In this document: positions 1 through 64,000 of the stretch, one piece after another
Layout: each line of letters opens with the position of its first letter
Numbering within the stretch: the first letter of the stretch is position 1
Assembly (NCBI GenBank): GCA_947647735.1
Contig: CANSLJ010000018.1
Span: forward strand, 1-64,000
DNA length: 64,000 nt
Reading direction: 5' to 3'
Origin: an uncultured bacterium
Lineage (GTDB): Bacteria; Bacillota; Clostridia; Lachnospirales; Lachnospiraceae
Position numbers and translations under genes: made by a program
Notes under the pieces: generated by a model
What the model was told of the DNA's origin: nothing
The model's input: the letters and a program-made list of their open reading frames with translations, nothing else
The model's database searches: none

Positions 1-22
1 CTTACCGTTTGGCGATAGCCCT
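1..22 (-). tRNA. partial tRNA, probably tRNA-Gln (5' end only)
   Basis: Read on the minus strand from position 22, the sequence gives a 7-base acceptor strand AGGGCTA, then TC, then a D-arm start GCC-AAACGGTAA-G. This matches the 5' third of bacterial tRNA-Gln, in which GCC and GGC close the D stem around a GG-containing loop. A promoter-like element lies just upstream at 39-67. The anticodon lies outside the window, so the isotype is inferred from the acceptor and D-arm only; tRNA-Glu is the main alternative. Confidence 0.6.
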
Positions 23-38
23 TTGACTTACTTTAGGT

Positions 39-67
39 ATTATACAGGATTGTCTTAAAGAATGCAA
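39..67 (-). promoter_or_regulatory. promoter of the left-edge tRNA
   Basis: On the minus strand a TTGCAT -35 (62-67) is followed after 17 bp by a perfect TATAAT -10 (39-44). Initiation about 7 bp downstream would place the start some ten bases before the presumed tRNA 5' end at 22, a usual leader length for a tRNA transcript. Confidence 0.5.
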
Positions 68-130
68 GTACTTTTTTAAATTTTTTTCATCAAATTGGCA
101 CTGAATCAAAAGCACAATTGAACCCCGCCG

Positions 131-163
131 AAAAAGCAGGGCGGAAACCTGTTTTCCGCCCTG
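131..163 (-). terminator. Rho-independent terminator of glnN
   Basis: An 11-bp perfect stem (137-147 with 153-163, CAGGGCGGAAA) encloses a 5-base loop. On the minus strand it is followed by CTTTTT (131-136). It lies 16 bp past the glnN stop codon. Confidence 0.85.
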
Positions 164-178
164 TCATAAGTATCTTTT

Positions 179-2290
179 TTATACTTCAAACATCAACTCG
201 CCATAACTCGGAAGCGGCCAGATCTCCTTGTCTACGATCATCTCCAGTTCATCCGCCGGGGTTCTCAACTCCTGCATCACTTCTCTGACCACATCTTTAT
301 AGAAGAAAGCCTGCTGTTTTGCGTCTTCCATAGCGCCCGCTTCTGCTTCCGCCTTCTTCAGCTTTTTGAGCGCCGTCTGCATCGCGGAAAGCTTCTCGCA
401 TACCGTTTTTAACAGTTCCGTCTGCGCGGAAGCATCTGCCCCCGCCGCCTTCACAGCATTCACAGTATCCGCAAGATCCCTGCTGTACTTCGTCACCGCC
501 GGAATGATCTTCTTGCCCGCCATGTCGATCATGGTAAGGGCTTCGATGTTGATCGTCTTTGCATAGGTCTCGTAAATGATCTCCTCACGGGATTCCAGTT
601 CCACTTTTGTAAAAATGCCGAACTTCTCAAACAATGCTACCGCTTTATCCGTGGTCAGCGTAGATGCCGCCTCGATCATGGATTTGATATTCGGCAGGCC
701 GCGCTTTGCCGCTTCTTCCACCCATTCCTCCGCATAGCCGTTGCCGTTGAATACGATCCTCTGATGCTCTGTCATATACTCTTTGATCAGGTTATGTACC
801 GCCATATCAAAATCTTCTGCTTTTTCCAGCCTGTCAGCCGCTTCACAGAACGCCTCCGCAACGATCGCGTTCAACGTGGTATTAGGGCTTGCGATGGAGT
901 CCGCAGAACCAACCATACGGAACTCAAATTTATTTCCGGTGAAAGCAAAGGGTGATGTCCTGTTTCTGTCGGTGGCATCCTTTTCAAAATCGGGCAGTGT
1001 GGATACGCCTGTCTCCAGCTTGCCGCCCTCCTTCAGCTTTGCCGCGTCACCGGTTTCGATGAGCTGTTTTACCACATCCTCGAGCTGCTCCCCGAGGAAA
1101 ATGGAGATAATGGCAGGGGGCGCTTCGTTTGCGCCGAGCCTGTGATCGTTTCCCACATCCGACGCACTCTGCCTGAGCAGATCTGCATGGATATCAACCG
1201 CCTTCATAATGCAGGCGAGCACCAGAAGGAACCTGATGTTCTTGTTCGGCGTATCGCCCGGATCCAGCAGATTCGCACCGGTATCCGTCGTGATGGACCA
1301 GTTGTTGTGCTTACCGGAACCGTTTACCCCCGCATAGGGTTTCTCATGCAGAAGGCAGCGCAGATCGTGATGATAAGCGATCCGCTTCATGGTCTCCATC
1401 ACAAGCTGGTTGTGATCCACCGCAATATTCGCCGTCGCATAAACCGGGGCCAGCTCATGCTGTGCCGGAGCAACCTCGTTATGCTGTGTCTTCGCCGTCA
1501 CGCCCAGCTTCCAGAGTTCCTCATTTAAATCCTTCATATAAGCGCCCACGCGCTCCTTGATCACGCCAAAGTAGTGATCCTCCATCTCCTGTCCCTTGGG
1601 CGCCGGTGCGCCAAAGAGCGTGCGCCCCGCAAACATCAGATCCTCCCTTTTCAGGTACAAATCCTTATCCACCAGAAAATATTCTTGTTCCGGACCGACG
1701 GAAGCTGTCACCTTGGTAGCCGTCGTATCGCCAAACAGCCTCACAATACGCAGCGCCTGATCGCTCAGCGCCTCCATGGAACGCAGCAGCGGTGTCTTTT
1801 TGTCAAGCGCATCCCCCGTATAGGAACAGAACGCTGTGGGAATACAAAGGATCGTTCCGCAGGCGGATTCCTTTAAAAACGCCGGGGAAGTGATATCCCA
1901 TGCCGTATAGCCCCTCGCCTCGAAAGTTGCCCGAAGCCCGCCGGAGGGAAAGGAGGAGGCATCCGGCTCACCTTTGATCAGCTCCTTGCCCGAAAACTCC
2001 GTGATCATCTTGCCGTCCTCATCCGGATGTGCCACAAAAGCATCATGTTTTTCCGCCGTGATGCCGGTAAGCGGCTGGAACCAATGTGTATAATGAGTAG
2101 CGCCGTGCTCCACTGCCCAGTCTTTCATTTCCTTTGCCAGTACGTTCGCTGTCTCCATAGACAGTTCGCCGCCCTTATCCATGACCCGCTTTACTTCCTT
2201 AAAAACATTTTTCGGCAAGCGGCTCCGCATCTTTGCCAGATCAAATACGTTTTGGCCAAACAGCTCTTCTACATTCATCAGCTCACTCAT
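179..2290 (-). CDS. glnN: glutamine synthetase type III
   Basis: The 703-residue product has the size and sequence of the large GSIII (GlnN) class, not the roughly 450-residue GSI class. GSIII makes glutamine from glutamate, ammonia and ATP in the cytoplasm. Recognisable stretches are the N-terminal VEELFGQNVF segment, the GATHYTHWFQPLTG segment (about residue 63), SVGPEQEYFL in the catalytic domain, and NGSGKHNNWS (about residue 325), which corresponds to the glutamate-binding loop. The C-terminal third is a helical, Ala/Lys-rich GSIII extension. An AGGAGGAAAG ribosome binding site precedes the ATG. The gene appears monocistronic: it has its own terminator, and a terminator-like hairpin lies in its leader. 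Confidence 0.95.
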   Translation of the reverse strand: MSELMNVEELFGQNVFDLAKMRSRLPKNVFKEVKRVMDKGGELSMETANVLAKEMKDWAVEHGATHYTHWFQPLTGITAEKHDAFVAHPDEDGKMITEFSGKELIKGEPDASSFPSGGLRATFEARGYTAWDITSPAFLKESACGTILCIPTAFCSYTGDALDKKTPLLRSMEALSDQALRIVRLFGDTTATKVTASVGPEQEYFLVDKDLYLKREDLMFAGRTLFGAPAPKGQEMEDHYFGVIKERVGAYMKDLNEELWKLGVTAKTQHNEVAPAQHELAPVYATANIAVDHNQLVMETMKRIAYHHDLRCLLHEKPYAGVNGSGKHNNWSITTDTGANLLDPGDTPNKNIRFLLVLACIMKAVDIHADLLRQSASDVGNDHRLGANEAPPAIISIFLGEQLEDVVKQLIETGDAAKLKEGGKLETGVSTLPDFEKDATDRNRTSPFAFTGNKFEFRMVGSADSIASPNTTLNAIVAEAFCEAADRLEKAEDFDMAVHNLIKEYMTEHQRIVFNGNGYAEEWVEEAAKRGLPNIKSMIEAASTLTTDKAVALFEKFGIFTKVELESREEIIYETYAKTINIEALTMIDMAGKKIIPAVTKYSRDLADTVNAVKAAGADASAQTELLKTVCEKLSAMQTALKKLKKAEAEAGAMEDAKQQAFFYKDVVREVMQELRTPADELEMIVDKEIWPLPSYGELMFEV

Positions 2291-2316
2291 CTTTCACTTT
2301 CCTCCTCTTATAACAG

Positions 2317-2349
2317 AAAAATGTTCCAAAAGTCTAAACTTTGGAACAT
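2317..2349 (-). terminator. terminator-like hairpin in the glnN leader (possible attenuator)
   Basis: ATGTTCC (2321-2327) pairs with GGAACAT (2343-2349), continued by AAAGT with ACTTT after a one-base bulge, around a 4-base loop. On the minus strand the stem is followed by TTTT (2317-2320), about 25 bases before the glnN start codon. It sits between the likely promoter and the gene, so it could be a conditional terminator. An upstream-gene terminator is the alternative, since the U32 gene ends at 2487. Confidence 0.5.
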
Positions 2350-2392
2350 CTTCGTTCTTGTATTCCTGTATACAATTTCTTTTTACCCCTTT

Positions 2393-2421
2393 ACAATACT
2401 CCTCTTTTTTTTACTTTGCAA
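2393..2421 (-). promoter_or_regulatory. possible glnN promoter
   Basis: TTGCAA (2416-2421) and TATTGT (2393-2398) are spaced by 17 bp on the minus strand, upstream of the leader hairpin. Each hexamer matches the sigma-A consensus at 4 of 6 positions. A TTGACA at 2472-2477 is also present but has no good -10 at the right spacing. Confidence 0.35.
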
Positions 2422-2486
2422 GGGGAAAAATAAATTTTGTGATTTCGTTCAAAATCCACAAAAAAACCTTCTGTCAACTGTGCAAC

Positions 2487-3719
2487 TTATACAGTCTCCA
2501 TCCGTAGCAAATCATACCTCTCCGGCACTTCACTCAGCCTGACCGAAAACCGTTGCTTTGCATGAGGACAGCTCTCCATCGGATTGCCCTCCTCATCCTC
2601 CATCGCTTCCACGGTCACCGGAATATTTCTTCCGTCCGGCTTCATGATCTCAATGGAATCTCCCACATAAAATTTATTTTTCTGTTCCAGATAGGCATAG
2701 CCCCGCTCATCTGTCCTCTCTATCATACCGAGATAAACCGCCTCGCTCTGGTAGGTGGAGGAATCGTAGATCTGAGATTCCCGTCCAGGTTTACCAAAAT
2801 AAAAACCTGTCGTAAACTGACGGTAAGTACATTTTCCGATCTCCTGTTTATACCAGTCCATATGGGCCCGATAGGTTTCTTCCGACTTCAGGTAATCATC
2901 TATGGCCCTCCGGTAAGTCCTTGCCACCGTCGCCACATAGAGCGCCGCTTTCATGCGCCCCTCAATCTTCATGGAATCAATTCCCGCATCCAGAAGTTCC
3001 GGAATATGCTCTATCATACACAGATCCCCGGAATTAAACAGGAATGTGCCCCGTTCGTTTTCAAACACGGGAAGATATTCCCCCGGCCTGCTCTCCTCCA
3101 CCACAGCGTACTTCCAACGGCAGGGATGGGTACATGCTCCTCTGTTTGCATCCCGCCCTGTCATATAGTTGCTGAGCAGGCATCTGCCGGAATAGGAAAT
3201 GCACATGGCTCCGTGAATGAATGCTTCTATCTCCATATCCTCCGGGATCTGCTTTCGGATCTCTTTTATCTCGGAGAGAGAAAGTTCCCGGGCACAGACT
3301 ACGCGCTTTGCGCCCAGTTTATGCCAGAAAAGATAAGTCCTGTAGTTTGTATTATTCGCCTGTGTGGAAATATGGATCTCCATCTCAGGACAGACTTCCC
3401 TTGCAATGGAAAACAGCCCCGGGTCCGAAATGATCAGGGCATCCGGCCTCTCCTGCATGGCATCAAGTTCTTTAAAATAGTTCTCAGCCGCCTCCAGATC
3501 TCCATGATGGGCAAAAATATTGGCGGTCACATATACCTTCACGCCCCGCTCATGGGCAAAACCTATCCCCTCTTCCATCTCCTGCAGAGAAAAATTTTTT
3601 GCTTTAGCCCGCAGGCTGAAAGCCTCTCCGCCTATGTAGACTGCATCGGCCCCGAAAATAACAGCCGTTTTTAATACTTCCAGACTCCCTGCCGGAATCA
3701 AAAGTTCTGTTTTACGCAT
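2487..3719 (-). CDS. U32 family protein, TrhP-like tRNA hydroxylation enzyme
   Basis: This 410-residue protein belongs to the U32 'peptidase' family. Members TrhP/YegQ (E. coli) and YrrN/YrrO (B. subtilis) are needed for 5-hydroxyuridine at the tRNA wobble position; no protease activity is established for them. The family signature is present: HGAMCISYSGRC near residue 168 and RGACTHPCRW near 193 supply four cysteines of the kind implicated in iron-sulfur binding. The N-terminus (ELLIPAGSLEVLKTAV) is typical of the family's barrel. The ATG overlaps the end of the preceding trmR-like gene by 8 bp. That gene methylates the same wobble hydroxyl group, which supports the tRNA role. B. subtilis has two such genes in tandem; only one is seen here. 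Confidence 0.85.
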   Translation of the reverse strand: MRKTELLIPAGSLEVLKTAVIFGADAVYIGGEAFSLRAKAKNFSLQEMEEGIGFAHERGVKVYVTANIFAHHGDLEAAENYFKELDAMQERPDALIISDPGLFSIAREVCPEMEIHISTQANNTNYRTYLFWHKLGAKRVVCARELSLSEIKEIRKQIPEDMEIEAFIHGAMCISYSGRCLLSNYMTGRDANRGACTHPCRWKYAVVEESRPGEYLPVFENERGTFLFNSGDLCMIEHIPELLDAGIDSMKIEGRMKAALYVATVARTYRRAIDDYLKSEETYRAHMDWYKQEIGKCTYRQFTTGFYFGKPGRESQIYDSSTYQSEAVYLGMIERTDERGYAYLEQKNKFYVGDSIEIMKPDGRNIPVTVEAMEDEEGNPMESCPHAKQRFSVRLSEVPERYDLLRMETV

Positions 3720-4368
3720 GGTCTACGCCTCCCCGCTCTTTACTCACCGCCACACCGTCCCCCACCGGAAGGATCACCGTCTCCAGCCTCTGATCATGGG
3801 TGATCTGATAGAGATACTCCCGCATACGTGCATGAATGGTCCGGTCACGCCTTGTCACCGCATAGCGGGATTCCAGAATATCCCCCTCCTGCAGCACATT
3901 GTCGGAAACTAAAAGCCCTTCCGGCGAAAGAAGCCGCATCACCTCCGGCAAAAAGGAAAGATACTGCCCCTTGGCAGCATCCATAAAGATCATATCATAA
4001 GGGCCCTCCAGCTCTTTTAAGATATCCGCCGCATCTCCCGCCAGCAGAGTGATCTGTTCCTCTTTTCCCGCCCTTTCAAAATTTTCCCTGGCTTTCAGGA
4101 TTCTCTTTTCATAGTTTTCTATTGTGGTGATATGGCACTCTTTCAGCCCGTATTCACTCATCAATAACGCAGAAAAGCCGACCGCACATCCAATCTCCAG
4201 GATCCGGCGGGGCTTCTGCATCTGAAGTAAAAACCGCAGAAGCCTCTGTGTTTCCGGCCTGATAATGGGTACGCCCGCTTCCCTTGCCTCTTTCTCTATT
4301 TCATTCAGGAAAGGTCTATTGCCCTGATCCAGAGAGCGGATAAAGGCAGTGATTCTTTCTTCCGTCAC
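3712..4368 (-). CDS. trmR: SAM-dependent O-methyltransferase, TrmR (YrrM)-like
   Basis: The 218-residue class I methyltransferase resembles the catechol-O-methyltransferase-like group. The SAM-binding motif ILEIGCAVGFSALLMSE lies near residue 56, followed by a DMIFMDAAKGQY motif near 126 and SDNVLQEG near 150. The B. subtilis orthologue TrmR (YrrM) converts 5-hydroxyuridine-34 of tRNA to 5-methoxyuridine. The next gene downstream is the U32 hydroxylation partner, so the two would act in sequence. The start codon is GTG, overlapping the stop of the upstream gene as GTGA, which indicates translational coupling. Confidence 0.85.
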   Translation of the reverse strand: MTEERITAFIRSLDQGNRPFLNEIEKEAREAGVPIIRPETQRLLRFLLQMQKPRRILEIGCAVGFSALLMSEYGLKECHITTIENYEKRILKARENFERAGKEEQITLLAGDAADILKELEGPYDMIFMDAAKGQYLSFLPEVMRLLSPEGLLVSDNVLQEGDILESRYAVTRRDRTIHARMREYLYQITHDQRLETVILPVGDGVAVSKERGGVDHA

Positions 4369-4745
4369 TCTTCTTCTTCCTCATCAACATAGGAACTCGA
4401 CATGATCTCGATCATCTCATCCGCTGTCATCGCTGTGCTCAGCTCATAGCTTCCCGGCATCAGTTCATCTTTGTGAGCGGATACCAGATACTGTATATAA
4501 AACAGATTTTTATCCCTGACAAGGCCGTAATCCTCCAGCGCCTCCGCCACCTGCCGCGGCGTTGTCTCCTCCGTTAATTCCACCGTATAAGCGATACCCG
4601 GCTCAGCGCTCACAGGTTCCTCCGTAAAAACACGATATCCGAAATCATAGGCCGTTGTCGCTATTCCGATCACATATTTAATGATCAGGACAAGCACTAT
4701 TATTTTTACTGCCGCCGTTGCGACGGATACAATAAACTGTTTCAT
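4365..4745 (-). CDS. short MltG/YceG-like membrane protein lacking the catalytic domain
   Basis: The product is about 126 residues: an N-terminal transmembrane helix (residues 5-28), an extracytoplasmic segment with the pattern of the LysM-like subdomain of MltG (TPRQVAEALEDYGLVRDK, then PGSYELSTAMTADEMIEIM), and an acidic tail. Full MltG is a roughly 350-residue endolytic transglycosylase that cleaves nascent peptidoglycan. The catalytic domain with its essential Glu is absent, so the protein probably has no lytic activity. The ATG at 4745 is chosen because GGAGGTGA precedes it; an upstream in-frame ATG at 4793 lacks a site of that quality. B. subtilis has yrrL (mltG-like) at the corresponding place. 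Confidence 0.7.
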   Translation of the reverse strand: MKQFIVSVATAAVKIIVLVLIIKYVIGIATTAYDFGYRVFTEEPVSAEPGIAYTVELTEETTPRQVAEALEDYGLVRDKNLFYIQYLVSAHKDELMPGSYELSTAMTADEMIEIMSSSYVDEEEEE

Positions 4746-4823
4746 ACATTTCACCTCCGCATACCGTAAATCTGTCTGCGGTACTGCATTCATGATCTTT
4801 CTGACGCCTTACATTTTTTCCTG

Positions 4824-5177
4824 TCAGAATCCCGCCGGAACGGAAAATTCCAGTTCGGAAAGCATTTTATTATCAATATCCTGTTTCAATCGTACAAAGT
4901 CGCGTTCCGCACAAAGGTATTTATCCACCAGAGGCTCAGAACGGAAGGCCGCCGTTTCCAGCTCAAACTGCTCCAGCTTCTGCAGCAGTTCCTCCCCCTC
5001 ATTATTCTGCTGTATCAGAAAATTGTTTCTCCGGTATTCATCAATCCGCTCCTGCAGGCCCGGTTCCTTACTGACCGCCTCGCTGGCTGATTCATAATTA
5101 CGGTATATATCGGAATTTTTAATACTGCTGATCAATTCTTCCAGGCTGCTTCTGATTCTCATGTCTTTTTTTAGCAT
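4824..5177 (-). CDS. YlbF/YmcA family regulator
   Basis: This all-helical 117-residue protein has the length and pattern of the YlbF family (EELISSIKNSDIYRNYESA at the N-terminus, then a long coiled segment ending FVRLKQDIDNKMLSEL). In B. subtilis, YlbF, YmcA and YaaT form a complex that directs RNase Y to mRNAs and influences competence and biofilm genes. Here the gene starts 16 bp after rnjA, so an RNA-decay accessory role is plausible, although the partners are not in this window. An AAGGAG site precedes the ATG. Confidence 0.8.
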   Translation of the reverse strand: MLKKDMRIRSSLEELISSIKNSDIYRNYESASEAVSKEPGLQERIDEYRRNNFLIQQNNEGEELLQKLEQFELETAAFRSEPLVDKYLCAERDFVRLKQDIDNKMLSELEFSVPAGF

Positions 5178-5192
5178 GTAATAAACTCCTTC

Positions 5193-6869
5193 TTAAACTT
5201 CCATAATGATCGGCAGGATCATCGGCCTGCGTTTCGTCCGCTTCCAGATAAAATCTGCCAGTTCATCCCGGATGCTGCTCTTTAATTTGCCCCAGTCCGT
5301 AATATTTTTATCCAGACATCTTTCCACCGTAAGCTGAACCGCCGCCCTTGCTTCATCCAGCAGTTCATCAGCCTCACGCACATAGACAAATCCTCTGGAG
5401 ACGATATCCGGCCCGGATACGAGCTGTCCCGATGCCTGATCCAGCGCCAGCACCACAACGATGATCCCGTTTTCCGCCAGATGCTGCCTATCCCGGAGCA
5501 CTACATTGCCTACGTCTCCCACGCCCAGGCCATCCACCATGATATCGCCCACAGGTACTTTTCCTGTTACCCCGGCGCCTTCCATATCAAGTTCCAGCAC
5601 ATCGCCGGAAGATAAAATATAAATCCTCTCCTTGGGGATCCCCAGCGCCTGCGCCAGTTTTGCATTGGCTTTCAGATGCTTGTATTCCCCATGTACCGGA
5701 ATCGCAAATTTCGGCTGCACCAGATTGTAGATCAGTTTGATCTCCTCCTGGCAGGCATGCCCGGAAACATGAGGCGCATCCTGAAAGATCACATCCGCCC
5801 CCTTCATGAGCAGGTCATTGATCACCTTTGTCACCGCTTTTTCATTCCCCGGGATCGGATGAGAGGAAAAGATCACCGTATCGTTAGGACCGATAGATAT
5901 CTTTTTATGGTTATTGCCCGCCATACGGCTCAGCGCCGCCATGCTCTCCCCCTGACTGCCGGTGGCAATGATCACCGTCTTATCCTCAGGATAGTCTTTC
6001 AACTGCTCTATATCGATCAATGTATTTTCCGGTATCTGCAGACAGTCCAGTTTTGTTGCGGTCTCTATGATGTTGACCATGCTGCGGCCTTCCACCACAA
6101 CCTTCCGGCCCACTTTACAGGCGGAATTGATGATCTGCTGTACTCTATCCACATTGGACGCAAAAGTTGCTATGATAAGCCTTGTATTTTTGTGCTCCTC
6201 AAATATCTGGTCCAGTGTAGGCCCCAGTGTCTTCTCCGACGGCGTAAAGCCCGGACGCTCCGCATTGGTGGAATCGCACATCAGCGCAAGAACTCCTTTT
6301 TTCCCAAGTTCCGCAAATCGCTGCAGATCGATGGCATCCCCGAATACCGGCGTATAATCCACCTTAAAGTCTCCGGTGTGCACCACAATACCCGCCGGCG
6401 AATAGATCGCCAGCGCCGCCGCATCCACAATGCTGTGATTGGTTTTGATAAATTCGATCCGGAAGTCGTCCAGCGTGATCATCTGTCCGAACTTCACCAC
6501 CCGCTGCCTCACGCGGCCACTCAGCCCATGTTCCTCCAGCTTCCTGTCAATGATCCCCATCGTCAGCCTTGTGGCGTATATGGGCGCCGGAAGTTCCTTT
6601 AACACATAGGGCAATGCGCCAATATGGTCCTCATGCCCGTGCGTGATCACAAATCCTTTTACCTTGTCCGCATTTTCCTTTAGATAGGTAATATCGGGTA
6701 TCACAAGGTCGATACCCAGCATGTCGTCATCCGGAAATGACAACCCGCAGTCTACTACGATAATACTGTCCTCATATTCAAAGGCAGTAATATTCATACC
6801 AATTTCATCCAGTCCCCCCAACGGGATGATCTTAAGCCTGGATGCCGTTTTCAGTTTTTCTTTCTTCAA
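5193..6869 (-). CDS. rnjA: ribonuclease J
   Basis: At 558 residues this has the standard size of RNase J, a beta-CASP metallo-beta-lactamase nuclease with endonuclease and 5'-3' exonuclease activity in mRNA decay and rRNA maturation. The zinc motif THGHEDHIGALPY lies near residue 76, HTGDFKVD follows at about 165, ATGSQGE marks the beta-CASP domain, and HVSGHA and HGEYKHLKANA complete the active site. The C-terminal domain ends with RRPMILPIIMEV. The start is a TTG at 6869 preceded by GGAGGG; the next ATG is too far inside. The gene is in the same direction and closely spaced with ylbF and DUF1292 neighbours. Confidence 0.95.
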   Translation of the reverse strand: MKKEKLKTASRLKIIPLGGLDEIGMNITAFEYEDSIIVVDCGLSFPDDDMLGIDLVIPDITYLKENADKVKGFVITHGHEDHIGALPYVLKELPAPIYATRLTMGIIDRKLEEHGLSGRVRQRVVKFGQMITLDDFRIEFIKTNHSIVDAAALAIYSPAGIVVHTGDFKVDYTPVFGDAIDLQRFAELGKKGVLALMCDSTNAERPGFTPSEKTLGPTLDQIFEEHKNTRLIIATFASNVDRVQQIINSACKVGRKVVVEGRSMVNIIETATKLDCLQIPENTLIDIEQLKDYPEDKTVIIATGSQGESMAALSRMAGNNHKKISIGPNDTVIFSSHPIPGNEKAVTKVINDLLMKGADVIFQDAPHVSGHACQEEIKLIYNLVQPKFAIPVHGEYKHLKANAKLAQALGIPKERIYILSSGDVLELDMEGAGVTGKVPVGDIMVDGLGVGDVGNVVLRDRQHLAENGIIVVVLALDQASGQLVSGPDIVSRGFVYVREADELLDEARAAVQLTVERCLDKNITDWGKLKSSIRDELADFIWKRTKRRPMILPIIMEV

Positions 6870-6905
6870 TCAAATTCCCTCCGTATTACATACCCGAAGA
6901 GAAGA

Positions 6906-7172
6906 CTACTCATCATCTGACACAAATGTCACATCATCCATCAACGTCTCAAAAACGGCTGCCACCGCACTGAGCTCCTTCTCCTCAGACACGATCTCGT
7001 ACAGTCCGTCTTTTTCCTCCGGCTTTGACAAATCTTTCAAAATCAGGGCGTCTCCATCCCCGTCTTCCATATCAGTTACTAAAATATAATTTGTTCCGCC
7101 GATCTTCGTCTGCTCCAGAACAAAAAACTCCACTTTTTCCTTTTCGTTTACCGTAAATGTGATCTTCTCCAT
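6906..7172 (-). CDS. DUF1292 family protein (YrzB-like)
   Basis: The 88-residue acidic protein has the DUF1292 pattern: ITFTVNEKEKVEFFVLEQTKIGGTNYILV-type beta strands, then an acidic stretch EDGDGDALILKDL. Family members (YrzB in B. subtilis) are encoded between ireB/ruvX and downstream genes in many Firmicutes. The function is unknown. It lies in a compact minus-strand operon with ruvX upstream and rnjA downstream. Confidence 0.85.
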   Translation of the reverse strand: MEKITFTVNEKEKVEFFVLEQTKIGGTNYILVTDMEDGDGDALILKDLSKPEEKDGLYEIVSEEKELSAVAAVFETLMDDVTFVSDDE

Positions 7173-7216
7173 AGCTGTTTCCTCTTATATCGGACATTTT
7201 CCATGACCGGAACCGG

Positions 7217-7660
7217 TCAGCCTTCCTCCTCTGCTGCGCTCATCGCCCTGCGGTCCAGATACCCCTGTAAAATAAGAACAGCGGCAATCTTGTCCACATA
7301 CTCTTTCCTGTGTTCCCTGCGCACGTTCGCCTCGATCAATGTCTTTTCCGCCGCCACGGTAGTCAGCCGCTCATCCCACAGCACCACTGGCAGGCCGGTA
7401 CGCCGCTCCAGCATCTCCTTAAACTCTGCGGAAAGCTGTGAGCGCTCTCCCTCGTCCGCATTCATATGCTTCGGATTGCCCAGCACAATTTCAGACACCT
7501 CATACTCTTCGATCAGTGCCTCGATCTGCGCCAGCGTCTGGCGAAGCTTGTTTTCTCCTTTTCGATGGATCGTGGTAATCCCCTGCGCTGTAATAAGAAG
7601 CGGATCACTTATTGCAACACCTACTGTTTTGGAACCGAAGTCCAAACCCATTATCCGCAT
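7217..7660 (-). CDS. ruvX: RuvX/YqgF-family Holliday junction resolvase-like nuclease
   Basis: The 147-residue protein has the RNase H-like fold of the YqgF family. [15 protein letters not shown] supplies the first catalytic Asp (residue 6), VLGNPKHM the second acidic segment region, and [12 protein letters not shown] the third. C-terminal [13 protein letters not shown] is typical. In E. coli, YqgF acts in 16S rRNA 5' maturation and in Mycobacterium RuvX cleaves junctions. The gene sits 12 bp after ireB, the common Firmicute arrangement. Confidence 0.92.
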
Positions 7661-7672
7661 AAACCGCCCCCG

Positions 7673-7936
7673 CTATTTCCACCTGTTGCTTCTGATATAC
7701 TGCTCTAACAGTTCCTCAACCAGCTCATCCCTTTCCACCTTCATAATAAGGCTTCTCGCCCCCTGGTGGTTCGTAATGTATGTGGGGTCCCCTGACATAA
7801 TATAGCCCACGATCTGATTCACCGGATTATAACCTTTTTCCGTCAAAGCGTGATACACCGTATCCAGAATGATCCTTGTCCCGTTCTCCGTGTCAGCTTC
7901 TACCTGAAAAAACCTTGTATTTCCAAAATCTTCCAT
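7673..7936 (-). CDS. ireB: IreB family regulatory phosphoprotein (UPF0297)
   Basis: The 87-residue protein matches the UPF0297/IreB family over its whole length, including [20 protein letters not shown] and [16 protein letters not shown]. In Enterococcus faecalis, IreB is a substrate of the Ser/Thr kinase IreK and modulates cephalosporin tolerance. The N-terminal region here is [10 protein letters not shown], so a Thr is present at position 7. It appears to be the first gene of the operon running ireB-ruvX-DUF1292-rnjA. Confidence 0.9.
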
Positions 7937-8016
7937 ATTCTGTACCCTTTATCCTGCCTTCGATTTCTCCGTATGCCATTCCTACACATTTTACCCTAAA
8001 AAATCAGTAAAAGCAA

Positions 8017-9471
8017 CTATTCCAGCCACAATAAATCATCTTCTGCAAATCCGGCCAGCCTCCCGACGCCCGTTTTTCCGGAAAGATTTTCGTCTGTCTT
8101 CCTCGCTGCCCTGACATATTCACCGGTATAACCGACCTGACAGAGAACGCCGTCTATCTCTTTGCTCTCCTCAAAAAGCACCTCGGCATTCCTGCCTATG
8201 TAATCCCTGCGAAACTCTCTCGACTGCTTTTTTTCCAGTTCCAGCAATATCCCGCTCCGTTTCTTTTTTACCGCTTCTGTTATCTGATCTTTCAGCTTTG
8301 CAGCCACCGTACCCTCCCGTCTGGAATAGGGAAAAACATGCATCTCATAAAAATCTGCCCTCTCCAGAAACCGCCTTGTCTCTTCAAATTCCTGATCGGT
8401 CTCCCCCGGAAATCCGACGATCACATCCGTTGTAATGGCTGGATGGTCAAATACCCTTCGGAGCAGTTCTACTTTTTCCAAGTATTCCCCTGTGGTATAG
8501 TGTCTATTCATCCGGATAAGCGTTTCATCGCACCCGCTCTGCAGCGAAAGATGAAAATGATGGCACAGTTTTCTGATCCCTCTCAGGCCTTCCACAAATT
8601 CCGACGTGATGATCCGCGGCTCCAGCGAACCAAGCCGTATTCGTGCAAGCGGCTCCATCTTATCCAGTTCCTTCAGCAGATCCAGCAAATGCTTATGGGG
8701 AAACGGCTCCCCCCGTTCCGGATTTTTCTTATGATCAAGATCAAGCCCGTAGGAACTGATATGGATGCCCGTCAGCACGATCTCCCGAAAACCGCCGTCC
8801 ACAAGCCCCTGTACCTCCTGCAGGATATCCGCCTTCTGCCTGCTCCTGACTCTGCCCCTTGCATAAGGTATGATGCAGTAAGAACAGAATTGGTTGCATC
8901 CGTCCTGAATTTTAATATAAGCCCTGGTGTGGCTGGAAATGCTGCTAAGCCGCATTTCCTCGTATTCGGTTTCTCTGTTGATATCGATAACCGTTTTTCC
9001 TCCCAGCGTTTTATCTATTATGCCTGACGGTTTACCCGCCTTACCTGATGCTGCTTTACCCGCCTCGTCTGCAGATGCCGTACCTGACTTATCCTCTGGC
9101 GCCTTATCCGCTTCCCACCGGCTCCTTCTCTCCAGATACTCCTCCAGGATCTCCACAACATCTTTCTTGCGGTTATTCCCGATCGCCAGATCCACGGAGG
9201 CGTCCTCCAGTACCCGCTCTTTGCCCGTCTGAACATAACAGCCCACCGCCGCAACTATCGCCTCGGGATTCCTTTTCTTTGCCTGATGGAGCATCTGTCT
9301 GCTCTTTCTGTCGGCGATATTTGTCACAGAACAGGTATTGATAATGTAAATATCAGCTTTTTCATCAAATGGCACAACGGAGAATCCTTTTTCCCGAAGC
9401 TTTTGCCCAATAACGTCCAGTTCATAGGAATTCACCTTGCATCCAAGGTTATGTAATGCTACGCTTTTCAT
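8017..9471 (-). CDS. mtaB: tRNA t6A37 methylthiotransferase MtaB
   Basis: This radical-SAM methylthiotransferase adds a methylthio group to t6A at tRNA position 37. It has an N-terminal UPF0004 domain (ALHNLGCKVNSYELD, NTCSVTNIADRKSRQ), the radical-SAM cluster CNQFCSYC near residue 193, and a C-terminal TRAM domain. At about 485 residues it is longer than the usual 430-440, because a low-complexity Lys/Gly/Ala/Ser segment (about 40 residues near 130-175) sits between the first two domains. The start is the ATG at 9471, after an AAGGG site; a longer open frame extends upstream but covers the promoter of the divergent HPr-like gene. Confidence 0.92.
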   Translation of the reverse strand: MKSVALHNLGCKVNSYELDVIGQKLREKGFSVVPFDEKADIYIINTCSVTNIADRKSRQMLHQAKKRNPEAIVAAVGCYVQTGKERVLEDASVDLAIGNNRKKDVVEILEEYLERRSRWEADKAPEDKSGTASADEAGKAASGKAGKPSGIIDKTLGGKTVIDINRETEYEEMRLSSISSHTRAYIKIQDGCNQFCSYCIIPYARGRVRSRQKADILQEVQGLVDGGFREIVLTGIHISSYGLDLDHKKNPERGEPFPHKHLLDLLKELDKMEPLARIRLGSLEPRIITSEFVEGLRGIRKLCHHFHLSLQSGCDETLIRMNRHYTTGEYLEKVELLRRVFDHPAITTDVIVGFPGETDQEFEETRRFLERADFYEMHVFPYSRREGTVAAKLKDQITEAVKKKRSGILLELEKKQSREFRRDYIGRNAEVLFEESKEIDGVLCQVGYTGEYVRAARKTDENLSGKTGVGRLAGFAEDDLLWLE

Positions 9472-9506
9472 GAATAATATTCCCTTATTTTTGTAATAAA
9501 TTAGCC

Positions 9507-9535
9507 TTGACTTTTCCTCTCTCTCAAAGTAGACT
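9507..9535 (+). promoter_or_regulatory. promoter of the HPr-like gene
   Basis: TTGACT (9507-9512) and TAGACT (9530-9535) are separated by 17 bp, about 40 bp before the start codon. The element lies in the mtaB/HPr intergenic region. Confidence 0.55.
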
Positions 9536-9574
9536 AAGGAGACAGAACAGAATAAGGAAAAGGAGGAACTACAA

Positions 9575-9805
9575 ATGAAAACTGTTAAGATCTCTTTAAA
9601 TTCTATCGACAAAGTAAAATCTTTTGTGAATGAAATTACAAAGTTTGACAATGAATTCGATTTAGTTTCCGGCCGATATGTTATTGACGCAAAATCAATC
9701 ATGGGTATTTTCTCCCTGGACTTGTCCAAGCCGATTGATCTGAACATTCACGCCGAGAAAGAAATGGATGAAATCATGAGCGTTTTACAGCCATATCTGA
9801 TTTAA
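9575..9805 (+). CDS. HPr-like protein without the phosphoacceptor histidine
   Basis: The 76-residue protein aligns with HPr, the phosphocarrier of the sugar phosphotransferase system. The regulatory segment around Ser46 is well kept (AKSIMGIFSLDLSKP; HPr has GKSIMGVMSLA). In place of the GLHARPA segment with catalytic His15 it reads SIDKVKSFVNE, so it cannot act as a normal PEP-dependent carrier. By analogy with Crh of B. subtilis, which also lacks His15, it may only be regulatory; this is inference. A strong AAAGGAGGAAC site precedes the ATG, and its own promoter and terminator make it monocistronic. Confidence 0.85.
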   Translation: MKTVKISLNSIDKVKSFVNEITKFDNEFDLVSGRYVIDAKSIMGIFSLDLSKPIDLNIHAEKEMDEIMSVLQPYLI

Positions 9806-9834
9806 ATTGTACATAGAATTTAAAAAATACTGTG

Positions 9835-9866
9835 AGCCGGAAGCTTTTGCTTCCGGCTTTTCGTTT
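9835..9866 (+). terminator. Rho-independent terminator after the HPr-like gene
   Basis: A 10-bp perfect stem AGCCGGAAGC/GCTTCCGGCT (9835-9844, 9849-9858) with a TTTT loop is followed by TTTCGTTTC. It lies 30 bp after the stop codon. Confidence 0.9.
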
Positions 9867-9958
9867 CTGCCGGGATCAAGATACACCTGCTCTGTGGACA
9901 TCTCCCGCATTTTAGACAGCATTCCCTTTCTTCATTCTCGAACCGCACCCTGATCCAT

Positions 9959-11152
9959 CTACGCGTCAGCACTGACCACGATCACTTCCCGTGTATCAAG
10001 CGCCGTCTGCACAAGCTCATCTATCTTCTCCGTCAGATGCGTCTCGTGTTTCTTAATAATGGACAGGCTCGGTTTTGTCACAGGATGCTTTGCCACAAAG
10101 ATCGTGCAGCAGTCCTCGTAAGGCAGTATTGAGGTCTCGTAGGTATCTATCTTTTCCGCAATATCCACGATATCCAGCTTGTCAAAAGCGATCAGGGGAC
10201 GATATACCGGCAGCGTACACACCTCATTCGTCACAAGCAGCGATGCCGCTGTCTGAGACGCCACCTGCCCGATAGACTCGCCTGTAATCAGCCCCAGGCA
10301 GCCGCTCTCCTTCGCCAGGTATTCCGCGATCCGCATCATATATCTGCGCATGATGATCGTCAGTTCGTCGTGGGGACACTTATCATAAATATACATCTGA
10401 ATATCCGTAAAGTTGATCACATGCAGACGTATTTCCCCGGCATACTTTGACACCGCTTTCGCCAGATCCACCACCTTCTGCTTTGCACGTTCACTGGTAT
10501 AGGGCGGCGCATGGAAATATACCGCATCGATCTTAACGCCCCGTTTTGAGATCATATAGCCCGCCACCGGGGAATCGATCCCGCCGGAAAGCAGAAGCAT
10601 CGCCTTTCCCGCTGTCCCCACCGGCATGCCGCCGGGCCCCGGGATCACAATGGAATACACATAGATATGCTCCCGGACTTCCACATTCAGCATTACCTCC
10701 GGCTTATGCACATCCACCTGCATCTCCGGAAACGCATTTAAAAGCACTTCTCCCAGATCACAGTTGATCTCCATCGAAGACTTCGGATAGTTCTTTCTTG
10801 CCCTGCGGGCATTCACCTTAAAAGTCAGATGCTTGTCCTGGTATGCCTCGTCCATATATTTTACGATATCCTGTCCCAGCTTCTCAAAGCCCTCATCTTC
10901 CAACTGGATCATCGGGCAGATATGGGACAGGCCGAAAACCCGTTTTAAATTTTCAATCACCTCATCGTAGTCATAGGTATCCGATATCACATCCGCGTAG
11001 ATGCGCCCCTGCTCTTTCCTGACCGAAAACTCGCCTTCACATCGGCGCAGTGCATACCTGATCTGGTCTACGAGAGCGTCCTCAAAAAGGTAACGGTTTC
11101 TGCCTTTGACACCGATCTCTGCGTATTTTAATAAGAATGCTTTGAATTCCAT
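9959..11152 (-). CDS. thiI: tRNA 4-thiouridine synthase ThiI
   Basis: The 397-residue enzyme adenylates and thiolates U8 of tRNA and can supply sulfur for thiamine thiazole. It has an N-terminal ferredoxin-like/THUMP region (about residues 1-165) and a PP-loop ATP pyrophosphatase domain with MLLLSGGIDSPVAGYM (about 183-198). The C-terminal rhodanese domain of E. coli ThiI is absent, as usual in Firmicutes. The conserved EDCCTIF segment is present near residue 345. The sulfur donor is expected to be the cysteine desulfurase encoded just upstream, separated here by a structured repeat. Confidence 0.95.
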   Translation of the reverse strand: MEFKAFLLKYAEIGVKGRNRYLFEDALVDQIRYALRRCEGEFSVRKEQGRIYADVISDTYDYDEVIENLKRVFGLSHICPMIQLEDEGFEKLGQDIVKYMDEAYQDKHLTFKVNARRARKNYPKSSMEINCDLGEVLLNAFPEMQVDVHKPEVMLNVEVREHIYVYSIVIPGPGGMPVGTAGKAMLLLSGGIDSPVAGYMISKRGVKIDAVYFHAPPYTSERAKQKVVDLAKAVSKYAGEIRLHVINFTDIQMYIYDKCPHDELTIIMRRYMMRIAEYLAKESGCLGLITGESIGQVASQTAASLLVTNEVCTLPVYRPLIAFDKLDIVDIAEKIDTYETSILPYEDCCTIFVAKHPVTKPSLSIIKKHETHLTEKIDELVQTALDTREVIVVSADA

Positions 11153-11181
11153 AGTTTATCCTTTCTACTGGTTAGCCGTCC

Positions 11182-11346
11182 GCTCTGACAGAAAAATATT
11201 CTATCCGAGCCTCGCTCCCGCTCCGGGCTAAACGAAGCGGACACTAGGCTCGAAAATATCATGTGAAATTTTGCTTTATAAATTTCACATTGGCTAATGT
11301 GCCGGCGTTTAGCAGGGGCTCCGATAGAATATTTTTCTGTCAGAGC
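11182..11346. repeat. structured intergenic repeat, copy A
   Basis: The element is bounded by 24-bp perfectly complementary arms (11182-11205 and 11323-11346) that continue for 5 more pairs after one C-C mismatch. Inside are a smaller hairpin, TGTGAAATTTT pairing with TAAATTTCACA (about 11262-11289), and GCTAAACG (11227-11234), which can pair with CGTTTAGC (11306-11313). The core is closely similar to copy B (45005-45176) and, in reverse orientation, to copy C (18643-18776). It lies in the thiI/cysteine desulfurase spacer. Confidence 0.85.
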
Positions 11347-11436
11347 TGCATTTGGGTTATAATATAATTTGATATTCCGAAATTCCTTGGTCATCTTGGA
11401 ACCTAATAGTTGGAATCTCTTCCGGTTATATCATTT

Positions 11437-12591
11437 TTAGTGTCGGGAGTATCTCCTTAACATCGGCACGATTTCGTGCAGCGTGTGCAAAGTATACACT
11501 ATTTCCTCTTCTGTTGTAAAGAGGGAAAGGCTAAAACGCAGGGTGGATTCCAGCAGGGAGCGCTCCACGCCGATCGCTTTCAGCGTCTCGGAAGGGCGGG
11601 GATGTTTTGCGGCGCAGGCACTGCCGGCGGATACGCAGATCCCCTTATCCTCCAATGCATGCAACAGCACTTCGCTTCTAACACCGCGGAAGGAGATGCT
11701 TGCCACATGGGGAGCTCCCTCCCTTCCAGGACATCCGTTGATCTGAATGTTGCCGATATCGGAAACACCATCGATCAGTTTCTCCCGCAGCCGGTACATT
11801 CTGAAGGTATCTTCTTCCAGATTTTCGTATATCATCCGGCTCGCCAGTCCCAGTCCGGCGATCGCCGGTACGTTTTCTGTTCCTGACCGCATTCCGTTCT
11901 GCTGTCCGCCGCCAAATACGATGGGATGCAGCTTTACTTTCTCTCCAGCATATAAAAATCCGATACCTTTCGGTCCGTGAATCTTATGTCCACTCACCGA
12001 AAGCAGATCGATATACATCTTTTTCGGCAGGATCCTGAATTTTCCGAAGCCCTGCACCGCATCTACATGAAACAGGGTCCTCGGATTCATCTTCTTGATC
12101 AGCGCGCCTATTTCCACGATCGGTTCCACTGTTCCCACCTCATTATTGGTATGCATCACAGATACCAGTATCGTATCAGGCCGCATGCTTTTCTGCAGGT
12201 CCTCCAACCGGACTTTCCCTGTTTTATCCACCGGAAGATAGGTCACACGAAATCCCTGCTGCTCCAGATATTCCATTGTTTTCAGCACCGCCGGGTGCTC
12301 GATCCGGGTGGTGATCAGATGCATGCCGCTGCGCCGGTTCGCCATCGCCGCACCGATCAGCGCCAGATTATCCGCCTCCGTTCCGCCGGATGTAAAGATG
12401 ATCTCCTTTTCGTTTACTTTCAGCAGTTTTGCGATCTGCTCTTTCGCCTGTTTTACATATTGTTCGGACTGCACGCCCTTAAAATGCATGCTGGAAGGAT
12501 TTCCGTAATCTTCCAGCATGATCTTCGTCATAAGCTCCGCCACCTCAGGAAAGACGCGGGTTGTAGCCGAATTATCCAGATATACTTCCAT
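11437..12591 (-). CDS. cysteine desulfurase (NifS/IscS family)
   Basis: This 384-residue PLP enzyme removes sulfur from cysteine and passes it as a persulfide. MEVYLDNSATTRVFPEV is the family N-terminus, HVDAVQGFGK supplies the PLP-contacting Asp, and SVSGHKIHGPKG carries the Schiff-base Lys (about residue 204). The catalytic Cys is in SAGSACAAKHPRPSE (about 325). The loop is long, as in group I IscS/NifS enzymes. It precedes thiI in the same direction, like the NifZ-ThiI pair of B. subtilis, so its main client is probably ThiI. The spacer to thiI is unusually long, about 285 bp, because of repeat copy A. Confidence 0.93.
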   Translation of the reverse strand: MEVYLDNSATTRVFPEVAELMTKIMLEDYGNPSSMHFKGVQSEQYVKQAKEQIAKLLKVNEKEIIFTSGGTEADNLALIGAAMANRRSGMHLITTRIEHPAVLKTMEYLEQQGFRVTYLPVDKTGKVRLEDLQKSMRPDTILVSVMHTNNEVGTVEPIVEIGALIKKMNPRTLFHVDAVQGFGKFRILPKKMYIDLLSVSGHKIHGPKGIGFLYAGEKVKLHPIVFGGGQQNGMRSGTENVPAIAGLGLASRMIYENLEEDTFRMYRLREKLIDGVSDIGNIQINGCPGREGAPHVASISFRGVRSEVLLHALEDKGICVSAGSACAAKHPRPSETLKAIGVERSLLESTLRFSLSLFTTEEEIVYTLHTLHEIVPMLRRYSRH

Positions 12592-12837
12592 TTTCGATCT
12601 TTTCTCCTATTTCCTGTCTGTATTCATCCAATTTTGTTCTTTCCATGTCTGCGCTCTCCAAATTTTCTGAATACATCCGTTTTCTATCCTATATCATATT
12701 TTATGTAACTTCCCGTAAAAGGTACGTCTTTTTTCGAGTCAAATTTACATTTTATGCACACCGGATCCTCCGCCCTTTTCAGACATGCCCTGCATCTTCC
12801 TGTACATGATGCCAGCCTTTTCCCCAAAGATCGATTT

Positions 12838-13578
12838 CTATTTCTCTAGCTCGTACATAAGCCATCCCAGCACCGTGATCGCCGCTGTTTCCGTCCGCAG
12901 GATCCTCTTTCCCAACGTAACCGGCGCCACCCCGGCTTTCCGCGCCTCCTCTATCTCCGCCTCCTCAAAACCGCCCTCCGGTCCGATAAAGACAGCTATC
13001 CTCTGCCCCGGTCCTGCAGATCTGAGCAGATTTTTTGTCTCCTCCATATTTACCGCCCGCTCATAAGGGATCAGCCGGATATCCATATCCGATGCATAGG
13101 ATAACGCCTCCGAAAATTTCATCACATTATGTACAACAGGAATGATCTGACGCCCGCTCTGTTTTGCCGCCGCCTCCGAGATGCTCTGCCAGCGCTGCAC
13201 TTTGTTCTTTTGTTTTTTCTCCTCCAGTTTTACGACACACCGCTTACACGCCACCGGGATCACCTCAAAACATCCCAGTTCCACTGCCTTCTGAAGGATC
13301 AGTTCCATCTTGTCCCCCTTGGGCAACCCCTGAAACAGAAAGATTTTTGCAGGCAGTTCCGCTTCGCCCTCCTCCACAGATAAGATCCGACAGTCAATTC
13401 CCTCCTCCCCCATTTCCTGAATCTCGCACAGATATTTTCTGCCTTCCGCCTCATTCACGGCAGTGATCTTCTCTCCGATCCGCATACGGAGCACATTCTT
13501 TATATGATTCACATCGGAACCGGTTATCGTAATATGCTCCTTTTCTACCCCCGATGGCTCTATAAAAAACTGATACAT
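12838..13578 (-). CDS. rsmE: 16S rRNA (uracil-1498-N3) methyltransferase RsmE
   Basis: The 246-residue SPOUT-class enzyme methylates U1498 of 16S rRNA. The N-terminal PUA-like part includes HITITGSDVNHIKNVLRMR. The C-terminal trefoil-knot SAM site is clear: IAVFIGPEGGFEEAEIEEA and VTLGKRILRTETAAI. It follows prmA in the same direction with about 65 bp between, a common Firmicute pairing (prmA-rsmE). Confidence 0.95.
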   Translation of the reverse strand: MYQFFIEPSGVEKEHITITGSDVNHIKNVLRMRIGEKITAVNEAEGRKYLCEIQEMGEEGIDCRILSVEEGEAELPAKIFLFQGLPKGDKMELILQKAVELGCFEVIPVACKRCVVKLEEKKQKNKVQRWQSISEAAAKQSGRQIIPVVHNVMKFSEALSYASDMDIRLIPYERAVNMEETKNLLRSAGPGQRIAVFIGPEGGFEEAEIEEARKAGVAPVTLGKRILRTETAAITVLGWLMYELEK

Positions 13579-13642
13579 TTCCGTCTCCTTATCGCTTCAC
13601 CGCATCCATCATGCCATGCGAAATTCTTTTATATGAGATCTT

Positions 13643-14659
13643 CTATGCCGGATCATCCTTCTTCCTCGCCGTCACGCTTACCCATTCTCCCTGATAAGTC
13701 ACCTCCAGGATTTCCATTCCAGCTTTCTCGACCGCTTCCCTCACACAATTCTCCTTATCGTCAATGATCCCCGACGTAATATAGATGCCGCCCGGCTTTA
13801 ACTGATCCAGAATGACCGGCGTCAGCGGCACCAGCACATCCGCCAGAATATTTGCCACAACGATATCATAGCAGCCATAGCCGACTCTATCCTGCACATC
13901 CTTTTCCGTAATGATATTGCCGATGATGAGATCAAACTTCTCAGCCGGAATATGATTTGCCTCCAGATTTTCCTCCACCGCAGGCACCGCACAGGGATCA
14001 AGATCCGTTCCTACGACTTTCTTCCCGCCGTACATCAGCGACAATATCCCCAGAATCCCGCTGCCTGTCCCCACATCCAACAATACGGTTTCCTCTGTCA
14101 GATACTTTTTGATCTGCCTGATACAAAGCTGGGTCGTCTCATGCATCCCCGTTCCGAAAGCTGTCCCGGGATCGATATGCAAAATCTTTCTTCCCGCATC
14201 CTCCGGTTTTACCTCCTCCCAGGAAGGGATCACCAGCAGGTCATCTATATAAAACTGATGGAAATACTGCTTCCAGTTATTGATCCAGTCAATATCCTCC
14301 GTCTCATCCACTGTCACCCTGCCCTCGCCAATGTCCATAAACTGCCGAAGGCCCTCCAGTTCTTCCTCCACCCTTTTCAGGACGATCTTTTCCTCCGTAT
14401 AGATCTTTTCCGTTTCATCGGTCCCCGGCAGTAACAGTCTGCCATCCTCCGCTTCCTCCACAAAAAAGCTGAGGTACGCAATACCGTCATCCTCCGCTCC
14501 CTCCGGCATGATATCCACAAACATCTGCTCCTTTTCCAGCGCAGTCAGAGGCACTTTATCCTCAATCTGAGCCCCTTCCAGTCCGATGTCATAGAGGGTA
14601 CTGATAATGATATCCTCCGCCTCTGTGGTCGTTTTTATTTTAAATTTTTTCCATTTCAT
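13643..14659 (-). CDS. prmA: ribosomal protein L11 methyltransferase PrmA
   Basis: The 338-residue class I methyltransferase trimethylates ribosomal protein L11. The N-terminal substrate-recognition domain begins WKKFKIKTTTEAEDII; the catalytic domain has DPGTAFGTGMHETT (about 174), the SAM motif LLDVGTGSGILGI (about 196) and DIVVANILADVL. It is slightly longer than the usual 300-320 residues, mainly within the N-terminal domain, where an acidic segment is inserted. Its neighbour downstream is rsmE. Confidence 0.95.
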   Translation of the reverse strand: MKWKKFKIKTTTEAEDIIISTLYDIGLEGAQIEDKVPLTALEKEQMFVDIMPEGAEDDGIAYLSFFVEEAEDGRLLLPGTDETEKIYTEEKIVLKRVEEELEGLRQFMDIGEGRVTVDETEDIDWINNWKQYFHQFYIDDLLVIPSWEEVKPEDAGRKILHIDPGTAFGTGMHETTQLCIRQIKKYLTEETVLLDVGTGSGILGILSLMYGGKKVVGTDLDPCAVPAVEENLEANHIPAEKFDLIIGNIITEKDVQDRVGYGCYDIVVANILADVLVPLTPVILDQLKPGGIYITSGIIDDKENCVREAVEKAGMEILEVTYQGEWVSVTARKKDDPA

Positions 14660-14689
14660 AATACTTCTCCTGTTCTCCTCATCGCCATT

Positions 14690-16225
14690 TCAATAAATGA
14701 TCCACTTCCCATTTCTGCTGAATCCGACAAACTCGGCAATTTCTTTCTCCCTCATAACCGCCAGTTCCTTTTTTAAAGCATACATTGATATTCCCAGTAC
14801 CTCTGTCATTTTCTTTTTTGATATTGACGGATTTTCTTTCATCAATGTCAAAATCTGTTCCCGCAATTCCAGAGTTTCTGAATTTTCAATCCACACGTAA
14901 GATGGGGTTGAATTTGGGGTTGAATTTGGGGTTGAATTTGGGGTCGCCCTTTTTTTCCTCTTGTTTTTTTCGGTCAAAAATCCTTCATGTACAAATAGTC
15001 TTGATATAAAATAACTATGCGCCTCATCCGTCTCGAACTCCGGTTTTGGCGATCCGTTTGCCTCCAACGCGTCAAGTATCTTTTTAAAGCCTGTATTTCT
15101 GCCCTCTGTCAGATGCAGCTCCTTTAAAAACTCTCCTATCCGGCGATTTCTATACCTTCTGTTAGAGACACGGTAGTTTCTAAGACCCTCAATAGTCACA
15201 GAACGATCCGGCCCCGGAAAACTCACAATTTCTATCCTGTCATTTTCCACCCGCACTTCTATCGGCTCGCGCTCATCATACGCCCGATGATATACCGCAT
15301 TTGACAAGGCTTCCTCCACTGCTGCAAAAGGGTAATTAAAATAACGTTCCGCCTCTGCCCTGTCAGGATCCTTGACAACCCTCTCCGTAATGATCGTATT
15401 CCTTATATACTGCAAGGCATCACGCAACTGTTGTTGGATCGGTCCCTTAAACGTCTGCTCAATGATATCATTACCTCCCAGGCCATCCGGAAACTGAACT
15501 ACATCTATCTGTGTATACGGGAAAAATTTTTCCGGTTCCATACTGAAAAACATTAAGCCGACATTTTTAGGTTTTATATATTCCGGAAGACTGCTGATAA
15601 TATTCATATCTCTGCATACTTCCGTGAAATCTCCTGTTTTTGCCTTATCATAAAGAGAACTTTTAATCTCTTTCAAATAATTCTGAACAAGAGTGATGTT
15701 TAAATCTGACATCTCCGCCTGATGATTGATGCGGTCATCAAAGGGAATTCTGTTTGCCAGAGAGAACAGATCCTTTTCCTCCTCATCAGACGGTTCAACC
15801 GTACTGGACATCTTACGTATATAATGAATACGCTCCTTATTATTTTTTGCCATTGTTTTCGGTGAAGAATATGGCCTGTTATCCCCACCCGGACACCAGA
15901 GAATAATGAATTTCCTGCCCTCATGATCTACAACTTCAACTATTGGCATATATGACGGCCTGATCAGTTTACATCTCGAGAAAATACTCTTTTGGCAGGC
16001 ATCCACTTGATCTACAGGTATGCCTTTCAGCGGATAAACCGGGCGCCCGTTCTTTTCTTCTACACCGACGATAATATAACCGCCGCCCCAATTATCAAGG
16101 TCATTTGCAAAACCGCAAACTGTTTTCAAAGAAGCTTCCGCATCCCACGTTTCTTTAAACTCGATTCTTGCCCACTCAACCACATCGCCTGACAGTAATG
16201 TCTTTATATTTGTAGGTATCCCCAT
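14690..16225 (-). CDS. AlbA_2/HATPase_c_4 putative DNA-binding transcriptional regulator
   Basis: The roughly 511-residue protein has an N-terminal AlbA_2 (Schlafen-like) domain (VEWARIEFKETWDAE, then GGGYIIVGVEEKNGRPVYPL), a middle region, an HATPase_c_4 domain (FPFAAVEEALSNAVYHRAYD-type motif with IEIVSFPGP and GRNTGFKKI) and a C-terminal winged helix (ISKKKMTEVLGISMYALKKEL). Such proteins are often labelled RecG-like; the regulated process is unknown. Between the ATPase domain and the winged helix lies a TPNSTPNSTPNSTPS linker from a 12-bp tandem repeat. The ATG at 16225 is preferred because AAGGAAG lies 8 bp upstream. Confidence 0.8.
   Translation of the reverse strand: MGIPTNIKTLLSGDVVEWARIEFKETWDAEASLKTVCGFANDLDNWGGGYIIVGVEEKNGRPVYPLKGIPVDQVDACQKSIFSRCKLIRPSYMPIVEVVDHEGRKFIILWCPGGDNRPYSSPKTMAKNNKERIHYIRKMSSTVEPSDEEEKDLFSLANRIPFDDRINHQAEMSDLNITLVQNYLKEIKSSLYDKAKTGDFTEVCRDMNIISSLPEYIKPKNVGLMFFSMEPEKFFPYTQIDVVQFPDGLGGNDIIEQTFKGPIQQQLRDALQYIRNTIITERVVKDPDRAEAERYFNYPFAAVEEALSNAVYHRAYDEREPIEVRVENDRIEIVSFPGPDRSVTIEGLRNYRVSNRRYRNRRIGEFLKELHLTEGRNTGFKKILDALEANGSPKPEFETDEAHSYFISRLFVHEGFLTEKNKRKKRATPNSTPNSTPNSTPSYVWIENSETLELREQILTLMKENPSISKKKMTEVLGISMYALKKELAVMREKEIAEFVGFSRNGKWIIY
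14904..14944 (-). repeat. 12-bp tandem repeat encoding TPNS units
   Basis: GGGGTTGAATTT (plus strand) occurs three times in direct succession (14904-14939), followed by a partial fourth GGGGT. It is in frame in the AlbA_2 gene and encodes Asn-Ser-Thr-Pro repeats. Because the unit is 12 bp, gain or loss of units would keep the frame. Confidence 0.95.
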
Positions 16226-16402
16226 TGTCTGCACTTCCTTTTTCTGTTCTTTTTATCTAAAAGAACACGGTTATTACAAAATAAAACTTTATGACCTGAT
16301 ATCAGTATTTCCATTTCATTTCACAATTGTCTATAGAATATCACATCTATCCCTCAAAAAGAAGCCGAACGTTTAAAAAGAAATAAAATTTTCATTTACC
16401 CC

Positions 16403-16431
16403 TTGACAGTTCCACTGTATCATTGTATTAT
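16403..16431 (+). promoter_or_regulatory. promoter of the GntR/ABC operon
   Basis: A consensus TTGACA (16403-16408) is followed after 17 bp by TATTAT (16426-16431). The rest of the 343-bp gap between the divergent genes at 16225 and 16578 holds the operator and a leader of about 130 bases in which I see no other clear element. Confidence 0.75.
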
Positions 16432-16443
16432 TCACTTAATACA
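16424..16443 (+). promoter_or_regulatory. operator-like inverted repeat at the GntR promoter
   Basis: TGTATTA-N6-TAATACA is a perfect inverted repeat covering the -10 hexamer. A second perfect 12-bp palindrome, ATACAATTGTAT, follows at 16447-16458. Placement over the promoter of a gene for a YtrA-type GntR regulator suggests autorepression. Confidence 0.65.
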
Positions 16444-16577
16444 GCAATACAATTGTATGCGGTTACTGTAACACCAAACAATCATTTCCGCGAACGGCAG
16501 CACATAACAAAATACTGTATCTGTCCGTTATCGCGGCATCATATCAGCGCAAATGCGCAGAAAGGAGTATCAGAACA

Positions 16578-16982
16578 TTGGAAGGTACAAAAAATATAAA
16601 ACATTCTGAAAATGAATGGCACCTGACATCAGACCGTCCGGTCTTTATCCAGATCATGGAGAAACTGAAACTGGACATCGTAACCGGCATCTACCAGCCC
16701 GGCGATAAACTGCCGTCAGTGCGGGATCTTGCTGGCGAAGCAGCCGTCAATCCCAATACCATGCAGCGGGCTTTCTCGGAACTGGAACGGGAAGGGCTTG
16801 TCTACACACAGCGTACCAACGGCCGATTTATAACGGAGGATATCACCATGATCGATCAATTGAAAGAGCAGATGGCTTTGGATGCCATTTCCCAATTTTT
16901 AAAAAGTATGGAACAACTCGGATTTTCCGATGAGGAAACCATGAAGCTGATCAAAGAAGCTTTAAAGGAGGAGACAGCATGA
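16578..16982 (+). CDS. GntR family regulator, YtrA subfamily
   Basis: The 134-residue protein has an N-terminal winged helix (PVFIQIMEKLKLDIVTGIYQPGDKLPSVRDLA, then VNPNTMQRAFSELEREGLVY) and a short C-terminal helical tail instead of a ligand-binding domain, which is the YtrA type. These repress adjacent ABC transporter genes. The start is a TTG at 16578 with AAAGGAG upstream; no ATG exists before the DNA-binding domain. The stop overlaps the next start as ATGA. The ligand or stress signal is unknown. Confidence 0.88.
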   Translation: MEGTKNIKHSENEWHLTSDRPVFIQIMEKLKLDIVTGIYQPGDKLPSVRDLAGEAAVNPNTMQRAFSELEREGLVYTQRTNGRFITEDITMIDQLKEQMALDAISQFLKSMEQLGFSDEETMKLIKEALKEETA

Positions 16983-17677
16983 ACACATTGGTAACCTGTA
17001 AAGAGCTGACAAAAACCTACGGCAAAAAAACCGCCCTGAACCATGTCAGCCTGGAAATAGAAAGCGGCCATATCATCGGCCTGCTTGGACCTAACGGCAG
17101 CGGAAAGACCACCTTTATCAAACTGCTGAACGGACTGCTCACACCGACTTCCGGCGAGCTGTATGTGAAAAAACTGCCGGTAGGCATCGAGAGCAAAAAG
17201 ATCATCTCTTACCTGCCGGACCAGACCTATTTAAATATGAATAATACGGTACAGGATGTTCTCGACTATTTCGGTGCATTTTATGCGGATTTCGAGAAAG
17301 ACCGCGCATATCAGATGCTGGAGTCCCTCAAGATCAGCCCGAAAGACAAATTGAAATCCATGTCCAAAGGCACAAAAGAAAAAGTACAGCTCATCCTTGT
17401 TATGAGCAGGAGGGCGGAACTCTATGTACTGGATGAACCGATCGCAGGCGTAGATCCCGCCGCAAGAGATTATATTTTGCAGACCATCCTGACAAACTAT
17501 GATCCCGAGGCTTCCATTTTAATCTCAACCCATCTGATCTCTGACATCGAAAATATTCTGGATCAGGTGATCTTCATCAAAGAAGGTGAGATCTGCCTGC
17601 AGGCGTCTGTAGACGACATCCGCATGCAGCATCAGAAATCCATTGATGCTTTATTCAGGGAGGTATTTAAATGTTAG
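16979..17677 (+). CDS. ABC transporter ATP-binding protein
   Basis: The 232-residue nucleotide-binding domain has Walker A GLLGPNGSGKTTFIKLL (about residue 35), a signature-like SMSKGTKEKVQLILVMSR (about 123, diverged from LSGGQ), Walker B LYVLDEPIAGVDP and a switch His in ISTHLISD. This diverged signature is common in the YtrB/EcsA-type export subfamily. It overlaps the regulator upstream and the permease downstream, so the three form one operon. Confidence 0.92.
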   Translation: MNTLVTCKELTKTYGKKTALNHVSLEIESGHIIGLLGPNGSGKTTFIKLLNGLLTPTSGELYVKKLPVGIESKKIISYLPDQTYLNMNNTVQDVLDYFGAFYADFEKDRAYQMLESLKISPKDKLKSMSKGTKEKVQLILVMSRRAELYVLDEPIAGVDPAARDYILQTILTNYDPEASILISTHLISDIENILDQVIFIKEGEICLQASVDDIRMQHQKSIDALFREVFKC

Positions 17678-18483
17678 GAAAATTATTCAAATATGAATTC
17701 AAGCATACTTCAAAAACAATGTTTGTCACTTTTATCGTGCTCGCTGTCGCGACCATCGCGGGCTCCTTAGCCCTCTATCAGCTCGATCAGACCGGCATGG
17801 AAGGCACCTTTTTCTCCATTTTCAGCATGATCATGCTTGTCATCTACACGATTGCGATCATCGGCATCTACTGCGGAGATTTCATATATCTCTGTTACCA
17901 CTACCATAAGACCATGTATTCGTCGCAGGGCTACCTCACCCACACCCTTCCGGTTGCCCCTGCTGCCACGTTCAGTGTAAAAATACTGGTTTTCTTTATC
18001 TGGATGCTGATCTCGACAATTTTATCGGTACTGTCCCTGTTCGTCCTGCTTCAGGTGGGAACAGGTGGAGAATTTCTTCATGCTCTCCTTGATTTTTCCT
18101 GGCAGGGATTTTCTCAGGATGTCAGAGACATATTCGGTTTCTCAGCAGGCGTTTTTCTCATCATAGCCATTTTTGAGGGCCTTCTGAACCTCCTTTATAC
18201 CATCCTGTTCGTCACCGCCAGCATGGCGATCGGCCAGCTCTTCCAGAAAAACCGCGTGGCATTCAGTATCCTTGCCGGCTTCGGAATCTACATGGCCAAC
18301 CAGATCGTCAGCACCATTTTCCTGGTAGCCTGCGGCTACAGCACAAGAGCCTTCCTTGAAGGTGACTTCAGCAGCTTCATGTACAGCATTCTCGGGGGAA
18401 GCACTGCGATTACCGCAATCTTTCTGGCAGCTTTTTGCGGAATATGCATCTACATCAATAGAAAAAGACTGAACCTGGAGTAA
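17671..18483 (+). CDS. ABC transporter permease
   Basis: The 270-residue protein begins MLGKLFKYEFKHTSKTMF, the cytosolic amphipathic start typical of ABC-2-type permeases, followed by about six hydrophobic segments (near residues 18-36, 48-70, 100-125, 160-180, 190-215 and 240-265). It overlaps the ATPase gene by 7 bp and is expected to be its membrane partner. The substrate cannot be told from the sequence; YtrA-linked systems often respond to cell-wall stress. Confidence 0.85.
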   Translation: MLGKLFKYEFKHTSKTMFVTFIVLAVATIAGSLALYQLDQTGMEGTFFSIFSMIMLVIYTIAIIGIYCGDFIYLCYHYHKTMYSSQGYLTHTLPVAPAATFSVKILVFFIWMLISTILSVLSLFVLLQVGTGGEFLHALLDFSWQGFSQDVRDIFGFSAGVFLIIAIFEGLLNLLYTILFVTASMAIGQLFQKNRVAFSILAGFGIYMANQIVSTIFLVACGYSTRAFLEGDFSSFMYSILGGSTAITAIFLAAFCGICIYINRKRLNLE

Positions 18484-18527
18484 AAGTATTCTTACTCCGC
18501 CCTAAATTAATCACTGTAGAATTTAAA

Positions 18528-18560
18528 ATTCCAGCTTCATCCTAACATTGAAGCTGGAAT
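18528..18560 (+). terminator. hairpin after the GntR/ABC operon
   Basis: A 12-bp perfect stem ATTCCAGCTTCA/TGAAGCTGGAAT (18528-18539, 18549-18560) lies 44 bp past the permease stop. No strong T-run follows on the plus strand; on the minus strand it is followed by TTTAAATT, so it may also serve transcripts arriving from dnaJ. Confidence 0.55.
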
Positions 18561-18642
18561 ATAAATACTGAGTAAACCCTAAAATTATACTTTATTTCAA
18601 CTCAAATCTACAATTATAAACTACCAGTTATTGTCACAACCA

Positions 18643-18776
18643 GTCACAAGCGGCTATATATCCTGTGAAGACTGTAGAAAAACGTCGGTACTTGGCGAGG
18701 TATTCTCGAGCCTAGTCCCGCTACGTTTTTCTCCAAGCGAGAGCGCGTCTGAACAGGATATATAGCCGCTTGTGAC
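18643..18776. repeat. structured intergenic repeat, copy C (reverse orientation)
   Basis: Perfect 24-bp complementary arms (18643-18666 and 18753-18776) are followed inward by two mismatches and four further pairs. The core matches the reverse complement of copy A: an AAACG-YCGGY-AC stretch near 18680-18690, TCGAGCCTAGT (18706-18716) and CCGCT-ACGTTT (18718-18727). It lacks the inner AT-rich hairpin of copies A and B. The arms are unrelated to those of A and B. It fills most of the 313-bp gap between two convergent operons. Confidence 0.8.
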
Positions 18777-18796
18777 GTCCGTTACCAACACCCTAA

Positions 18797-19960
18797 TTAA
18801 AACAACTTCCTCTTCCTGCGTTTCCCGCCGCCATTCTCCGCATGCTTCTCCTCACTCGCCTGCTTCGCCGCATTCAGCGAATCCCCTGTCAGTTCATCAA
18901 ACTTCCTGAGCAGTTCCTTCGCCTCCGAGGAAAGCTTCTCCGGCGTCTGGATCACCAGCGTCACATAATGGTCACCGCGCACTTCCTTATTCCGGAGCGT
19001 CGGCACCCCTTTTCCTTTCAGCCGTACCTTCGTATCGGTCTGTGTGCCGGCTTTCACCTCATAGGCAACCCTGCCGTCCACCGTATCAACCAATACCTCA
19101 CCGCCCAGCGCCGCCACCGCATAGGAAACCGGCACAGTGGAGAAAATATTATAATCCTGACGCCGGAAGATCGGATGGCGCCCTACCACAACTTCCACTA
19201 AAACATCGCCTCTGGGACCGCCGTTTGTGCCGGGTTCCCCAAGGCCGCTCTTACGGATGCACTGCCCGTTGTCGATACCTGCCGGAATATCCATGGCAAA
19301 TTTCTTTCGCATCGGTACATAACCCGAACCGTGACAATCCTGACATCTCTCCTTGATGATCTTACCTGTCCCGCGGCAATCCGGACAGGTCTGAATATTT
19401 CTGACCGTGCCGAAGAAGGACTGAGAAGTCATCACCACCTGTCCCTTTCCGCCGCACTTTGAACAGGTTTCAGGACTCGTACCCGGCTTTGCGCCGCTGC
19501 CGTGGCAGGTCTTACACTCTTCCTTCACGCTCAGTTCCAGTTCTTTTGTACAGCCAAATACGGCCTCCTCAAAGCTGATGCGCACAGAAGTACGGATATT
19601 GGCTCCCTGCATCGGTCCATTGCCGCCCCTTCTGCCTCTGCCGCCGCCAAACAGATCTCCGAAAAGATCACCGAAGATATCACCGAAGTCCATGCCGCTG
19701 AAATCAAAGCCGCCGGCTCCGCCTGCGCCGTCAAAAGCCGCATGCCCGAACTGGTCATACTGCCTCCGTTTTTCGGGATCGCTAAGTACCGCATACGCCT
19801 CTGAAGCCTCTTTAAATTTCTTCTCCGCCTCGGCATCCCCCGGGTTCATGTCCGGATGATACTTTTTCGCGAGCACTCTGTATGCTTTTTTCAGTGCCGC
19901 ATCGTCCGCATTCTTATCAACGCCGAGCACCTCATAATAATCTCTTTTCTGTTCAGCCAT
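18797..19960 (-). CDS. dnaJ: chaperone DnaJ
   Basis: The 387-residue type I J-protein stimulates DnaK ATP hydrolysis and binds unfolded substrates. The J domain carries the HPD motif in [11 protein letters not shown] (about residue 35). A Gly/Phe-rich region with [19 protein letters not shown] follows. The zinc region has four CxxCxGxG repeats ([32 protein letters not shown], about residues 150-215). It ends in a basic [11 protein letters not shown] tail. It is the last gene of the hrcA operon. Confidence 0.97.
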
Positions 19961-20007
19961 GCCTCTAACCTCTATTCCAGTTTGCTATTCTAATGTATAT
20001 AAACCCG

Positions 20008-20044
20008 AAAAGATTTACGGGCGATTCTGTTTCGTCCGTAAATC
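20008..20044 (-). terminator. hairpin between dnaK and dnaJ
   Basis: GATTTACGGGCGA (20012-20024) pairs with TCGTCCGTAAATC (20032-20044) with one mismatch. On the minus strand it is followed by TTTT. It lies 33 bp after dnaK and could act as a partial terminator or mRNA stabiliser that keeps DnaK above DnaJ. Confidence 0.55.
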
Positions 20045-20076
20045 ATTTCGTGCATAAGCTGTTTTATAAGCTGTTT

Positions 20077-21987
<1,911 letters not shown>

Positions 21988-22030
21988 CTATCTGAAACAT
22001 TTTATATTGATATAAATTGTTATGAATAAA

Positions 22031-22726
22031 CTAATTGACTACCGCCACCATGCTGTGCCTCACCACGCCGTCCCGATAAGTATAGCCCTTCATCAGTTCC
22101 TGTGCGATCACGCCGGATTCATACTCCTCGCTCTCCACCTGCATCACCGCATTATGGAGATTCGGATCAAACTCCTTCCCGACAGCTTCGATCGGCTTTA
22201 CGCCCAGATTATCCAGCTCTGTCAGAAGCTGCTTATATACCATCTGCATCCCCGCTGCAAAAGGCGCTTCTTTCTCTTCCTCCGAAAGCCCCGAAAGCCC
22301 TCTCTCAAAGTTATCCACCACAGGAAGCACTTTTTCGATCACGCTCTTCGCTCCGACTTCAAACATCGCGGATTTTTCTTTTTCCGTCCGGTTTCTGAAG
22401 TTCTCAAACTCCGCGAGCTGGCGTTTTACTTTATCTTCCAGTTCCCCGATCTTTTCATTCAGGGCATCTGTCTTCTTCTCTTCCTTACTCTTTCTGCGGA
22501 ATCCCTTTTTCTCCTTTTCCTTACCGTTCTTCTCCTCATCCTGCGAAGATTCCTTCTCTTCCGCCGGGTTCTCCTCCCCTGCTTCCTCCGCATCCTGCCG
22601 GGTATCTTCCTGTTCCTTCTCCGCCGTTTCAGCTTCCGGAACCTCCCCCGCCGCATCCTCAGCAGTCTTTTCCAGTTCTTCCTCTGAGATCACTACATCT
22701 TTTTCCTTTTCTGCCACGATCCTCAT
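22031..22726 (-). CDS. grpE: nucleotide exchange factor GrpE
   Basis: The 231-residue protein exchanges ADP on DnaK. The conserved part starts near residue 95 (long coiled coil KRQLAEFENFRNRTEKEK) and ends with the beta domain (GKEFDPNLHNAVMQVE, GYTYRDGVVRHSMVAVVN). The first 90 residues are a low-complexity Glu/Lys/Ala-rich segment, long for the family and probably disordered. The annotated ATG has a poorly spaced AAAGG; a GTG three codons later with GAGG upstream is an alternative start. Confidence 0.95.
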   Translation of the reverse strand: MRIVAEKEKDVVISEEELEKTAEDAAGEVPEAETAEKEQEDTRQDAEEAGEENPAEEKESSQDEEKNGKEKEKKGFRRKSKEEKKTDALNEKIGELEDKVKRQLAEFENFRNRTEKEKSAMFEVGAKSVIEKVLPVVDNFERGLSGLSEEEKEAPFAAGMQMVYKQLLTELDNLGVKPIEAVGKEFDPNLHNAVMQVESEEYESGVIAQELMKGYTYRDGVVRHSMVAVVN

Positions 22727-22766
22727 TCCTTTCTAACTCTATGGATAACGATACTTTCATGTTTTG

Positions 22767-23792
22767 TCACATGTCATATAACTGATCTATCTGTTTTTTC
22801 ATCGTCTTCAACGCATCCACGACCTTCTCATAGTCCATCCGCTTCGGCCCGATCACGCCTATCGTTCCTTTCATACCGGAACCGAGTTCATAGGTTGCCG
22901 TAACCACGCTGCAGTCCTTCATATTTGCCATCGGCGTCTCCTCCCCGATGTAGACCTGAATGCCCGTGTTCTTCTCATCTGTCAATGTGCCCTGCACCAG
23001 CTCCGTCAACTGTTTCTTTTCCTCAAAAGCCGAGATCAGCTCACTGGCACGCTGCCCGTCCGAAAGTTCCGGATAGCGGAAAATATTATTGGCACCGCTG
23101 GTGTAGATCTGAAGATCCTCATCCGCCCGGATGGCTTCCGCCACCGCATCGATCACATCGCTGACGATCTCGCTGTGAATGCCCGCCGTCTGCTTCATCG
23201 CCGCTATCATGCCGAGCGTGATCTCCTCGATAGACAATCCGTTTAAATTCGTATTGAGCAGCATGTTCAGCTTCAGGATCGTCTCATCGTCCAGCGCTTC
23301 CTCCACCTCCAGGATCTGATTGCGGATCACATTTCCCTCCGCCACGATCACTGCCAGAAGCTGTCTCTCATCCACTCTGGAGAGCTGGATAAACTTTACT
23401 TTATTGTGATGCACGCTCGGAGCGGAGATCAGCGTGGCATAGTTCGTGTTATTCGCAAGCACCCTTGCCACCTGTTTCAGAAGATGCTCCATCTTATCTT
23501 CTTTTTCCAGAAGCAGATTTTTCATCTCCTCCACTTCTTTTTCCTTCTCCAGCATCATGTTATCCACATATAAGCGATAACCTTTGTCGGACGGGATCCG
23601 TCCCGCCGAAGTATGGGGCTGCAGGATATATCCCAGCTCCTCCAGATCCGCCATCTCGTTGCGGATGGTCGCGGAACTTAAGTTTAAATCGGTGTACTTG
23701 GAGATCGTCCGGCTTCCCACCGGCTCTCCGGTCTCAAGATAGTTGCGGATAACAGCCTGCAGAATTTTCAGTTTTCTGTCGTCTAATTCCAT
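22767..23792 (-). CDS. hrcA: heat-inducible transcription repressor HrcA
   Basis: The 341-residue repressor has an N-terminal winged helix (ILQAVIRNYLETGEPVGSRTISK, LSSATIRNEMADLEELGYI) and a C-terminal HrcA domain. It binds CIRCE elements and releases them on heat shock when GroEL is occupied. It is the first gene of hrcA-grpE-dnaK-dnaJ and has a perfect CIRCE about 90 bp upstream, so it represses its own operon. An AGGAGGG site precedes the ATG. Confidence 0.97.
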   Translation of the reverse strand: MELDDRKLKILQAVIRNYLETGEPVGSRTISKYTDLNLSSATIRNEMADLEELGYILQPHTSAGRIPSDKGYRLYVDNMMLEKEKEVEEMKNLLLEKEDKMEHLLKQVARVLANNTNYATLISAPSVHHNKVKFIQLSRVDERQLLAVIVAEGNVIRNQILEVEEALDDETILKLNMLLNTNLNGLSIEEITLGMIAAMKQTAGIHSEIVSDVIDAVAEAIRADEDLQIYTSGANNIFRYPELSDGQRASELISAFEEKKQLTELVQGTLTDEKNTGIQVYIGEETPMANMKDCSVVTATYELGSGMKGTIGVIGPKRMDYEKVVDALKTMKKQIDQLYDM

Positions 23793-23883
23793 TGCTATTA
23801 TTATCCCTCCTATCCTATTTTCCCCATATTCTTTCCATGATATTATCTATCTTATAATAGAGTATGCAGTTTTTTAAAATCTG

Positions 23884-23910
23884 TTAGCACTCAATCTTCA
23901 AGAGTGCTAA
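23884..23910 (-). promoter_or_regulatory. CIRCE operator
   Basis: TTAGCACTC-N9-GAGTGCTAA (23884-23892 and 23902-23910) is a perfect match to the CIRCE consensus for HrcA binding. It lies between the promoter and hrcA. Confidence 0.97.
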
Positions 23911-23924
23911 CATCTTCTTAACAT

Positions 23925-23954
23925 AAAATATCACTTACCCCTCATCATGTCAAT
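23925..23954 (-). promoter_or_regulatory. promoter of the hrcA operon
   Basis: On the minus strand TTGACA (23949-23954) and TATTTT (23925-23930) are spaced by 18 bp, just upstream of CIRCE. Transcription would start close to the operator, as is usual for HrcA regulation. Confidence 0.6.
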
Positions 23955-23979
23955 TGATTTTTCCAAATTAATTCTAAAA

Positions 23980-24030
23980 TAATAATAAAATAACGGGCGG
24001 GAGATCCTGTTGCAGCGATCTCCCGCCCGT
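23980..24030 (-). terminator. Rho-independent terminator downstream of araA
   Basis: A 13-bp perfect stem ACGGGCGGGAGAT (23993-24005 with 24018-24030) is followed on the minus strand by TATTTTATTATTATT. It lies about 120 bp after araA, beyond two further hairpins. Confidence 0.8.
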
Positions 24031-24063
24031 CACATTTCTTTATTTATATATCTGCCGGATCAA

Positions 24064-24145
24064 ATCATGTCCTCCGGACATGATGCGCTTCGCGATGCAC
24101 ACTCGCTTCGCTCGGCGCCGATATAATATCTGACGATATTATATC
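24064..24145. repeat. two perfect hairpins downstream of araA
   Basis: A 9-bp stem ATCATGTCC/GGACATGAT (24064-24084, 3-base loop) and an 11-bp AT-rich stem GATATAATATC/GATATTATATC (24120-24145, 4-base loop) lie between the araA stop and its terminator. The segment between contains GCGC-bounded repeats of CGCTTCGC. The function is unknown. Confidence 0.7.
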
Positions 24146-24148
24146 TTC

Positions 24149-25645
24149 TCAGCGATACACCGCCGCATTCCACTTCAACTCATTCTTGAAGTTCCGGATC
24201 GTCGTATCCGCCCCGATGATCACGCTCTCAATACCCATCGCATCCGCCCAGTCTGCCATCTGTTCGGAAGTCAGGTCATAGGAGAATGCCGTATGGTGTG
24301 CGCCGCCTGCCAGGATCCATGCCTCCGCTCCTGTATACAGGTTCGGCCTGGGCTCCCAGAAATTGGTTGCCACCGGCAGCTTCGGCATCGGTTTCTCCAC
24401 CTTCTTACAGTCCACCTCATTGATGATCAGACGGAAGCGTGTTCCGAGATCCACCAGAGATGTCGCGATACCGGGACCTTCTTTTGAAGTAAATACAAGC
24501 CTTGCCGGATCCTCTCTGTCACCCATGGACAACGGCTGACACTTGATGCTGATCGGGCCTTCCGCGATGGACGGACAGATCTCCAGCATATGTGCCTGCA
24601 AAATCCCCTCTTTGCCTTTTACAAGGTTATAAGTATAATCCTCCAGCATGGAAGTACCCTTCGCGTCCTTCATACCGGATGTCATCAGCTTCATAATGCG
24701 CACCATGGCAGCTACCTTCCAGTCGCCCTCCGCGCCGAAGCCGTACCCTTTTTCTTCCAGCCTCTGGATCGCCAGCCCCGGAAGCTGCTTTAAGGCGCCG
24801 AGATCACCGAAATGGGTTACGATCGCCTGATAATTTTTCTCCTCCAGGAATCTCTCAAAGCCGAGCTCGATCTGTGCCTGCACCGCCACATGGCGCCTGA
24901 ACTCCGCGGGATCTCTGCCTTCCAGCAGGATCTCATACTTATCATAATACTCGTCCACCAGCGCATTGGTATCGGACTCGGAAACCGCACCCACTGCCTC
25001 CGCGATCTCATTCACGGGGTAAGTGTCAACTTCCCAGCCGAATTTCAGCTGCGCTTCCACCTTGTCACCCTCGGTAACCGCTACATTCCGCATATTATCG
25101 GCAACACGCATTACTCTGACATGACTGCTCTCGATCACACCGATGGCTGTCCGCATCCAGGAAGCGATCCGCTCCTGCACATTCTTATCGGACCAGTGCC
25201 CCATGACAACCTTTCTCTCGATACCCATACGGCTTACGATATATCCGTATTCCCTGTCGCCGTGCGCCGCCTGATTCTCATTCATGAAATCCATGTCAAT
25301 GGTATCATAGGGAATCTCCTCGTTAAACTGCGTATGCAGATGCAAAAGCGGCTTTCTGTACTCCTGCAGCCCGAGGATCCATGACTTCGCCGGGGAGAAA
25401 GTATGCATCCACGTGATAACGCCCGCACAGTCCTCATCCATGTTCGCTTCGTTAAATGTCTTTCTGATCAGCTCGTTTGTGATCAGTGTCGGTTTCCAGA
25501 CCACCTCAAAAGGCAGGATTCCCGACTTGTTCAATTCTTCCACGATGATCTGGGAATGCTTTGCCACCTTTTTCAGGCACTCATCACCATAAAGGTCCTG
25601 GGAGCCCGTACAAAACCAGAATTTGTAACTCTTTACTGCTTTCAT
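24149..25645 (-). CDS. araA: L-arabinose isomerase
   Basis: The roughly 498-residue enzyme converts L-arabinose to L-ribulose in the cytoplasm. Metal-site residues expected for AraA are seen: Glu in GFGAEGDWKVAAMVRIMK, Glu in MLEDYTYNL, His in AHMLEICPSI and His in GGAHHTAFSYDL. The N-terminus KSYKFWFCTGSQDLYGDE is characteristic. The ATG at 25645 has CGGAGGG upstream; the open frame extends 36 codons further but without a site. No araB or araD lies nearby. The mgl operon upstream has its own terminator, so araA is probably transcribed separately. D-galactose is also a known side substrate of AraA enzymes. Confidence 0.96.
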   Translation of the reverse strand: MKAVKSYKFWFCTGSQDLYGDECLKKVAKHSQIIVEELNKSGILPFEVVWKPTLITNELIRKTFNEANMDEDCAGVITWMHTFSPAKSWILGLQEYRKPLLHLHTQFNEEIPYDTIDMDFMNENQAAHGDREYGYIVSRMGIERKVVMGHWSDKNVQERIASWMRTAIGVIESSHVRVMRVADNMRNVAVTEGDKVEAQLKFGWEVDTYPVNEIAEAVGAVSESDTNALVDEYYDKYEILLEGRDPAEFRRHVAVQAQIELGFERFLEEKNYQAIVTHFGDLGALKQLPGLAIQRLEEKGYGFGAEGDWKVAAMVRIMKLMTSGMKDAKGTSMLEDYTYNLVKGKEGILQAHMLEICPSIAEGPISIKCQPLSMGDREDPARLVFTSKEGPGIATSLVDLGTRFRLIINEVDCKKVEKPMPKLPVATNFWEPRPNLYTGAEAWILAGGAHHTAFSYDLTSEQMADWADAMGIESVIIGADTTIRNFKNELKWNAAVYR

Positions 25646-25751
25646 TGATATTACCCTCCGTTTTCTGTATTGCTCTCCCGTTTCCTGTTTCTTTATTCTT
25701 CTGCACATTCTATTATAAACAATATCTGATACTCTTTCAATAAAAAGTCGC

Positions 25752-25792
25752 AAAAACAGGCGGCATCTCTCCCTCCGCAGGAAAATGCCGCC
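25752..25792 (-). terminator. Rho-independent terminator of the mgl operon
   Basis: GGCGGCAT (25759-25766) pairs with ATGCCGCC (25785-25792). On the minus strand the stem is followed by TGTTTTTG. It lies 40 bp after mglC and about 107 bp before the araA start codon. Confidence 0.75.
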
Positions 25793-25831
25793 CGTTGTTT
25801 TCTTAACTTATATAAGCTTTGATCACCGCAA

Positions 25832-26815
25832 TTATTTCTTCTGTAAATATTTTCTCAGGTCGAGTGCAACTGCGATCACGATCACAAGACCCTGTGCAAT
25901 GTATGTATAAGCCGGGTCCACACCAAGGAACTGGAGACAGATCTTCAGGATCTCAAATACCAGTACACCGATCAGGATACCGCCCACTCTACCGACACCA
26001 CCGTTTGCGGATACGCCGCCGATGGTACATGCCGCAATAGCTTCCAGCTCATAGCCCATACCGGTTGCCGTGGAAGCGCCGCCTGCCTTTGCGCCTACCA
26101 GGAAACCTGCCAGAGCGTACATGCAGCCTGCCAGAATATAAATACGGATCAGGGAAGCCCGTACATTGACACCCGCAACCTGTGCCGCATTTTCATTACC
26201 ACCGATCGCATACATATATTTACCATGTCTGGTCTTATTGTACAGGAACCAGAAATATGCGCCGATCGCCACCGCGAAGATCATCAGATAGGGGATCGGT
26301 CCAAAGGAGCCGCTTGCAATAGACAGATAGCTCTTCTTATAACCGCCCATCGGCTGGTTGTCAGTGATCAGGGAACAAAGTCCGTAAATGATCGTCTGCA
26401 TGCCCAGTGTTGCGATGAAAGGCGGAACTTTCAGTATGGAAACCACAACGCCGTTTACCGCGCCGAAACATCCCATAATGAACATAACGATCAAAAGCGC
26501 CACCGGCCACGGTATATCCGGCATCCACGGCAGCATACGTGCCGAATAGTCTATACTCTGCAGCATCATAGCAGAAAGACATGCCGCCAGACCTACTGCA
26601 CGGCCTGCAGAAAGATCAGTACCTTTGGTGATCAGACAGCCTGATACGCCACAGGCGATGATGAAACGCGGGGACACATTCAATACCAGATTCTTAAAAT
26701 TGTTTATGGTAAAGAAATTATCTGTCGTACATCCCGTCAGAATCGCCAACAGCAGAATCAGGATGATGATCGCATTATTGGATAAAAACTTTTTGATATC
26801 AAATGATTTTTGCAT
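25832..26815 (-). CDS. mglC: galactose/methyl-galactoside ABC transporter permease
   Basis: The 327-residue, multi-spanning protein aligns with E. coli MglC throughout: GVSGCLITKGTDLSAGRAVGLAA (about residue 57), LKVPPFIATLGMQTIIYG, YAIGGNENAAQVAGVNV and ELEAIAACTIGGVSANGGVG (the permease loop that contacts the ATPase). It forms the membrane channel of an MglBAC-type importer and is last in mglB-mglA-mglC, 17 bp after mglA. Confidence 0.92.
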   Translation of the reverse strand: MQKSFDIKKFLSNNAIIILILLLAILTGCTTDNFFTINNFKNLVLNVSPRFIIACGVSGCLITKGTDLSAGRAVGLAACLSAMMLQSIDYSARMLPWMPDIPWPVALLIVMFIMGCFGAVNGVVVSILKVPPFIATLGMQTIIYGLCSLITDNQPMGGYKKSYLSIASGSFGPIPYLMIFAVAIGAYFWFLYNKTRHGKYMYAIGGNENAAQVAGVNVRASLIRIYILAGCMYALAGFLVGAKAGGASTATGMGYELEAIAACTIGGVSANGGVGRVGGILIGVLVFEILKICLQFLGVDPAYTYIAQGLVIVIAVALDLRKYLQKK

Positions 26816-26832
26816 AATACTCTTCTCCCTCC

Positions 26833-28362
26833 TTATTCAAACTGGGTTGCCAGCGCCATGATATTCTCCTGATTTGCCTCTTTGCCATCGATAAATCCCG
26901 TCACGCGGCCGTCACACATAACCATGATACGGTCGGACATACCGATCAGTTCGCTCATCTCGGAAGAGATCATGATAATGCTTTTACCCTGTTTTGCCAT
27001 TTCAGCAATGATACAGTATATCTCATACTTGGCGCCTACATCGATACCTCTCGTAGGTTCATCCATAATAAAGACATCCGGATTATTTGCCAGCCAGCGG
27101 CTGATCAGTACTTTCTGCTGATTACCGCCGGAGAGAGACTGGATCTGTGTTTTGGATGATGGTGTCTTGATCGAAAGTTTTCCTACATTGTCCTGCACCA
27201 GCTGTTCGATCTTTCCATCATTCAGCATTACGCCTCCGATCAGATACTGATCAAGGGAAGCGATGGAAACATTATCCGCAACAGATAAAACCCCCAGAAT
27301 GCCTGTTGCACGGCGGTCTTCCGTCAACATGGCAATACTGTTATTGATGGCATCCCTGGGCTGGGAAATCTTCAGTTCCGCCCCCTTATAGGTGATCTTT
27401 CCCACCGTATGGGCACGAAGCCCGAAAAGGCCTTCCATCAGCTCTGTACGCTGTGCGCCCACCAGTCCTGCCACCCCGAGGATCTCACCCTTCCTCAGTT
27501 CAAAAGATACATGCCTGAAACTTCTGGGATTGATGGATGTAAAATCCTCCACCTGAAATACGACTTCACCCGGTATATTTTCACGCTTCGGATACAATTC
27601 GGAAAGTTCGCGGCCTACCATCTTGGTAATGATGAAATCCGTCGTCAGTTCCTTTGAAGACCAGGTCCCTATGTACTGTCCGTCACGCATGATCGTCACT
27701 TCATCACTGATCCGCAGGATCTCATCCATCTTATGGCTGATGTAAACGATCGATACCCCCTTCGCCCTCAACTCGTCAATAATAGTGAAAAGCGCTTCCA
27801 CCTCCGCTGCAGTCAGAGAGGAAGTGGGCTCATCCAGGATCAGCACCTTACAGTCTGCCGATACCGCCTTGGCAATTTCCACAAGCTGCATCTGCGATAC
27901 GGAAAGGCTGCCCAGACGGGCTCTCGCATCAAAATTTAAGTGAACCTCCTCCAAAACCTTCGCCGCATCCGCATACATTTTATCATGGTCGATCACGGTA
28001 ACGGGGCCTACCCTTTTCGTAGGATATCTTCCCACATAAATATTTTCTCCGATACTGCGCTCCGGGATAGGCTGAAGTTCCTGATGCACCATGGCAATAC
28101 CACGATTCAGGGCATCTAACGGCCCCTTGATCTGAACTTTCTCCCCCTCATAAATTACTTCACCCTCGTCCATGTGGTAGATACCGAACATGCACTTCAT
28201 AAGGGTGGACTTTCCGGCTCCGTTCTCGCCCATAAGCGCATGTACCGTACCAGGACGCAGATTCAACTGTGCACCGTCCAGTGCCCGGACGCCCGGAAAT
28301 GTCTTCACGACATTGTGCATTTCCAAACGATATTCTGACAATTTGCTGTCCCCCTTTATCAT
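26833..28362 (-). CDS. mglA: galactose/methyl-galactoside ABC transporter ATP-binding protein
   Basis: The 509-residue protein carries two fused ABC domains, as in MglA/RbsA/XylG. The first has Walker A LMGENGAGKSTLMKCMFG (about residue 38), signature LSVSQMQLVEIAKA and Walker B LILDEPTSSL. The second has a diverged Walker A (GLVGAQRTELME, near 293), signature LSGGNQQKVLISRWL and Walker B FIMDEPTRGIDVG. This two-domain pattern with a degenerate second P-loop is usual for the family. It energises sugar import through MglC. Confidence 0.94.
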   Translation of the reverse strand: MIKGDSKLSEYRLEMHNVVKTFPGVRALDGAQLNLRPGTVHALMGENGAGKSTLMKCMFGIYHMDEGEVIYEGEKVQIKGPLDALNRGIAMVHQELQPIPERSIGENIYVGRYPTKRVGPVTVIDHDKMYADAAKVLEEVHLNFDARARLGSLSVSQMQLVEIAKAVSADCKVLILDEPTSSLTAAEVEALFTIIDELRAKGVSIVYISHKMDEILRISDEVTIMRDGQYIGTWSSKELTTDFIITKMVGRELSELYPKRENIPGEVVFQVEDFTSINPRSFRHVSFELRKGEILGVAGLVGAQRTELMEGLFGLRAHTVGKITYKGAELKISQPRDAINNSIAMLTEDRRATGILGVLSVADNVSIASLDQYLIGGVMLNDGKIEQLVQDNVGKLSIKTPSSKTQIQSLSGGNQQKVLISRWLANNPDVFIMDEPTRGIDVGAKYEIYCIIAEMAKQGKSIIMISSEMSELIGMSDRIMVMCDGRVTGFIDGKEANQENIMALATQFE

Positions 28363-28426
28363 TTTTCATAATCCTGCCTGCAGGTACCTGATCCTGCCTG
28401 CAGAAGCCTGGGCTGTTAAAAGCAAC

Positions 28427-28492
28427 GACCGCGCGCCTTGCGAGCGGTCTTATGCTAGCAGGAAGTGCGTGCGCCAAAGCACACGCACTTCC
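28427..28492 (-). promoter_or_regulatory. paired hairpins between mglB and mglA
   Basis: GACCGC/GCGGTC (28427-28449) and an 11-bp perfect GGAAGTGCGTG/CACGCACTTCC stem (28461-28471, 28482-28492) follow the mglB stop at 28530. No T-run follows on the minus strand, so the larger stem probably stabilises the mglB 3' end rather than stopping transcription. The remainder of the spacer has TCCTGCCTGCAG twice. Confidence 0.6.
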
Positions 28493-28529
28493 ATTTAATT
28501 TTCTTTATAAGTAAGTTTTAACCCGTCAA

Positions 28530-29621
28530 TTACTTAAAGTCACCTACGTTATCCGGAGTAACTTTTACATAGTCAACATAGATGGACTGTTCGCCGGACG
28601 CATATGTCTTGCCGCCAAGAAGTTCTTCCATAGCTGCTACAGCTGCTTCTGCCTGGCCGTTTGCATCGTTCAGAACCGTACCTGTCATATTGCCTGCTTC
28701 TACTTCGTTCAGAGCTGCGTCCAGAGCGTCAACACCTACCAGATAGATGTCTTCGTTTACTGTACGGCCTGCTGCCTGGATAGACTGCAGAGCGCCGATC
28801 GCCATATCATCGTTGTTACAGAATACAACTTCGATCTGATCGCCGAACTTGGACAGATCTGTCTGTGCGATTTCCTGACCTTTGTTACGATCCCAGTCAC
28901 CACGCTGTAAGTCGAGTTCTTCTACTTCCATGCCTGCGTCTGTCAGAGCCTTTACGGAAAACTCTGTACGATACTGTGCATCGATGTTCTCCGGATCACC
29001 CTGGATCATGATGTAGGAGATCTTGCCGTCGCCGTTGATATCACCCTTGTTCGGTGTATCCAGGATCAGCTCACCCTGCATTGTACCGGACTGACGAGCG
29101 TCACATCCTACATAAACCAGTTTGTCATAAGCAGCCATCTGCTCTGCTGTAGGCTCACGGTTGATCAGAACAGTGGGGATGCCTGCATCTTTCACTGTTG
29201 CGATGATCTGGTCTGCTGCGGATGTCATAACCGGATTGATGATCAGAGCGTCAACCTTCTGTGTGATGAAGTTGTTGATCTGGTTGTTCTGCTCGTTCTG
29301 GTCATTCTTACCATCCATAACAGTAACGGTGTAACCCTTGCCTTCCAGGATCTCCTGAAGTGCGTTACGGTAGGTTGTCATGAAAGCGTCATCAAACTTG
29401 TAAATACAGATACCGATGTTGCCGCCGGCTGCTACTTCCTCTGCCACCTCTTCTGCTGCTTCTTCCGCTGCTTCCTCTGCGGGAGCCGCTTCTTCCGCCG
29501 GAGCTGCCTCTTCTGTTGCCGGAGCTTCTGCAGGTGTTTCCTCTGCGCTGTTACCACATGCCATCATGGATAAAGCCATCAGAGATGCCATTGCCAGAGC
29601 AATTAATTTTTTTGATCTCAT
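28530..29621 (-). CDS. mglB: galactose-type ABC transporter substrate-binding lipoprotein
   Basis: The roughly 363-residue protein has a lipoprotein signal (MRSKKLIALAMASLMALSMMACG; Cys about residue 22), an Ala/Glu-rich linker and a periplasmic-binding domain closely like E. coli MglB. Matches include ICIYKFDDAFMTTYRNAL, the calcium-binding loop DINGDGKISY, CNNDDMAIGAL and VLNDANGQA. It captures the sugar outside the membrane and delivers it to MglC. Its own promoter and the hairpins at its 3' end suggest higher expression than mglA and mglC. The ATG at 29621 is chosen for the GGGAGGATT upstream. Confidence 0.93.
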   Translation of the reverse strand: MRSKKLIALAMASLMALSMMACGNSAEETPAEAPATEEAAPAEEAAPAEEAAEEAAEEVAEEVAAGGNIGICIYKFDDAFMTTYRNALQEILEGKGYTVTVMDGKNDQNEQNNQINNFITQKVDALIINPVMTSAADQIIATVKDAGIPTVLINREPTAEQMAAYDKLVYVGCDARQSGTMQGELILDTPNKGDINGDGKISYIMIQGDPENIDAQYRTEFSVKALTDAGMEVEELDLQRGDWDRNKGQEIAQTDLSKFGDQIEVVFCNNDDMAIGALQSIQAAGRTVNEDIYLVGVDALDAALNEVEAGNMTGTVLNDANGQAEAAVAAMEELLGGKTYASGEQSIYVDYVKVTPDNVGDFK

Positions 29622-29722
29622 AGTCTGAAATCCTCCCTTTATTCTGCTCATTTTTGAGCGTTTTTTTATGTAGCGCCATATAAAAGTACGTTTCTTTGTA
29701 CATTATGACCACTCACAAATCC

Positions 29723-29751
29723 ATTATAGGGAAAAATCTGACCGTTTTCAA
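29723..29751 (-). promoter_or_regulatory. mglB promoter
   Basis: On the minus strand TTGAAA (29746-29751) and a perfect TATAAT (29723-29728) are spaced by 17 bp, about 100 bp before mglB. No catabolite-responsive (cre) sequence was seen nearby. Confidence 0.8.
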
Positions 29752-29796
29752 TAAGAATTTCTTCGATTTTTTATAAATTTTTTTCGTTATGTGTCA

Positions 29797-30876
29797 TTAT
29801 TCCTCCAGATCATGGATCAGAATCTCCTGAGGCGCCCAATAATAGGTTCCGTCCACCAGCGGATATTCCTCCGGCTTCTCCTCTTTCAGCGCGCAGCTTG
29901 CCGCCAGCTCCATGATCGCGCTGGCGTAGATCCCTTTATTGGCGGACACTGTTCCCAGCAGTTTTCCGTTTTCCAACGCTTCTATTCCGGGCGTTGTGCC
30001 GTCAATCCCGATCACATTTACTTTAGTGGTCCCCGCCCGCTCCAAAGCATCGATGGCCCCCAGCGCCATATCGTCATTGTTACTTACTACCAGCTCTATC
30101 GTATCCGGATATGCGCCAAGCCACTGCTCCATCAACGCAGACGCCTGGCTTCTCTCCCAGTTGGCAATGCCCCCGGTGATCTTCTCGATAGGCACACCTC
30201 CGTCTTTCAGTGTCTGAATAGACCATTCCGTGCGGATCAGAGAATCCTGATGGCTGGTCTCTCCCTCCAGCAATACGTAGCTGACCATACCATCGCCATT
30301 GATATCCACCGCCTCCGGTGATTTCCGGTAAAGATCCACCACCATCTGTCCCTGAAGGATCGCCGTCTCCTTCGCGTCCACCCCGATATAATAGAGCTGA
30401 TCCCAGCGGTTCATATCCTCCTCCACAGGCTGCCTGTTAAAAAATACAACCGGCACTTCCGCGGTCATCGCCTTGTCTATGATCATCGAAGCGTCCATGC
30501 GGTCCACCGGGTTGATGCACAACACATCACAGCCAAGAGATATAAACCGCTCCACCTGATTATTCTGTGTATTCTGGCTTCCCTTCGCATCCTGAATATC
30601 CAGCGTCACCTTGATGCCGTGTTCCTGTTCATACTCTTTTGCTTTTTCTTCCAGCTCGTTCCGGATATTGTTGATAAAAGTATCATCGCCCCTGTACAGA
30701 CTGATACCGATGCGGATGGACTTTTTCTCTTCCTCCTTCTGAGGCCCCTGGCATCCCGTTAAAAGCAGACATACACCGAGCAGGAGGCATACTATCCTGA
30801 TCCCCGGTTTTCGGTGTTTTTTTATGGTACTGCTCTGCTCTCCCTGTTTACTCCACAGGAAACAAAATCTTCTCAT
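29797..30876 (-). CDS. second MglB-like sugar-binding lipoprotein in the regulatory operon
   Basis: The 359-residue protein has a lipobox (LLLGVCLLLTGC, Cys about residue 42) and a galactose-binding-protein fold parallel to MglB: IGISLYRGDDTFINNI, NNQVERFISLGCDVLCINPVD, the calcium-loop DINGDGMVSYVLLEGE, VSNNDDMALGAIDAL and VIGIDGTTPGIEAL. It overlaps the upstream gene by 29 bp and so belongs to the two-component operon, not to mglBAC. It may be a second sensor, or an alternative binding protein for MglAC. The start is assigned to the ATG at 30876, with a modest GGAG upstream. Confidence 0.85.
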   Translation of the reverse strand: MRRFCFLWSKQGEQSSTIKKHRKPGIRIVCLLLGVCLLLTGCQGPQKEEEKKSIRIGISLYRGDDTFINNIRNELEEKAKEYEQEHGIKVTLDIQDAKGSQNTQNNQVERFISLGCDVLCINPVDRMDASMIIDKAMTAEVPVVFFNRQPVEEDMNRWDQLYYIGVDAKETAILQGQMVVDLYRKSPEAVDINGDGMVSYVLLEGETSHQDSLIRTEWSIQTLKDGGVPIEKITGGIANWERSQASALMEQWLGAYPDTIELVVSNNDDMALGAIDALERAGTTKVNVIGIDGTTPGIEALENGKLLGTVSANKGIYASAIMELAASCALKEEKPEEYPLVDGTYYWAPQEILIHDLEE

Positions 30877-31816
30877 ACTCCGGTTCCCTCAAATCTTTCT
30901 TTTCTATATAATAGGAATCCATCACCATCGGCTCTCTGACAGATTTCCCTTCCAGCGCCTGTACCGCCATAGATACGCTGAAATACCCTCTGCTGAATTC
31001 ATCCGTCACGCAGATACCTGTGATCAGTTCCCCGTCCAGGTCATTCAGGATCTGCAGCGTATTTCCCCTCCCGAAGAGCCCTTCTGCCTGATCTCTGAGA
31101 AAAGGATTCTCCGACAGCACGCCTGCTGTTTCAGACAAAGATTCCGGACTCCCTGCCAGAATCGCCGCCGGTCCGTAAGACAGTGTTTCAGATATATTCT
31201 TATATCCCCCCGTCTCATCCGGCTCCGCCATGAGGCAGCTATGTCCACCGCTTTCCAACACTTCCGCCGCCCCCTCCAGAAAGTCATTGTTTATAGCATT
31301 CCTCCCATGAGATTCTGCAAGCAGCAGCACCGGACAGCCATCCGATATACGTCCTGCCATCTGTTCTGCCATCTGCTCTCCCATCTTTCTGTAATCGACG
31401 ATTATTTCTCCTGCCGCCTTTTCCTCCGCCGCTTTCGTGCCAAAAAGCACCACCGGAATGCCGATCCGCTTTTCGGCAACCGCCTCTTTCACCTGCCGTT
31501 CATCTACCGGCACCACGATCAGCGCATCTGCGCCGTCCTGCTCTTCCCTGAGGATCAGTTCCATCTGCTGCTCCGCGTCCAGTTTTTCATAGAGGGTGAT
31601 AAAGTGAACATCCGCATTGAATTCTATCGCCGCCTGATCCATCCCTTTCCGGAAATTGCTGTAATTGTCATCCCTGACATCCTCGATGATGACTGCCACC
31701 TGATAAACTTCTTTCTCCGGTTCCCTGATGATCAGATCCGTGGAGCACATCAGAAACAGTACCACCAGAAATATCATATAAAAAAACAGTAATATCTTGC
31801 TGCGTCTTCCGATCAT
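30848..31816 (-). CDS. membrane-anchored periplasmic-binding-protein-like sensor (XylFII-like)
   Basis: The 322-residue protein has one N-terminal hydrophobic helix (ILLFFYMIFLVVLFLMC, residues 8-24) without a good lipobox, then a type I periplasmic-binding fold (YQVAVIIEDVRDDNYSNFRKGMDQAA, DALIVVPVDERQVKEAV, GIPVVLFGTKAAEE). It lies between the kinase gene (4-bp overlap) and the MglB-like gene. In Clostridium beijerinckii a comparable protein, XylFII, binds xylose outside and activates a LytS kinase; the same role is inferred here. It is too diverged for the ligand to be predicted. Confidence 0.8.
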   Translation of the reverse strand: MIGRRSKILLFFYMIFLVVLFLMCSTDLIIREPEKEVYQVAVIIEDVRDDNYSNFRKGMDQAAIEFNADVHFITLYEKLDAEQQMELILREEQDGADALIVVPVDERQVKEAVAEKRIGIPVVLFGTKAAEEKAAGEIIVDYRKMGEQMAEQMAGRISDGCPVLLLAESHGRNAINNDFLEGAAEVLESGGHSCLMAEPDETGGYKNISETLSYGPAAILAGSPESLSETAGVLSENPFLRDQAEGLFGRGNTLQILNDLDGELITGICVTDEFSRGYFSVSMAVQALEGKSVREPMVMDSYYIEKKDLREPEYEKILFPVE

Positions 31817-33603
31817 CTCTGCTCTTTCTCCATCGTCTCCCTGTAGATTTCCGCCGGCAGCCGTATCCTGATAACCGTTCCTTCATCCGGCTCCGATACA
31901 ATAGCAAGCCCGTACCTTTCTCCGAAGTACAGCCGGATCCTTTCATTGACGTTTTTCACCCCGATGCCGGATCCCCTTTTTGACGAAACATGGGGTTTTT
32001 CACTGAGCAGATTTTCCACCTGCTCCTCCGTCATGCCCAGGCCGTTATCCCGAACCTCAAAGAACAGATCCCCCGCCTCTTTCTTTACCTGCACATAGAT
32101 TTCGCCATCCCCGTCCATAAACTCCATCCCGTGATAGATGGCATTCTCCACCAGCGGCTGCAGCATCAGTTTCAGACAGGCAAGTTCCATTACATCCTCC
32201 CCCGCATCGATCACATAGGTGAATTTATTCTTAAACCGCATCTGCTGGATCGTCAGATAGTTTCGGATATGCTCCAGTTCGTCGCGTACGGAGATGATGC
32301 TCTTGCCCTTGCTCAGACTGATGCGGAAAAACCTTGCAAGCGCTGTCACCACCTTTACCGCTTCCTGCTTCTGCTCATTCTCGATCATCCACACGATGAT
32401 ATCCAGCGTATTGTACAGGAAATGGGGATTGATCTGGGACTGCAGTGTGTCAAACTCACTTTTGCGCTTTGCCTCATGCTCCACCACGATATCCTGCATC
32501 AGCGCCTTGATCCGCTTTGCCATATCCCCGATGGAGCGCCCCAGATGCCGGATCTCATAGGAGCCGCCGGTATATACCTCCGTATCCAGTTCCCCTGCTT
32601 CGATGGCGTTCACCGATTTCTCCAGCTCCTGGATCGGATTTGTGATACGGGAGGAGATAAACGCATTGATCAGCACCAGCGCCAGCAGCATCGCCGATGC
32701 CACAAACGCCACAAACAGCCGCATCTTCAGATTGCTCAGCGACAGCCCTTTCTCCGGCGTGACGCTCAAAAGCTTCCAGCCCGTATAGCCCACCGACTTG
32801 ACACTGACGTCCCGGCTTTCCCCCTCATAATCTTCCCTGTAGCTCCCGTCCCGATATTCCATCGCCGCGGAAACATTTTCCGTCATCTGCCCGCTCTCGA
32901 TCAGCTGCATCTTCGGGTGATAGATCAGTTCCCCTTCGCTGCTGATCATATACAGATAGCCCTGGTTTCCCAGCGTGATGTCCTCCAGGATCTGCTGCAG
33001 AGAGCTGTAACGGATATCGATCAGCAAAATGCCCTGTTCCGTAGAGGTTCCCTGGGTGATCTCCACCGCCCTCGTGAGCGTGATCACCCAGCGGTACTGC
33101 TGCTCGCTGTTGTCAAAAATATACTGCACATGGGGCGTCGTAAAATGCAGGTTGTCCGTCCTCTCCAGCGTATTGCCGAACCACTCCTCTTTCGTCACGT
33201 CAAGTCCCGTCTTCAGGCGGGCGGCAGGCACCGCCTCCAGCAGTTCGCCCTCCTTGGAGAGCAGGGCAATATTGGCAATGCTGTCCTTGTTATTATCATA
33301 CAGAAGCGTGATCTGATCATTTACGGACTCTGTTGACAGATCAGCATTTTTGATCACACCGTAATACAGGCTGTCGGACAGCTTCATGATGGTCCGGAGG
33401 TAGGAATCCACCGAACGGTTCACCTGCCCCAGCACCGCCTGGCTCTCCTCCTGCACCACCGCCGTCAACTGTCTGGACATCTGCACATACAAAGCTTCCC
33501 CGCTGAGCAGCATCGCCACCAGCGCGCTGACCGTAAAATAGATGAATATTGTGTACCGGATACTTACTCTTTTAAAGAAACCGGTTTCCGTCCCTTTATC
33601 CAT
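31813..33603 (-). CDS. sensor histidine kinase, LytS/YesM type
   Basis: The roughly 596-residue membrane kinase has a transmembrane helix near residues 14-36, an extracellular Cache-like sensor domain, a second helix near 290-312 and a HAMP linker. The His_kinase domain has the motif SQINPHFLYNTLDIIVWMIE (phosphoacceptor His about 381). The C-terminal ATPase domain has the N-box LVENAIYHGME and G-boxes DNGLGMTE and GSGIGVKNVNERI. The ATG at 33603 overlaps the response-regulator stop by 8 bp and is preceded by GAGGG, so the two are translationally coupled. It should phosphorylate that regulator in response to the binding-protein sensor(s) downstream. Confidence 0.9.
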   Translation of the reverse strand: MDKGTETGFFKRVSIRYTIFIYFTVSALVAMLLSGEALYVQMSRQLTAVVQEESQAVLGQVNRSVDSYLRTIMKLSDSLYYGVIKNADLSTESVNDQITLLYDNNKDSIANIALLSKEGELLEAVPAARLKTGLDVTKEEWFGNTLERTDNLHFTTPHVQYIFDNSEQQYRWVITLTRAVEITQGTSTEQGILLIDIRYSSLQQILEDITLGNQGYLYMISSEGELIYHPKMQLIESGQMTENVSAAMEYRDGSYREDYEGESRDVSVKSVGYTGWKLLSVTPEKGLSLSNLKMRLFVAFVASAMLLALVLINAFISSRITNPIQELEKSVNAIEAGELDTEVYTGGSYEIRHLGRSIGDMAKRIKALMQDIVVEHEAKRKSEFDTLQSQINPHFLYNTLDIIVWMIENEQKQEAVKVVTALARFFRISLSKGKSIISVRDELEHIRNYLTIQQMRFKNKFTYVIDAGEDVMELACLKLMLQPLVENAIYHGMEFMDGDGEIYVQVKKEAGDLFFEVRDNGLGMTEEQVENLLSEKPHVSSKRGSGIGVKNVNERIRLYFGERYGLAIVSEPDEGTVIRIRLPAEIYRETMEKEQR

Positions 33604-35215
33604 TCCCTCTTGTCCCTCTGTATTTTGTGGGTGACACCCCGTAGCGCTTCTTAAATACATAGCTGAAATAATTCTGTTCCTGATAACCTACTTTTTCCGC
33701 GATCTTATAGGTCTTATCATCGGTTTTCTTTAAAAGTTCCTCCGCTTTCTGCAGACGCACCTCCGTCAGATAGTTTACATAAGTCTGCCCCGTCTCCTTT
33801 TTAAACACGGTGGAAAAATAGGCCGGGCTCATATGCAGGTGCCGGCAGAGCGTATCCACAGACAGTTCCGGGTCTGCAAAATTTTCCTGAATATACTCTT
33901 TGGCTTCCATGATGGCTTTTCTCGTCGTATTATCTCTCTCCCGGTTCAGCGCCTCATTCATACGGCAGGCAACAGGGATCAGCTCATCCGCAAAGGCCTC
34001 CTTCTGACAGACTCCCCGCATAATATCCGCATAGCGTTCCTCCGAATCAAACATCTCTCCCATATTCAATTCATACTGCTGCATCACCCTGATCAGGCAG
34101 TTCACAATGCTCAGCATATAGACCTGATACTGGTTGGCATGGACTTTGGCGTCGTCCATATATGCCGCCAGATCCCGAAGCGCCTTCTCGATCCGCTCCC
34201 GGGGACCAAACTTGATGGCCGCGGTCAGTTCCGCCTCACCTTTTGCATCCAGCTGCAGCTTCCCGCGGCTCACCGGTTCCACATCGTTGATGCAGATCGT
34301 TCTTCCGCTTCCCACGATCGCCCGGTATCCCAGCGCATCCACCGCCGTCTGATAGGAACGGCTGATCTCCCGCAGCGAGTCACAGCTGTGTCCCACCCCT
34401 ATCGTGATGGCAACCTCCAAAAGCCGCCGGCTCTCCTTGCAGATATCGTTTAATAGATGGATCAGTCCTGTTTCCGTGTTGTGTTCATCCACCGCGGCGA
34501 TCACGGTGATGCCCTCCGCTGAATTAAATACGGCAAAACGGCAGTAAGTTTTTAGATGGTCTTCCACCAGCCCCCGGACAGAGATCGGGATCAGCTCCTG
34601 ATGCTTGGAAAGTTCCAGATCCTCCGTCTGCTCCATATGCTCCATATGGATCACCGCCGCCAGCCATTTTCGGGCGTCCAGAATATCGATCCCGTACTCC
34701 CTGAGTTTTGACACAACACCGGTTATATCGGCAGTCCGGCACACAAGATCGTTTAAAAACAACTCCCGCAGGATCGGCAGGCTTCCCAGATAACTCTTCT
34801 GCAGAGTGCTGATATTGCGGCGCTGCTCGATCTCCTCGTCCAGGCTGATCCGGACCCGCTTTAAGATCTCCGCCAGTTCCTCACCGTTAACGGGTTTTAG
34901 AATATATTCAGTAACATGGAGTTTTATAGCCTGCTTCGCATATTCAAAATCATCATAACCGGAAAAAATAAGGATCTTGATAAAAGGATACTGCTCGCGG
35001 ACCCGCGCGATAAAGGTCAGGCCGTCCATATACGGCATACGGATATCCGTCATGATCACATCCGGCTCGAGCTGCTCCAGCTTCTCCAGGGCATCCTCAC
35101 CGTTTTCGGCATCTCCCGCGACAGTAAAGCCAAGCGCTTCCCAGTCCATCTTGCGGATCATGGCTTTGCGGACTTCCTCCTCGTCGTCCACCAGCATAAT
35201 ACGATATAAACTCAT
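33596..35215 (-). CDS. response regulator with AraC-type DNA-binding domain (YesN-like)
   Basis: The roughly 539-residue regulator starts with a receiver domain (IMLVDDEEEVRKAM, phosphoacceptor in DVIMTDIRMPYMDGL, Lys in YILKPVNGEE). A central domain of about 270 residues follows, and two AraC helix-turn-helix motifs end the protein (LSVDTLCRHLHMSPAYFSTVFKKETGQ and KIAEKVGYQEQNYFSYVFKKRYG). It is first in the operon regulator-kinase-sensor-sensor and points toward mglBAC. The mgl genes are its likely target, by analogy with YesN control of xylFGH. The ATG at 35215 follows GGGGG. Confidence 0.9.
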   Translation of the reverse strand: MSLYRIMLVDDEEEVRKAMIRKMDWEALGFTVAGDAENGEDALEKLEQLEPDVIMTDIRMPYMDGLTFIARVREQYPFIKILIFSGYDDFEYAKQAIKLHVTEYILKPVNGEELAEILKRVRISLDEEIEQRRNISTLQKSYLGSLPILRELFLNDLVCRTADITGVVSKLREYGIDILDARKWLAAVIHMEHMEQTEDLELSKHQELIPISVRGLVEDHLKTYCRFAVFNSAEGITVIAAVDEHNTETGLIHLLNDICKESRRLLEVAITIGVGHSCDSLREISRSYQTAVDALGYRAIVGSGRTICINDVEPVSRGKLQLDAKGEAELTAAIKFGPRERIEKALRDLAAYMDDAKVHANQYQVYMLSIVNCLIRVMQQYELNMGEMFDSEERYADIMRGVCQKEAFADELIPVACRMNEALNRERDNTTRKAIMEAKEYIQENFADPELSVDTLCRHLHMSPAYFSTVFKKETGQTYVNYLTEVRLQKAEELLKKTDDKTYKIAEKVGYQEQNYFSYVFKKRYGVSPTKYRGTRGNG

Positions 35216-35274
35216 CAAAAACCCCCTTCCCCCGGGCAGGAAACACTGTATGCTCCCCGAATGTCATTGTACCA

Positions 35275-35303
35275 ATTTTATCATGCCGGCGAAGAATAGA
35301 CAA
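35275..35303 (-). promoter_or_regulatory. promoter of the YesN-LytS sensor operon
   Basis: On the minus strand TTGTCT (35298-35303) and TAAAAT (35275-35280) are spaced by 17 bp, about 60 bp before the response-regulator start. Confidence 0.55.
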
Positions 35304-35335
35304 GTTTCCCCGCCTGTGGAAAATGGCCCTTTACG

Positions 35336-35373
35336 CAAAAAACCGAAGAAAACATTCCTCCGTTTTCTCCGGT
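35336..35373 (-). terminator. Rho-independent terminator of the DUF6465-type gene
   Basis: ACCGAAGAAAAC (35342-35353) pairs with GTTTTCTCCGGT (35362-35373), with one G-U pair. It is followed by TTTTTTGC on the minus strand. Confidence 0.8.
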
Positions 35374-35410
35374 CTTTTATCCTGTTCTTTTTAATGATCC
35401 GATTTTGCTT

Positions 35411-35884
35411 TTAAATAAAGAAGCTTCCCGTGTGTTCACCGTTGATCACATAATAAGCCTGGTTCTCCTCGGGTTTTACATAAAGCTCCACGCTCTTGAA
35501 ATCGGAAACCTTCTGCTTTAAGTCATATTTCCATACGTCTTTTGCGATCGCTACCAGTTCCTCTGTTGTATAGGATTTGCCGGAAAACTGTACGCTGACA
35601 GTTGTCTCGATCTCCTTCTTTGCTGCAGGCTTTTTAGCTGCCGCTTTCGCCGTTGTCTTCTTTACAGCAGTTTTTGCCTTTTCTGCCGCCTTCGCTGTTT
35701 CCTTCTTTACTGCTTTCGCTGCAGGTGCCGCCGCCTCTTTTACCGCCTTTGCCGCGGGAGCCGCTGCCTCTTTCACTGCCTTCGCCGCAGGAGCTGCTGC
35801 CTCTGCCGCTTTTTTCACTGTATCTTTTGCTGTTTCTTTCACTGTTGTCTTCTTCGCCGCTGCTGTCGTCTTTTTCTCTTCCAT
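35411..35884 (-). CDS. Lys/Ala-rich protein with DUF6465-like C-terminal domain
   Basis: The roughly 157-residue protein has two parts. Residues 1-90 are almost only Lys, Ala, Thr, Glu, Val and Pro, with three 11-residue repeats of the KEAAAPAAKAV type, like histone-H1-type tails. Residues 92-157 form a compact domain (TVSVQFSGKSYTTEELVAIAKDVWKYDL, then SVELYVKPEENQAYYVING). I recall this domain as DUF6465 of Clostridia; the function is unknown. The basic tail could bind nucleic acid or acidic polymers; this is inference. The ATG at 35884 has GAGGT upstream. Confidence 0.75.
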   Translation of the reverse strand: MEEKKTTAAAKKTTVKETAKDTVKKAAEAAAPAAKAVKEAAAPAAKAVKEAAAPAAKAVKKETAKAAEKAKTAVKKTTAKAAAKKPAAKKEIETTVSVQFSGKSYTTEELVAIAKDVWKYDLKQKVSDFKSVELYVKPEENQAYYVINGEHTGSFFI

Positions 35885-36012
35885 AATATACCTCATTCCT
35901 GCGCCGCTTTTCATGGGGGAAGCGGTTCTGGTAAGCAGCGCCCTATCATAAACCGCCTTTGAAGTTTTTCACATCGTTCTCAGTCTATACCCGTTAATAC
36001 CTTTTGTCAATG

Positions 36013-36840
36013 TTATTTTAACGCAAAATACAGTAAAACCAACGCTCCGAGGACGATCCTGTACCATCCGAAAGCTTTGAAATCATGTTTTCTGATATAG
36101 CCCATAAGAAAACGGATCACCAGCATTGACACCAGAAATGCCACCACCATACCGACTACCAGAAGCACCAGTTCCGTGCCCGTAAAAGCAAGCCCGAACT
36201 TCAGGATCTTTAAGAGGCTGGCGCCGAACATCACGGGAATCGCAAGGAAAAATGTAAATTCTGCCGCCACGGTTCTGGATACGCCAATCAGCAGCGCCCC
36301 TACGATCGTTGCCCCGGAACGGGATGTTCCCGGAAAAACAGCCGCGATCAGCTGGAACAGTCCGATCAGCGCCGCTGTCTGCCAGGTGATCTCCTTTAAC
36401 TTTGTGATCTTCGGCGTCATGTTTTTATTCCTGTTTTCTATGATGATAAAGGCGATGCCAAATACGATCAGCGCGATCGCCACACACCACGGATTATAGA
36501 AAAGTTCATCCAGCTTATCGTCAAAAAGCACGCCCACGATCGCCGCCGGGACACATGCCACCAGTATCTTCAGCCACAGCATGATGATATCTGTTTTTAT
36601 ATAGAATCTGCCGCTTTTTTTCTTCCTGCCAAAAGGCCCTATCTTACTCCAGAACAGAAGGACTACCGCCATGATGGCGCCCAGCTGGATCACCACCAGA
36701 AAGAGGCTCCAGAATTCCTCGGATACATTCATCTTTACGAATTCTTCCACAAGGATCATATGCCCCGTACTGCTGATGGGAAGCCATTCTGTGATTCCTT
36801 CCACGATACCGAACAGGACAGCCTTTAAAATGTCTAACAT
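36013..36840 (-). CDS. uppP: undecaprenyl-diphosphate phosphatase
   Basis: The 275-residue membrane enzyme dephosphorylates undecaprenyl diphosphate to recycle the cell-wall lipid carrier; excess gives bacitracin resistance. Family motifs are present: FGIVEGITEWLPISSTGHMIL (residues 10-30) and PGTSRSGATIVGALLIGVSR (about 170-190). About eight hydrophobic segments are visible. It lies 16 bp after the aminotransferase gene in the same direction. Confidence 0.96.
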   Translation of the reverse strand: MLDILKAVLFGIVEGITEWLPISSTGHMILVEEFVKMNVSEEFWSLFLVVIQLGAIMAVVLLFWSKIGPFGRKKKSGRFYIKTDIIMLWLKILVACVPAAIVGVLFDDKLDELFYNPWCVAIALIVFGIAFIIIENRNKNMTPKITKLKEITWQTAALIGLFQLIAAVFPGTSRSGATIVGALLIGVSRTVAAEFTFFLAIPVMFGASLLKILKFGLAFTGTELVLLVVGMVVAFLVSMLVIRFLMGYIRKHDFKAFGWYRIVLGALVLLYFALK

Positions 36841-36855
36841 AAAATTATACTCCTT

Positions 36856-38043
36856 TTATCTGTATTCGTTTTCTACAAATTTTCTGAGAGCCGGGATGGA
36901 ACGTTCCACTTTTTCCGTGTCGATGCAGTATGCCATTCTGAAAAAGCCGGGGCAGCCGAAGCTGTCGCTGGGCACGAGGATCAGGTCGTACTTCAAGGCT
37001 TTGTTGCAGAAGCTGACTGCATCTTCCTCCAACGCTTTGGGGAAGATATAGAAGGTTCCGCCGGGTTTTGTGCAGGTGAAGCCGAGGGCCGTCAGTTCCT
37101 TATACAGTATGTTCATGTTTCTCTCGTAGACGGACAGGTCCGCTGTCAGGCCTATGGTCTCCGCTACAGCGAGCTGCATGATGGAAGTAGGGCAGTTATG
37201 TCCTGTTCCTCTGGATATCTGGCCGCACATCTCCACCAGAGTTGCCGCTTCCTCACAGGCGGGATTTACCGCCACATAACCGATACGCCCGCCCGGCAGG
37301 GAGAGGGACTTTGAGAAGGAGTAGCAGGTTAAAGTATCTTTATAGTACTTTGCCACATAGGGAGCATCCACCCCCTCAAATAAGATCTCACGGTAGGGCT
37401 CATCCGATATCAGGTATATCTTATGCCCATACTGTGCGGATTTTTCTTCCAGGATCTCCGCCAGCTTCTGCACGGTTTCCGTAGAATATACCGCGCCGGA
37501 AGGGTTATTGGGCGTATTGATCAACACTGCCATCACCTTCTCCGTGAGCATTTCCGCAAAGGCTTCAAAATTGATCTGAAAGTTTTCTGTGTCAGCCGGA
37601 ACCACTTTGAGCTTTGCCCCGGTCAGGTTAATATAGGGGCCGTACTCCGGAAAGTAGGGCGCAAAAGTCAGGATCTCATCCCCCGGCTCCGAAACGCAAC
37701 GCACCGCATGGGCGATCGCTCCTGCCGCGCCGGATGTGGGAAAAATATGTTCTGCCCGATAAGGCACCCCAAACCGCCTCTCCAGGGAAGCGGCAATTTT
37801 CTCCTTCACCGACGGAATGCCCAGCGTAGGACTGTAACCGTGCAGTTCTATCGAGCTCTTCTCCTGCAGCAGACGGATCATCACATCCGTAAACTCCTGC
37901 GGCACCGGCACCGACGGATTCCCCAGACTGTAATCAAACACATTTTCATACCCGATCTCTTTCCCCCTCGCCGTCGCAAACTCCGAGAGCGACCGGATCA
38001 CCGACTTATTTCCCAGCATATCTTTATATTTCTGTACCAGCAT
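36856..38043 (-). CDS. PLP-dependent class I/II aminotransferase
   Basis: The roughly 395-residue fold-type I aminotransferase resembles the aspartate/aromatic (AspC/AraT) group. FDYSLGNPSVPVP is the N-terminal substrate loop, GAAGAIAHAVRCV the PLP-phosphate region, INTPNNPSGAVYS the Asn site, ISDEPYREILFEG the Asp/Tyr site, and CYSFSKSLSLPGGRIGYV carries the Schiff-base Lys (about residue 241). C-terminal FRMAYCID supplies the carboxylate-binding Arg. The precise amino donor is not evident. The ATG at 38043 follows AGGAAAGGA; a longer reading overlaps the 7TM gene. Confidence 0.85.
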   Translation of the reverse strand: MLVQKYKDMLGNKSVIRSLSEFATARGKEIGYENVFDYSLGNPSVPVPQEFTDVMIRLLQEKSSIELHGYSPTLGIPSVKEKIAASLERRFGVPYRAEHIFPTSGAAGAIAHAVRCVSEPGDEILTFAPYFPEYGPYINLTGAKLKVVPADTENFQINFEAFAEMLTEKVMAVLINTPNNPSGAVYSTETVQKLAEILEEKSAQYGHKIYLISDEPYREILFEGVDAPYVAKYYKDTLTCYSFSKSLSLPGGRIGYVAVNPACEEAATLVEMCGQISRGTGHNCPTSIMQLAVAETIGLTADLSVYERNMNILYKELTALGFTCTKPGGTFYIFPKALEEDAVSFCNKALKYDLILVPSDSFGCPGFFRMAYCIDTEKVERSIPALRKFVENEYR

Positions 38044-38065
38044 CTTATTATATTCCTTTCCTGTA

Positions 38066-38755
38066 TTATTTATCACTAGCATACACCTTTTTCATATCCC
38101 ACGCCACAAAAATTATGAGGCACACAGCAAACGCCGCCCCCAGCGGCATATCCGCATCATAGTGCCGGAGGAATGCCCTTCCCTGACAGGCCATTGAGAT
38201 CACCCAGAGAAAAACACCGGACGAAAGCAGCATCTTTACAGGCAGTTTTTTTTCCTTACCGCAAAAAACAAACCACAAAATACCGGCAAGCGGCAGAAAC
38301 CGTCCTGAAACATGAAAGACCTCCCCCAGCGTTGTCCGCTCCGTTTCTATATAATAGAAGAACTGATTCTGCAGAAATTCCTGCCCACTGTACAAAAGCC
38401 TGTAAAGGCTGTCTGAAAACAAAAATACCGCTGCTGTCAGTCCCAAAATACCCGCGATCATCTTGACCGTCCTGCTGTCCCTGCCAGATAATGACACGCA
38501 TGTCACAAAGAATCCGCATCCTGTCAGCACCTTTCCGAGCAGGCAGATCTTTTCCGCCAGCCTCAGCCCTGCCATAGCGATCTCCTGCAGATACAGCCCG
38601 TAGCCTGCCTCCATCAGAACGATTCCCGAAAGCACCGCCAGCACAGACATTCCGTATCTCTCTCCCCGCAGCCTTTCATCGGTCAGCGCCAGATACAGAC
38701 AGATGCCGGAAACAAGGATACAGATGGCCTGAAAGCACATGATATAAAAATACAT
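38066..38755 (-). CDS. orphan 7TM-type membrane protein
   Basis: The 229-residue protein has about seven hydrophobic segments (near residues 3-22, 37-56, 68-90, 98-117, 147-165, 175-190 and 203-220) and a short basic C-terminus. The layout resembles the N-terminal 7TM sensor module of some Clostridial histidine kinases and diguanylate cyclases, but no output domain follows: the frame stops and the aminotransferase begins 23 bp later. It starts 6 bp after glpK, so it is co-transcribed. The function is unknown; the family assignment is uncertain. Confidence 0.55.
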   Translation of the reverse strand: MYFYIMCFQAICILVSGICLYLALTDERLRGERYGMSVLAVLSGIVLMEAGYGLYLQEIAMAGLRLAEKICLLGKVLTGCGFFVTCVSLSGRDSRTVKMIAGILGLTAAVFLFSDSLYRLLYSGQEFLQNQFFYYIETERTTLGEVFHVSGRFLPLAGILWFVFCGKEKKLPVKMLLSSGVFLWVISMACQGRAFLRHYDADMPLGAAFAVCLIIFVAWDMKKVYASDK

Positions 38756-38761
38756 ACCTGC

Positions 38762-40357
<1,596 letters not shown>

Positions 40358-40375
40358 TTAAAAAATTTATGAAAC

Positions 40376-40404
40376 TTTACAAATTTCACTTTTTTCATTA
40401 TACT
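40376..40404 (+). promoter_or_regulatory. plsC promoter
   Basis: TTTACA (40376-40381) and TATACT (40399-40404) are spaced by exactly 17 bp, 24 bp before the assigned start codon. This argues against the upstream in-frame ATG at 40369, which would lie inside the promoter. Confidence 0.75.
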
Positions 40405-40428
40405 ATTCTTTCAGGGGGATTCTTTTAT

Positions 40429-41196
40429 ATGCTTCGATTTTACTATGTTATCATCTTAAATCTCTGGCGGGCGTTTTATATGTTGCCCATGATGCGGTAC
40501 AAGGCAAACCGCCCCGCAAAATATACGCTCCAGGAACGATACGACTTTGCAAAATGGGTAATGCACCATATGCAGCGTACCGGCAGGATCACCACGAAAG
40601 CCTACGGTGTAGAAAATCTGCCGAAAAAAAACGGTTATGTCATGTATTCCAACCATCAGGGAAAATACGATGCGCTGGGCATCGTGGATATGCATGAGCG
40701 TCCCTGCAGTATCGTTATGGACGAAGCCCGTTCCCATGTGATGCTGACTGCACAGTTTATCGATCTTCTGGAAAGTAAGCGCCTTGTTCTGGACGATATG
40801 AAGCAGGGACTCAAGATCATGAAGGAGATCACCCGGGAGCTCCGGGAGGACAACAAAAACTTCCTGATCTTCCCGGAGGGCGGTTACACCGACAACCATA
40901 ATATGGTCTGTGAATTCAAGGGCGGTTCTTTTAAATGCGCCCAGAGGGCAAAAGCCCCCATCGTGCCTGTCGCCATTGTCAATTCCTGGAAGGCTTTCGA
41001 GAGCAAAGGGCTTGGCCCCGTGGAGACACAGGTGCATTTTCTGCCGCCCTTATATTATGAAGAATACAAAGATATGAAAACAAATGAAATAGCAGACACT
41101 GTCCAGAAAAGGATCCAGCAGACGATCCTTGATAATCTGACAGGAAAAGATCTGGAAGTGCTGCAAAAACAATTGGCTGAAAGGGAAGATACTTAA
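40429..41196 (+). CDS. plsC: 1-acyl-sn-glycerol-3-phosphate acyltransferase
   Basis: The roughly 255-residue membrane-associated enzyme adds the second acyl chain in phosphatidic acid synthesis. It has the acyltransferase motif NHQGKYD (HX4D, about residue 73), the FPEGGYTDNHN motif (about 146) and an N-terminal hydrophobic segment (MLRFYYVIILNLWRAFYML). The ATG at 40429 has AGGGGGA eight bases upstream. A hairpin terminator follows directly, so it is monocistronic. Confidence 0.88.
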   Translation: MLRFYYVIILNLWRAFYMLPMMRYKANRPAKYTLQERYDFAKWVMHHMQRTGRITTKAYGVENLPKKNGYVMYSNHQGKYDALGIVDMHERPCSIVMDEARSHVMLTAQFIDLLESKRLVLDDMKQGLKIMKEITRELREDNKNFLIFPEGGYTDNHNMVCEFKGGSFKCAQRAKAPIVPVAIVNSWKAFESKGLGPVETQVHFLPPLYYEEYKDMKTNEIADTVQKRIQQTILDNLTGKDLEVLQKQLAEREDT

Positions 41197-41215
41197 AAGT
41201 CTTCCCTTCTTTTTT
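41183..41215 (+). terminator. Rho-independent terminator of plsC
   Basis: GGGAAGA (41183-41189) pairs with TCTTCCC (41200-41206), followed by TTCTTTTTT. The stem overlaps the last codons of the gene. Confidence 0.8.
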
Positions 41216-41314
41216 CGAAAATTTATAATTATCTTATCTTTTGTTCATTGACTTATCACAAATTTGGAATATAATAGCAACTATTACCAAAAAACGAGAA
41301 AATGAGGAGTGTTT

Positions 41315-43066
41315 ATGATTAAAACATTAGCTGCACAGGTAAAGCAGTATAAACTGCCTTCTCTTTTGACGCCCTTTTTTATGGCGCTGGAAGTAATCGT
41401 AGATATTCTGCTTCCTAAAACAATGGGTTCCCTGATCGACAAAGGCATCCAGGCGGGGAGCCTTCCGGACATATTCCGCTACGGCGGATACATGCTCCTG
41501 CTTGCTTTCTTCGGCCTTGTCTTCGGCGTGCTGGCGGGAAAATATGCGGCGCAGGCATCCTCCGGTTTCGCCTGCAACGTGCGGGATGCCATGTATACCA
41601 ATATTCAGAAGTTTTCTTTTTCCAATATTGACAAGTTCAGCACGGCAGGGCTGATCACCCGGCTGACTACGGATGTGACCAATCTGCAGAACGCCTATCA
41701 GATGATCATCCGTATGTGCTTCAGGGCACCGCTTATGCTGATCTTTTCCCTGATCATGGCTTTTTCCATCAGCACCCGGCTGAGCATGGTCTTTGTTGTC
41801 GCGCTGGCGATACTGGTCGTTTTCCTTGGCCTGATCATTTCCCGCGCCATGAAATATTTCAACGAGGTCTTTGAAAAATATGACGATCTGAATGCCAGCA
41901 TTCAGGAAAATGTATCCGCCATCCGCGTTGTCAAGGCTTTTGTCCGGGAAGATCATGAGAATGAAAAATTCAGGGCGGCTGCCAGCGGCATCTACAAAAT
42001 GTTCGTAAAGGCGGAAAGCGTTGTTGCAAACAACGGCCCCATCATGATGCTGGCGGTTTATTCCTGTATGCTCTCGCTCTCCTGGCTGGCGGCAAAGATG
42101 ATCACCGCCGGAACATTGACTACAGGGGAACTGACAACGCTGTTTTCCTATGTCATGTCCATCCTGATGAGCCTGATGATGCTCTCCATGATCTTTGTCA
42201 TGCTGACGCTTGCCGCGGCAAGCGCGCGCCGTGTGGTGGAAGTCCTGAATGAAGAGCCTGACCTTGTCAGTCCGGAAAATGCAGTGACGGAAGTCACAGA
42301 CGGCAGTGTGGACTTTGAAAATGTGTTCTTTTCCTATAAAAAGAATTCCTCGGAGCCGGTACTGAACAACATCAATCTGCATATACATGCAGGTGAGACC
42401 ATCGGTATCATCGGCGGCACCGGTTCCGCAAAATCCAGCCTTGTGAACCTGATCAGCAGGCTTTACGACGTATCGCAGGGATGTGTAAAAGTCGGCGGCA
42501 GGGATGTGCGGGAATACGATCTGGATACGCTGAGAAATGAGGTATCCGTTGTGCTGCAGAAAAATGTCCTGTTCTCCGGCACGATCCTGGAAAATCTGCG
42601 CTGGGGCGACAAGGACGCCACGCTGGAAGACTGCAGGCGTGTCTGCCGCCTCGCCTGTGCGGATGACTTTATCGAGCAGTTCCCCGACAGGTACGAAACA
42701 TATATCGAGCAGGGCGGCACCAATGTCTCCGGCGGCCAGAAGCAGCGTCTCTGCATTGCCCGCGCTCTGCTGAAAAAACCGAAAATACTTATTCTGGATG
42801 ACTCCACCTCCGCAGTGGATACGGCTACGGACGCCCGCATCCGGCAGGCTTTCCGGGAGGAGATCCCGAATACCACAAAGTTTATCATCGCCCAGAGAAT
42901 ATCCAGCATTCAGGATGCAGACCGCATCATCGTTTTAGAGGACGGTGTGATAAACGGGTTTGACACCCATGAAAATCTGCTGCAGAGCAATGCGATCTAC
43001 CGTGAAGTCTATGAGAGCCAGACGCAGGGCGGCGGTGATTTCGATCATAAAGGAGGTGTTTTATAA
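41315..43066 (+). CDS. ABC exporter subunit with degenerate catalytic site
   Basis: The roughly 583-residue half-transporter has six N-terminal transmembrane segments (residues 15-305) and a C-terminal ATPase domain. Walker A is GGTGSAKSSLVNLI (about residue 371) and the signature NVSGGQKQRL is normal. After Walker B it reads LILDDSTSAVD, with Asp where the catalytic Glu is expected. This is the pattern of the degenerate partner (TM287-like) in heterodimeric multidrug exporters. The ATG at 41315 has GAGGAG upstream. It overlaps the second subunit as TAATG. Confidence 0.92.
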   Translation: MIKTLAAQVKQYKLPSLLTPFFMALEVIVDILLPKTMGSLIDKGIQAGSLPDIFRYGGYMLLLAFFGLVFGVLAGKYAAQASSGFACNVRDAMYTNIQKFSFSNIDKFSTAGLITRLTTDVTNLQNAYQMIIRMCFRAPLMLIFSLIMAFSISTRLSMVFVVALAILVVFLGLIISRAMKYFNEVFEKYDDLNASIQENVSAIRVVKAFVREDHENEKFRAAASGIYKMFVKAESVVANNGPIMMLAVYSCMLSLSWLAAKMITAGTLTTGELTTLFSYVMSILMSLMMLSMIFVMLTLAAASARRVVEVLNEEPDLVSPENAVTEVTDGSVDFENVFFSYKKNSSEPVLNNINLHIHAGETIGIIGGTGSAKSSLVNLISRLYDVSQGCVKVGGRDVREYDLDTLRNEVSVVLQKNVLFSGTILENLRWGDKDATLEDCRRVCRLACADDFIEQFPDRYETYIEQGGTNVSGGQKQRLCIARALLKKPKILILDDSTSAVDTATDARIRQAFREEIPNTTKFIIAQRISSIQDADRIIVLEDGVINGFDTHENLLQSNAIYREVYESQTQGGGDFDHKGGVL

Positions 43067-44991
43067 TGGCACAGGCAAGAGTAGTACACGGTCCCGGCAG
43101 GCGGGGGGCTCAGGGCCCGAAGCCCCGGTTGGAAAATTCAGGAGCCCTGTTAAAGCGCCTTTTCGGGTTTGTCATGAAAAAATATGCGTTTCCTGTAGTT
43201 GTTGTTCTTCTTTGCATCATAGGATCTTCCCTTGCCACCGTGCGGGGCACATTGTTTATCCAGACATTGATCGATGATTATATCATGCCCCTGATCGGCG
43301 TCAGTTCACCGGATTTCAGCCCGCTGAAAAGCGCTCTGCTGAAAATGGCATGTATTTATATCTTTGGTATTCTCTGTTCCTGGGGATACAATCAGATCAT
43401 GGTAAGGGTCAGTCAGGGAACCTTGCATGACATTCGTGTCATGTTGTTTACGCGAATGGAATCGCTGCCGATCAAATATTTTGACACGCATCCCCACGGC
43501 GACATCATGTCCGTCTATACAAACGATGTGGATACGCTGCGTCAGTTGATCGGCGGGAGTCTCCCCCAGCTTGCTTCCAGTGCCATCACGCTGGTCAGCG
43601 TTTTTGTCAGCATGATCTATCTGAACATCCCGCTGACGATCGTGACGCTGTTTATGGTGGCCCTTATGATGCTCGTGACAAAAAAAGTGGCTTCCCTATC
43701 CGGGCGCTACTTTATGGCGCAGCAGCAGGACATCGGTAAGGTCAACGGCTATATTGAGGAGATGATGGAAGGGCAGAAAGTTGTTAAAGTATTCTGCCAT
43801 GAAGAGGAAAGCCTCGCCAGATTCCGGGAGCTCAATGACAATCTTCGTGACAGCGCCAATAACGCTAATAAATTTGCCAACATTCTGATGCCTTTAAACG
43901 CTCAGCTCGGAAATGTCAGTTATGTGGTCTGTGCCATCACAGGCGCACTGCTTGCCATCAACGGCCATTTCGGCCTGACCATCGGCACGCTGGTTTCCTT
44001 CCTGACACTGAATAAAAGCTTTAACCAGCCTATCGCTCAGGTCAGCCAGCAGCTTAACTCTGTTGTGATGGCGCTTGCCGGCGCTGACCGTATCTTTAAA
44101 CTGATGGATGAAACGCCGGAGGTGGATGAGGGCTATGTCACCCTTGTCCGTGCCAGAAAAGATCAGCAGGGTAACATTCAGGAATGCAAAGAGCGTACCG
44201 GTATGTGGGCATGGAAACATCCCCACCAGGCTGACGGGACCATTACCTACACCGAGCTGACCGGCGACGTTGTTTTTGACGATGTGGACTTTGGTTACAA
44301 TGATGACAAGATCGTGCTCCACAATATCAAGATGTTCGCAACGCCGGGACAGAAAATCGCTTTCGTCGGCAGCACCGGTGCCGGCAAAACGACCATCACC
44401 AACCTGATCAATCGTTTCTATGATATTCAGGATGGTAAGATCCGTTATGACGGCATCAATATCAATAAGATCAAAAAGGATGACCTGCGCCGTTCGCTGG
44501 GCATCGTACTGCAGGATACCCATCTGTTCACCGGTACGGTGATGGAAAATATCCGTTACGGAAAACTGGATGCCACAGACGAAGACTGTATTGCTGCCGC
44601 AAAGCTTGCCAACGCCCACGGATTTATCAAAAGGCTGCCGAACGGCTATGAAACGCTGCTGACCGGAGACGGCGCGAATCTCTCCCAGGGGCAGAGGCAG
44701 CTCCTTGCCATTGCGAGGGCCGCTGTGGCTGATCCGCCTGTTCTGATCCTGGATGAAGCGACCTCCAGCATTGATACCAGAACGGAAATGCTGGTGCAGA
44801 GGGGAATGGATTCTCTGATGAAGGGACGTACCACTTTCGTGATCGCACACAGGCTCAGCACTGTCCGGAACAGTGATTGTATCATGGTTCTGGAGCAGGG
44901 ACGTATTATCGAGCGCGGGAGTCATGATGAATTGATTGCGGAGAGGGGGAAGTATTATCAGTTGTATACGGGGATGAAAGCGGAGGCATAG
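43066..44991 (+). CDS. ABC exporter subunit with canonical catalytic Glu
   Basis: The 641-residue half-transporter has a Gly/Arg-rich N-terminal extension, six transmembrane segments (about 40-335), and an ATPase domain with Walker A GSTGAGKTTITNLI (about 437), a noncanonical signature NLSQGQRQLLAIARA and Walker B LILDEATSSID with the catalytic Glu. Combined with the upstream subunit this reproduces the TM287/TM288 asymmetry: one composite site competent and one degenerate. A segment of about 40 residues between the membrane and ATPase domains (VTLVRARKDQQGNIQECKE) is an insertion. An AAAGGAGGTG site precedes the ATG. The substrate is unknown, probably drugs or lipids. Confidence 0.92.
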   Translation: MAQARVVHGPGRRGAQGPKPRLENSGALLKRLFGFVMKKYAFPVVVVLLCIIGSSLATVRGTLFIQTLIDDYIMPLIGVSSPDFSPLKSALLKMACIYIFGILCSWGYNQIMVRVSQGTLHDIRVMLFTRMESLPIKYFDTHPHGDIMSVYTNDVDTLRQLIGGSLPQLASSAITLVSVFVSMIYLNIPLTIVTLFMVALMMLVTKKVASLSGRYFMAQQQDIGKVNGYIEEMMEGQKVVKVFCHEEESLARFRELNDNLRDSANNANKFANILMPLNAQLGNVSYVVCAITGALLAINGHFGLTIGTLVSFLTLNKSFNQPIAQVSQQLNSVVMALAGADRIFKLMDETPEVDEGYVTLVRARKDQQGNIQECKERTGMWAWKHPHQADGTITYTELTGDVVFDDVDFGYNDDKIVLHNIKMFATPGQKIAFVGSTGAGKTTITNLINRFYDIQDGKIRYDGININKIKKDDLRRSLGIVLQDTHLFTGTVMENIRYGKLDATDEDCIAAAKLANAHGFIKRLPNGYETLLTGDGANLSQGQRQLLAIARAAVADPPVLILDEATSSIDTRTEMLVQRGMDSLMKGRTTFVIAHRLSTVRNSDCIMVLEQGRIIERGSHDELIAERGKYYQLYTGMKAEA

Positions 44992-45004
44992 GAAAAATCC
45001 GGAC

Positions 45005-45176
45005 GCTGTGTAGAAAGTAAAATATCCCTTCCGCAACCCGCTCCCGCTTCGGGCTAAACGCAGCGGACGCTAAACTCGTGAAATACCATGTGAAATTTTG
45101 TTTTTTAAATTTCACATTGGTTAATGCGCCGGCGTTTAGCAGAGTTGCTACAGGAATATTTTACTTTCTACACAGC
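45005..45176. repeat. structured intergenic repeat, copy B
   Basis: The arms 45005-45037 and 45144-45176 are complementary at 29 of 33 positions (21 consecutive). The core is nearly the same as copy A: CTCCCGCTTCGGGCTAAACG, GTGAAATTTTG...AAATTTCACATTGG and GCCGGCGTTTAGCAG. The arms differ from those of copy A yet stay self-complementary. It fills most of the 293-bp gap between the convergent ABC exporter and SGNH genes; no other clear element is seen there. Confidence 0.85.
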
Positions 45177-45284
45177 TGGTTTTTCCTGCTTCTTTCTATA
45201 CGGCATATTACGTCTTTTTCTATGCAATGATCTGATAATTGTGTAAATCGCAGAAAAATCACCTGTCACTTAGCGGTTGCCATC

Positions 45285-46652
45285 CTAATACTGAATTTCT
45301 AAATTTTTTATTTCCAAACTGTCATCTGCATTCCGCCAGATGACCTCGCAGGTTCCATGTTCCTGCGGGGAGATACTGAATTCTTTGTCTGATGAGAAAT
45401 CCTGCAGCATATAGCGCTCTTCGTCAACAGGCGTCAGGAAGATCTGGCACTCTATTTTATCGCTCTGTGTGGCGGCGATCACCATTTTTATATTTTTGTC
45501 CGGTGTGCCGCTTGGCTGTTGTTCTTCTTCGTTCATAATATAGCTGTACAGTCCGTATACTTTCGGTTCTGCAGTTTCCAGTTTTTCCTGGTAGGATTGA
45601 TAAAAATATTCTGTGTTTTCTTCTGGAGGCGCTGATACTACCTGATGAAAGAAATCCGTGTAGATTTCCGCGCCTTTTGTATTGAGATGTCCGGCGTCCA
45701 TAAAATATCCGGGATTTTGTATGGGCAGATATTCTTCTCTCGCCAGATTAAAATCATAGTATGGTATACCGTACTCTGCCGCTATTTTCCTGATCCCGTC
45801 CACATAGTTGTCATAGTTCTCCGTTGATATGGGCTGTATTTCATACATGGGGTTGGAATACAATACGATCGGAATTTCTTTTTTCCGGCAGTATTCTATG
45901 ATCTTCCGCAGATAGTCTTCAGCGTCCTTCGTCAGGTACATTTCCTTCGGATTGCGTTCTCTGGCACACAGCAGATTGGTGAATTCCCTTGCCGTGGCAT
46001 AATAGCCCTTATCCCGATACTCTATTGTCCCGTCAACATAAATATAGTTTTTATAATTTCCGGTCCGCTTATGATCTATCCTGTCCTGTATCCATGCCGC
46101 CTCCGTCAGGTGCTCTCTATAGCGCACAAACGGCATGAGCGCGTCGATGTAATATTCTTTCGGATTCATGTGGAGCAGTGCATCCAGTTTCAGAAGAGAT
46201 GCTTTCATATAATCCGTTGTCCGCCAGCTGATCTGCACAGATTCCTTCGACCGGTAATCGCCCTGCCCTCCCGTGGAGCATGTATAGTATAATTCCAGAT
46301 ATACTTTTTCTATCTTATTGTGCCTGTCTGCCTCTCTCAGCAGATAATAGGAACCCATCAGCGACTGGCCTGATGTCGCCATATTAAAATTATTTTTTCC
46401 GTTCCTCTGATCCAGTATCTCCGGATCGAGAGCGCAGAAAACATGGGAGGAACCGAGATAGATATTATCTATATTCTCCTTCTGTTCATAAAAATTATGA
46501 AAAAGGATCCTCTCCCAGTCCTCCTCCTGCCAGTACAGATGATTCAGCATTTTTATGCCGGCGAGAAAAAGTATTCCCGCCAGCAGCACCTGAAATGTCG
46601 TTATGCATCTCTTTTTATTAAAGCTGAAAATCTGTAAAATGTGTTGTATCAT
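45285..46652 (-). CDS. SGNH-hydrolase-like membrane-anchored protein
   Basis: The roughly 455-residue protein has one N-terminal helix (ITTFQVLLAGILFLAGIKML) and an extracytoplasmic domain. NIYLGSSHVFCALDPEIL carries a possible nucleophile Ser, and YFMDAGHLNTKGAEIYTDFF resembles the Asp-His block of SGNH/GDSL and DltD/AlgX-type proteins. Such proteins often O-acetylate or modify cell-surface polymers together with an MBOAT acyltransferase, but none is adjacent. The C-terminal 100 residues look like an extra beta domain. The ATG at 46652 is preferred because GGAG lies six bases upstream; 46664 is an alternative. Confidence 0.65.
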   Translation of the reverse strand: MIQHILQIFSFNKKRCITTFQVLLAGILFLAGIKMLNHLYWQEEDWERILFHNFYEQKENIDNIYLGSSHVFCALDPEILDQRNGKNNFNMATSGQSLMGSYYLLREADRHNKIEKVYLELYYTCSTGGQGDYRSKESVQISWRTTDYMKASLLKLDALLHMNPKEYYIDALMPFVRYREHLTEAAWIQDRIDHKRTGNYKNYIYVDGTIEYRDKGYYATAREFTNLLCARERNPKEMYLTKDAEDYLRKIIEYCRKKEIPIVLYSNPMYEIQPISTENYDNYVDGIRKIAAEYGIPYYDFNLAREEYLPIQNPGYFMDAGHLNTKGAEIYTDFFHQVVSAPPEENTEYFYQSYQEKLETAEPKVYGLYSYIMNEEEQQPSGTPDKNIKMVIAATQSDKIECQIFLTPVDEERYMLQDFSSDKEFSISPQEHGTCEVIWRNADDSLEIKNLEIQY

Positions 46653-46737
46653 ACAGCGCTCCATAGCATTCTCGTAAATCGATACGTTTTCATGTCTCGC
46701 ATATATTATCCGCCGGCACGAAATCCTGTTCTGCCTT

Positions 46738-48315
46738 TTATTTTTCCGCCGGAAACTCTTCTATCAAACAGGTATGTTCTTTCGTTTTTACATCATAGTT
46801 TACACCGACCAGCAAAATATTCCCCTGATAGTCTTTCAGACTCTGACAATACTCCTTATTCCTGATCTGTGCTATTGCCCCCTGTGCGCTCCTGTTCCAT
46901 TTCAACTCTACTACAAGTGCCGGTTTATCCGGGAATTGTTTTCCGGGAATAAATACAATATCCGCAAAACCTTTTCCTCCCGGCAACTCTCTGTGCATAG
47001 TATAAAAATTTCTTGCCGCATAAAGTGCCAGAGAAATCGTATAACTGAGCGCATTTTCATCATTGTATTGAAGATGTGATGTCTCAAAATGAGCCTGCCT
47101 GATTCCCTCCGCAACCTGCTTTGGCCTGTTCTGCCATATTGCATGCAGTGTTTCCGCCGAATTTTTCAAAGCTTTGGAGACCTCTCCCCAGTCCGATGCG
47201 GAGACTGCATTTACATACTCCGCGCGCACTTCACCGTTGGGAATAAATACACACTTATGAACGCTGTCATAACCCAGATATCCCAGATGGATCAGCAGTG
47301 TCAAAACATCATCTTTCGACCGCATTGTGACCATATCATTCGCAAAATTTCCTGTACTGACCGGCACCCGCTCACCTGCGATCATACTCAGCACATCCTC
47401 TTTCAGCCCGTCGAAATTCATATCGATATATATCTGCAGCGCCTCAAAAGTTTCCGTCTGATTCCAGTAATTTCCCATTTTCCCGAACCGCATACAGTTT
47501 ACAACAGAACGGGGGCTGTAAACGGATGAAATATCCTCGAAAGAATAACCGTCATACCAGTCTTTTACCTCTGTAATATCCATTTTATATCGTTCACAGA
47601 GTTCTTTCACTTCACCTTCCGTAAATCCCACATAACGTGTGAGTGGTCCCGGATCGATCATAGAAAATTCATCAAACATGTTGAGTGCCGAATGCGTTCC
47701 GTACTTTTTGATCGGCAGGATCCCTGTCATATATGCCAGATGAATATATACTCTATCCTTTAGAAAATCCCGAAGGAAATCCAGATATTCCTCCTGCGCC
47801 TCTTTATCATTTTTATATCCCCGAAAAATACAATCCCACTCATCAATAATAACAACAAACGGAATTTTAGTCTTTCCATAAATATCCTGCATTGTTCTTG
47901 TCAGGTTTGTCTCATCAAAATACCGGTATTCCGGGTATTTTTCCAAAAGTTCCCAGAGAACGCTTCTCTTCAGCAGATCGAGCATTCCCTTCACGCTTTT
48001 GCTCTGACTTAAAAACTCCTGCATATTCAAAAAGATGGTATCATATCGATTCAGATGAGCAGTAAAACTTTCACTTTCCGCAATTTCATATCTGGAAAAC
48101 AACTCTTTTGAATCACATTCCCTGTCATAATATGCCACCAACATATTTGCCGCTATCGATTTTCCAAAACGACGCGGGCGGCTGACGCAGATATATTCCT
48201 GCCCTGTATTGAGCACACTGTTTGTATAACGGATCATTCCCGTTTTGTCCACATATATTTCAGAATTTACAGCCCTGCGAAAACTTTCATTTCCCGCATT
48301 CAAATAGCTTCCCAT
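46738..48315 (-). CDS. AAA-ATPase-like protein with C-terminal PD-(D/E)XK nuclease domain
   Basis: The roughly 525-residue protein belongs to the widespread gut-bacterial family with an N-terminal AAA-ATPase_like domain (YVDKTGMIRY; P-loop SRPRRFGKSIAANML about residue 45; Walker B PFVVIIDEWDCIF) and a C-terminal PD-(D/E)XK domain (GKGFADIVFIPG, then ALVVELKWNRSAQGAIAQI). These are usually multicopy and poorly characterised; defence or mobile-element roles have been suggested. The ATG at 48315 has GGGAG upstream. It is not part of a recognisable cluster here. Confidence 0.85.
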   Translation of the reverse strand: MGSYLNAGNESFRRAVNSEIYVDKTGMIRYTNSVLNTGQEYICVSRPRRFGKSIAANMLVAYYDRECDSKELFSRYEIAESESFTAHLNRYDTIFLNMQEFLSQSKSVKGMLDLLKRSVLWELLEKYPEYRYFDETNLTRTMQDIYGKTKIPFVVIIDEWDCIFRGYKNDKEAQEEYLDFLRDFLKDRVYIHLAYMTGILPIKKYGTHSALNMFDEFSMIDPGPLTRYVGFTEGEVKELCERYKMDITEVKDWYDGYSFEDISSVYSPRSVVNCMRFGKMGNYWNQTETFEALQIYIDMNFDGLKEDVLSMIAGERVPVSTGNFANDMVTMRSKDDVLTLLIHLGYLGYDSVHKCVFIPNGEVRAEYVNAVSASDWGEVSKALKNSAETLHAIWQNRPKQVAEGIRQAHFETSHLQYNDENALSYTISLALYAARNFYTMHRELPGGKGFADIVFIPGKQFPDKPALVVELKWNRSAQGAIAQIRNKEYCQSLKDYQGNILLVGVNYDVKTKEHTCLIEEFPAEK

Positions 48316-48369
48316 TTTATTATCTCCCGCCAATATTATTATGCCTCTGTATTCTGTACTTATTATACG

Positions 48370-49995
48370 TCAGGCGGAAAACGGAGGCAACAGCTTCTTT
48401 ACATACCCTCTGGAAAAATTATAGCTTCGGATATTCATCTCATCCGCCTTTTCCTTCTGGTTCAGGATATAGGAAACCTGCCAGTCCGGCGTATCCATGC
48501 TTCTGATCTCTCCCTTCAGCAGTTTCTCTTTATTGGTCGCGTATTCCTGATACGCCCGGATATTTTCCTCGCTCATGATAACAGGCGCCGCATCCGCCGA
48601 CAGGCCGCTCAGATACCAGGTATCCAGCTTTTCCCCGGCCCGTCTTTTATCCTCCTCCTCCGGTTCCAGTTCCAGATAAGCTGAAATATTATACCGGGCG
48701 ATCCAGTAATCCGGCTGGGCAAAGGACAGTACAAGATAGCAGCAGGTGATCACAGCCAGCCCGTAACGGAGCAGCGGGAAATTGTTCTTCAGTGTCTTTC
48801 CAACCACTCCCGCCATCAGCAGCGCAATCACGCAGAGCGCCCAGAGTACAAAGATCCGCAAAAAAGTCAGATAATATACACTGATATACAAAAGCATCCT
48901 GTAGGCGCTGGAAGCTGTCATCACAAAGGTACAGAGCGAGATCACCAGCAGAATTCCCTTTAACACTCTGCTCTCCTTAAAAAATCCAAGCCCGATCAGC
49001 ACCAGCCCCAGATTCATCAGGCAGATAAAGAGGAGCTGGAAAAATCCCTGTCTGGCGTACTGTGCATAGGTATAACCTTCAGGCAGCGTTCCGTATCCTG
49101 CAAAGAGATACACGATCTGAATGATGCAAAAATAGACATAGATCAGCGCGATCACAGCGGTGGCGGAAATGGCGATGACCGGCTGTCCCTTCCTGTGGTC
49201 TTTTACCGTATCGTTCAATTCCCGTCCCTCCAGCAGGGAAACCATACCGTAGCTGAAGAAAAACATCACCACAGACCAGAGGATGCAGCAGAAGACGTCC
49301 CATCCCTTTATATCCCCGAATATCATATTCATATTTTCTCTGAAGATAACATCCGCTGAGGAGAGAAGCAGCAATACGATCGCGATCAAAGGAATCGACA
49401 CGCCTGCGCCCGCAAAAATGTAGAGCGCCTGCGACTTTTTTGCCCCCTTATGCTCTTCCATCCACGCCTGCGCATCCGGGAAAAAGGAAAACATTTTACC
49501 GATGCTTCCGAAGATCAGACATACCACACTCTCCAGAAATTTTCCGATCTGCCAGTTCTTTGTGTCAAAACAGACTGCCAGCAGAAAATACATCATCAGC
49601 ACAAACAGCCACGCCTCATTCATCAGAATGATCTTCCCGTTGTCTGTAAAACAATTTGAGATGCCCAGCAGAAGACTTGCCGCCAGTACCAAAATATGCT
49701 CGCCTTTCCAGGAAATACCTGACTTTCTGATAGTATAGACAGCAAAGCCGATAGTTCCTGCCACGAAAAAAGGGTAAGTGATACCGGAAGAATTTTTATA
49801 GAGGCAGAAGGTAAAGAAGATCGCATAGAGCAGGCTTGCCGGCGCCATCTTACTGATCAGCCCGGGCTTTGCGAACTGTGCGTAAGGAAGCTTTTTCTCT
49901 ACTTCCATAGGGGTTTGGTGGGATAAATTAGGGTACAGGTTCTCACCTCCGGAAACAAATGTCCCCGCAGTCACGTTTACAGTATTCTTTTCCAT
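48370..49995 (-). CDS. DUF4173 family membrane protein
   Basis: The 541-residue polytopic membrane protein has about 11-12 hydrophobic segments across residues 55-450 and a soluble C-terminal tail. The motif LDTWYLSGLSADAAPVI near residue 465 and the arrangement fit the DUF4153/DUF4173 group. The function is unknown. It is third in an operon with a DUF2975 protein and a small XRE regulator. Confidence 0.8.
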   Translation of the reverse strand: MEKNTVNVTAGTFVSGGENLYPNLSHQTPMEVEKKLPYAQFAKPGLISKMAPASLLYAIFFTFCLYKNSSGITYPFFVAGTIGFAVYTIRKSGISWKGEHILVLAASLLLGISNCFTDNGKIILMNEAWLFVLMMYFLLAVCFDTKNWQIGKFLESVVCLIFGSIGKMFSFFPDAQAWMEEHKGAKKSQALYIFAGAGVSIPLIAIVLLLLSSADVIFRENMNMIFGDIKGWDVFCCILWSVVMFFFSYGMVSLLEGRELNDTVKDHRKGQPVIAISATAVIALIYVYFCIIQIVYLFAGYGTLPEGYTYAQYARQGFFQLLFICLMNLGLVLIGLGFFKESRVLKGILLVISLCTFVMTASSAYRMLLYISVYYLTFLRIFVLWALCVIALLMAGVVGKTLKNNFPLLRYGLAVITCCYLVLSFAQPDYWIARYNISAYLELEPEEEDKRRAGEKLDTWYLSGLSADAAPVIMSEENIRAYQEYATNKEKLLKGEIRSMDTPDWQVSYILNQKEKADEMNIRSYNFSRGYVKKLLPPFSA

Positions 49996-50103
49996 GATTC
50001 ATGTTCCTTTCTTATTATTTTATTTATTATTTATTGGATCATTTTTTGCTATAAACTTTCCATTATAGATAAACACGCTCTCTGCTCTTCATTTTCCGCC
50101 CTG

Positions 50104-50322
50104 TCACGAGCCTTCCTCTGTCTCCTCATATTGCAGAATGTCTCCTGGCTGACAATCCAGCGCTTTACAGATCGCATCCAGCGTGGAGAGCCGCACCGCC
50201 TTCGCCTTGTTATTTTTCAAAATAGACAGGTTCGCCAGCGTGATATCTATCTCGTTCGCCAGTTCTGTCAGGCCCTTCTTCCGTTTCGCCATCATCACAT
50301 CCAGATTTATTATAATCGCCAT
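50104..50322 (-). CDS. small XRE-family regulator (YozG-like)
   Basis: The 72-residue protein is a single Cro/CI-type helix-turn-helix (KGLTELANEIDITLANLSILKN, STLDAICKALDCQPGDILQY). The small YozG-type members are usually encoded beside DUF2975 membrane proteins, as here. A GGGAGA site precedes the ATG. It probably binds the AT-rich direct repeats upstream of the operon. Confidence 0.9.
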   Translation of the reverse strand: MAIIINLDVMMAKRKKGLTELANEIDITLANLSILKNNKAKAVRLSTLDAICKALDCQPGDILQYEETEEGS

Positions 50323-50423
50323 CTTTGTCTTCTCCCTAATTCAGCCTGCAAAAACACATTGTTTTTACCAGTCGATCACTGCCGCCACGACAGCCTGTTC
50401 CCTTACCACATCCGCAAAACCGG

Positions 50424-50873
50424 TCAGATCGTCAGATCATTTTCTTCCTTATAACTGATCGCCTTGTCGAACACACGGGAAAGTACCTTGCTGAACAGTC
50501 CCGCTATCACAAAGACCAACACAATGATCAGCGCCGCCGGTGTAACATAGAGGGGAAGCCGAAACGCCGTCACCGCTCCAATGATAAAGCTGTACGTTCC
50601 CATTTTTCGCAGGCTTACCACATTTTCCCTGACAAAGCAGTTATCCGCCAGTACCGTCTTAAACACCTTGCGAAGTTCTCCCAGAATGAGTACCGCAAGG
50701 ATTCCGGATACGATAAACAGCACACAAAGCTGAATATAGTATTTCTGAAACCAGCTGTTAAAATGTTTTCCGTACCAGTAAAAGCTGAGCGGCACCGTTG
50801 CTGTTACCAGGATTCCTCCAAAATACATTGCATCCAGAATCATTTTTGTCACTCTCGTCAATCTGTCTTCCAT
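50424..50873 (-). CDS. DUF2975 family membrane protein
   Basis: The 149-residue protein has four hydrophobic segments (near residues 13-30, 42-63, 90-110 and 113-133) in the DUF2975 pattern. The function is unknown; the genetic link to a YozG-type regulator is conserved in Firmicutes and suggests a membrane sensor/regulator pair. It appears to be the first gene of the operon DUF2975-HTH-DUF4173, and has GGAGG five bases before the ATG. Confidence 0.85.
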   Translation of the reverse strand: MEDRLTRVTKMILDAMYFGGILVTATVPLSFYWYGKHFNSWFQKYYIQLCVLFIVSGILAVLILGELRKVFKTVLADNCFVRENVVSLRKMGTYSFIIGAVTAFRLPLYVTPAALIIVLVFVIAGLFSKVLSRVFDKAISYKEENDLTI

Positions 50874-50967
50874 ATACGCCTCCGGCTTTCTGTTCTTCTA
50901 TTTTATGTAAACCGGATTCTGTCTCCACCCGGCCTACGTCCCGTCTGATCTTCTTCCTTTTATCTGT

Positions 50968-50996
50968 ACTATAACTCTGGCGCTTCCGTTTGTCAA
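50968..50996 (-). promoter_or_regulatory. promoter of the DUF2975-HTH-DUF4173 operon
   Basis: On the minus strand a consensus TTGACA (50991-50996) and TATAGT (50968-50973) are spaced by 17 bp, about 95 bp before the DUF2975 start. Confidence 0.75.
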
Positions 50997-51002
50997 CAAA
51001 AA

Positions 51003-51035
51003 TTTATTGTTTTTCGATAAATATTTATTGTTTTT
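51003..51035. promoter_or_regulatory. AT-rich direct repeats upstream of the promoter (possible operator)
   Basis: TTTATTGTTTTT occurs at 51003-51014 and 51024-51035, spaced 21 bp (two helical turns), with ATAAATATTTAT between. The pair lies directly upstream of the -35 of the minus-strand promoter and 22 bp before the plus-strand one. This 302-bp divergent region holds both promoters and nothing else recognisable. Confidence 0.55.
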
Positions 51036-51056
51036 ATTTCACCTCAACTTTCAATC

Positions 51057-51085
51057 TTGACTTTCCTTTCCATTCAAATGATAAT
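51057..51085 (+). promoter_or_regulatory. promoter of the ABC-class ATPase gene
   Basis: TTGACT (51057-51062) and GATAAT (51080-51085) are spaced by 17 bp, about 90 bp before the start codon at 51176. Confidence 0.65.
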
Positions 51086-51175
51086 GAAGGATAGTTTCAT
51101 TTAATATTTAGAAGATTCCCGTATCGATCACTTACCTCAAAATAGATACGATACCGGAACAACAGGAGGATCATC

Positions 51176-52885
51176 ATGAACAGAGCAGCAGACTTACGCA
51201 ATTTACTGATGCGGATCGACCACAGAGGTTATCCCGCTTACAAAGATACAAAGGGCAAATATCAATTTGAGCAATATATATTGTCCATTGACCACGTGCA
51301 GGGAGATCCCTTCGCCTCTCCCTCCAAGGTCAGCCTTCTTATCCCGGGACGCACCGCAGATTTTGGAAAGGAATGTTATGAAACCAAAGAGCGCCGGATC
51401 GCCTTTCAGGATTATCTTCTGCGGCGCATGGCGATAAAAGTGAAGGATTTCTCTTTTAAGGCAAAGGGTTCCGGCAAAAGCGGCCTCATCGGCATCAGCC
51501 ACCCGGGCCAGGAGATTTTAGAGCGAAGCGCCTGTACAGTAAATCCTGCAAACGGAGACGTGGAAGTCCGCATGGAAATCGGGTTCCCCGCCAACGGGCG
51601 TACCATCAACGCCGGAGAGCTGATCAGGATCTTATTTGATTTTCTGCCTCTCTGTGTACGACAGACACTGCTCGCCGCTTCCTGCCCCAAAGCTTCTCTG
51701 GAAAAAGTATTATTTCTGGCAGACGACCAAAAGGCTATCCGGGAAGCGTTAGCGCAGCAGGGCCTTGTTGCCTTTGTGGCGAACGGTGCCGTCCTTCCGA
51801 GAAAGTCCGGCGTCTCCTCCCTTCCGATGAAAGATGCCGTTCCTTTTCAATCTCCGGAGTCTATGGAAGTAACACTCGACCTTCCCCATAAAGGCTCCCT
51901 CTCCGGCATGGGCATCAAAAAGGGCGTAACGCTTATCGTCGGCGGAGGCTATCACGGAAAGTCCACACTTTTGGAGGCACTGATGGCGGGTGTCTATGAC
52001 CACATTGCCGGAGATGGACGAGAATACGTTATCACTGATGATACTGCTGTCAAACTCCGGGCGGAAGACGGACGAAGCATTCAGAAAGCTGATATCTCCA
52101 TGTTTATCCGCAATCTTCCAAACGGTCGTGACACTACTGCCTTCTATACAGAGGACGCCAGCGGCAGCACCTCCCAGGCTGCTAATACCATAGAAGCTAT
52201 GGAAGCAGGTACAAAAGTTTTCCTGATAGATGAAGACACCAGCGCCACTAACTTCATGATCCGCGATGACCTGATGCAGCGCGTAGTCAGCCGGGATGCA
52301 GAACCGATCATACCTTTTATTGACAGAATAAGAGAACTTTATGACGCCTACGGCATCTCCACGATACTGGTTGCGGGAAGCTGCGGCTCCTACTTCCATA
52401 AATCCGACTGCATCGTGCAGATGAAAAAATATGCTCCCGTGGAGATCACGGCATTTGCGAAAAAGGAGGCAGAGAATTATCCCTATCTGACAGGGGAAGT
52501 GCCTGCCGCCGCCACGCCTGATTTTCACAGGATCGTAAAGCGGGATGACGCCTTCGCCCGCGAGAACAGAATAAAAACACGCACAGACGGAACCGACGGC
52601 TTCTCCATTAACAAATCGGAAGTGGACATGCGCTATGTGGAACAGCTTGTGGACAGCGAACAGCTCACTGCCCTTGCCTATATGGTGAAATCCATGAAGC
52701 TTCATGATTTCGACGGCAGGAAGACTTTGCAGGACGCCGTAAACGGTATTTACAAAAGAATTGAAACGAAGGGATTTGCCGTTTTTGCGGGCGGGGAATA
52801 TCTGCCCGGCAATCTTGCCATGCCGCGGGCGCAGGAGTTGTATGCGGCGATCAACAGGTGCAGGGAATTGATTAAGATTGGATAA
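51176..52885 (+). CDS. ABC-class predicted ATPase
   Basis: The 569-residue soluble protein matches the 'predicted ATPase of the ABC class' family. The N-terminal part (SLLIPGRTADFGKECYETKERRIA) precedes Walker A IVGGGYHGKSTLLEAL (about residue 255), and FLIDEDTSATNFMIRD (about 348) is Walker B. VAGSCGSYFHKSDCIVQM is a further family motif. There are no transmembrane segments and no partner permease. The role is unknown. GGAGGATC precedes the ATG. Confidence 0.85.
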   Translation: MNRAADLRNLLMRIDHRGYPAYKDTKGKYQFEQYILSIDHVQGDPFASPSKVSLLIPGRTADFGKECYETKERRIAFQDYLLRRMAIKVKDFSFKAKGSGKSGLIGISHPGQEILERSACTVNPANGDVEVRMEIGFPANGRTINAGELIRILFDFLPLCVRQTLLAASCPKASLEKVLFLADDQKAIREALAQQGLVAFVANGAVLPRKSGVSSLPMKDAVPFQSPESMEVTLDLPHKGSLSGMGIKKGVTLIVGGGYHGKSTLLEALMAGVYDHIAGDGREYVITDDTAVKLRAEDGRSIQKADISMFIRNLPNGRDTTAFYTEDASGSTSQAANTIEAMEAGTKVFLIDEDTSATNFMIRDDLMQRVVSRDAEPIIPFIDRIRELYDAYGISTILVAGSCGSYFHKSDCIVQMKKYAPVEITAFAKKEAENYPYLTGEVPAAATPDFHRIVKRDDAFARENRIKTRTDGTDGFSINKSEVDMRYVEQLVDSEQLTALAYMVKSMKLHDFDGRKTLQDAVNGIYKRIETKGFAVFAGGEYLPGNLAMPRAQELYAAINRCRELIKIG

Positions 52886-53012
52886 AACCGGCCGACCGGA
52901 TGGAATATAATTTCTCTAACTTTCCCTTTACTTTAGCGATTAAAAGTGTTAAAGTGGAACGTGGGGAAAAATCCACTCTCCAAAATCATAAATCACTAAG
53001 AGGATCAAAACA

Positions 53013-54647
53013 ATGCCAATCACAGAATTACTGGAACAAAATTGTAAAATGTACGGAAATGATATCTGTCTTGTGGAGATCAATCCGGAGGTGAAAGACA
53101 GGCGTCGGGTTACCTGGAAGGAATATGAACTGATCGAGCCGTCTCACGCCCCCTATTACAGACGTGAGATCACATGGAACGTATTTAATGAAAAAGCGAA
53201 CCGTTTTGCAAACCTGCTCTTATCAAGGGGCATCACAAAGGGGGACAAGGTTGCCATCCTGCTGATGAACTGCCTGGAATGGCTGCCCATCTATTTCGGA
53301 ATCTTAAAGACCGGCGCCCTTGCCGTGCCGCTGAATTTCCGTTATTCCTCCAGCGAGATAGAATATTGTCTGGATCTGTCCGAATCCGATATCCTGATCT
53401 TCGGACCGGAATTTATCGGCCGTGTGGAGGAGATCGCCGACCGCATCAGCACCAACAGACTGCTGTTCTACTTTGGAGATAACTGCCCCAGTTTTGCGGA
53501 GGACTACAATGTTCTGACCGCGGACTGTTCCAGTATTTCCCCGAACATCACACTGACAGACAGGGATGATGCCGCCATTTACTTCTCTTCCGGCACCACC
53601 GGCTTTCCGAAAGCTATTTTACATAATCATGAGAGCCTGATGCATTCCTGCAAGGTGGAACAGAATCACCACGGCCAAAGCCGGAACGATGTCTTTTTAT
53701 GTATTCCGCCGCTCTATCATACCGGCGCAAAAATGCACTGGTTCGGTTCTCTTTTATCCGGCAGTAAAGCTGTTTTATTAAAAGGCACAAAACCGGAATA
53801 TATTTTAGACGCTGTATCCAAAGAAAAGTGTACCATCGTCTGGCTGCTTGTTCCCTGGGCACAGGACATTCTGGAGGCACTGGATTCCGGCAGATTGAAG
53901 ATTGAAGATTATGAGCTCTCCCAGTGGCGGTTGATGCATATCGGCGCACAGCCGGTTCCGCCGTCTCTGATCCGCCACTGGAAAGATTATTTCCCGAATC
54001 ACGCCTATGATACCAACTATGGTCTCAGCGAATCCATCGGACCGGGCGCAGTACATCTCGGTGTGGAAAATATTCATAAGGTCGGCGCCATCGGTGTGCC
54101 GGGCTACGGCTGGGAGGCAAAGATCATCAATCCTGACGGCAGTCCTGTCAAACAGGGGGATGTCGGTGAATTATGCGTAAAGGGCCCCGGTGTTATGACC
54201 TGCTACTATAATGATGAGGCGGCTACGCAGGAAGTTCTGAAAGACGGCTGGCTTTTGACCGGAGATATGGCAAGACAGGATGAGGACGGCTTCATTTATC
54301 TGGTGGACCGTAAGAAGGATGTCATCATCAGCGGTGGTGAAAATCTGTACCCCGTACAGATCGAAGATTTTATCCGTACCCATAACGCCGTTCATGATGT
54401 TGCCGTGATCGGGCTTCCCGATAAGCGGCTGGGTGAGATCGCTGCGGCGATCATCGAATTGAAGCCCGGCACAACCTGTACGGAGGAAGAGATGAATCTG
54501 TTCTGTACCGGACTCCCCAGATACAAACGCCCCCGGAAGATCATGTTTGATGATATCCCGAGAAATCCTACCGGCAAGATTGAAAAACCGGTACTTCGTG
54601 AACGGTATCAGGTACATCGACTTGTGGAAACAGAGATAAATGCATAA
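53013..54647 (+). CDS. AMP-binding acyl-CoA synthetase
   Basis: The 544-residue ANL-superfamily ligase activates a carboxylate with ATP and transfers it to CoA. Motifs are AIYFSSGTTGFPKAILH (P-loop, about residue 190), YDTNYGLSESIGPG (A5), GWLLTGDMARQDEDGFIYLVDRKKD split over A7-A8, and NPTGKIEKP with the catalytic Lys (about 526). The substrate is probably a medium- or long-chain acid; this is not provable here. It lies 128 bp after the ABC-class ATPase and has its own AGAGGA site and a strong terminator. Confidence 0.9.
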   Translation: MPITELLEQNCKMYGNDICLVEINPEVKDRRRVTWKEYELIEPSHAPYYRREITWNVFNEKANRFANLLLSRGITKGDKVAILLMNCLEWLPIYFGILKTGALAVPLNFRYSSSEIEYCLDLSESDILIFGPEFIGRVEEIADRISTNRLLFYFGDNCPSFAEDYNVLTADCSSISPNITLTDRDDAAIYFSSGTTGFPKAILHNHESLMHSCKVEQNHHGQSRNDVFLCIPPLYHTGAKMHWFGSLLSGSKAVLLKGTKPEYILDAVSKEKCTIVWLLVPWAQDILEALDSGRLKIEDYELSQWRLMHIGAQPVPPSLIRHWKDYFPNHAYDTNYGLSESIGPGAVHLGVENIHKVGAIGVPGYGWEAKIINPDGSPVKQGDVGELCVKGPGVMTCYYNDEAATQEVLKDGWLLTGDMARQDEDGFIYLVDRKKDVIISGGENLYPVQIEDFIRTHNAVHDVAVIGLPDKRLGEIAAAIIELKPGTTCTEEEMNLFCTGLPRYKRPRKIMFDDIPRNPTGKIEKPVLRERYQVHRLVETEINA

Positions 54648-54656
54648 AATTTTTCC

Positions 54657-54692
54657 AAAAAAGCGCGCAAATTGCTATTGTGGCGCTTTTTT
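54657..54692 (+). terminator. Rho-independent terminator of the acyl-CoA synthetase gene
   Basis: AAAAAAGCGC (54657-54666) pairs perfectly with GCGCTTTTTT (54683-54692). The A/T ends make it bidirectional. It overlaps the promoter of the next gene. Confidence 0.85.
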
Positions 54693-54700
54693 GTTATAAT
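54672..54700 (+). promoter_or_regulatory. promoter of the response regulator at 54737
   Basis: TTGCTA (54672-54677) lies in the loop of the terminator and a perfect TATAAT (54695-54700) follows after 17 bp. The start codon is 37 bp further on. Confidence 0.7.
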
Positions 54701-54736
54701 ATAAAATATATGATACAGAGAAAATGAGGAATTTCC

Positions 54737-55570
54737 ATGCTCACATTGTTAATAGCTGATGATGAATTTTTTATACTGGAAAATTTAAAGCATATCGTGG
54801 ACTACCCCGCATTGGGTTACCATTTGACAGATACCGCTTTAAACGGCCGTGACGCTATGCAGATCATCGAGGAGAAATCTCCGGACCTTGCCATTTTAGA
54901 TATCAAGATGCCCTTTTTATCCGGCCTGGATATCGCCAGACAGATTTATGAAAAGAATCTGAAGACAAAGGTAGTGATCCTGACCAGCTATGATTATTTT
55001 GACTTTGCAAAGCAGGCTGTCAGATATCAGGTTTTTTCCTATCTTCTAAAACCCGTCAACGTAAATGAACTGAAAGAAATCCTGGCAGACGCCGCCAGAG
55101 CGATAGACGACCGGAAACAGAGAGATTCTAAACTGCAGGAATACAGACACCTTCAAACAGAATCTCTCCTGCAGCATGCGGCGCCCTCAGATATAGCCTC
55201 TGCCGATACCAAAGAGTCAGATATCACCAAAGCTATCATCGAAATGATCCGATCCTCCTACGCTGATCCCAAACTGGATCTATCATATATCGCCGAAAAG
55301 ATCGGATATACACAAAACTATATCAGCAGTATTTTCAAAAGAAATACCGGCCTCACTGTAGTACAATATATCACGCAGTGCCGCATGAATGCTGCAAATA
55401 TACTGCTGACCGTACAGCACATGCCGGTAAATCAGGTGTGCAGCAATGTAGGCTATTCCAATCCTTTTTATTTCAGCAAGAGATTTAAGCAGTATTTCGG
55501 ATACTCACCTTCCGAATGTTCCAATGCCCCTGCTGCTTCTTCGGATGCAGAACAGCCCGACATAAAATAA
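54737..55570 (+). CDS. response regulator with AraC-type DNA-binding domain
   Basis: The 277-residue protein has a receiver domain (LLIADDEFFILENLKHI, DLAILDIKMPFLSGLD with the phosphoacceptor Asp about residue 55, SYLLKPVNVNE) and an AraC-type domain (LSYIAEKIGYTQNYISSIFKRNTG, NQVCSNVGYSNPFYFSKRFKQYFG). It lacks the long middle domain of the YesN protein at 33596. No kinase gene is adjacent; the truncated kinase at 62783 lies across the fucosidase operon and is the nearest candidate partner, though that kinase may have its own regulator outside the window. It converges on the operon ending at 55588. Confidence 0.9.
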   Translation: MLTLLIADDEFFILENLKHIVDYPALGYHLTDTALNGRDAMQIIEEKSPDLAILDIKMPFLSGLDIARQIYEKNLKTKVVILTSYDYFDFAKQAVRYQVFSYLLKPVNVNELKEILADAARAIDDRKQRDSKLQEYRHLQTESLLQHAAPSDIASADTKESDITKAIIEMIRSSYADPKLDLSYIAEKIGYTQNYISSIFKRNTGLTVVQYITQCRMNAANILLTVQHMPVNQVCSNVGYSNPFYFSKRFKQYFGYSPSECSNAPAASSDAEQPDIK

Positions 55571-55587
55571 AAACAAATCAAATAAAA

Positions 55588-56679
55588 TCAGAAACAGGCG
55601 CCTCTTGCCTCCACCGGAATCATTCTTTCCAGTCTGTGATCCCGGATCCCGTAAAGCCGGTCTGTCAGGTTCGGCAGAACGCAGGCATGATTGGGAATGA
55701 TCGCGATCTTGTCTCCGATCTCCAGCTTCAGACCCTCATCGCTCTCCAGAAAACCATGCTCTTCATTCAGCTTTGTGATCTTCAGATCCGGCCTGCCCAC
55801 CACATATCCATATCCCGTCTGGCCATGACCGCAGCCGTCTGTAGTCAATGTCTTACTCCCTGCGTCTATGATACCGTGGCGTTCATCCATTTTACACACA
55901 AGAGTGGCTACCGCCCTCAGGGCACACTCTTCCTCCGTGGCAAATCCTGTCACCAGAGTCATACGATCATTAAAAATATAATTACCGCAGCGGACTTCTG
56001 TAATTCCCTCCATCTCTTTACAACATCTGGAAGAGTAAGAATTGCCTCCGCTTAAAATATCCATGCAATAGCCATGCTCCTTCAAAAGACCGGCAGTTCC
56101 TGTCAATTCATCATGCTCTTTCCCGGCATATCGTCGAAAGCCTTCCATAGTATTTTCTTCATAGATCAACCCGTTATAATACATTAATCCGCAAATATGT
56201 ATTCCTGAAAGCCCCTTCACTTTCTCCGCAAAAGCTAAAGCCGCCTCAAAGGGAGGCACGCCTCCTCTGTGCAGTCCACCATCTATCTCGATCAGCACCT
56301 GCACAGGCCTGTCCATTGATCTGCCGACCTCGGAAAGCTGCCTGGCACCATACTCGCTGTTTATGATCGTAAGAACCTGCGCTCTCTGAAGCAGGCGGGC
56401 CAGACGCTCCATTTTATCCCTGCCGATCAACGGAAAGGCGATCAGGATATCCTTAATACCGTAATCCGCCATCACCTCCGCTTCACTCAGCCTGGCGCAA
56501 GTAATCCCTTTCGCCCCTGCTTCTATCTGCTGCCATGCAAAATAACTGCTTTTATGAGGTTTGATATGAGGCCGCATCGCTATACCATAGCGCCTTGTCT
56601 CATCCGCCATCCTTCTTAAATTGGCAGCCACCTGGTCCAGTTCCACCACCACCGCCGGTGTCGGGATAAAATCATACAT
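55588..56679 (-). CDS. D-threonine aldolase / D-serine dehydratase-like PLP enzyme
   Basis: The roughly 363-residue enzyme has the fold-type III (alanine racemase-like) barrel with the PLP Lys in MRPHIKPHKSSYFAW (about residue 39) and a C-terminal metal site suggested by the HxC motif in IIPNHACVLPN, as in eukaryotic D-serine dehydratase (DSD1) and D-threonine aldolase. It should break down a beta-hydroxy-D-amino acid to a keto acid and ammonia, or to glycine and an aldehyde. GGGGGGAT precedes the ATG at 56679. It is last in the operon, 36 bp after the M20 gene, which may provide its substrate. Confidence 0.85.
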   Translation of the reverse strand: MYDFIPTPAVVVELDQVAANLRRMADETRRYGIAMRPHIKPHKSSYFAWQQIEAGAKGITCARLSEAEVMADYGIKDILIAFPLIGRDKMERLARLLQRAQVLTIINSEYGARQLSEVGRSMDRPVQVLIEIDGGLHRGGVPPFEAALAFAEKVKGLSGIHICGLMYYNGLIYEENTMEGFRRYAGKEHDELTGTAGLLKEHGYCMDILSGGNSYSSRCCKEMEGITEVRCGNYIFNDRMTLVTGFATEEECALRAVATLVCKMDERHGIIDAGSKTLTTDGCGHGQTGYGYVVGRPDLKITKLNEEHGFLESDEGLKLEIGDKIAIIPNHACVLPNLTDRLYGIRDHRLERMIPVEARGACF

Positions 56680-56715
56680 AAAAATCCCCCCTTCCAACCC
56701 TGTTATCCATCCGGA

Positions 56716-57882
56716 TTAAAATTTTAATGTTAAAAATAATTCTATAAAAAGTTCAGCTCCCATATATAGCTGCTCCAACTCGACAAACTCATCGATCTTG
56801 TGGGCCTGTTCAATACTTCCCGGCCCCCATATGGCAACCGGGATACCCAGGCTCTCCTGTAACATTCCGGCTTCACAGGAAGCCTCAAAAGCCTGAAGCG
56901 CACTATCCATTCCTTTCGCCTCCAGCAGGCGGGTCACAGCACAGAGCGCCGGCAGCTTCCCGTCTGTTTTTCCCGGCGGGCAATAGGTGGTCACTTCCAT
57001 GAAGCAGCTGCAGCCCGATTTCCCCTGTACATCCTCCAGTATCTGTTCAAGCTGTTTCGTGCAGCTCTGTCTGTCCTCCCCAAAGATCAAACGCCGGTCG
57101 ATCCGAATCACCGCTTTGTCCGGCACCACGTTGACCTTGCTGCCTCCCTGTATCTGTGTTACATGAATAGAGGGACTGCCCAGATAAATCTGTGAAATTT
57201 TTTCCAGATCCCTCTGCAGCTTCCTGACCGCGTCGATCACATCCGCCGCCGCATATATGGCATTTTTCCCCAACTGAGCCTGTCCCGCATGGCAGCTTTT
57301 CCCCTGTATTGTCACCGTAAAAGCCATTACTCCCCGGTGTCCTACTGCCAACTGTAAGTTTGTGGGCTCCCCCACAATAACAAAGTCTGCCGCTTCCGGT
57401 GCTTCTAAATAATGCTTTAACCCCAGATTAGCGTTTTCCTCATCCACATCATAGACAAAAAGAAGGTCGCACTCCGGCTGTAAGTGATGATCTCTCATAT
57501 ACTCCGCGGCATACATAGCGCAGGCTATACTTCCCTTCATGTCACAGCTCCCTCTTCCGTATAGTCTGCCTCCGCGAATCCGGGGCTCCAGAGGAGCACT
57601 CTCCCAGAGTTTCACATCCCCGAGAGGAACTGTGTCAATATGTCCGCTGTACATTGTACAGTGCGTATTATCTCTCCCGGGAATCTTCGCAATGATATTG
57701 GCTCTGTCCTCATCACAGATCTGCTTTCTGGTTTCTATACCCAATTGTCCGTAAAACGTATCAATATAAGCTCCTACAACTCCCTCATGCCCCTGCATGG
57801 AATCGCTCTCAAGGCGAATTAAATCCTGCGCAATCTCCAAAAGCCGCCTTCTCTCCGATTCTGTTAATGTCAAACTTCTCAC
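56716..57882 (-). CDS. M20 family amidohydrolase/peptidase (ArgE/DapE type)
   Basis: The roughly 388-residue cytoplasmic metallohydrolase has the M20 motifs YSGHIDTVPLGD (metal His and Asp), GRGSCDMKGSIA (bridging Asp), VYDVDEENANLG (catalytic Glu) and IVGEPTN, with a lid domain containing HRGVMAFTVTIQGKSCHAG and a C-terminal metal His in EQAHKIDEFV. The family deacylates N-acyl amino acids or cleaves dipeptides. The GTG at 57882 is proposed as start because AGGA lies six bases upstream and it follows the fucosidase stop; an ATG at 57969 would overlap that gene by 65 bp. It lies between a fucosidase and a D-amino-acid enzyme. Confidence 0.83.
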   Translation of the reverse strand: MRSLTLTESERRRLLEIAQDLIRLESDSMQGHEGVVGAYIDTFYGQLGIETRKQICDEDRANIIAKIPGRDNTHCTMYSGHIDTVPLGDVKLWESAPLEPRIRGGRLYGRGSCDMKGSIACAMYAAEYMRDHHLQPECDLLFVYDVDEENANLGLKHYLEAPEAADFVIVGEPTNLQLAVGHRGVMAFTVTIQGKSCHAGQAQLGKNAIYAAADVIDAVRKLQRDLEKISQIYLGSPSIHVTQIQGGSKVNVVPDKAVIRIDRRLIFGEDRQSCTKQLEQILEDVQGKSGCSCFMEVTTYCPPGKTDGKLPALCAVTRLLEAKGMDSALQAFEASCEAGMLQESLGIPVAIWGPGSIEQAHKIDEFVELEQLYMGAELFIELFLTLKF

Positions 57883-57904
57883 CCCTGATCCTGCTTTCAC
57901 TTTT

Positions 57905-59263
57905 TTACTTCTCCGGGGAACTGTCGAATCCGCTTTTATCCCAACGGCCTCTCGCCCAATCTGCCACACGCAGAGGATCTCCCTCCCAGTTTCTCTGACG
58001 CCCCCAACTGTTGGTTGCCGGACGATCTTTACACCTCACGCGGATCACCGGGAACAGATCCATATCTCCAAAATTTTTCGGCATTGTTATGATCAGATCC
58101 TCCCCTGTCTTTACAAAGGACAACTTCTCCCCGGTGGAAAGAACTGCCACTTCCTCCACATCCGCCGTCAGATCCGCCAGCCTGAACTGCGGATTCCCAT
58201 CCCAGAAACGAAAGATCAGATACAGGTTATGGCCCTTCATCGTCTGATATCCATAGGTTATGGCCTCCGTCAGGGAACCCCCGTCGTTTCCATACACCGC
58301 CTCCCCGTTTTCAGACAGCCATTTCCCGATCCTCAGGCCCCTTTCTATAAATTCTTCCGGAAGTCTCCCGTCAGGCCCGGGCCCCACATTCATGATCAGG
58401 TTGCCCCCCGAGGACACACACCTGCACAAAGTATCCAAAAGTTCCTCCGCACTTTTCCACCTCTCTCCTGTGTGATACCCCCACCAGCGCCAGTAGGACA
58501 CCTGATTCGACTCCCACAATCGTTCTTCCGGGTTTACCAGATGCTCAGGTGTTCCAAAATCACCTTCATCCATTCCGCCGCCATGTTTTAAAAGCTGAGC
58601 CGGATCTGTATCAAATCCCAGGCGATTATTGATCAAAATCTCCGGCTGCCAGATTCGCATTTTTTCAATTAATTCACGGCTGCCCAGATCTGCCGCATTT
58701 CTCGGCCAGACACCGTCAAAGAAAAAATAGTCGATCTTCCCATAGCGGGTGCAGAGCTCCTCCACCTGACGGTGAATATAATGCTTCATATCCGCCCACC
58801 CCTGCGGACTTTTCTCCGGGCCTTCATAATAAGCCGGAACCCGCCAGTCGCACCAGGAGTAATAGAGCCCGACCTTCAACCCTCTCTCCCGCATGGCATC
58901 ACAATATTCCCGCACAAAATCCCTCCCGGGCCTCTGCTTCATACTGCTGTAATTGGTCGTGTCCGTATCCCACAGACAGTAGCCATCGTGATGCCTGGCG
59001 GTCAGACAGCCGTACCGAAAACCTGCCTGCACAAATATTTCAGCCCACTTCTTTGCGTCAAAACCATCCGGGTCCCAGGCCCTGGCTCTCCCCTCATATT
59101 CCTCCTGATCCAAATGCTCCCGGAATAAAACCTGTTCCCCCCGGCCCACCGCCGCATAGGGGCCCCAGTGAATAAATACACCGTATCGATCCTCCGGAAA
59201 CCATCTAAAATGCTCCGGAACATTTTTATTTAACTGATCGGAAACCCTCTGTTCATTATCCAT
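57905..59263 (-). CDS. alpha-L-fucosidase, GH29
   Basis: The 452-residue GH29 enzyme starts with the typical barrel sequence WFPEDRYGVFIHWGPYA, followed by LTARHHDGYCLWDT and the nucleophile motif IDYFFFDGVWPRN (Asp about residue 195). There is no signal peptide or lipobox, so the enzyme is expected in the cytoplasm, acting on a fucoside brought in by the adjacent ABC importer. The C-terminal 120 residues form the usual beta domain. GAGGT precedes the ATG. It is 71 bp after the permease gene in the same direction. Confidence 0.93.
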   Translation of the reverse strand: MDNEQRVSDQLNKNVPEHFRWFPEDRYGVFIHWGPYAAVGRGEQVLFREHLDQEEYEGRARAWDPDGFDAKKWAEIFVQAGFRYGCLTARHHDGYCLWDTDTTNYSSMKQRPGRDFVREYCDAMRERGLKVGLYYSWCDWRVPAYYEGPEKSPQGWADMKHYIHRQVEELCTRYGKIDYFFFDGVWPRNAADLGSRELIEKMRIWQPEILINNRLGFDTDPAQLLKHGGGMDEGDFGTPEHLVNPEERLWESNQVSYWRWWGYHTGERWKSAEELLDTLCRCVSSGGNLIMNVGPGPDGRLPEEFIERGLRIGKWLSENGEAVYGNDGGSLTEAITYGYQTMKGHNLYLIFRFWDGNPQFRLADLTADVEEVAVLSTGEKLSFVKTGEDLIITMPKNFGDMDLFPVIRVRCKDRPATNSWGRQRNWEGDPLRVADWARGRWDKSGFDSSPEK

Positions 59264-59334
59264 TTTTATACCTCTTCTCTGCTCCGCAGATATATTTTTC
59301 TTTTTTCCCTATGTATCGGAACCCGCCAGGCTGC

Positions 59335-60171
59335 CTAGCCCTTCACGGAACCTGCCGCCAGCCCCGCTTCTATCTGTTTTTGAAATATGATATATACCAC
59401 TATGATCGGCAGGACGGAAACACAGATGGCTGCAAACGTTCCGCCATAATTGATATCATACTCTGATTTAAAGGCCATAAGCGCGACCGACATGGTGGCC
59501 TTCCCTTTGTCATTGATCAGCAGCATGGAAAAGATCAGATCATTATATACTTTCAAAAACGTCATGATGGAAATGGTCGAAATCACCGGCTTCATCAACG
59601 GCAACAGTATTTGAAACAGAATGCGGAAATGCCCGCCGCCGTCCATCACCGCCGCCTCGTCCAGCTCCGTGCTGATCCCCTTCATATATCCGGTTGCCAG
59701 AAATACCGCCAGGGACAGATTTGTCGCCGCATAGACACATACAACGCCGATCAATGTGTTCCGCAGATTCAGCTGATTGATAATGGACGCCAGCGGAACC
59801 AGCATGGCATGTATGGGAAGCGCCATTCCCGCGATAAAAAACAGGAATATCGCCCGATAGCCTTTCACCCGGATCCTGTAAGCATAGGAGATCAGCAGCG
59901 CCATCAGGATGATCAACGCGATGGACAACACCGAATACACCAGTGAATTCCACATCCCCCGCAGCAATATCGTATTGTCCAGCGCATATACATAATTTTC
60001 CCCGGAAAAACGCTCCGGCAGAGAAAAGGGCGCCGCATAAATACTGGTATTGTTTTTGAAAGAACTCAGAACGGAAAACAACAGCGGGAATAGAGATATT
60101 CCTACCCAGATCAATGCAAAAAATACTTTCAATCCCTTTCCTGTCACTTTTTTGATCCTGTCTTGATTCAT
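59335..60171 (-). CDS. carbohydrate ABC transporter permease (MalG family)
   Basis: The 278-residue protein has six transmembrane segments and the EAA loop ELDEAAVMDGGGHFRILFQILLP split around residue 178, which contacts the ATPase. It is the second permease of a MalEFG-type (CUT1) importer. No ATPase gene is in the operon; CUT1 systems in Firmicutes commonly share an MsmK/MsmX-type ATPase encoded elsewhere. It overlaps the first permease gene by 4 bp. Confidence 0.93.
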   Translation of the reverse strand: MNQDRIKKVTGKGLKVFFALIWVGISLFPLLFSVLSSFKNNTSIYAAPFSLPERFSGENYVYALDNTILLRGMWNSLVYSVLSIALIILMALLISYAYRIRVKGYRAIFLFFIAGMALPIHAMLVPLASIINQLNLRNTLIGVVCVYAATNLSLAVFLATGYMKGISTELDEAAVMDGGGHFRILFQILLPLMKPVISTISIMTFLKVYNDLIFSMLLINDKGKATMSVALMAFKSEYDINYGGTFAAICVSVLPIIVVYIIFQKQIEAGLAAGSVKG

Positions 60172-61094
60172 ACTCTGCCTCCTGCTTCCGTTCTGCCTCT
60201 GTGCCTTCTGCCCTTTCTTTTCCCGGTCTCTTCCTTCTCATCCAGAAAAAAATTCAGCGTAAATGTGATCAACAATGACAGAAAGATGATAAATACACCG
60301 ATGGAGGACGCATACCCGAACCGGCTTGACAGAAAAGCCTGATCGTACATCAGCGTCGCCGGTACATCCGTAGCCGTGCCGGGGCCCCCGTCCGTCATAA
60401 CATATATGATATCAAACACCTTCACCGAACCTGCAATAGCACTGGTCAGAAATACCTTGAATGTCTCTTTCATATTCGGGATCGTGATATGTACGATCCG
60501 CTGCAGCGGGCCTGCCCCGTCCACGATAGCCGCCTCCACAATATCGGAAGGTACATTGGTGATCCCTGTGACAAAGATCAGCATATTACTGCCGATGTAC
60601 ATCCAGGAATTGACCAGCGCCACGATCCAGATCGCCATCTTCGTATCCCCGAGCCAGTCATGAGGAGAAATTCCAAAAAGTCCCAGAATCTCATTGACCG
60701 CTCCACCGTTGTAAGCCAGCATGAACATCCACATCATTCCTGTTGCCGCCATAGGCAGCAAAGTAGGAATGTAATAAGCTGTCCGCAGAAAGGAATTTAT
60801 CTTCGTCCGCCTTGATACCAACAGCGCCAGCAGGAAAGAGATCGGAAAGATCACCACCAGGCTGACCACCATAAAGACAACTGCATTGCCAAGCGAATGT
60901 CTGAAAACCGACTGCGAAAACAGTGTCACATAATTTTGAAAACCGATAAATACCTTTTTCACATTGGCCATTCCGTTCCATTTCATCATGGACAGATAGA
61001 CCGTATATACAATTGGATAGATAAAAAAGACGGAGTACACCAGAACGGGAAGCGCCAGAAGGGCTATCCCGATTCCCGCTTTTCTTTTTTTCAT
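60168..61094 (-). CDS. sugar ABC transporter permease (MalF family)
   Basis: The roughly 308-residue protein has an N-terminal hydrophobic start (GIGIALLALPVLVYSVFFIYP), six transmembrane segments in all and the EAA loop VEAAIVDGAGPLQRIVHI (about residue 206). It pairs with the MalG-type protein encoded downstream. The ATG at 61094 is preferred over 61121 for the CAGGAGGGA site. It follows the binding-protein gene by 35 bp. Confidence 0.93.
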   Translation of the reverse strand: MKKRKAGIGIALLALPVLVYSVFFIYPIVYTVYLSMMKWNGMANVKKVFIGFQNYVTLFSQSVFRHSLGNAVVFMVVSLVVIFPISFLLALLVSRRTKINSFLRTAYYIPTLLPMAATGMMWMFMLAYNGGAVNEILGLFGISPHDWLGDTKMAIWIVALVNSWMYIGSNMLIFVTGITNVPSDIVEAAIVDGAGPLQRIVHITIPNMKETFKVFLTSAIAGSVKVFDIIYVMTDGGPGTATDVPATLMYDQAFLSSRFGYASSIGVFIIFLSLLITFTLNFFLDEKEETGKRKGRRHRGRTEAGGRV

Positions 61095-61129
61095 GTCATT
61101 CCCTCCTGACTGCTTCCCCAAATGGTCAT

Positions 61130-62533
61130 TTATTCACCAAGACTCCGCGCATCTATGATCGTCTGAATAGTAGTGTCCACGGACTCTCCTGCCCACATTG
61201 CCTGAATCGCCGTTCTGGTATCATTTTCCAGGCCGGAAACCGTATCATATTCGGCAGGTTCGGTGATCATTCCTGCTGCCGTCTCCAGATTCGTCTTCAG
61301 ATCATTGGTAACAGAAGGCTGGTCCGCCATATCCGGCAGATCATTCAGCACACACACAAAGGCCCCGTAGGACAACTCATTTCGCTCTTCCATGTATTCC
61401 ATCTTTGTCACATACTTCAAAAGTTCAACCGCCGCCGCCTTCTCCGCATCCGTAGCGCTGGCTGCCACACTGAACGCGTCGCTGGAGCCGCCGTGCCACA
61501 TATCCTTATACTGAGGATACGCCTCATAATAAGGGAAATTCATCTCCACAACGGTGGAATTGTCTTCCATTTCATTCACGATCCTGCTGATAAAGGACGC
61601 ATTTCTGTAGATCATAGGAGACTGGCCTGTAAGAAACATCTGCGCCTCACCTTCGCCGTCCAGTGTTGTAATACTGTTACCCAGATATCCCTTATCTCCC
61701 CAGGTCTTCATGGTCGTCAGTACATCCCTGACCTCATCACAGTCGTAAGAAACCTCGCCGCTGGCAAGTTTTTTCACCAGATCTTCCCCTGTCCTCTTTG
61801 CCATCAGCAGCGTAAACAGATGTCCTCCACGGAATGTACTTTTATCGCCTACCGGCAACGGCACCACGCCTTTTGCCTGGAACGCTTCACAGGCGGCTTC
61901 CAGTTCTTCGATAGTGGAAGGCACCTCAATGCCATGCTCGTCAAACAACGCCGTATTGACAAACAGGGAATCCACATATGCCGCATAGGGAATCCCGTAC
62001 ACACCGTCCACGCTGTCAAAAGTCAGCATACTGAACATGGTGGAATTAAAGCTGTCATACCACTCGGCATCCGCCTGCAGATAAGCGGACAGATCCACCG
62101 CGATTCCATTTTCCACATAACTCTGCAGGTTCCCGCCGCCGTAGGTCATGAAGATCGTAGGCACATCATCTGTCGCCATATATGTTTTAAACATATTATT
62201 GTATTGTGTCTCGTCTGTGATGGACAGATCCTCCACTGTGATCTCCGGATATTCTTCCTGAAACGCTGCAACCGCTTTGCGGAACGTAGCCGCATTAACA
62301 TCCGTATCATCACCATATCTGGTCATCAAAGTAATAGTCGCAGCTTCCAGGGTTCCATCGCCTGCTTCATCATTTACTTCTGAAGGCGTATCCTGTGATT
62401 CTTCCGGCACACTCTCCTCCTGTGTGCTTTCCCCGCTGTCACCGGAAGCATCCGTATCCGACGTATTGCCGCAACCCGCTGTGGTAAGTACAAGAATGCC
62501 TGCCAACACAAGGGACATTAATCTCTTCTTCAT
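61130..62533 (-). CDS. ABC transporter extracellular solute-binding lipoprotein
   Basis: The roughly 467-residue protein has a lipoprotein signal (LVLAGILVLTTAGCG, Cys about residue 21), a Ser/Glu/Asp-rich linker and a type 1 extracellular solute-binding domain (ITLMTRYGDDTDVNAATFRKAV, VPTIFMTYGGGNLQSYV, SDAFSVAASATDAEKAAAVELLKYV). It is the first gene of the fucosidase operon and should determine which fucoside enters. GGAGGAATAG precedes the ATG at 62533. Confidence 0.93.
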   Translation of the reverse strand: MKKRLMSLVLAGILVLTTAGCGNTSDTDASGDSGESTQEESVPEESQDTPSEVNDEAGDGTLEAATITLMTRYGDDTDVNAATFRKAVAAFQEEYPEITVEDLSITDETQYNNMFKTYMATDDVPTIFMTYGGGNLQSYVENGIAVDLSAYLQADAEWYDSFNSTMFSMLTFDSVDGVYGIPYAAYVDSLFVNTALFDEHGIEVPSTIEELEAACEAFQAKGVVPLPVGDKSTFRGGHLFTLLMAKRTGEDLVKKLASGEVSYDCDEVRDVLTTMKTWGDKGYLGNSITTLDGEGEAQMFLTGQSPMIYRNASFISRIVNEMEDNSTVVEMNFPYYEAYPQYKDMWHGGSSDAFSVAASATDAEKAAAVELLKYVTKMEYMEERNELSYGAFVCVLNDLPDMADQPSVTNDLKTNLETAAGMITEPAEYDTVSGLENDTRTAIQAMWAGESVDTTIQTIIDARSLGE

Positions 62534-62582
62534 ATCTATTCCTCCTTCTCCTGATATCACATTTGTTCCTTTAGTTTCATGA

Positions 62583-62649
62583 GTTATCTACTAACCGGTA
62601 TCATGGATAACTTTCACTTAACTATACAGGAAAAAATGACGGATTTGAA
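62583..62649 (-). promoter_or_regulatory. promoter and dyad upstream of the fucosidase operon
   Basis: On the minus strand TTCAAA (62644-62649) and TATAGT (62621-62626) are spaced by 17 bp. Directly downstream, GTTATC-N17-GATAAC (62583-62611) encloses ACCGGT at its centre, in a position where a repressor could block transcription. The 249-bp divergent region shows no other clear element. Confidence 0.45.
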
Positions 62650-62782
62650 TGTAAAATTCTACAGCCCGCATGTCATTTTCACCAAACTTTTCACATTGCT
62701 TTTTCCCAAAATGCATGATACGATTAATTTGTTTCTTCTTGCGAAACCTATGATCAGCATTATGTACAGTAAGGTATTTATT

Positions 62783-64000
62783 ATGAAAATCTTTTCGACA
62801 GCCCGAAAAAAATATTTGTCCTCTTTTATGAATCAATCGATCAAGGCGAAAATTCTCAGCAGCATGCTGATTCTGTCTATCTGTATGATACTGGCTTATA
62901 TGCTGATCTCCATCACCTACTCCTACCAGAGCATACTGGACTCTTTTGTTCAATCTTCCCTGCAGGATCTCTCTTCCGCTCAGAACAATGCTGATAACCT
63001 GCTTTCCATTGTCGAGAATTACTCCATTATTCTCGCCACCGATAACACGATCCAGACAGCTCTGACATATGATTCCCCGCCGGAAGGCGCCGAGCTCTCC
63101 GTCAATGAGATCCTGATGCGCAATCAGATCAACAACATCATCGGCACCTTTCCCAGGATCAACGCTGTCCTGATCTGTGACGTCTGGGGGCACATCTATG
63201 ATTCCGGGGTTACCATCATCTCCCCCGCTGATACCTGGCAGGATCTGACTGACACAAAGGGCTGGAAAAACACTGCCCCTGCTCCCTACTCTATCTCTGT
63301 TATCGGAGGCTATACACGCCCGGATGTCATTTCCTATACCTGCACTGTCCTGAACTGGCGCAGCGGAGCCTTGTTGGGTTATCTGACTATTTTCGTGGAC
63401 GAATCCTATGTGCAGAGCCTCTATTCTCCCGAGGAAAATGATGATTACAATATGTTCCTGCTCTCCTATGATGATACGCTGCTCAGCACCAGCGGCGATG
63501 ACAAACTCTACGGCAAAGGCCCTGTTACGATCGACCAGCTGAGTCACAACACCAACTTTATATCTGACAAAAGCAATTACTATATTTACAAACAGTATCC
63601 TGCGCTGCAATGTTATTTTGTTAAGGAAATCTCAAAAGATGTGATACGAAATACGATCAACTATATGGAACTTTTTATGACGACCATCGGCACCGTTCTG
63701 ATCGCGGTGACTGTTTTTATTTCTATTTTGATCGCGCACCGTCTGACTCACGATATTTTCAGGCTGTCCAATGCCGCAGAACAGATCAAAAACGGCAACT
63801 GGGATGTCCGAATCGAGTGTTCCTCCCAGGATGAGATCGGCCGGCTTGCCCAGAAGTTCAATTCCATGATAGAGGAGATCAAATACACAACCGACCGGCT
63901 GATGGCAGAACAGCAATCCAAACGGGAGTATCAACTGGAGCTTTTAAATCAGCAGATCAATCCCCATTTCCTCTACAATACCCTGGACAATGTCTGCGCT
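62783..64000 (+). CDS. sensor histidine kinase, LytS/YesM type (3' end outside the window)
   Basis: An open frame continues to the window end without a stop (406 codons). It has an N-terminal helix (ILSSMLILSICMILAYMLIS), an extracellular Cache-like domain with IRDV-type neighbours replaced by AVLICDVWGHIYDSG, a second helix near residue 300 (TVLIAVTVFISILIAH), a HAMP linker (IKNGNWDVRIECSSQDEIGRL split) and the phosphoacceptor motif NQQINPHFLYNTLDNVCA at the end. The ATPase domain lies outside. ATGs at 62750 and 62762 are alternative starts. Divergent orientation from the fucosidase importer suggests it senses a signal that induces that operon. Confidence 0.88.
   Translation, partial: MKIFSTARKKYLSSFMNQSIKAKILSSMLILSICMILAYMLISITYSYQSILDSFVQSSLQDLSSAQNNADNLLSIVENYSIILATDNTIQTALTYDSPPEGAELSVNEILMRNQINNIIGTFPRINAVLICDVWGHIYDSGVTIISPADTWQDLTDTKGWKNTAPAPYSISVIGGYTRPDVISYTCTVLNWRSGALLGYLTIFVDESYVQSLYSPEENDDYNMFLLSYDDTLLSTSGDDKLYGKGPVTIDQLSHNTNFISDKSNYYIYKQYPALQCYFVKEISKDVIRNTINYMELFMTTIGTVLIAVTVFISILIAHRLTHDIFRLSNAAEQIKNGNWDVRIECSSQDEIGRLAQKFNSMIEEIKYTTDRLMAEQQSKREYQLELLNQQINPHFLYNTLDNVCA

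Follow-up and report, generated by a model that had tools for sequence, protein, structure and literature searches.

Elements A, B, and C, three hairpins in the 64,000-nucleotide stretch of Lachnospiraceae DNA analyzed in this study (the window), probably belong as old copies to a non-autonomous, MITE-like hairpin family of the Lachnospiraceae, in which the arms are kept paired by template switching. Copies would be moved by transposases supplied in trans, which in several genera may be of the IS66 type, and after insertion the palindrome would be self-maintaining as DNA. Following a mutation in one arm, the nascent strand could switch template within the hairpin during DNA replication and copy the change, or its reversal, onto the other arm, such that the arms would drift while staying complementary. 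The core would serve as a signal that the mobilization machinery reads as an extruded DNA hairpin, and such a role is the most likely ground for its conservation between genera, which the ends do not share.

The three copies described in an earlier sequence-only reading of the window were all recovered in place (Table 1), while two of its comparisons among them were in error. Element C, taken there as the reverse complement of A, lies on the same strand as A (81% in the alignment), and it is B that is reversed. Similarly, the inner hairpin ATGTGAAATTT..AAATTTCACAT, said to be missing from C, is present in C and absent from B. The outer arms are Watson-Crick paired at 24 of 24 positions in A, as had been reported, and at 24 of 24 in B and 24 of 25 in C (one A.C mismatch), for which 29 of 33 and 24 of 24 had been given. 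Folding compared with dinucleotide shuffles yielded z-scores of -10.2, -10.8, and -10.0 for A, B, and C, respectively, with 0 of 200 shuffles as good. No T-run was found 3' of the right arm, where the flank has the consensus TGG.T, and the elements are thus not intrinsic terminators.

Table 1. Elements A, B, and C and their surroundings in the window
Feature	Position	Strand	Remarks
Element A, whole hairpin	11182..11346	+	Outer arms 11182-11205 and 11323-11346; long inner-hairpin form
Element A, core model R1 match	11203-11324		E 1.8e-12
Element A, extended inner hairpin (A/C form)	11261..11290	+	From sequence and fold
Element A, flank tetranucleotide GTCC	11178..11181	+	Conserved
Element A, neighbors			Cysteine desulfurase (NifS/IscS-type) gene on one side, thiI on the other; 29 nt to thiI start codon
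Element B, whole hairpin	18643..18776	-	Outer arms 18753-18776 and 18643-18666; short-tip form
Element B, core model R1 match	18665-18755		E 5.3e-20
Element B, flank tetranucleotide GGAC	18777..18780	-	Conserved
Element B, neighbors			+ strand gene and dnaJ, convergent; dnaJ stop codon 20 nt away
Element C, whole hairpin	45005..45176	+	24/25 outer arm pairs; long inner-hairpin form
Element C, core model R1 match	45029-45151		E 1.3e-12
Element C, extended inner hairpin	45088..45117	+	From sequence and fold
Element C, flank tetranucleotide GGAC	45001..45004	+	Conserved
Element C, neighbor			ABC transporter stop codon 13 nt before C

A family whose core is conserved and whose arms are self-complementary but particular to each copy, as proposed from these three copies, was borne out by covariance-model searches of the genome and of other Lachnospiraceae. 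The window's own genome contains at least 67 copies, comprising 61 distinct copies that were extracted and six further places found by the core covariance model. Their hairpins are 112-252 nt long and have no coding capacity, while members of the family measure roughly 130-250 bp with the outer ends. The model matched 57 of 120 Lachnospiraceae genomes, counting the best 35 matches per genome, and, in a draw over the whole class, five of 196 genomes, each of them from the Lachnospiraceae. The distribution over genera is patchy, with many gut Lachnospiraceae among the carriers; a carrier genome has dozens of copies, some of which form close inverted pairs. The core consists of the CGCTNNCGCT bulge, YAGCGG, ACTA..., and AAGTRCCGRCG, and is closed by long arms that differ from copy to copy. 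Among 59 diverse sequences, 90.2% of core cells were paired and two-sided changes occurred in 246 cells, whereas the mean after shuffling was 79.9 and slid controls reached no more than 55. The view that the repeat belongs to no recognized class held against Rfam, where no covariance model matched at the gathering score and a search over A at E<=10 returned only a chance microRNA match (E 9). No match was found in viral contigs with the core pattern, or in plasmids and phages with B as the query. At the level of literature listings no description of the repeat was found, and in literature text one of six core strings of 12-13 bases occurred in each of seven papers, whose titles are unrelated.

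The ends of the repeat were analyzed in a wider locus set, consisting of loci among the matches listed in a core search beyond the window's own genome, a sample rather than a total. The cultured strain Oribacterium sinus DSM 17245 is one carrier in this set. Eight loci (L157, L163, L179, L181, L191, L208, L212, and L226) were left out of the orientation, end-scoring, and wobble counts of this set but kept in the count of 8-bp target site duplications (TSDs). The remaining 97 elements include 34 in loci L237-L269 and one sequence present in three loci. Elements with arms of fewer than 12 pairs were left out of end scoring, both TSD analyses, and the wobble count. In several genera, the sequence GTWRCWKTTCA was found at both ends (at least 9 of 11 positions) in 19 of 94 elements; at 10 or more positions it occurred at 15 left and 18 right ends, compared with two each on the wrong strand. 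An 8-bp TSD (at least 6 of 8) was present in six of 21 elements, where shuffling gave a mean of 0.33 and a maximum of 4 in 2000 shuffles. In the sister species G003, L120 and L128 have terminal inverted repeats CAATRTCATTTAGTTAA, unlike the GTWRCWKTTCA ends, and perfect 10-bp TSDs (10/10 each; CAGAAATAGT and GCGGATGAAC, respectively). A TSD scan of 212 elements found five with a score of at least 12 and 11 with a score of at least 10, where 0.0 and 1.8 were expected from shuffled flanks. Clear TSDs were few. The suggestion of a non-autonomous mobile element is supported by some recent copies from other species, which have inverted ends together with target duplications, and the repeat shows terminal inverted repeats, TSDs (in other species and genera), short length, multiple copies, and no coding capacity, as MITEs do.

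IS66 elements make 8-bp target duplications and have GTAA ends. Of 19 IS66-family loci examined, four had ends like those of the repeat in the stretch seen. Among these, L339 (2308 bp) has 23 identical end bases and encodes one 581-aa protein that matches PF03050 (E 1.5e-17), L336 (1824 bp) matches at 18 of 19 end bases, L332 has a left end of the GTWRCWKTTCA type, and L340 is an IS66 remnant in the window's own genome with its right end 30 nt past the transposase stop codon. The proteins of L339 and L332 scored 137 and 102 bits, both below the NCBIfam cut-off of 180 bits, and no TSD was seen at L339 or L336. IS66-like ends at both sides (at least 9 of 11) were found in none of the 59 scored copies of the own genome and in one of 39 in G003, where two of 41 elements were poor or overlapping. 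A, B, and C themselves show neither such ends nor a target duplication, and their link to IS66 is therefore by family only. PF03050 had no match in six of 13 genomes searched, including G003, G001, G024, and G053, the last of which carries 183 copies of the end GTAACAGTTCAG.

The repeat resembles IS66-family MITEs in the inverted GTWRCWKTTCA ends and 8-bp duplications of complete copies in other genera, and IS66-type elements with such ends are present in the Lachnospiraceae. It differs in that these ends are not seen in the window's genus and that its conserved part is the middle core, which model R1 did not find inside the IS66 loci or core-less MITEs. The core is thus not simply an IS remnant. 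A quite unlikely variant is a mobile element turned inside out. The core, as an extruded DNA hairpin, would then be the signal for a factor of the Lachnospiraceae that recognizes the ends by their structure; arms and termini could have any sequence provided that they pair, different transposases could carry the unit, and the arms would be only a self-templating stem.

The tetranucleotide that adjoins the hairpin, together with the high copy number, the intergenic location, and the close inverted pairs, recalls REP/REPIN repeats; a Y1 (RAYT) transposase would then mobilize the element in single-stranded form, with the GGAC/GTCC foot as the tag. This explanation is very unlikely and already disfavored, as Y1 transposases were found in 32 of 57 element-positive and 36 of 63 element-negative genomes (taking both 120-genome draws as the same genomes), and the single Y1 match in the own genome is partial, covering profile positions 2-45 and containing one stop codon. 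The repeat is also longer than REP/REPIN and has TSDs, which REP transposition is not known to leave. Long intergenic hairpins of the ERIC/bcr1 type exceed 100 bp, are interspersed, and have no coding capacity. Compared by description, the Lachnospiraceae repeat shares these features and the whole-length foldback with them, but its outer arms vary per copy while complementarity is kept.

Changes in the arms were followed in seven ortholog pairs, after three of ten candidates were left out: L154/L133 (L133 arms poorly paired), L156/L016 (core subtype differs), and L122/L029 (one flank only). The arms change in place while the core is nearly constant: 137 arm base pairs were unchanged, 31 had changed on both sides, and five on one side. 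Matched changes, as the sequence-only reading had noticed, therefore prevail, but to attribute them to selection on a folded molecule, whether DNA or RNA, is weakly justified, given that 17 of the 31 double changes are double transversions and that G.U-type pairs are infrequent in the family and show no strand bias. No wobble pair can bridge a double transversion, which weakens RNA selection as an explanation. Of the 10 gap columns, four are internal symmetric length changes, all in L118/L009, and six are at alignment ends; L118/L009, whose arms differ by four pairs on both sides together, is the only pair with a clear two-arm length change.

Wobble pairs were rare in the family as a whole. 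The outer arms of the 97 wider-set elements were Watson-Crick at 1887 of 2001 pairs, with 24 G.T and 38 A.C, and core helices P3 and P4 of the diverse alignment A1 had 19 G.T and 23 A.C of 1174, while tRNAs as a yardstick had 19 G.T and no A.C of 245. With equal penalties for both, the arms over G000, G003, and G001 had 27 G.T and 24 A.C. Core P3 in the same three genomes was biased (41 G.T, 13 A.C); an assignment of an RNA strand from wobble, positive in the window's genus, failed on the diverse alignment.

The P3 bias is one hint of an RNA role. Another is position: 44 of 54 copies with a GGAC-type foot have a + gene at the left, and 37 of these 44 lie 6-38 nt behind its stop codon, many copies in G000 and G003 being thus sense. 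With the strong folding scores and the core covariation, these features would suit a structured RNA (part of a 3' UTR, or a small RNA element) that has been domesticated and has spread as a repeat, its arms being kept paired by selection on the transcript. We consider this unlikely, since wobble lacks a strand bias family-wide and G.U is scarce compared with tRNAs, double transversions are seen in the arms, a T-run is absent, and the wider locus set has no orientation bias (++ 23, -- 21; 26 of 97 not assignable). The double transversions and the rare, strand-unbiased wobble favor template switching, and the arm data fit switching from arm to arm better than RNA selection. Maintenance of hairpins by template switching has been published (PMC8794818); the stems there are likewise kept paired by double changes without wobble intermediates, while the Lachnospiraceae stems belong to a single bacterial repeat family with numerous copies scattered over the genome.

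Arms and cores may also have been combined in another way, with existing palindromes receiving the core in their loops, by insertion or by exchange, and the arms of a copy being those of the palindrome that it entered. At the orthologous site of L156 and L016, the outer arm is the same (15 bp) and the core subtype differs, indicating that modules can also be exchanged and speaking against drift in place as the sole process. In L285 of G003, GTAACAGTTCAG arms enclose one nested unit, and GTAACAGTTCAG hairpins also occur bare. In G006, the ortholog of the A site lacks the core and consists of a hairpin alone, whose arms are similar, although bare hairpins at this site may be deletion remnants and are thus ambiguous as evidence of insertion; at B, where an empty site was sought in six relatives, the region was not alignable. 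Such exchange is improbable as the general explanation, as orthologous arms change in place around a near-constant core in all seven pairs and recent copies of one subfamily inherit related arms. The L156/L016 site, the restriction of clear length changes to one pair, and the lack of IS66 matches in six genomes make the template-switching MITE no more than probable and loop exchange somewhat less improbable.

The unnamed repeat may be regarded as a variant of the MITE/REP-like repeats of bacteria. A repeat abundant in major gut bacteria is thereby defined, for which no earlier description was found in Rfam or in the literature as listed. It provides a natural data set of stems that covary strongly yet bear no signature of RNA selection, which calls for care when RNAs are sought through covariation, and its orthologous copies make the rate of arm-to-arm template switching measurable.

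The three elements of the window (A, B, and C; see the table) were present where the sequence-only reading had placed them, and each folded approximately 10 standard deviations better than its own shuffled sequences. A and C share one form and one strand, with 81% identity over about 157 bases. The reversed copy is B and not C, and the inner hairpin that had been described as missing from C is present there and missing from B, as the two copies had been swapped. The complementarity of the outer arms was upheld for all three copies, with counts of 24/24 in A, 24/24 in B, and 24/25 in C.

Elements, related loci, and candidate transposase loci
Feature	Location	Strand	Description
A	window:11182-11346	+	Flanked by a cysteine desulfurase gene and by thiI, whose start is 29 nt away
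B	window:18643-18776	-	dnaJ stop codon 20 nt away
C	window:45005-45176	+	13 nt behind an ABC transporter gene
Weak R1 match	window:21657-21749		E 0.051; within a minus-strand open reading frame
Added R1 places, own genome (G000)	C20:71603, C4:106116, C14:72, C8:33266, C20:18140, C5:32331
Close inverted element pairs	G000:C8:14171-14531, G000:C25:50665-51070, G229:C2:42952-43266, G255:C3:73749-74142		A few hundred bases apart
L285	G003:C141:39700-40300		Nested palindromes; core-bearing CAATGTC-ended unit within GTAACAGTTCAGC arms
L339 (G075)	304-2611		IS66-like, 2308 bp; 23 identical inverted end bases; single 581-aa transposase (PF03050, E 1.5e-17)
L336 (G022)			1824 bp; 18/19 end bases
L332 (G062)			Left end
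Transposase remnant, own genome			GGCTGAACTGTTAC 30 nt behind the stop codon

Used as queries, A and B each matched dozens of sites across the genome of the window, and 61 distinct elements were extracted from its stretches and the window. The covariance-model search proposed in the sequence-only reading, performed with a model of the core (R1) built from 59 diverse cores, added six places, for a total of at least 67 copies; its weak match within the window is probably due to chance. As a DNA query, B found matches in 9 of 41 relatives, comprising eight of the genus's nine genomes plus a single further relative. A core-pattern search of public genomes gave at least 113 matching stretches, where the 80 titled loci among the matches listed were nearly all from Lachnospiraceae or unnamed Clostridia MAGs, and their carriers included Acetatifactor, Eisenbergiella, Roseburia, Agathobacter, Oribacterium sinus, and one MAG labelled Anaerovibrio. 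With one genome per genus, R1 matched 57 of 120 Lachnospiraceae genomes; it also matched 5 of 196 genomes in a class-wide draw, all five being Lachnospiraceae. Searches of viral contigs, phages, and plasmids gave no match. No known repeat class had been recognised from the sequence, an Rfam search likewise gave no match, and no description was found in the open-licence PMC text searched. The element is an abundant new hairpin-repeat family, known so far from Lachnospiraceae.

From the outside inward, the element consists of its outer ends, a short internal loop (its left side terminates in GGAC or GTCC in many of the copies; its right begins with TG or TA), a copy-specific arm of usually 20-30 bp, a short helix followed by the unpaired CGCTNNCGCT and another helix, a 2-nt AG bulge with the helix CGG..ACTA / AAGT..CCG, and finally the tip. 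The tip is exchangeable, being short in B, extended in A and C, or another hairpin elsewhere. In the core alignment 90.2% of cells were paired, and the anticipated covariation among homologues was observed, as double-change cells numbered 246, where shuffles gave 79.9 and slid controls no more than 55. Many copies of the sister species G003 (L118, L119, L141) carry an extra GGCTCTG..AAGAGCC hairpin beside the CGCTNNCGC bulge, and their tips vary from copy to copy as modules.

Orthologous copies were identified between species through flank matches. Among the arms of seven ortholog pairs, 137 base pairs were unchanged, 31 had become a different Watson-Crick pair through two-sided change (14 double transitions and 17 double transversions), and five were altered on one side. 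For example, 8 of 26 arm pairs changed on both sides between A and its G003 ortholog, C-G to A-T and T-A to A-T changes were found between L155 and L012, and the arms of L118 and L009 also differ in length by four pairs, on both sides simultaneously. The dominance of two-sided changes agrees with the earlier observation of matched arms, which had been attributed to selection on the fold. G.U is a common intermediate in the change of RNA stems. Wobble was rare and symmetric here, with G.T 19 and A.C 23 of 1174 in the core helices P3 and P4 of the diverse alignment A1, and G.T 24 and A.C 38 of 2001 in the arms of public-genome elements. Eleven tRNAs gave G.T 19 and A.C 0 of 245, a rough yardstick as the tRNA finder itself favours G.T. 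A bias within the genus (G.T 41 vs A.C 13) was not upheld across Lachnospiraceae. Template switching between hairpin arms is described as a route by which RNA hairpins are created and maintained (PMC8794818), and it would explain the double transversions and the scarce wobble at once. Covariation alone thus makes no good case for RNA function in this family, and maintenance of arm pairing through template switching is the best-supported interpretation. Besides in-place arm change, modules can also be exchanged, as a further ortholog pair, L156 (G001) and L016 (own genome), retains the same outer arm with different core subtypes. At the A site, orthologs in three genomes (L104 in G006, L105 in G001, L108 in G007) are hairpin-only, their arms resemble those of the complete element, and they are either its remnants or its precursors.

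The suggestion of a non-autonomous mobile element is supported by the ends and target duplications of recent copies elsewhere in Lachnospiraceae. Two recent G003 copies (L120 and L128) carry CAATRTCATTTAGTTAA as an outer inverted repeat, and their 10-bp target duplications are perfect; a flank-pair scan of 212 elements gave five scores of at least 12, compared to 0.0 with shuffled flanks. In other genera the outer ends read GTWRCWKTTCA, and 19 of 94 elements match at least 9/11 at both ends; immediately outside such ends, 6 of 21 have an 8-bp duplication matching at no fewer than 6/8 positions, against a mean of 0.33 in shuffles, the best being L222 (8/8) and L182, L160, and L236 (7/8). Ends of this type also bound core-less MITEs and bare hairpins (L276, L277, L314). 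Five genomes (G053, G062, G001, G011, G075) were rich in such core-less MITEs and hairpins bounded by GTAACAGTTCAG, several of which show 8-bp target duplications. GTAACAGTTCAG was found in 31 of 60 Lachnospiraceae genomes, including 183 occurrences in G053, a count made without a reversed-pattern control.

The GTWRCWKTTCA-type ends also occurred at 4 of 19 loci bearing an IS66 transposase domain, namely L339, L336, L332, and the transposase remnant of the own genome (see the table). This link is weakened by the lack of an IS66 match in 6 of 13 genomes searched (G003, G024, and G053 among them), NCBIfam scores under the cut-off, no visible target duplication at L339 or L336, and the absence of such ends at both sides in all 59 own-genome copies. 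The core was not found in the IS66 loci or core-less MITEs tested. Y1/RAYT transposases showed no association, with Y1 in 32 of 57 element-positive and 36 of 63 element-negative genomes.

Gene neighbours of 108 elements in the own genome, G003, and G001 were taken from simple ORF calls, not annotation. Where the arm base carries a GGAC-type tetranucleotide, a sense gene precedes in 44 of 54 elements, 37 of these 44 lying 6-38 nt from the stop codon, and 12 of the 108 lie between divergent genes. Among public-genome loci, orientation was even (++ 23 vs -- 21) and divergent sites were not rarer than convergent ones (15 vs 12). A role at 3' ends in the window's genus is possible but unproven. The family is best placed among the bacterial MITE/REP-like elements, where its conserved middle and non-conserved ends are unusual.
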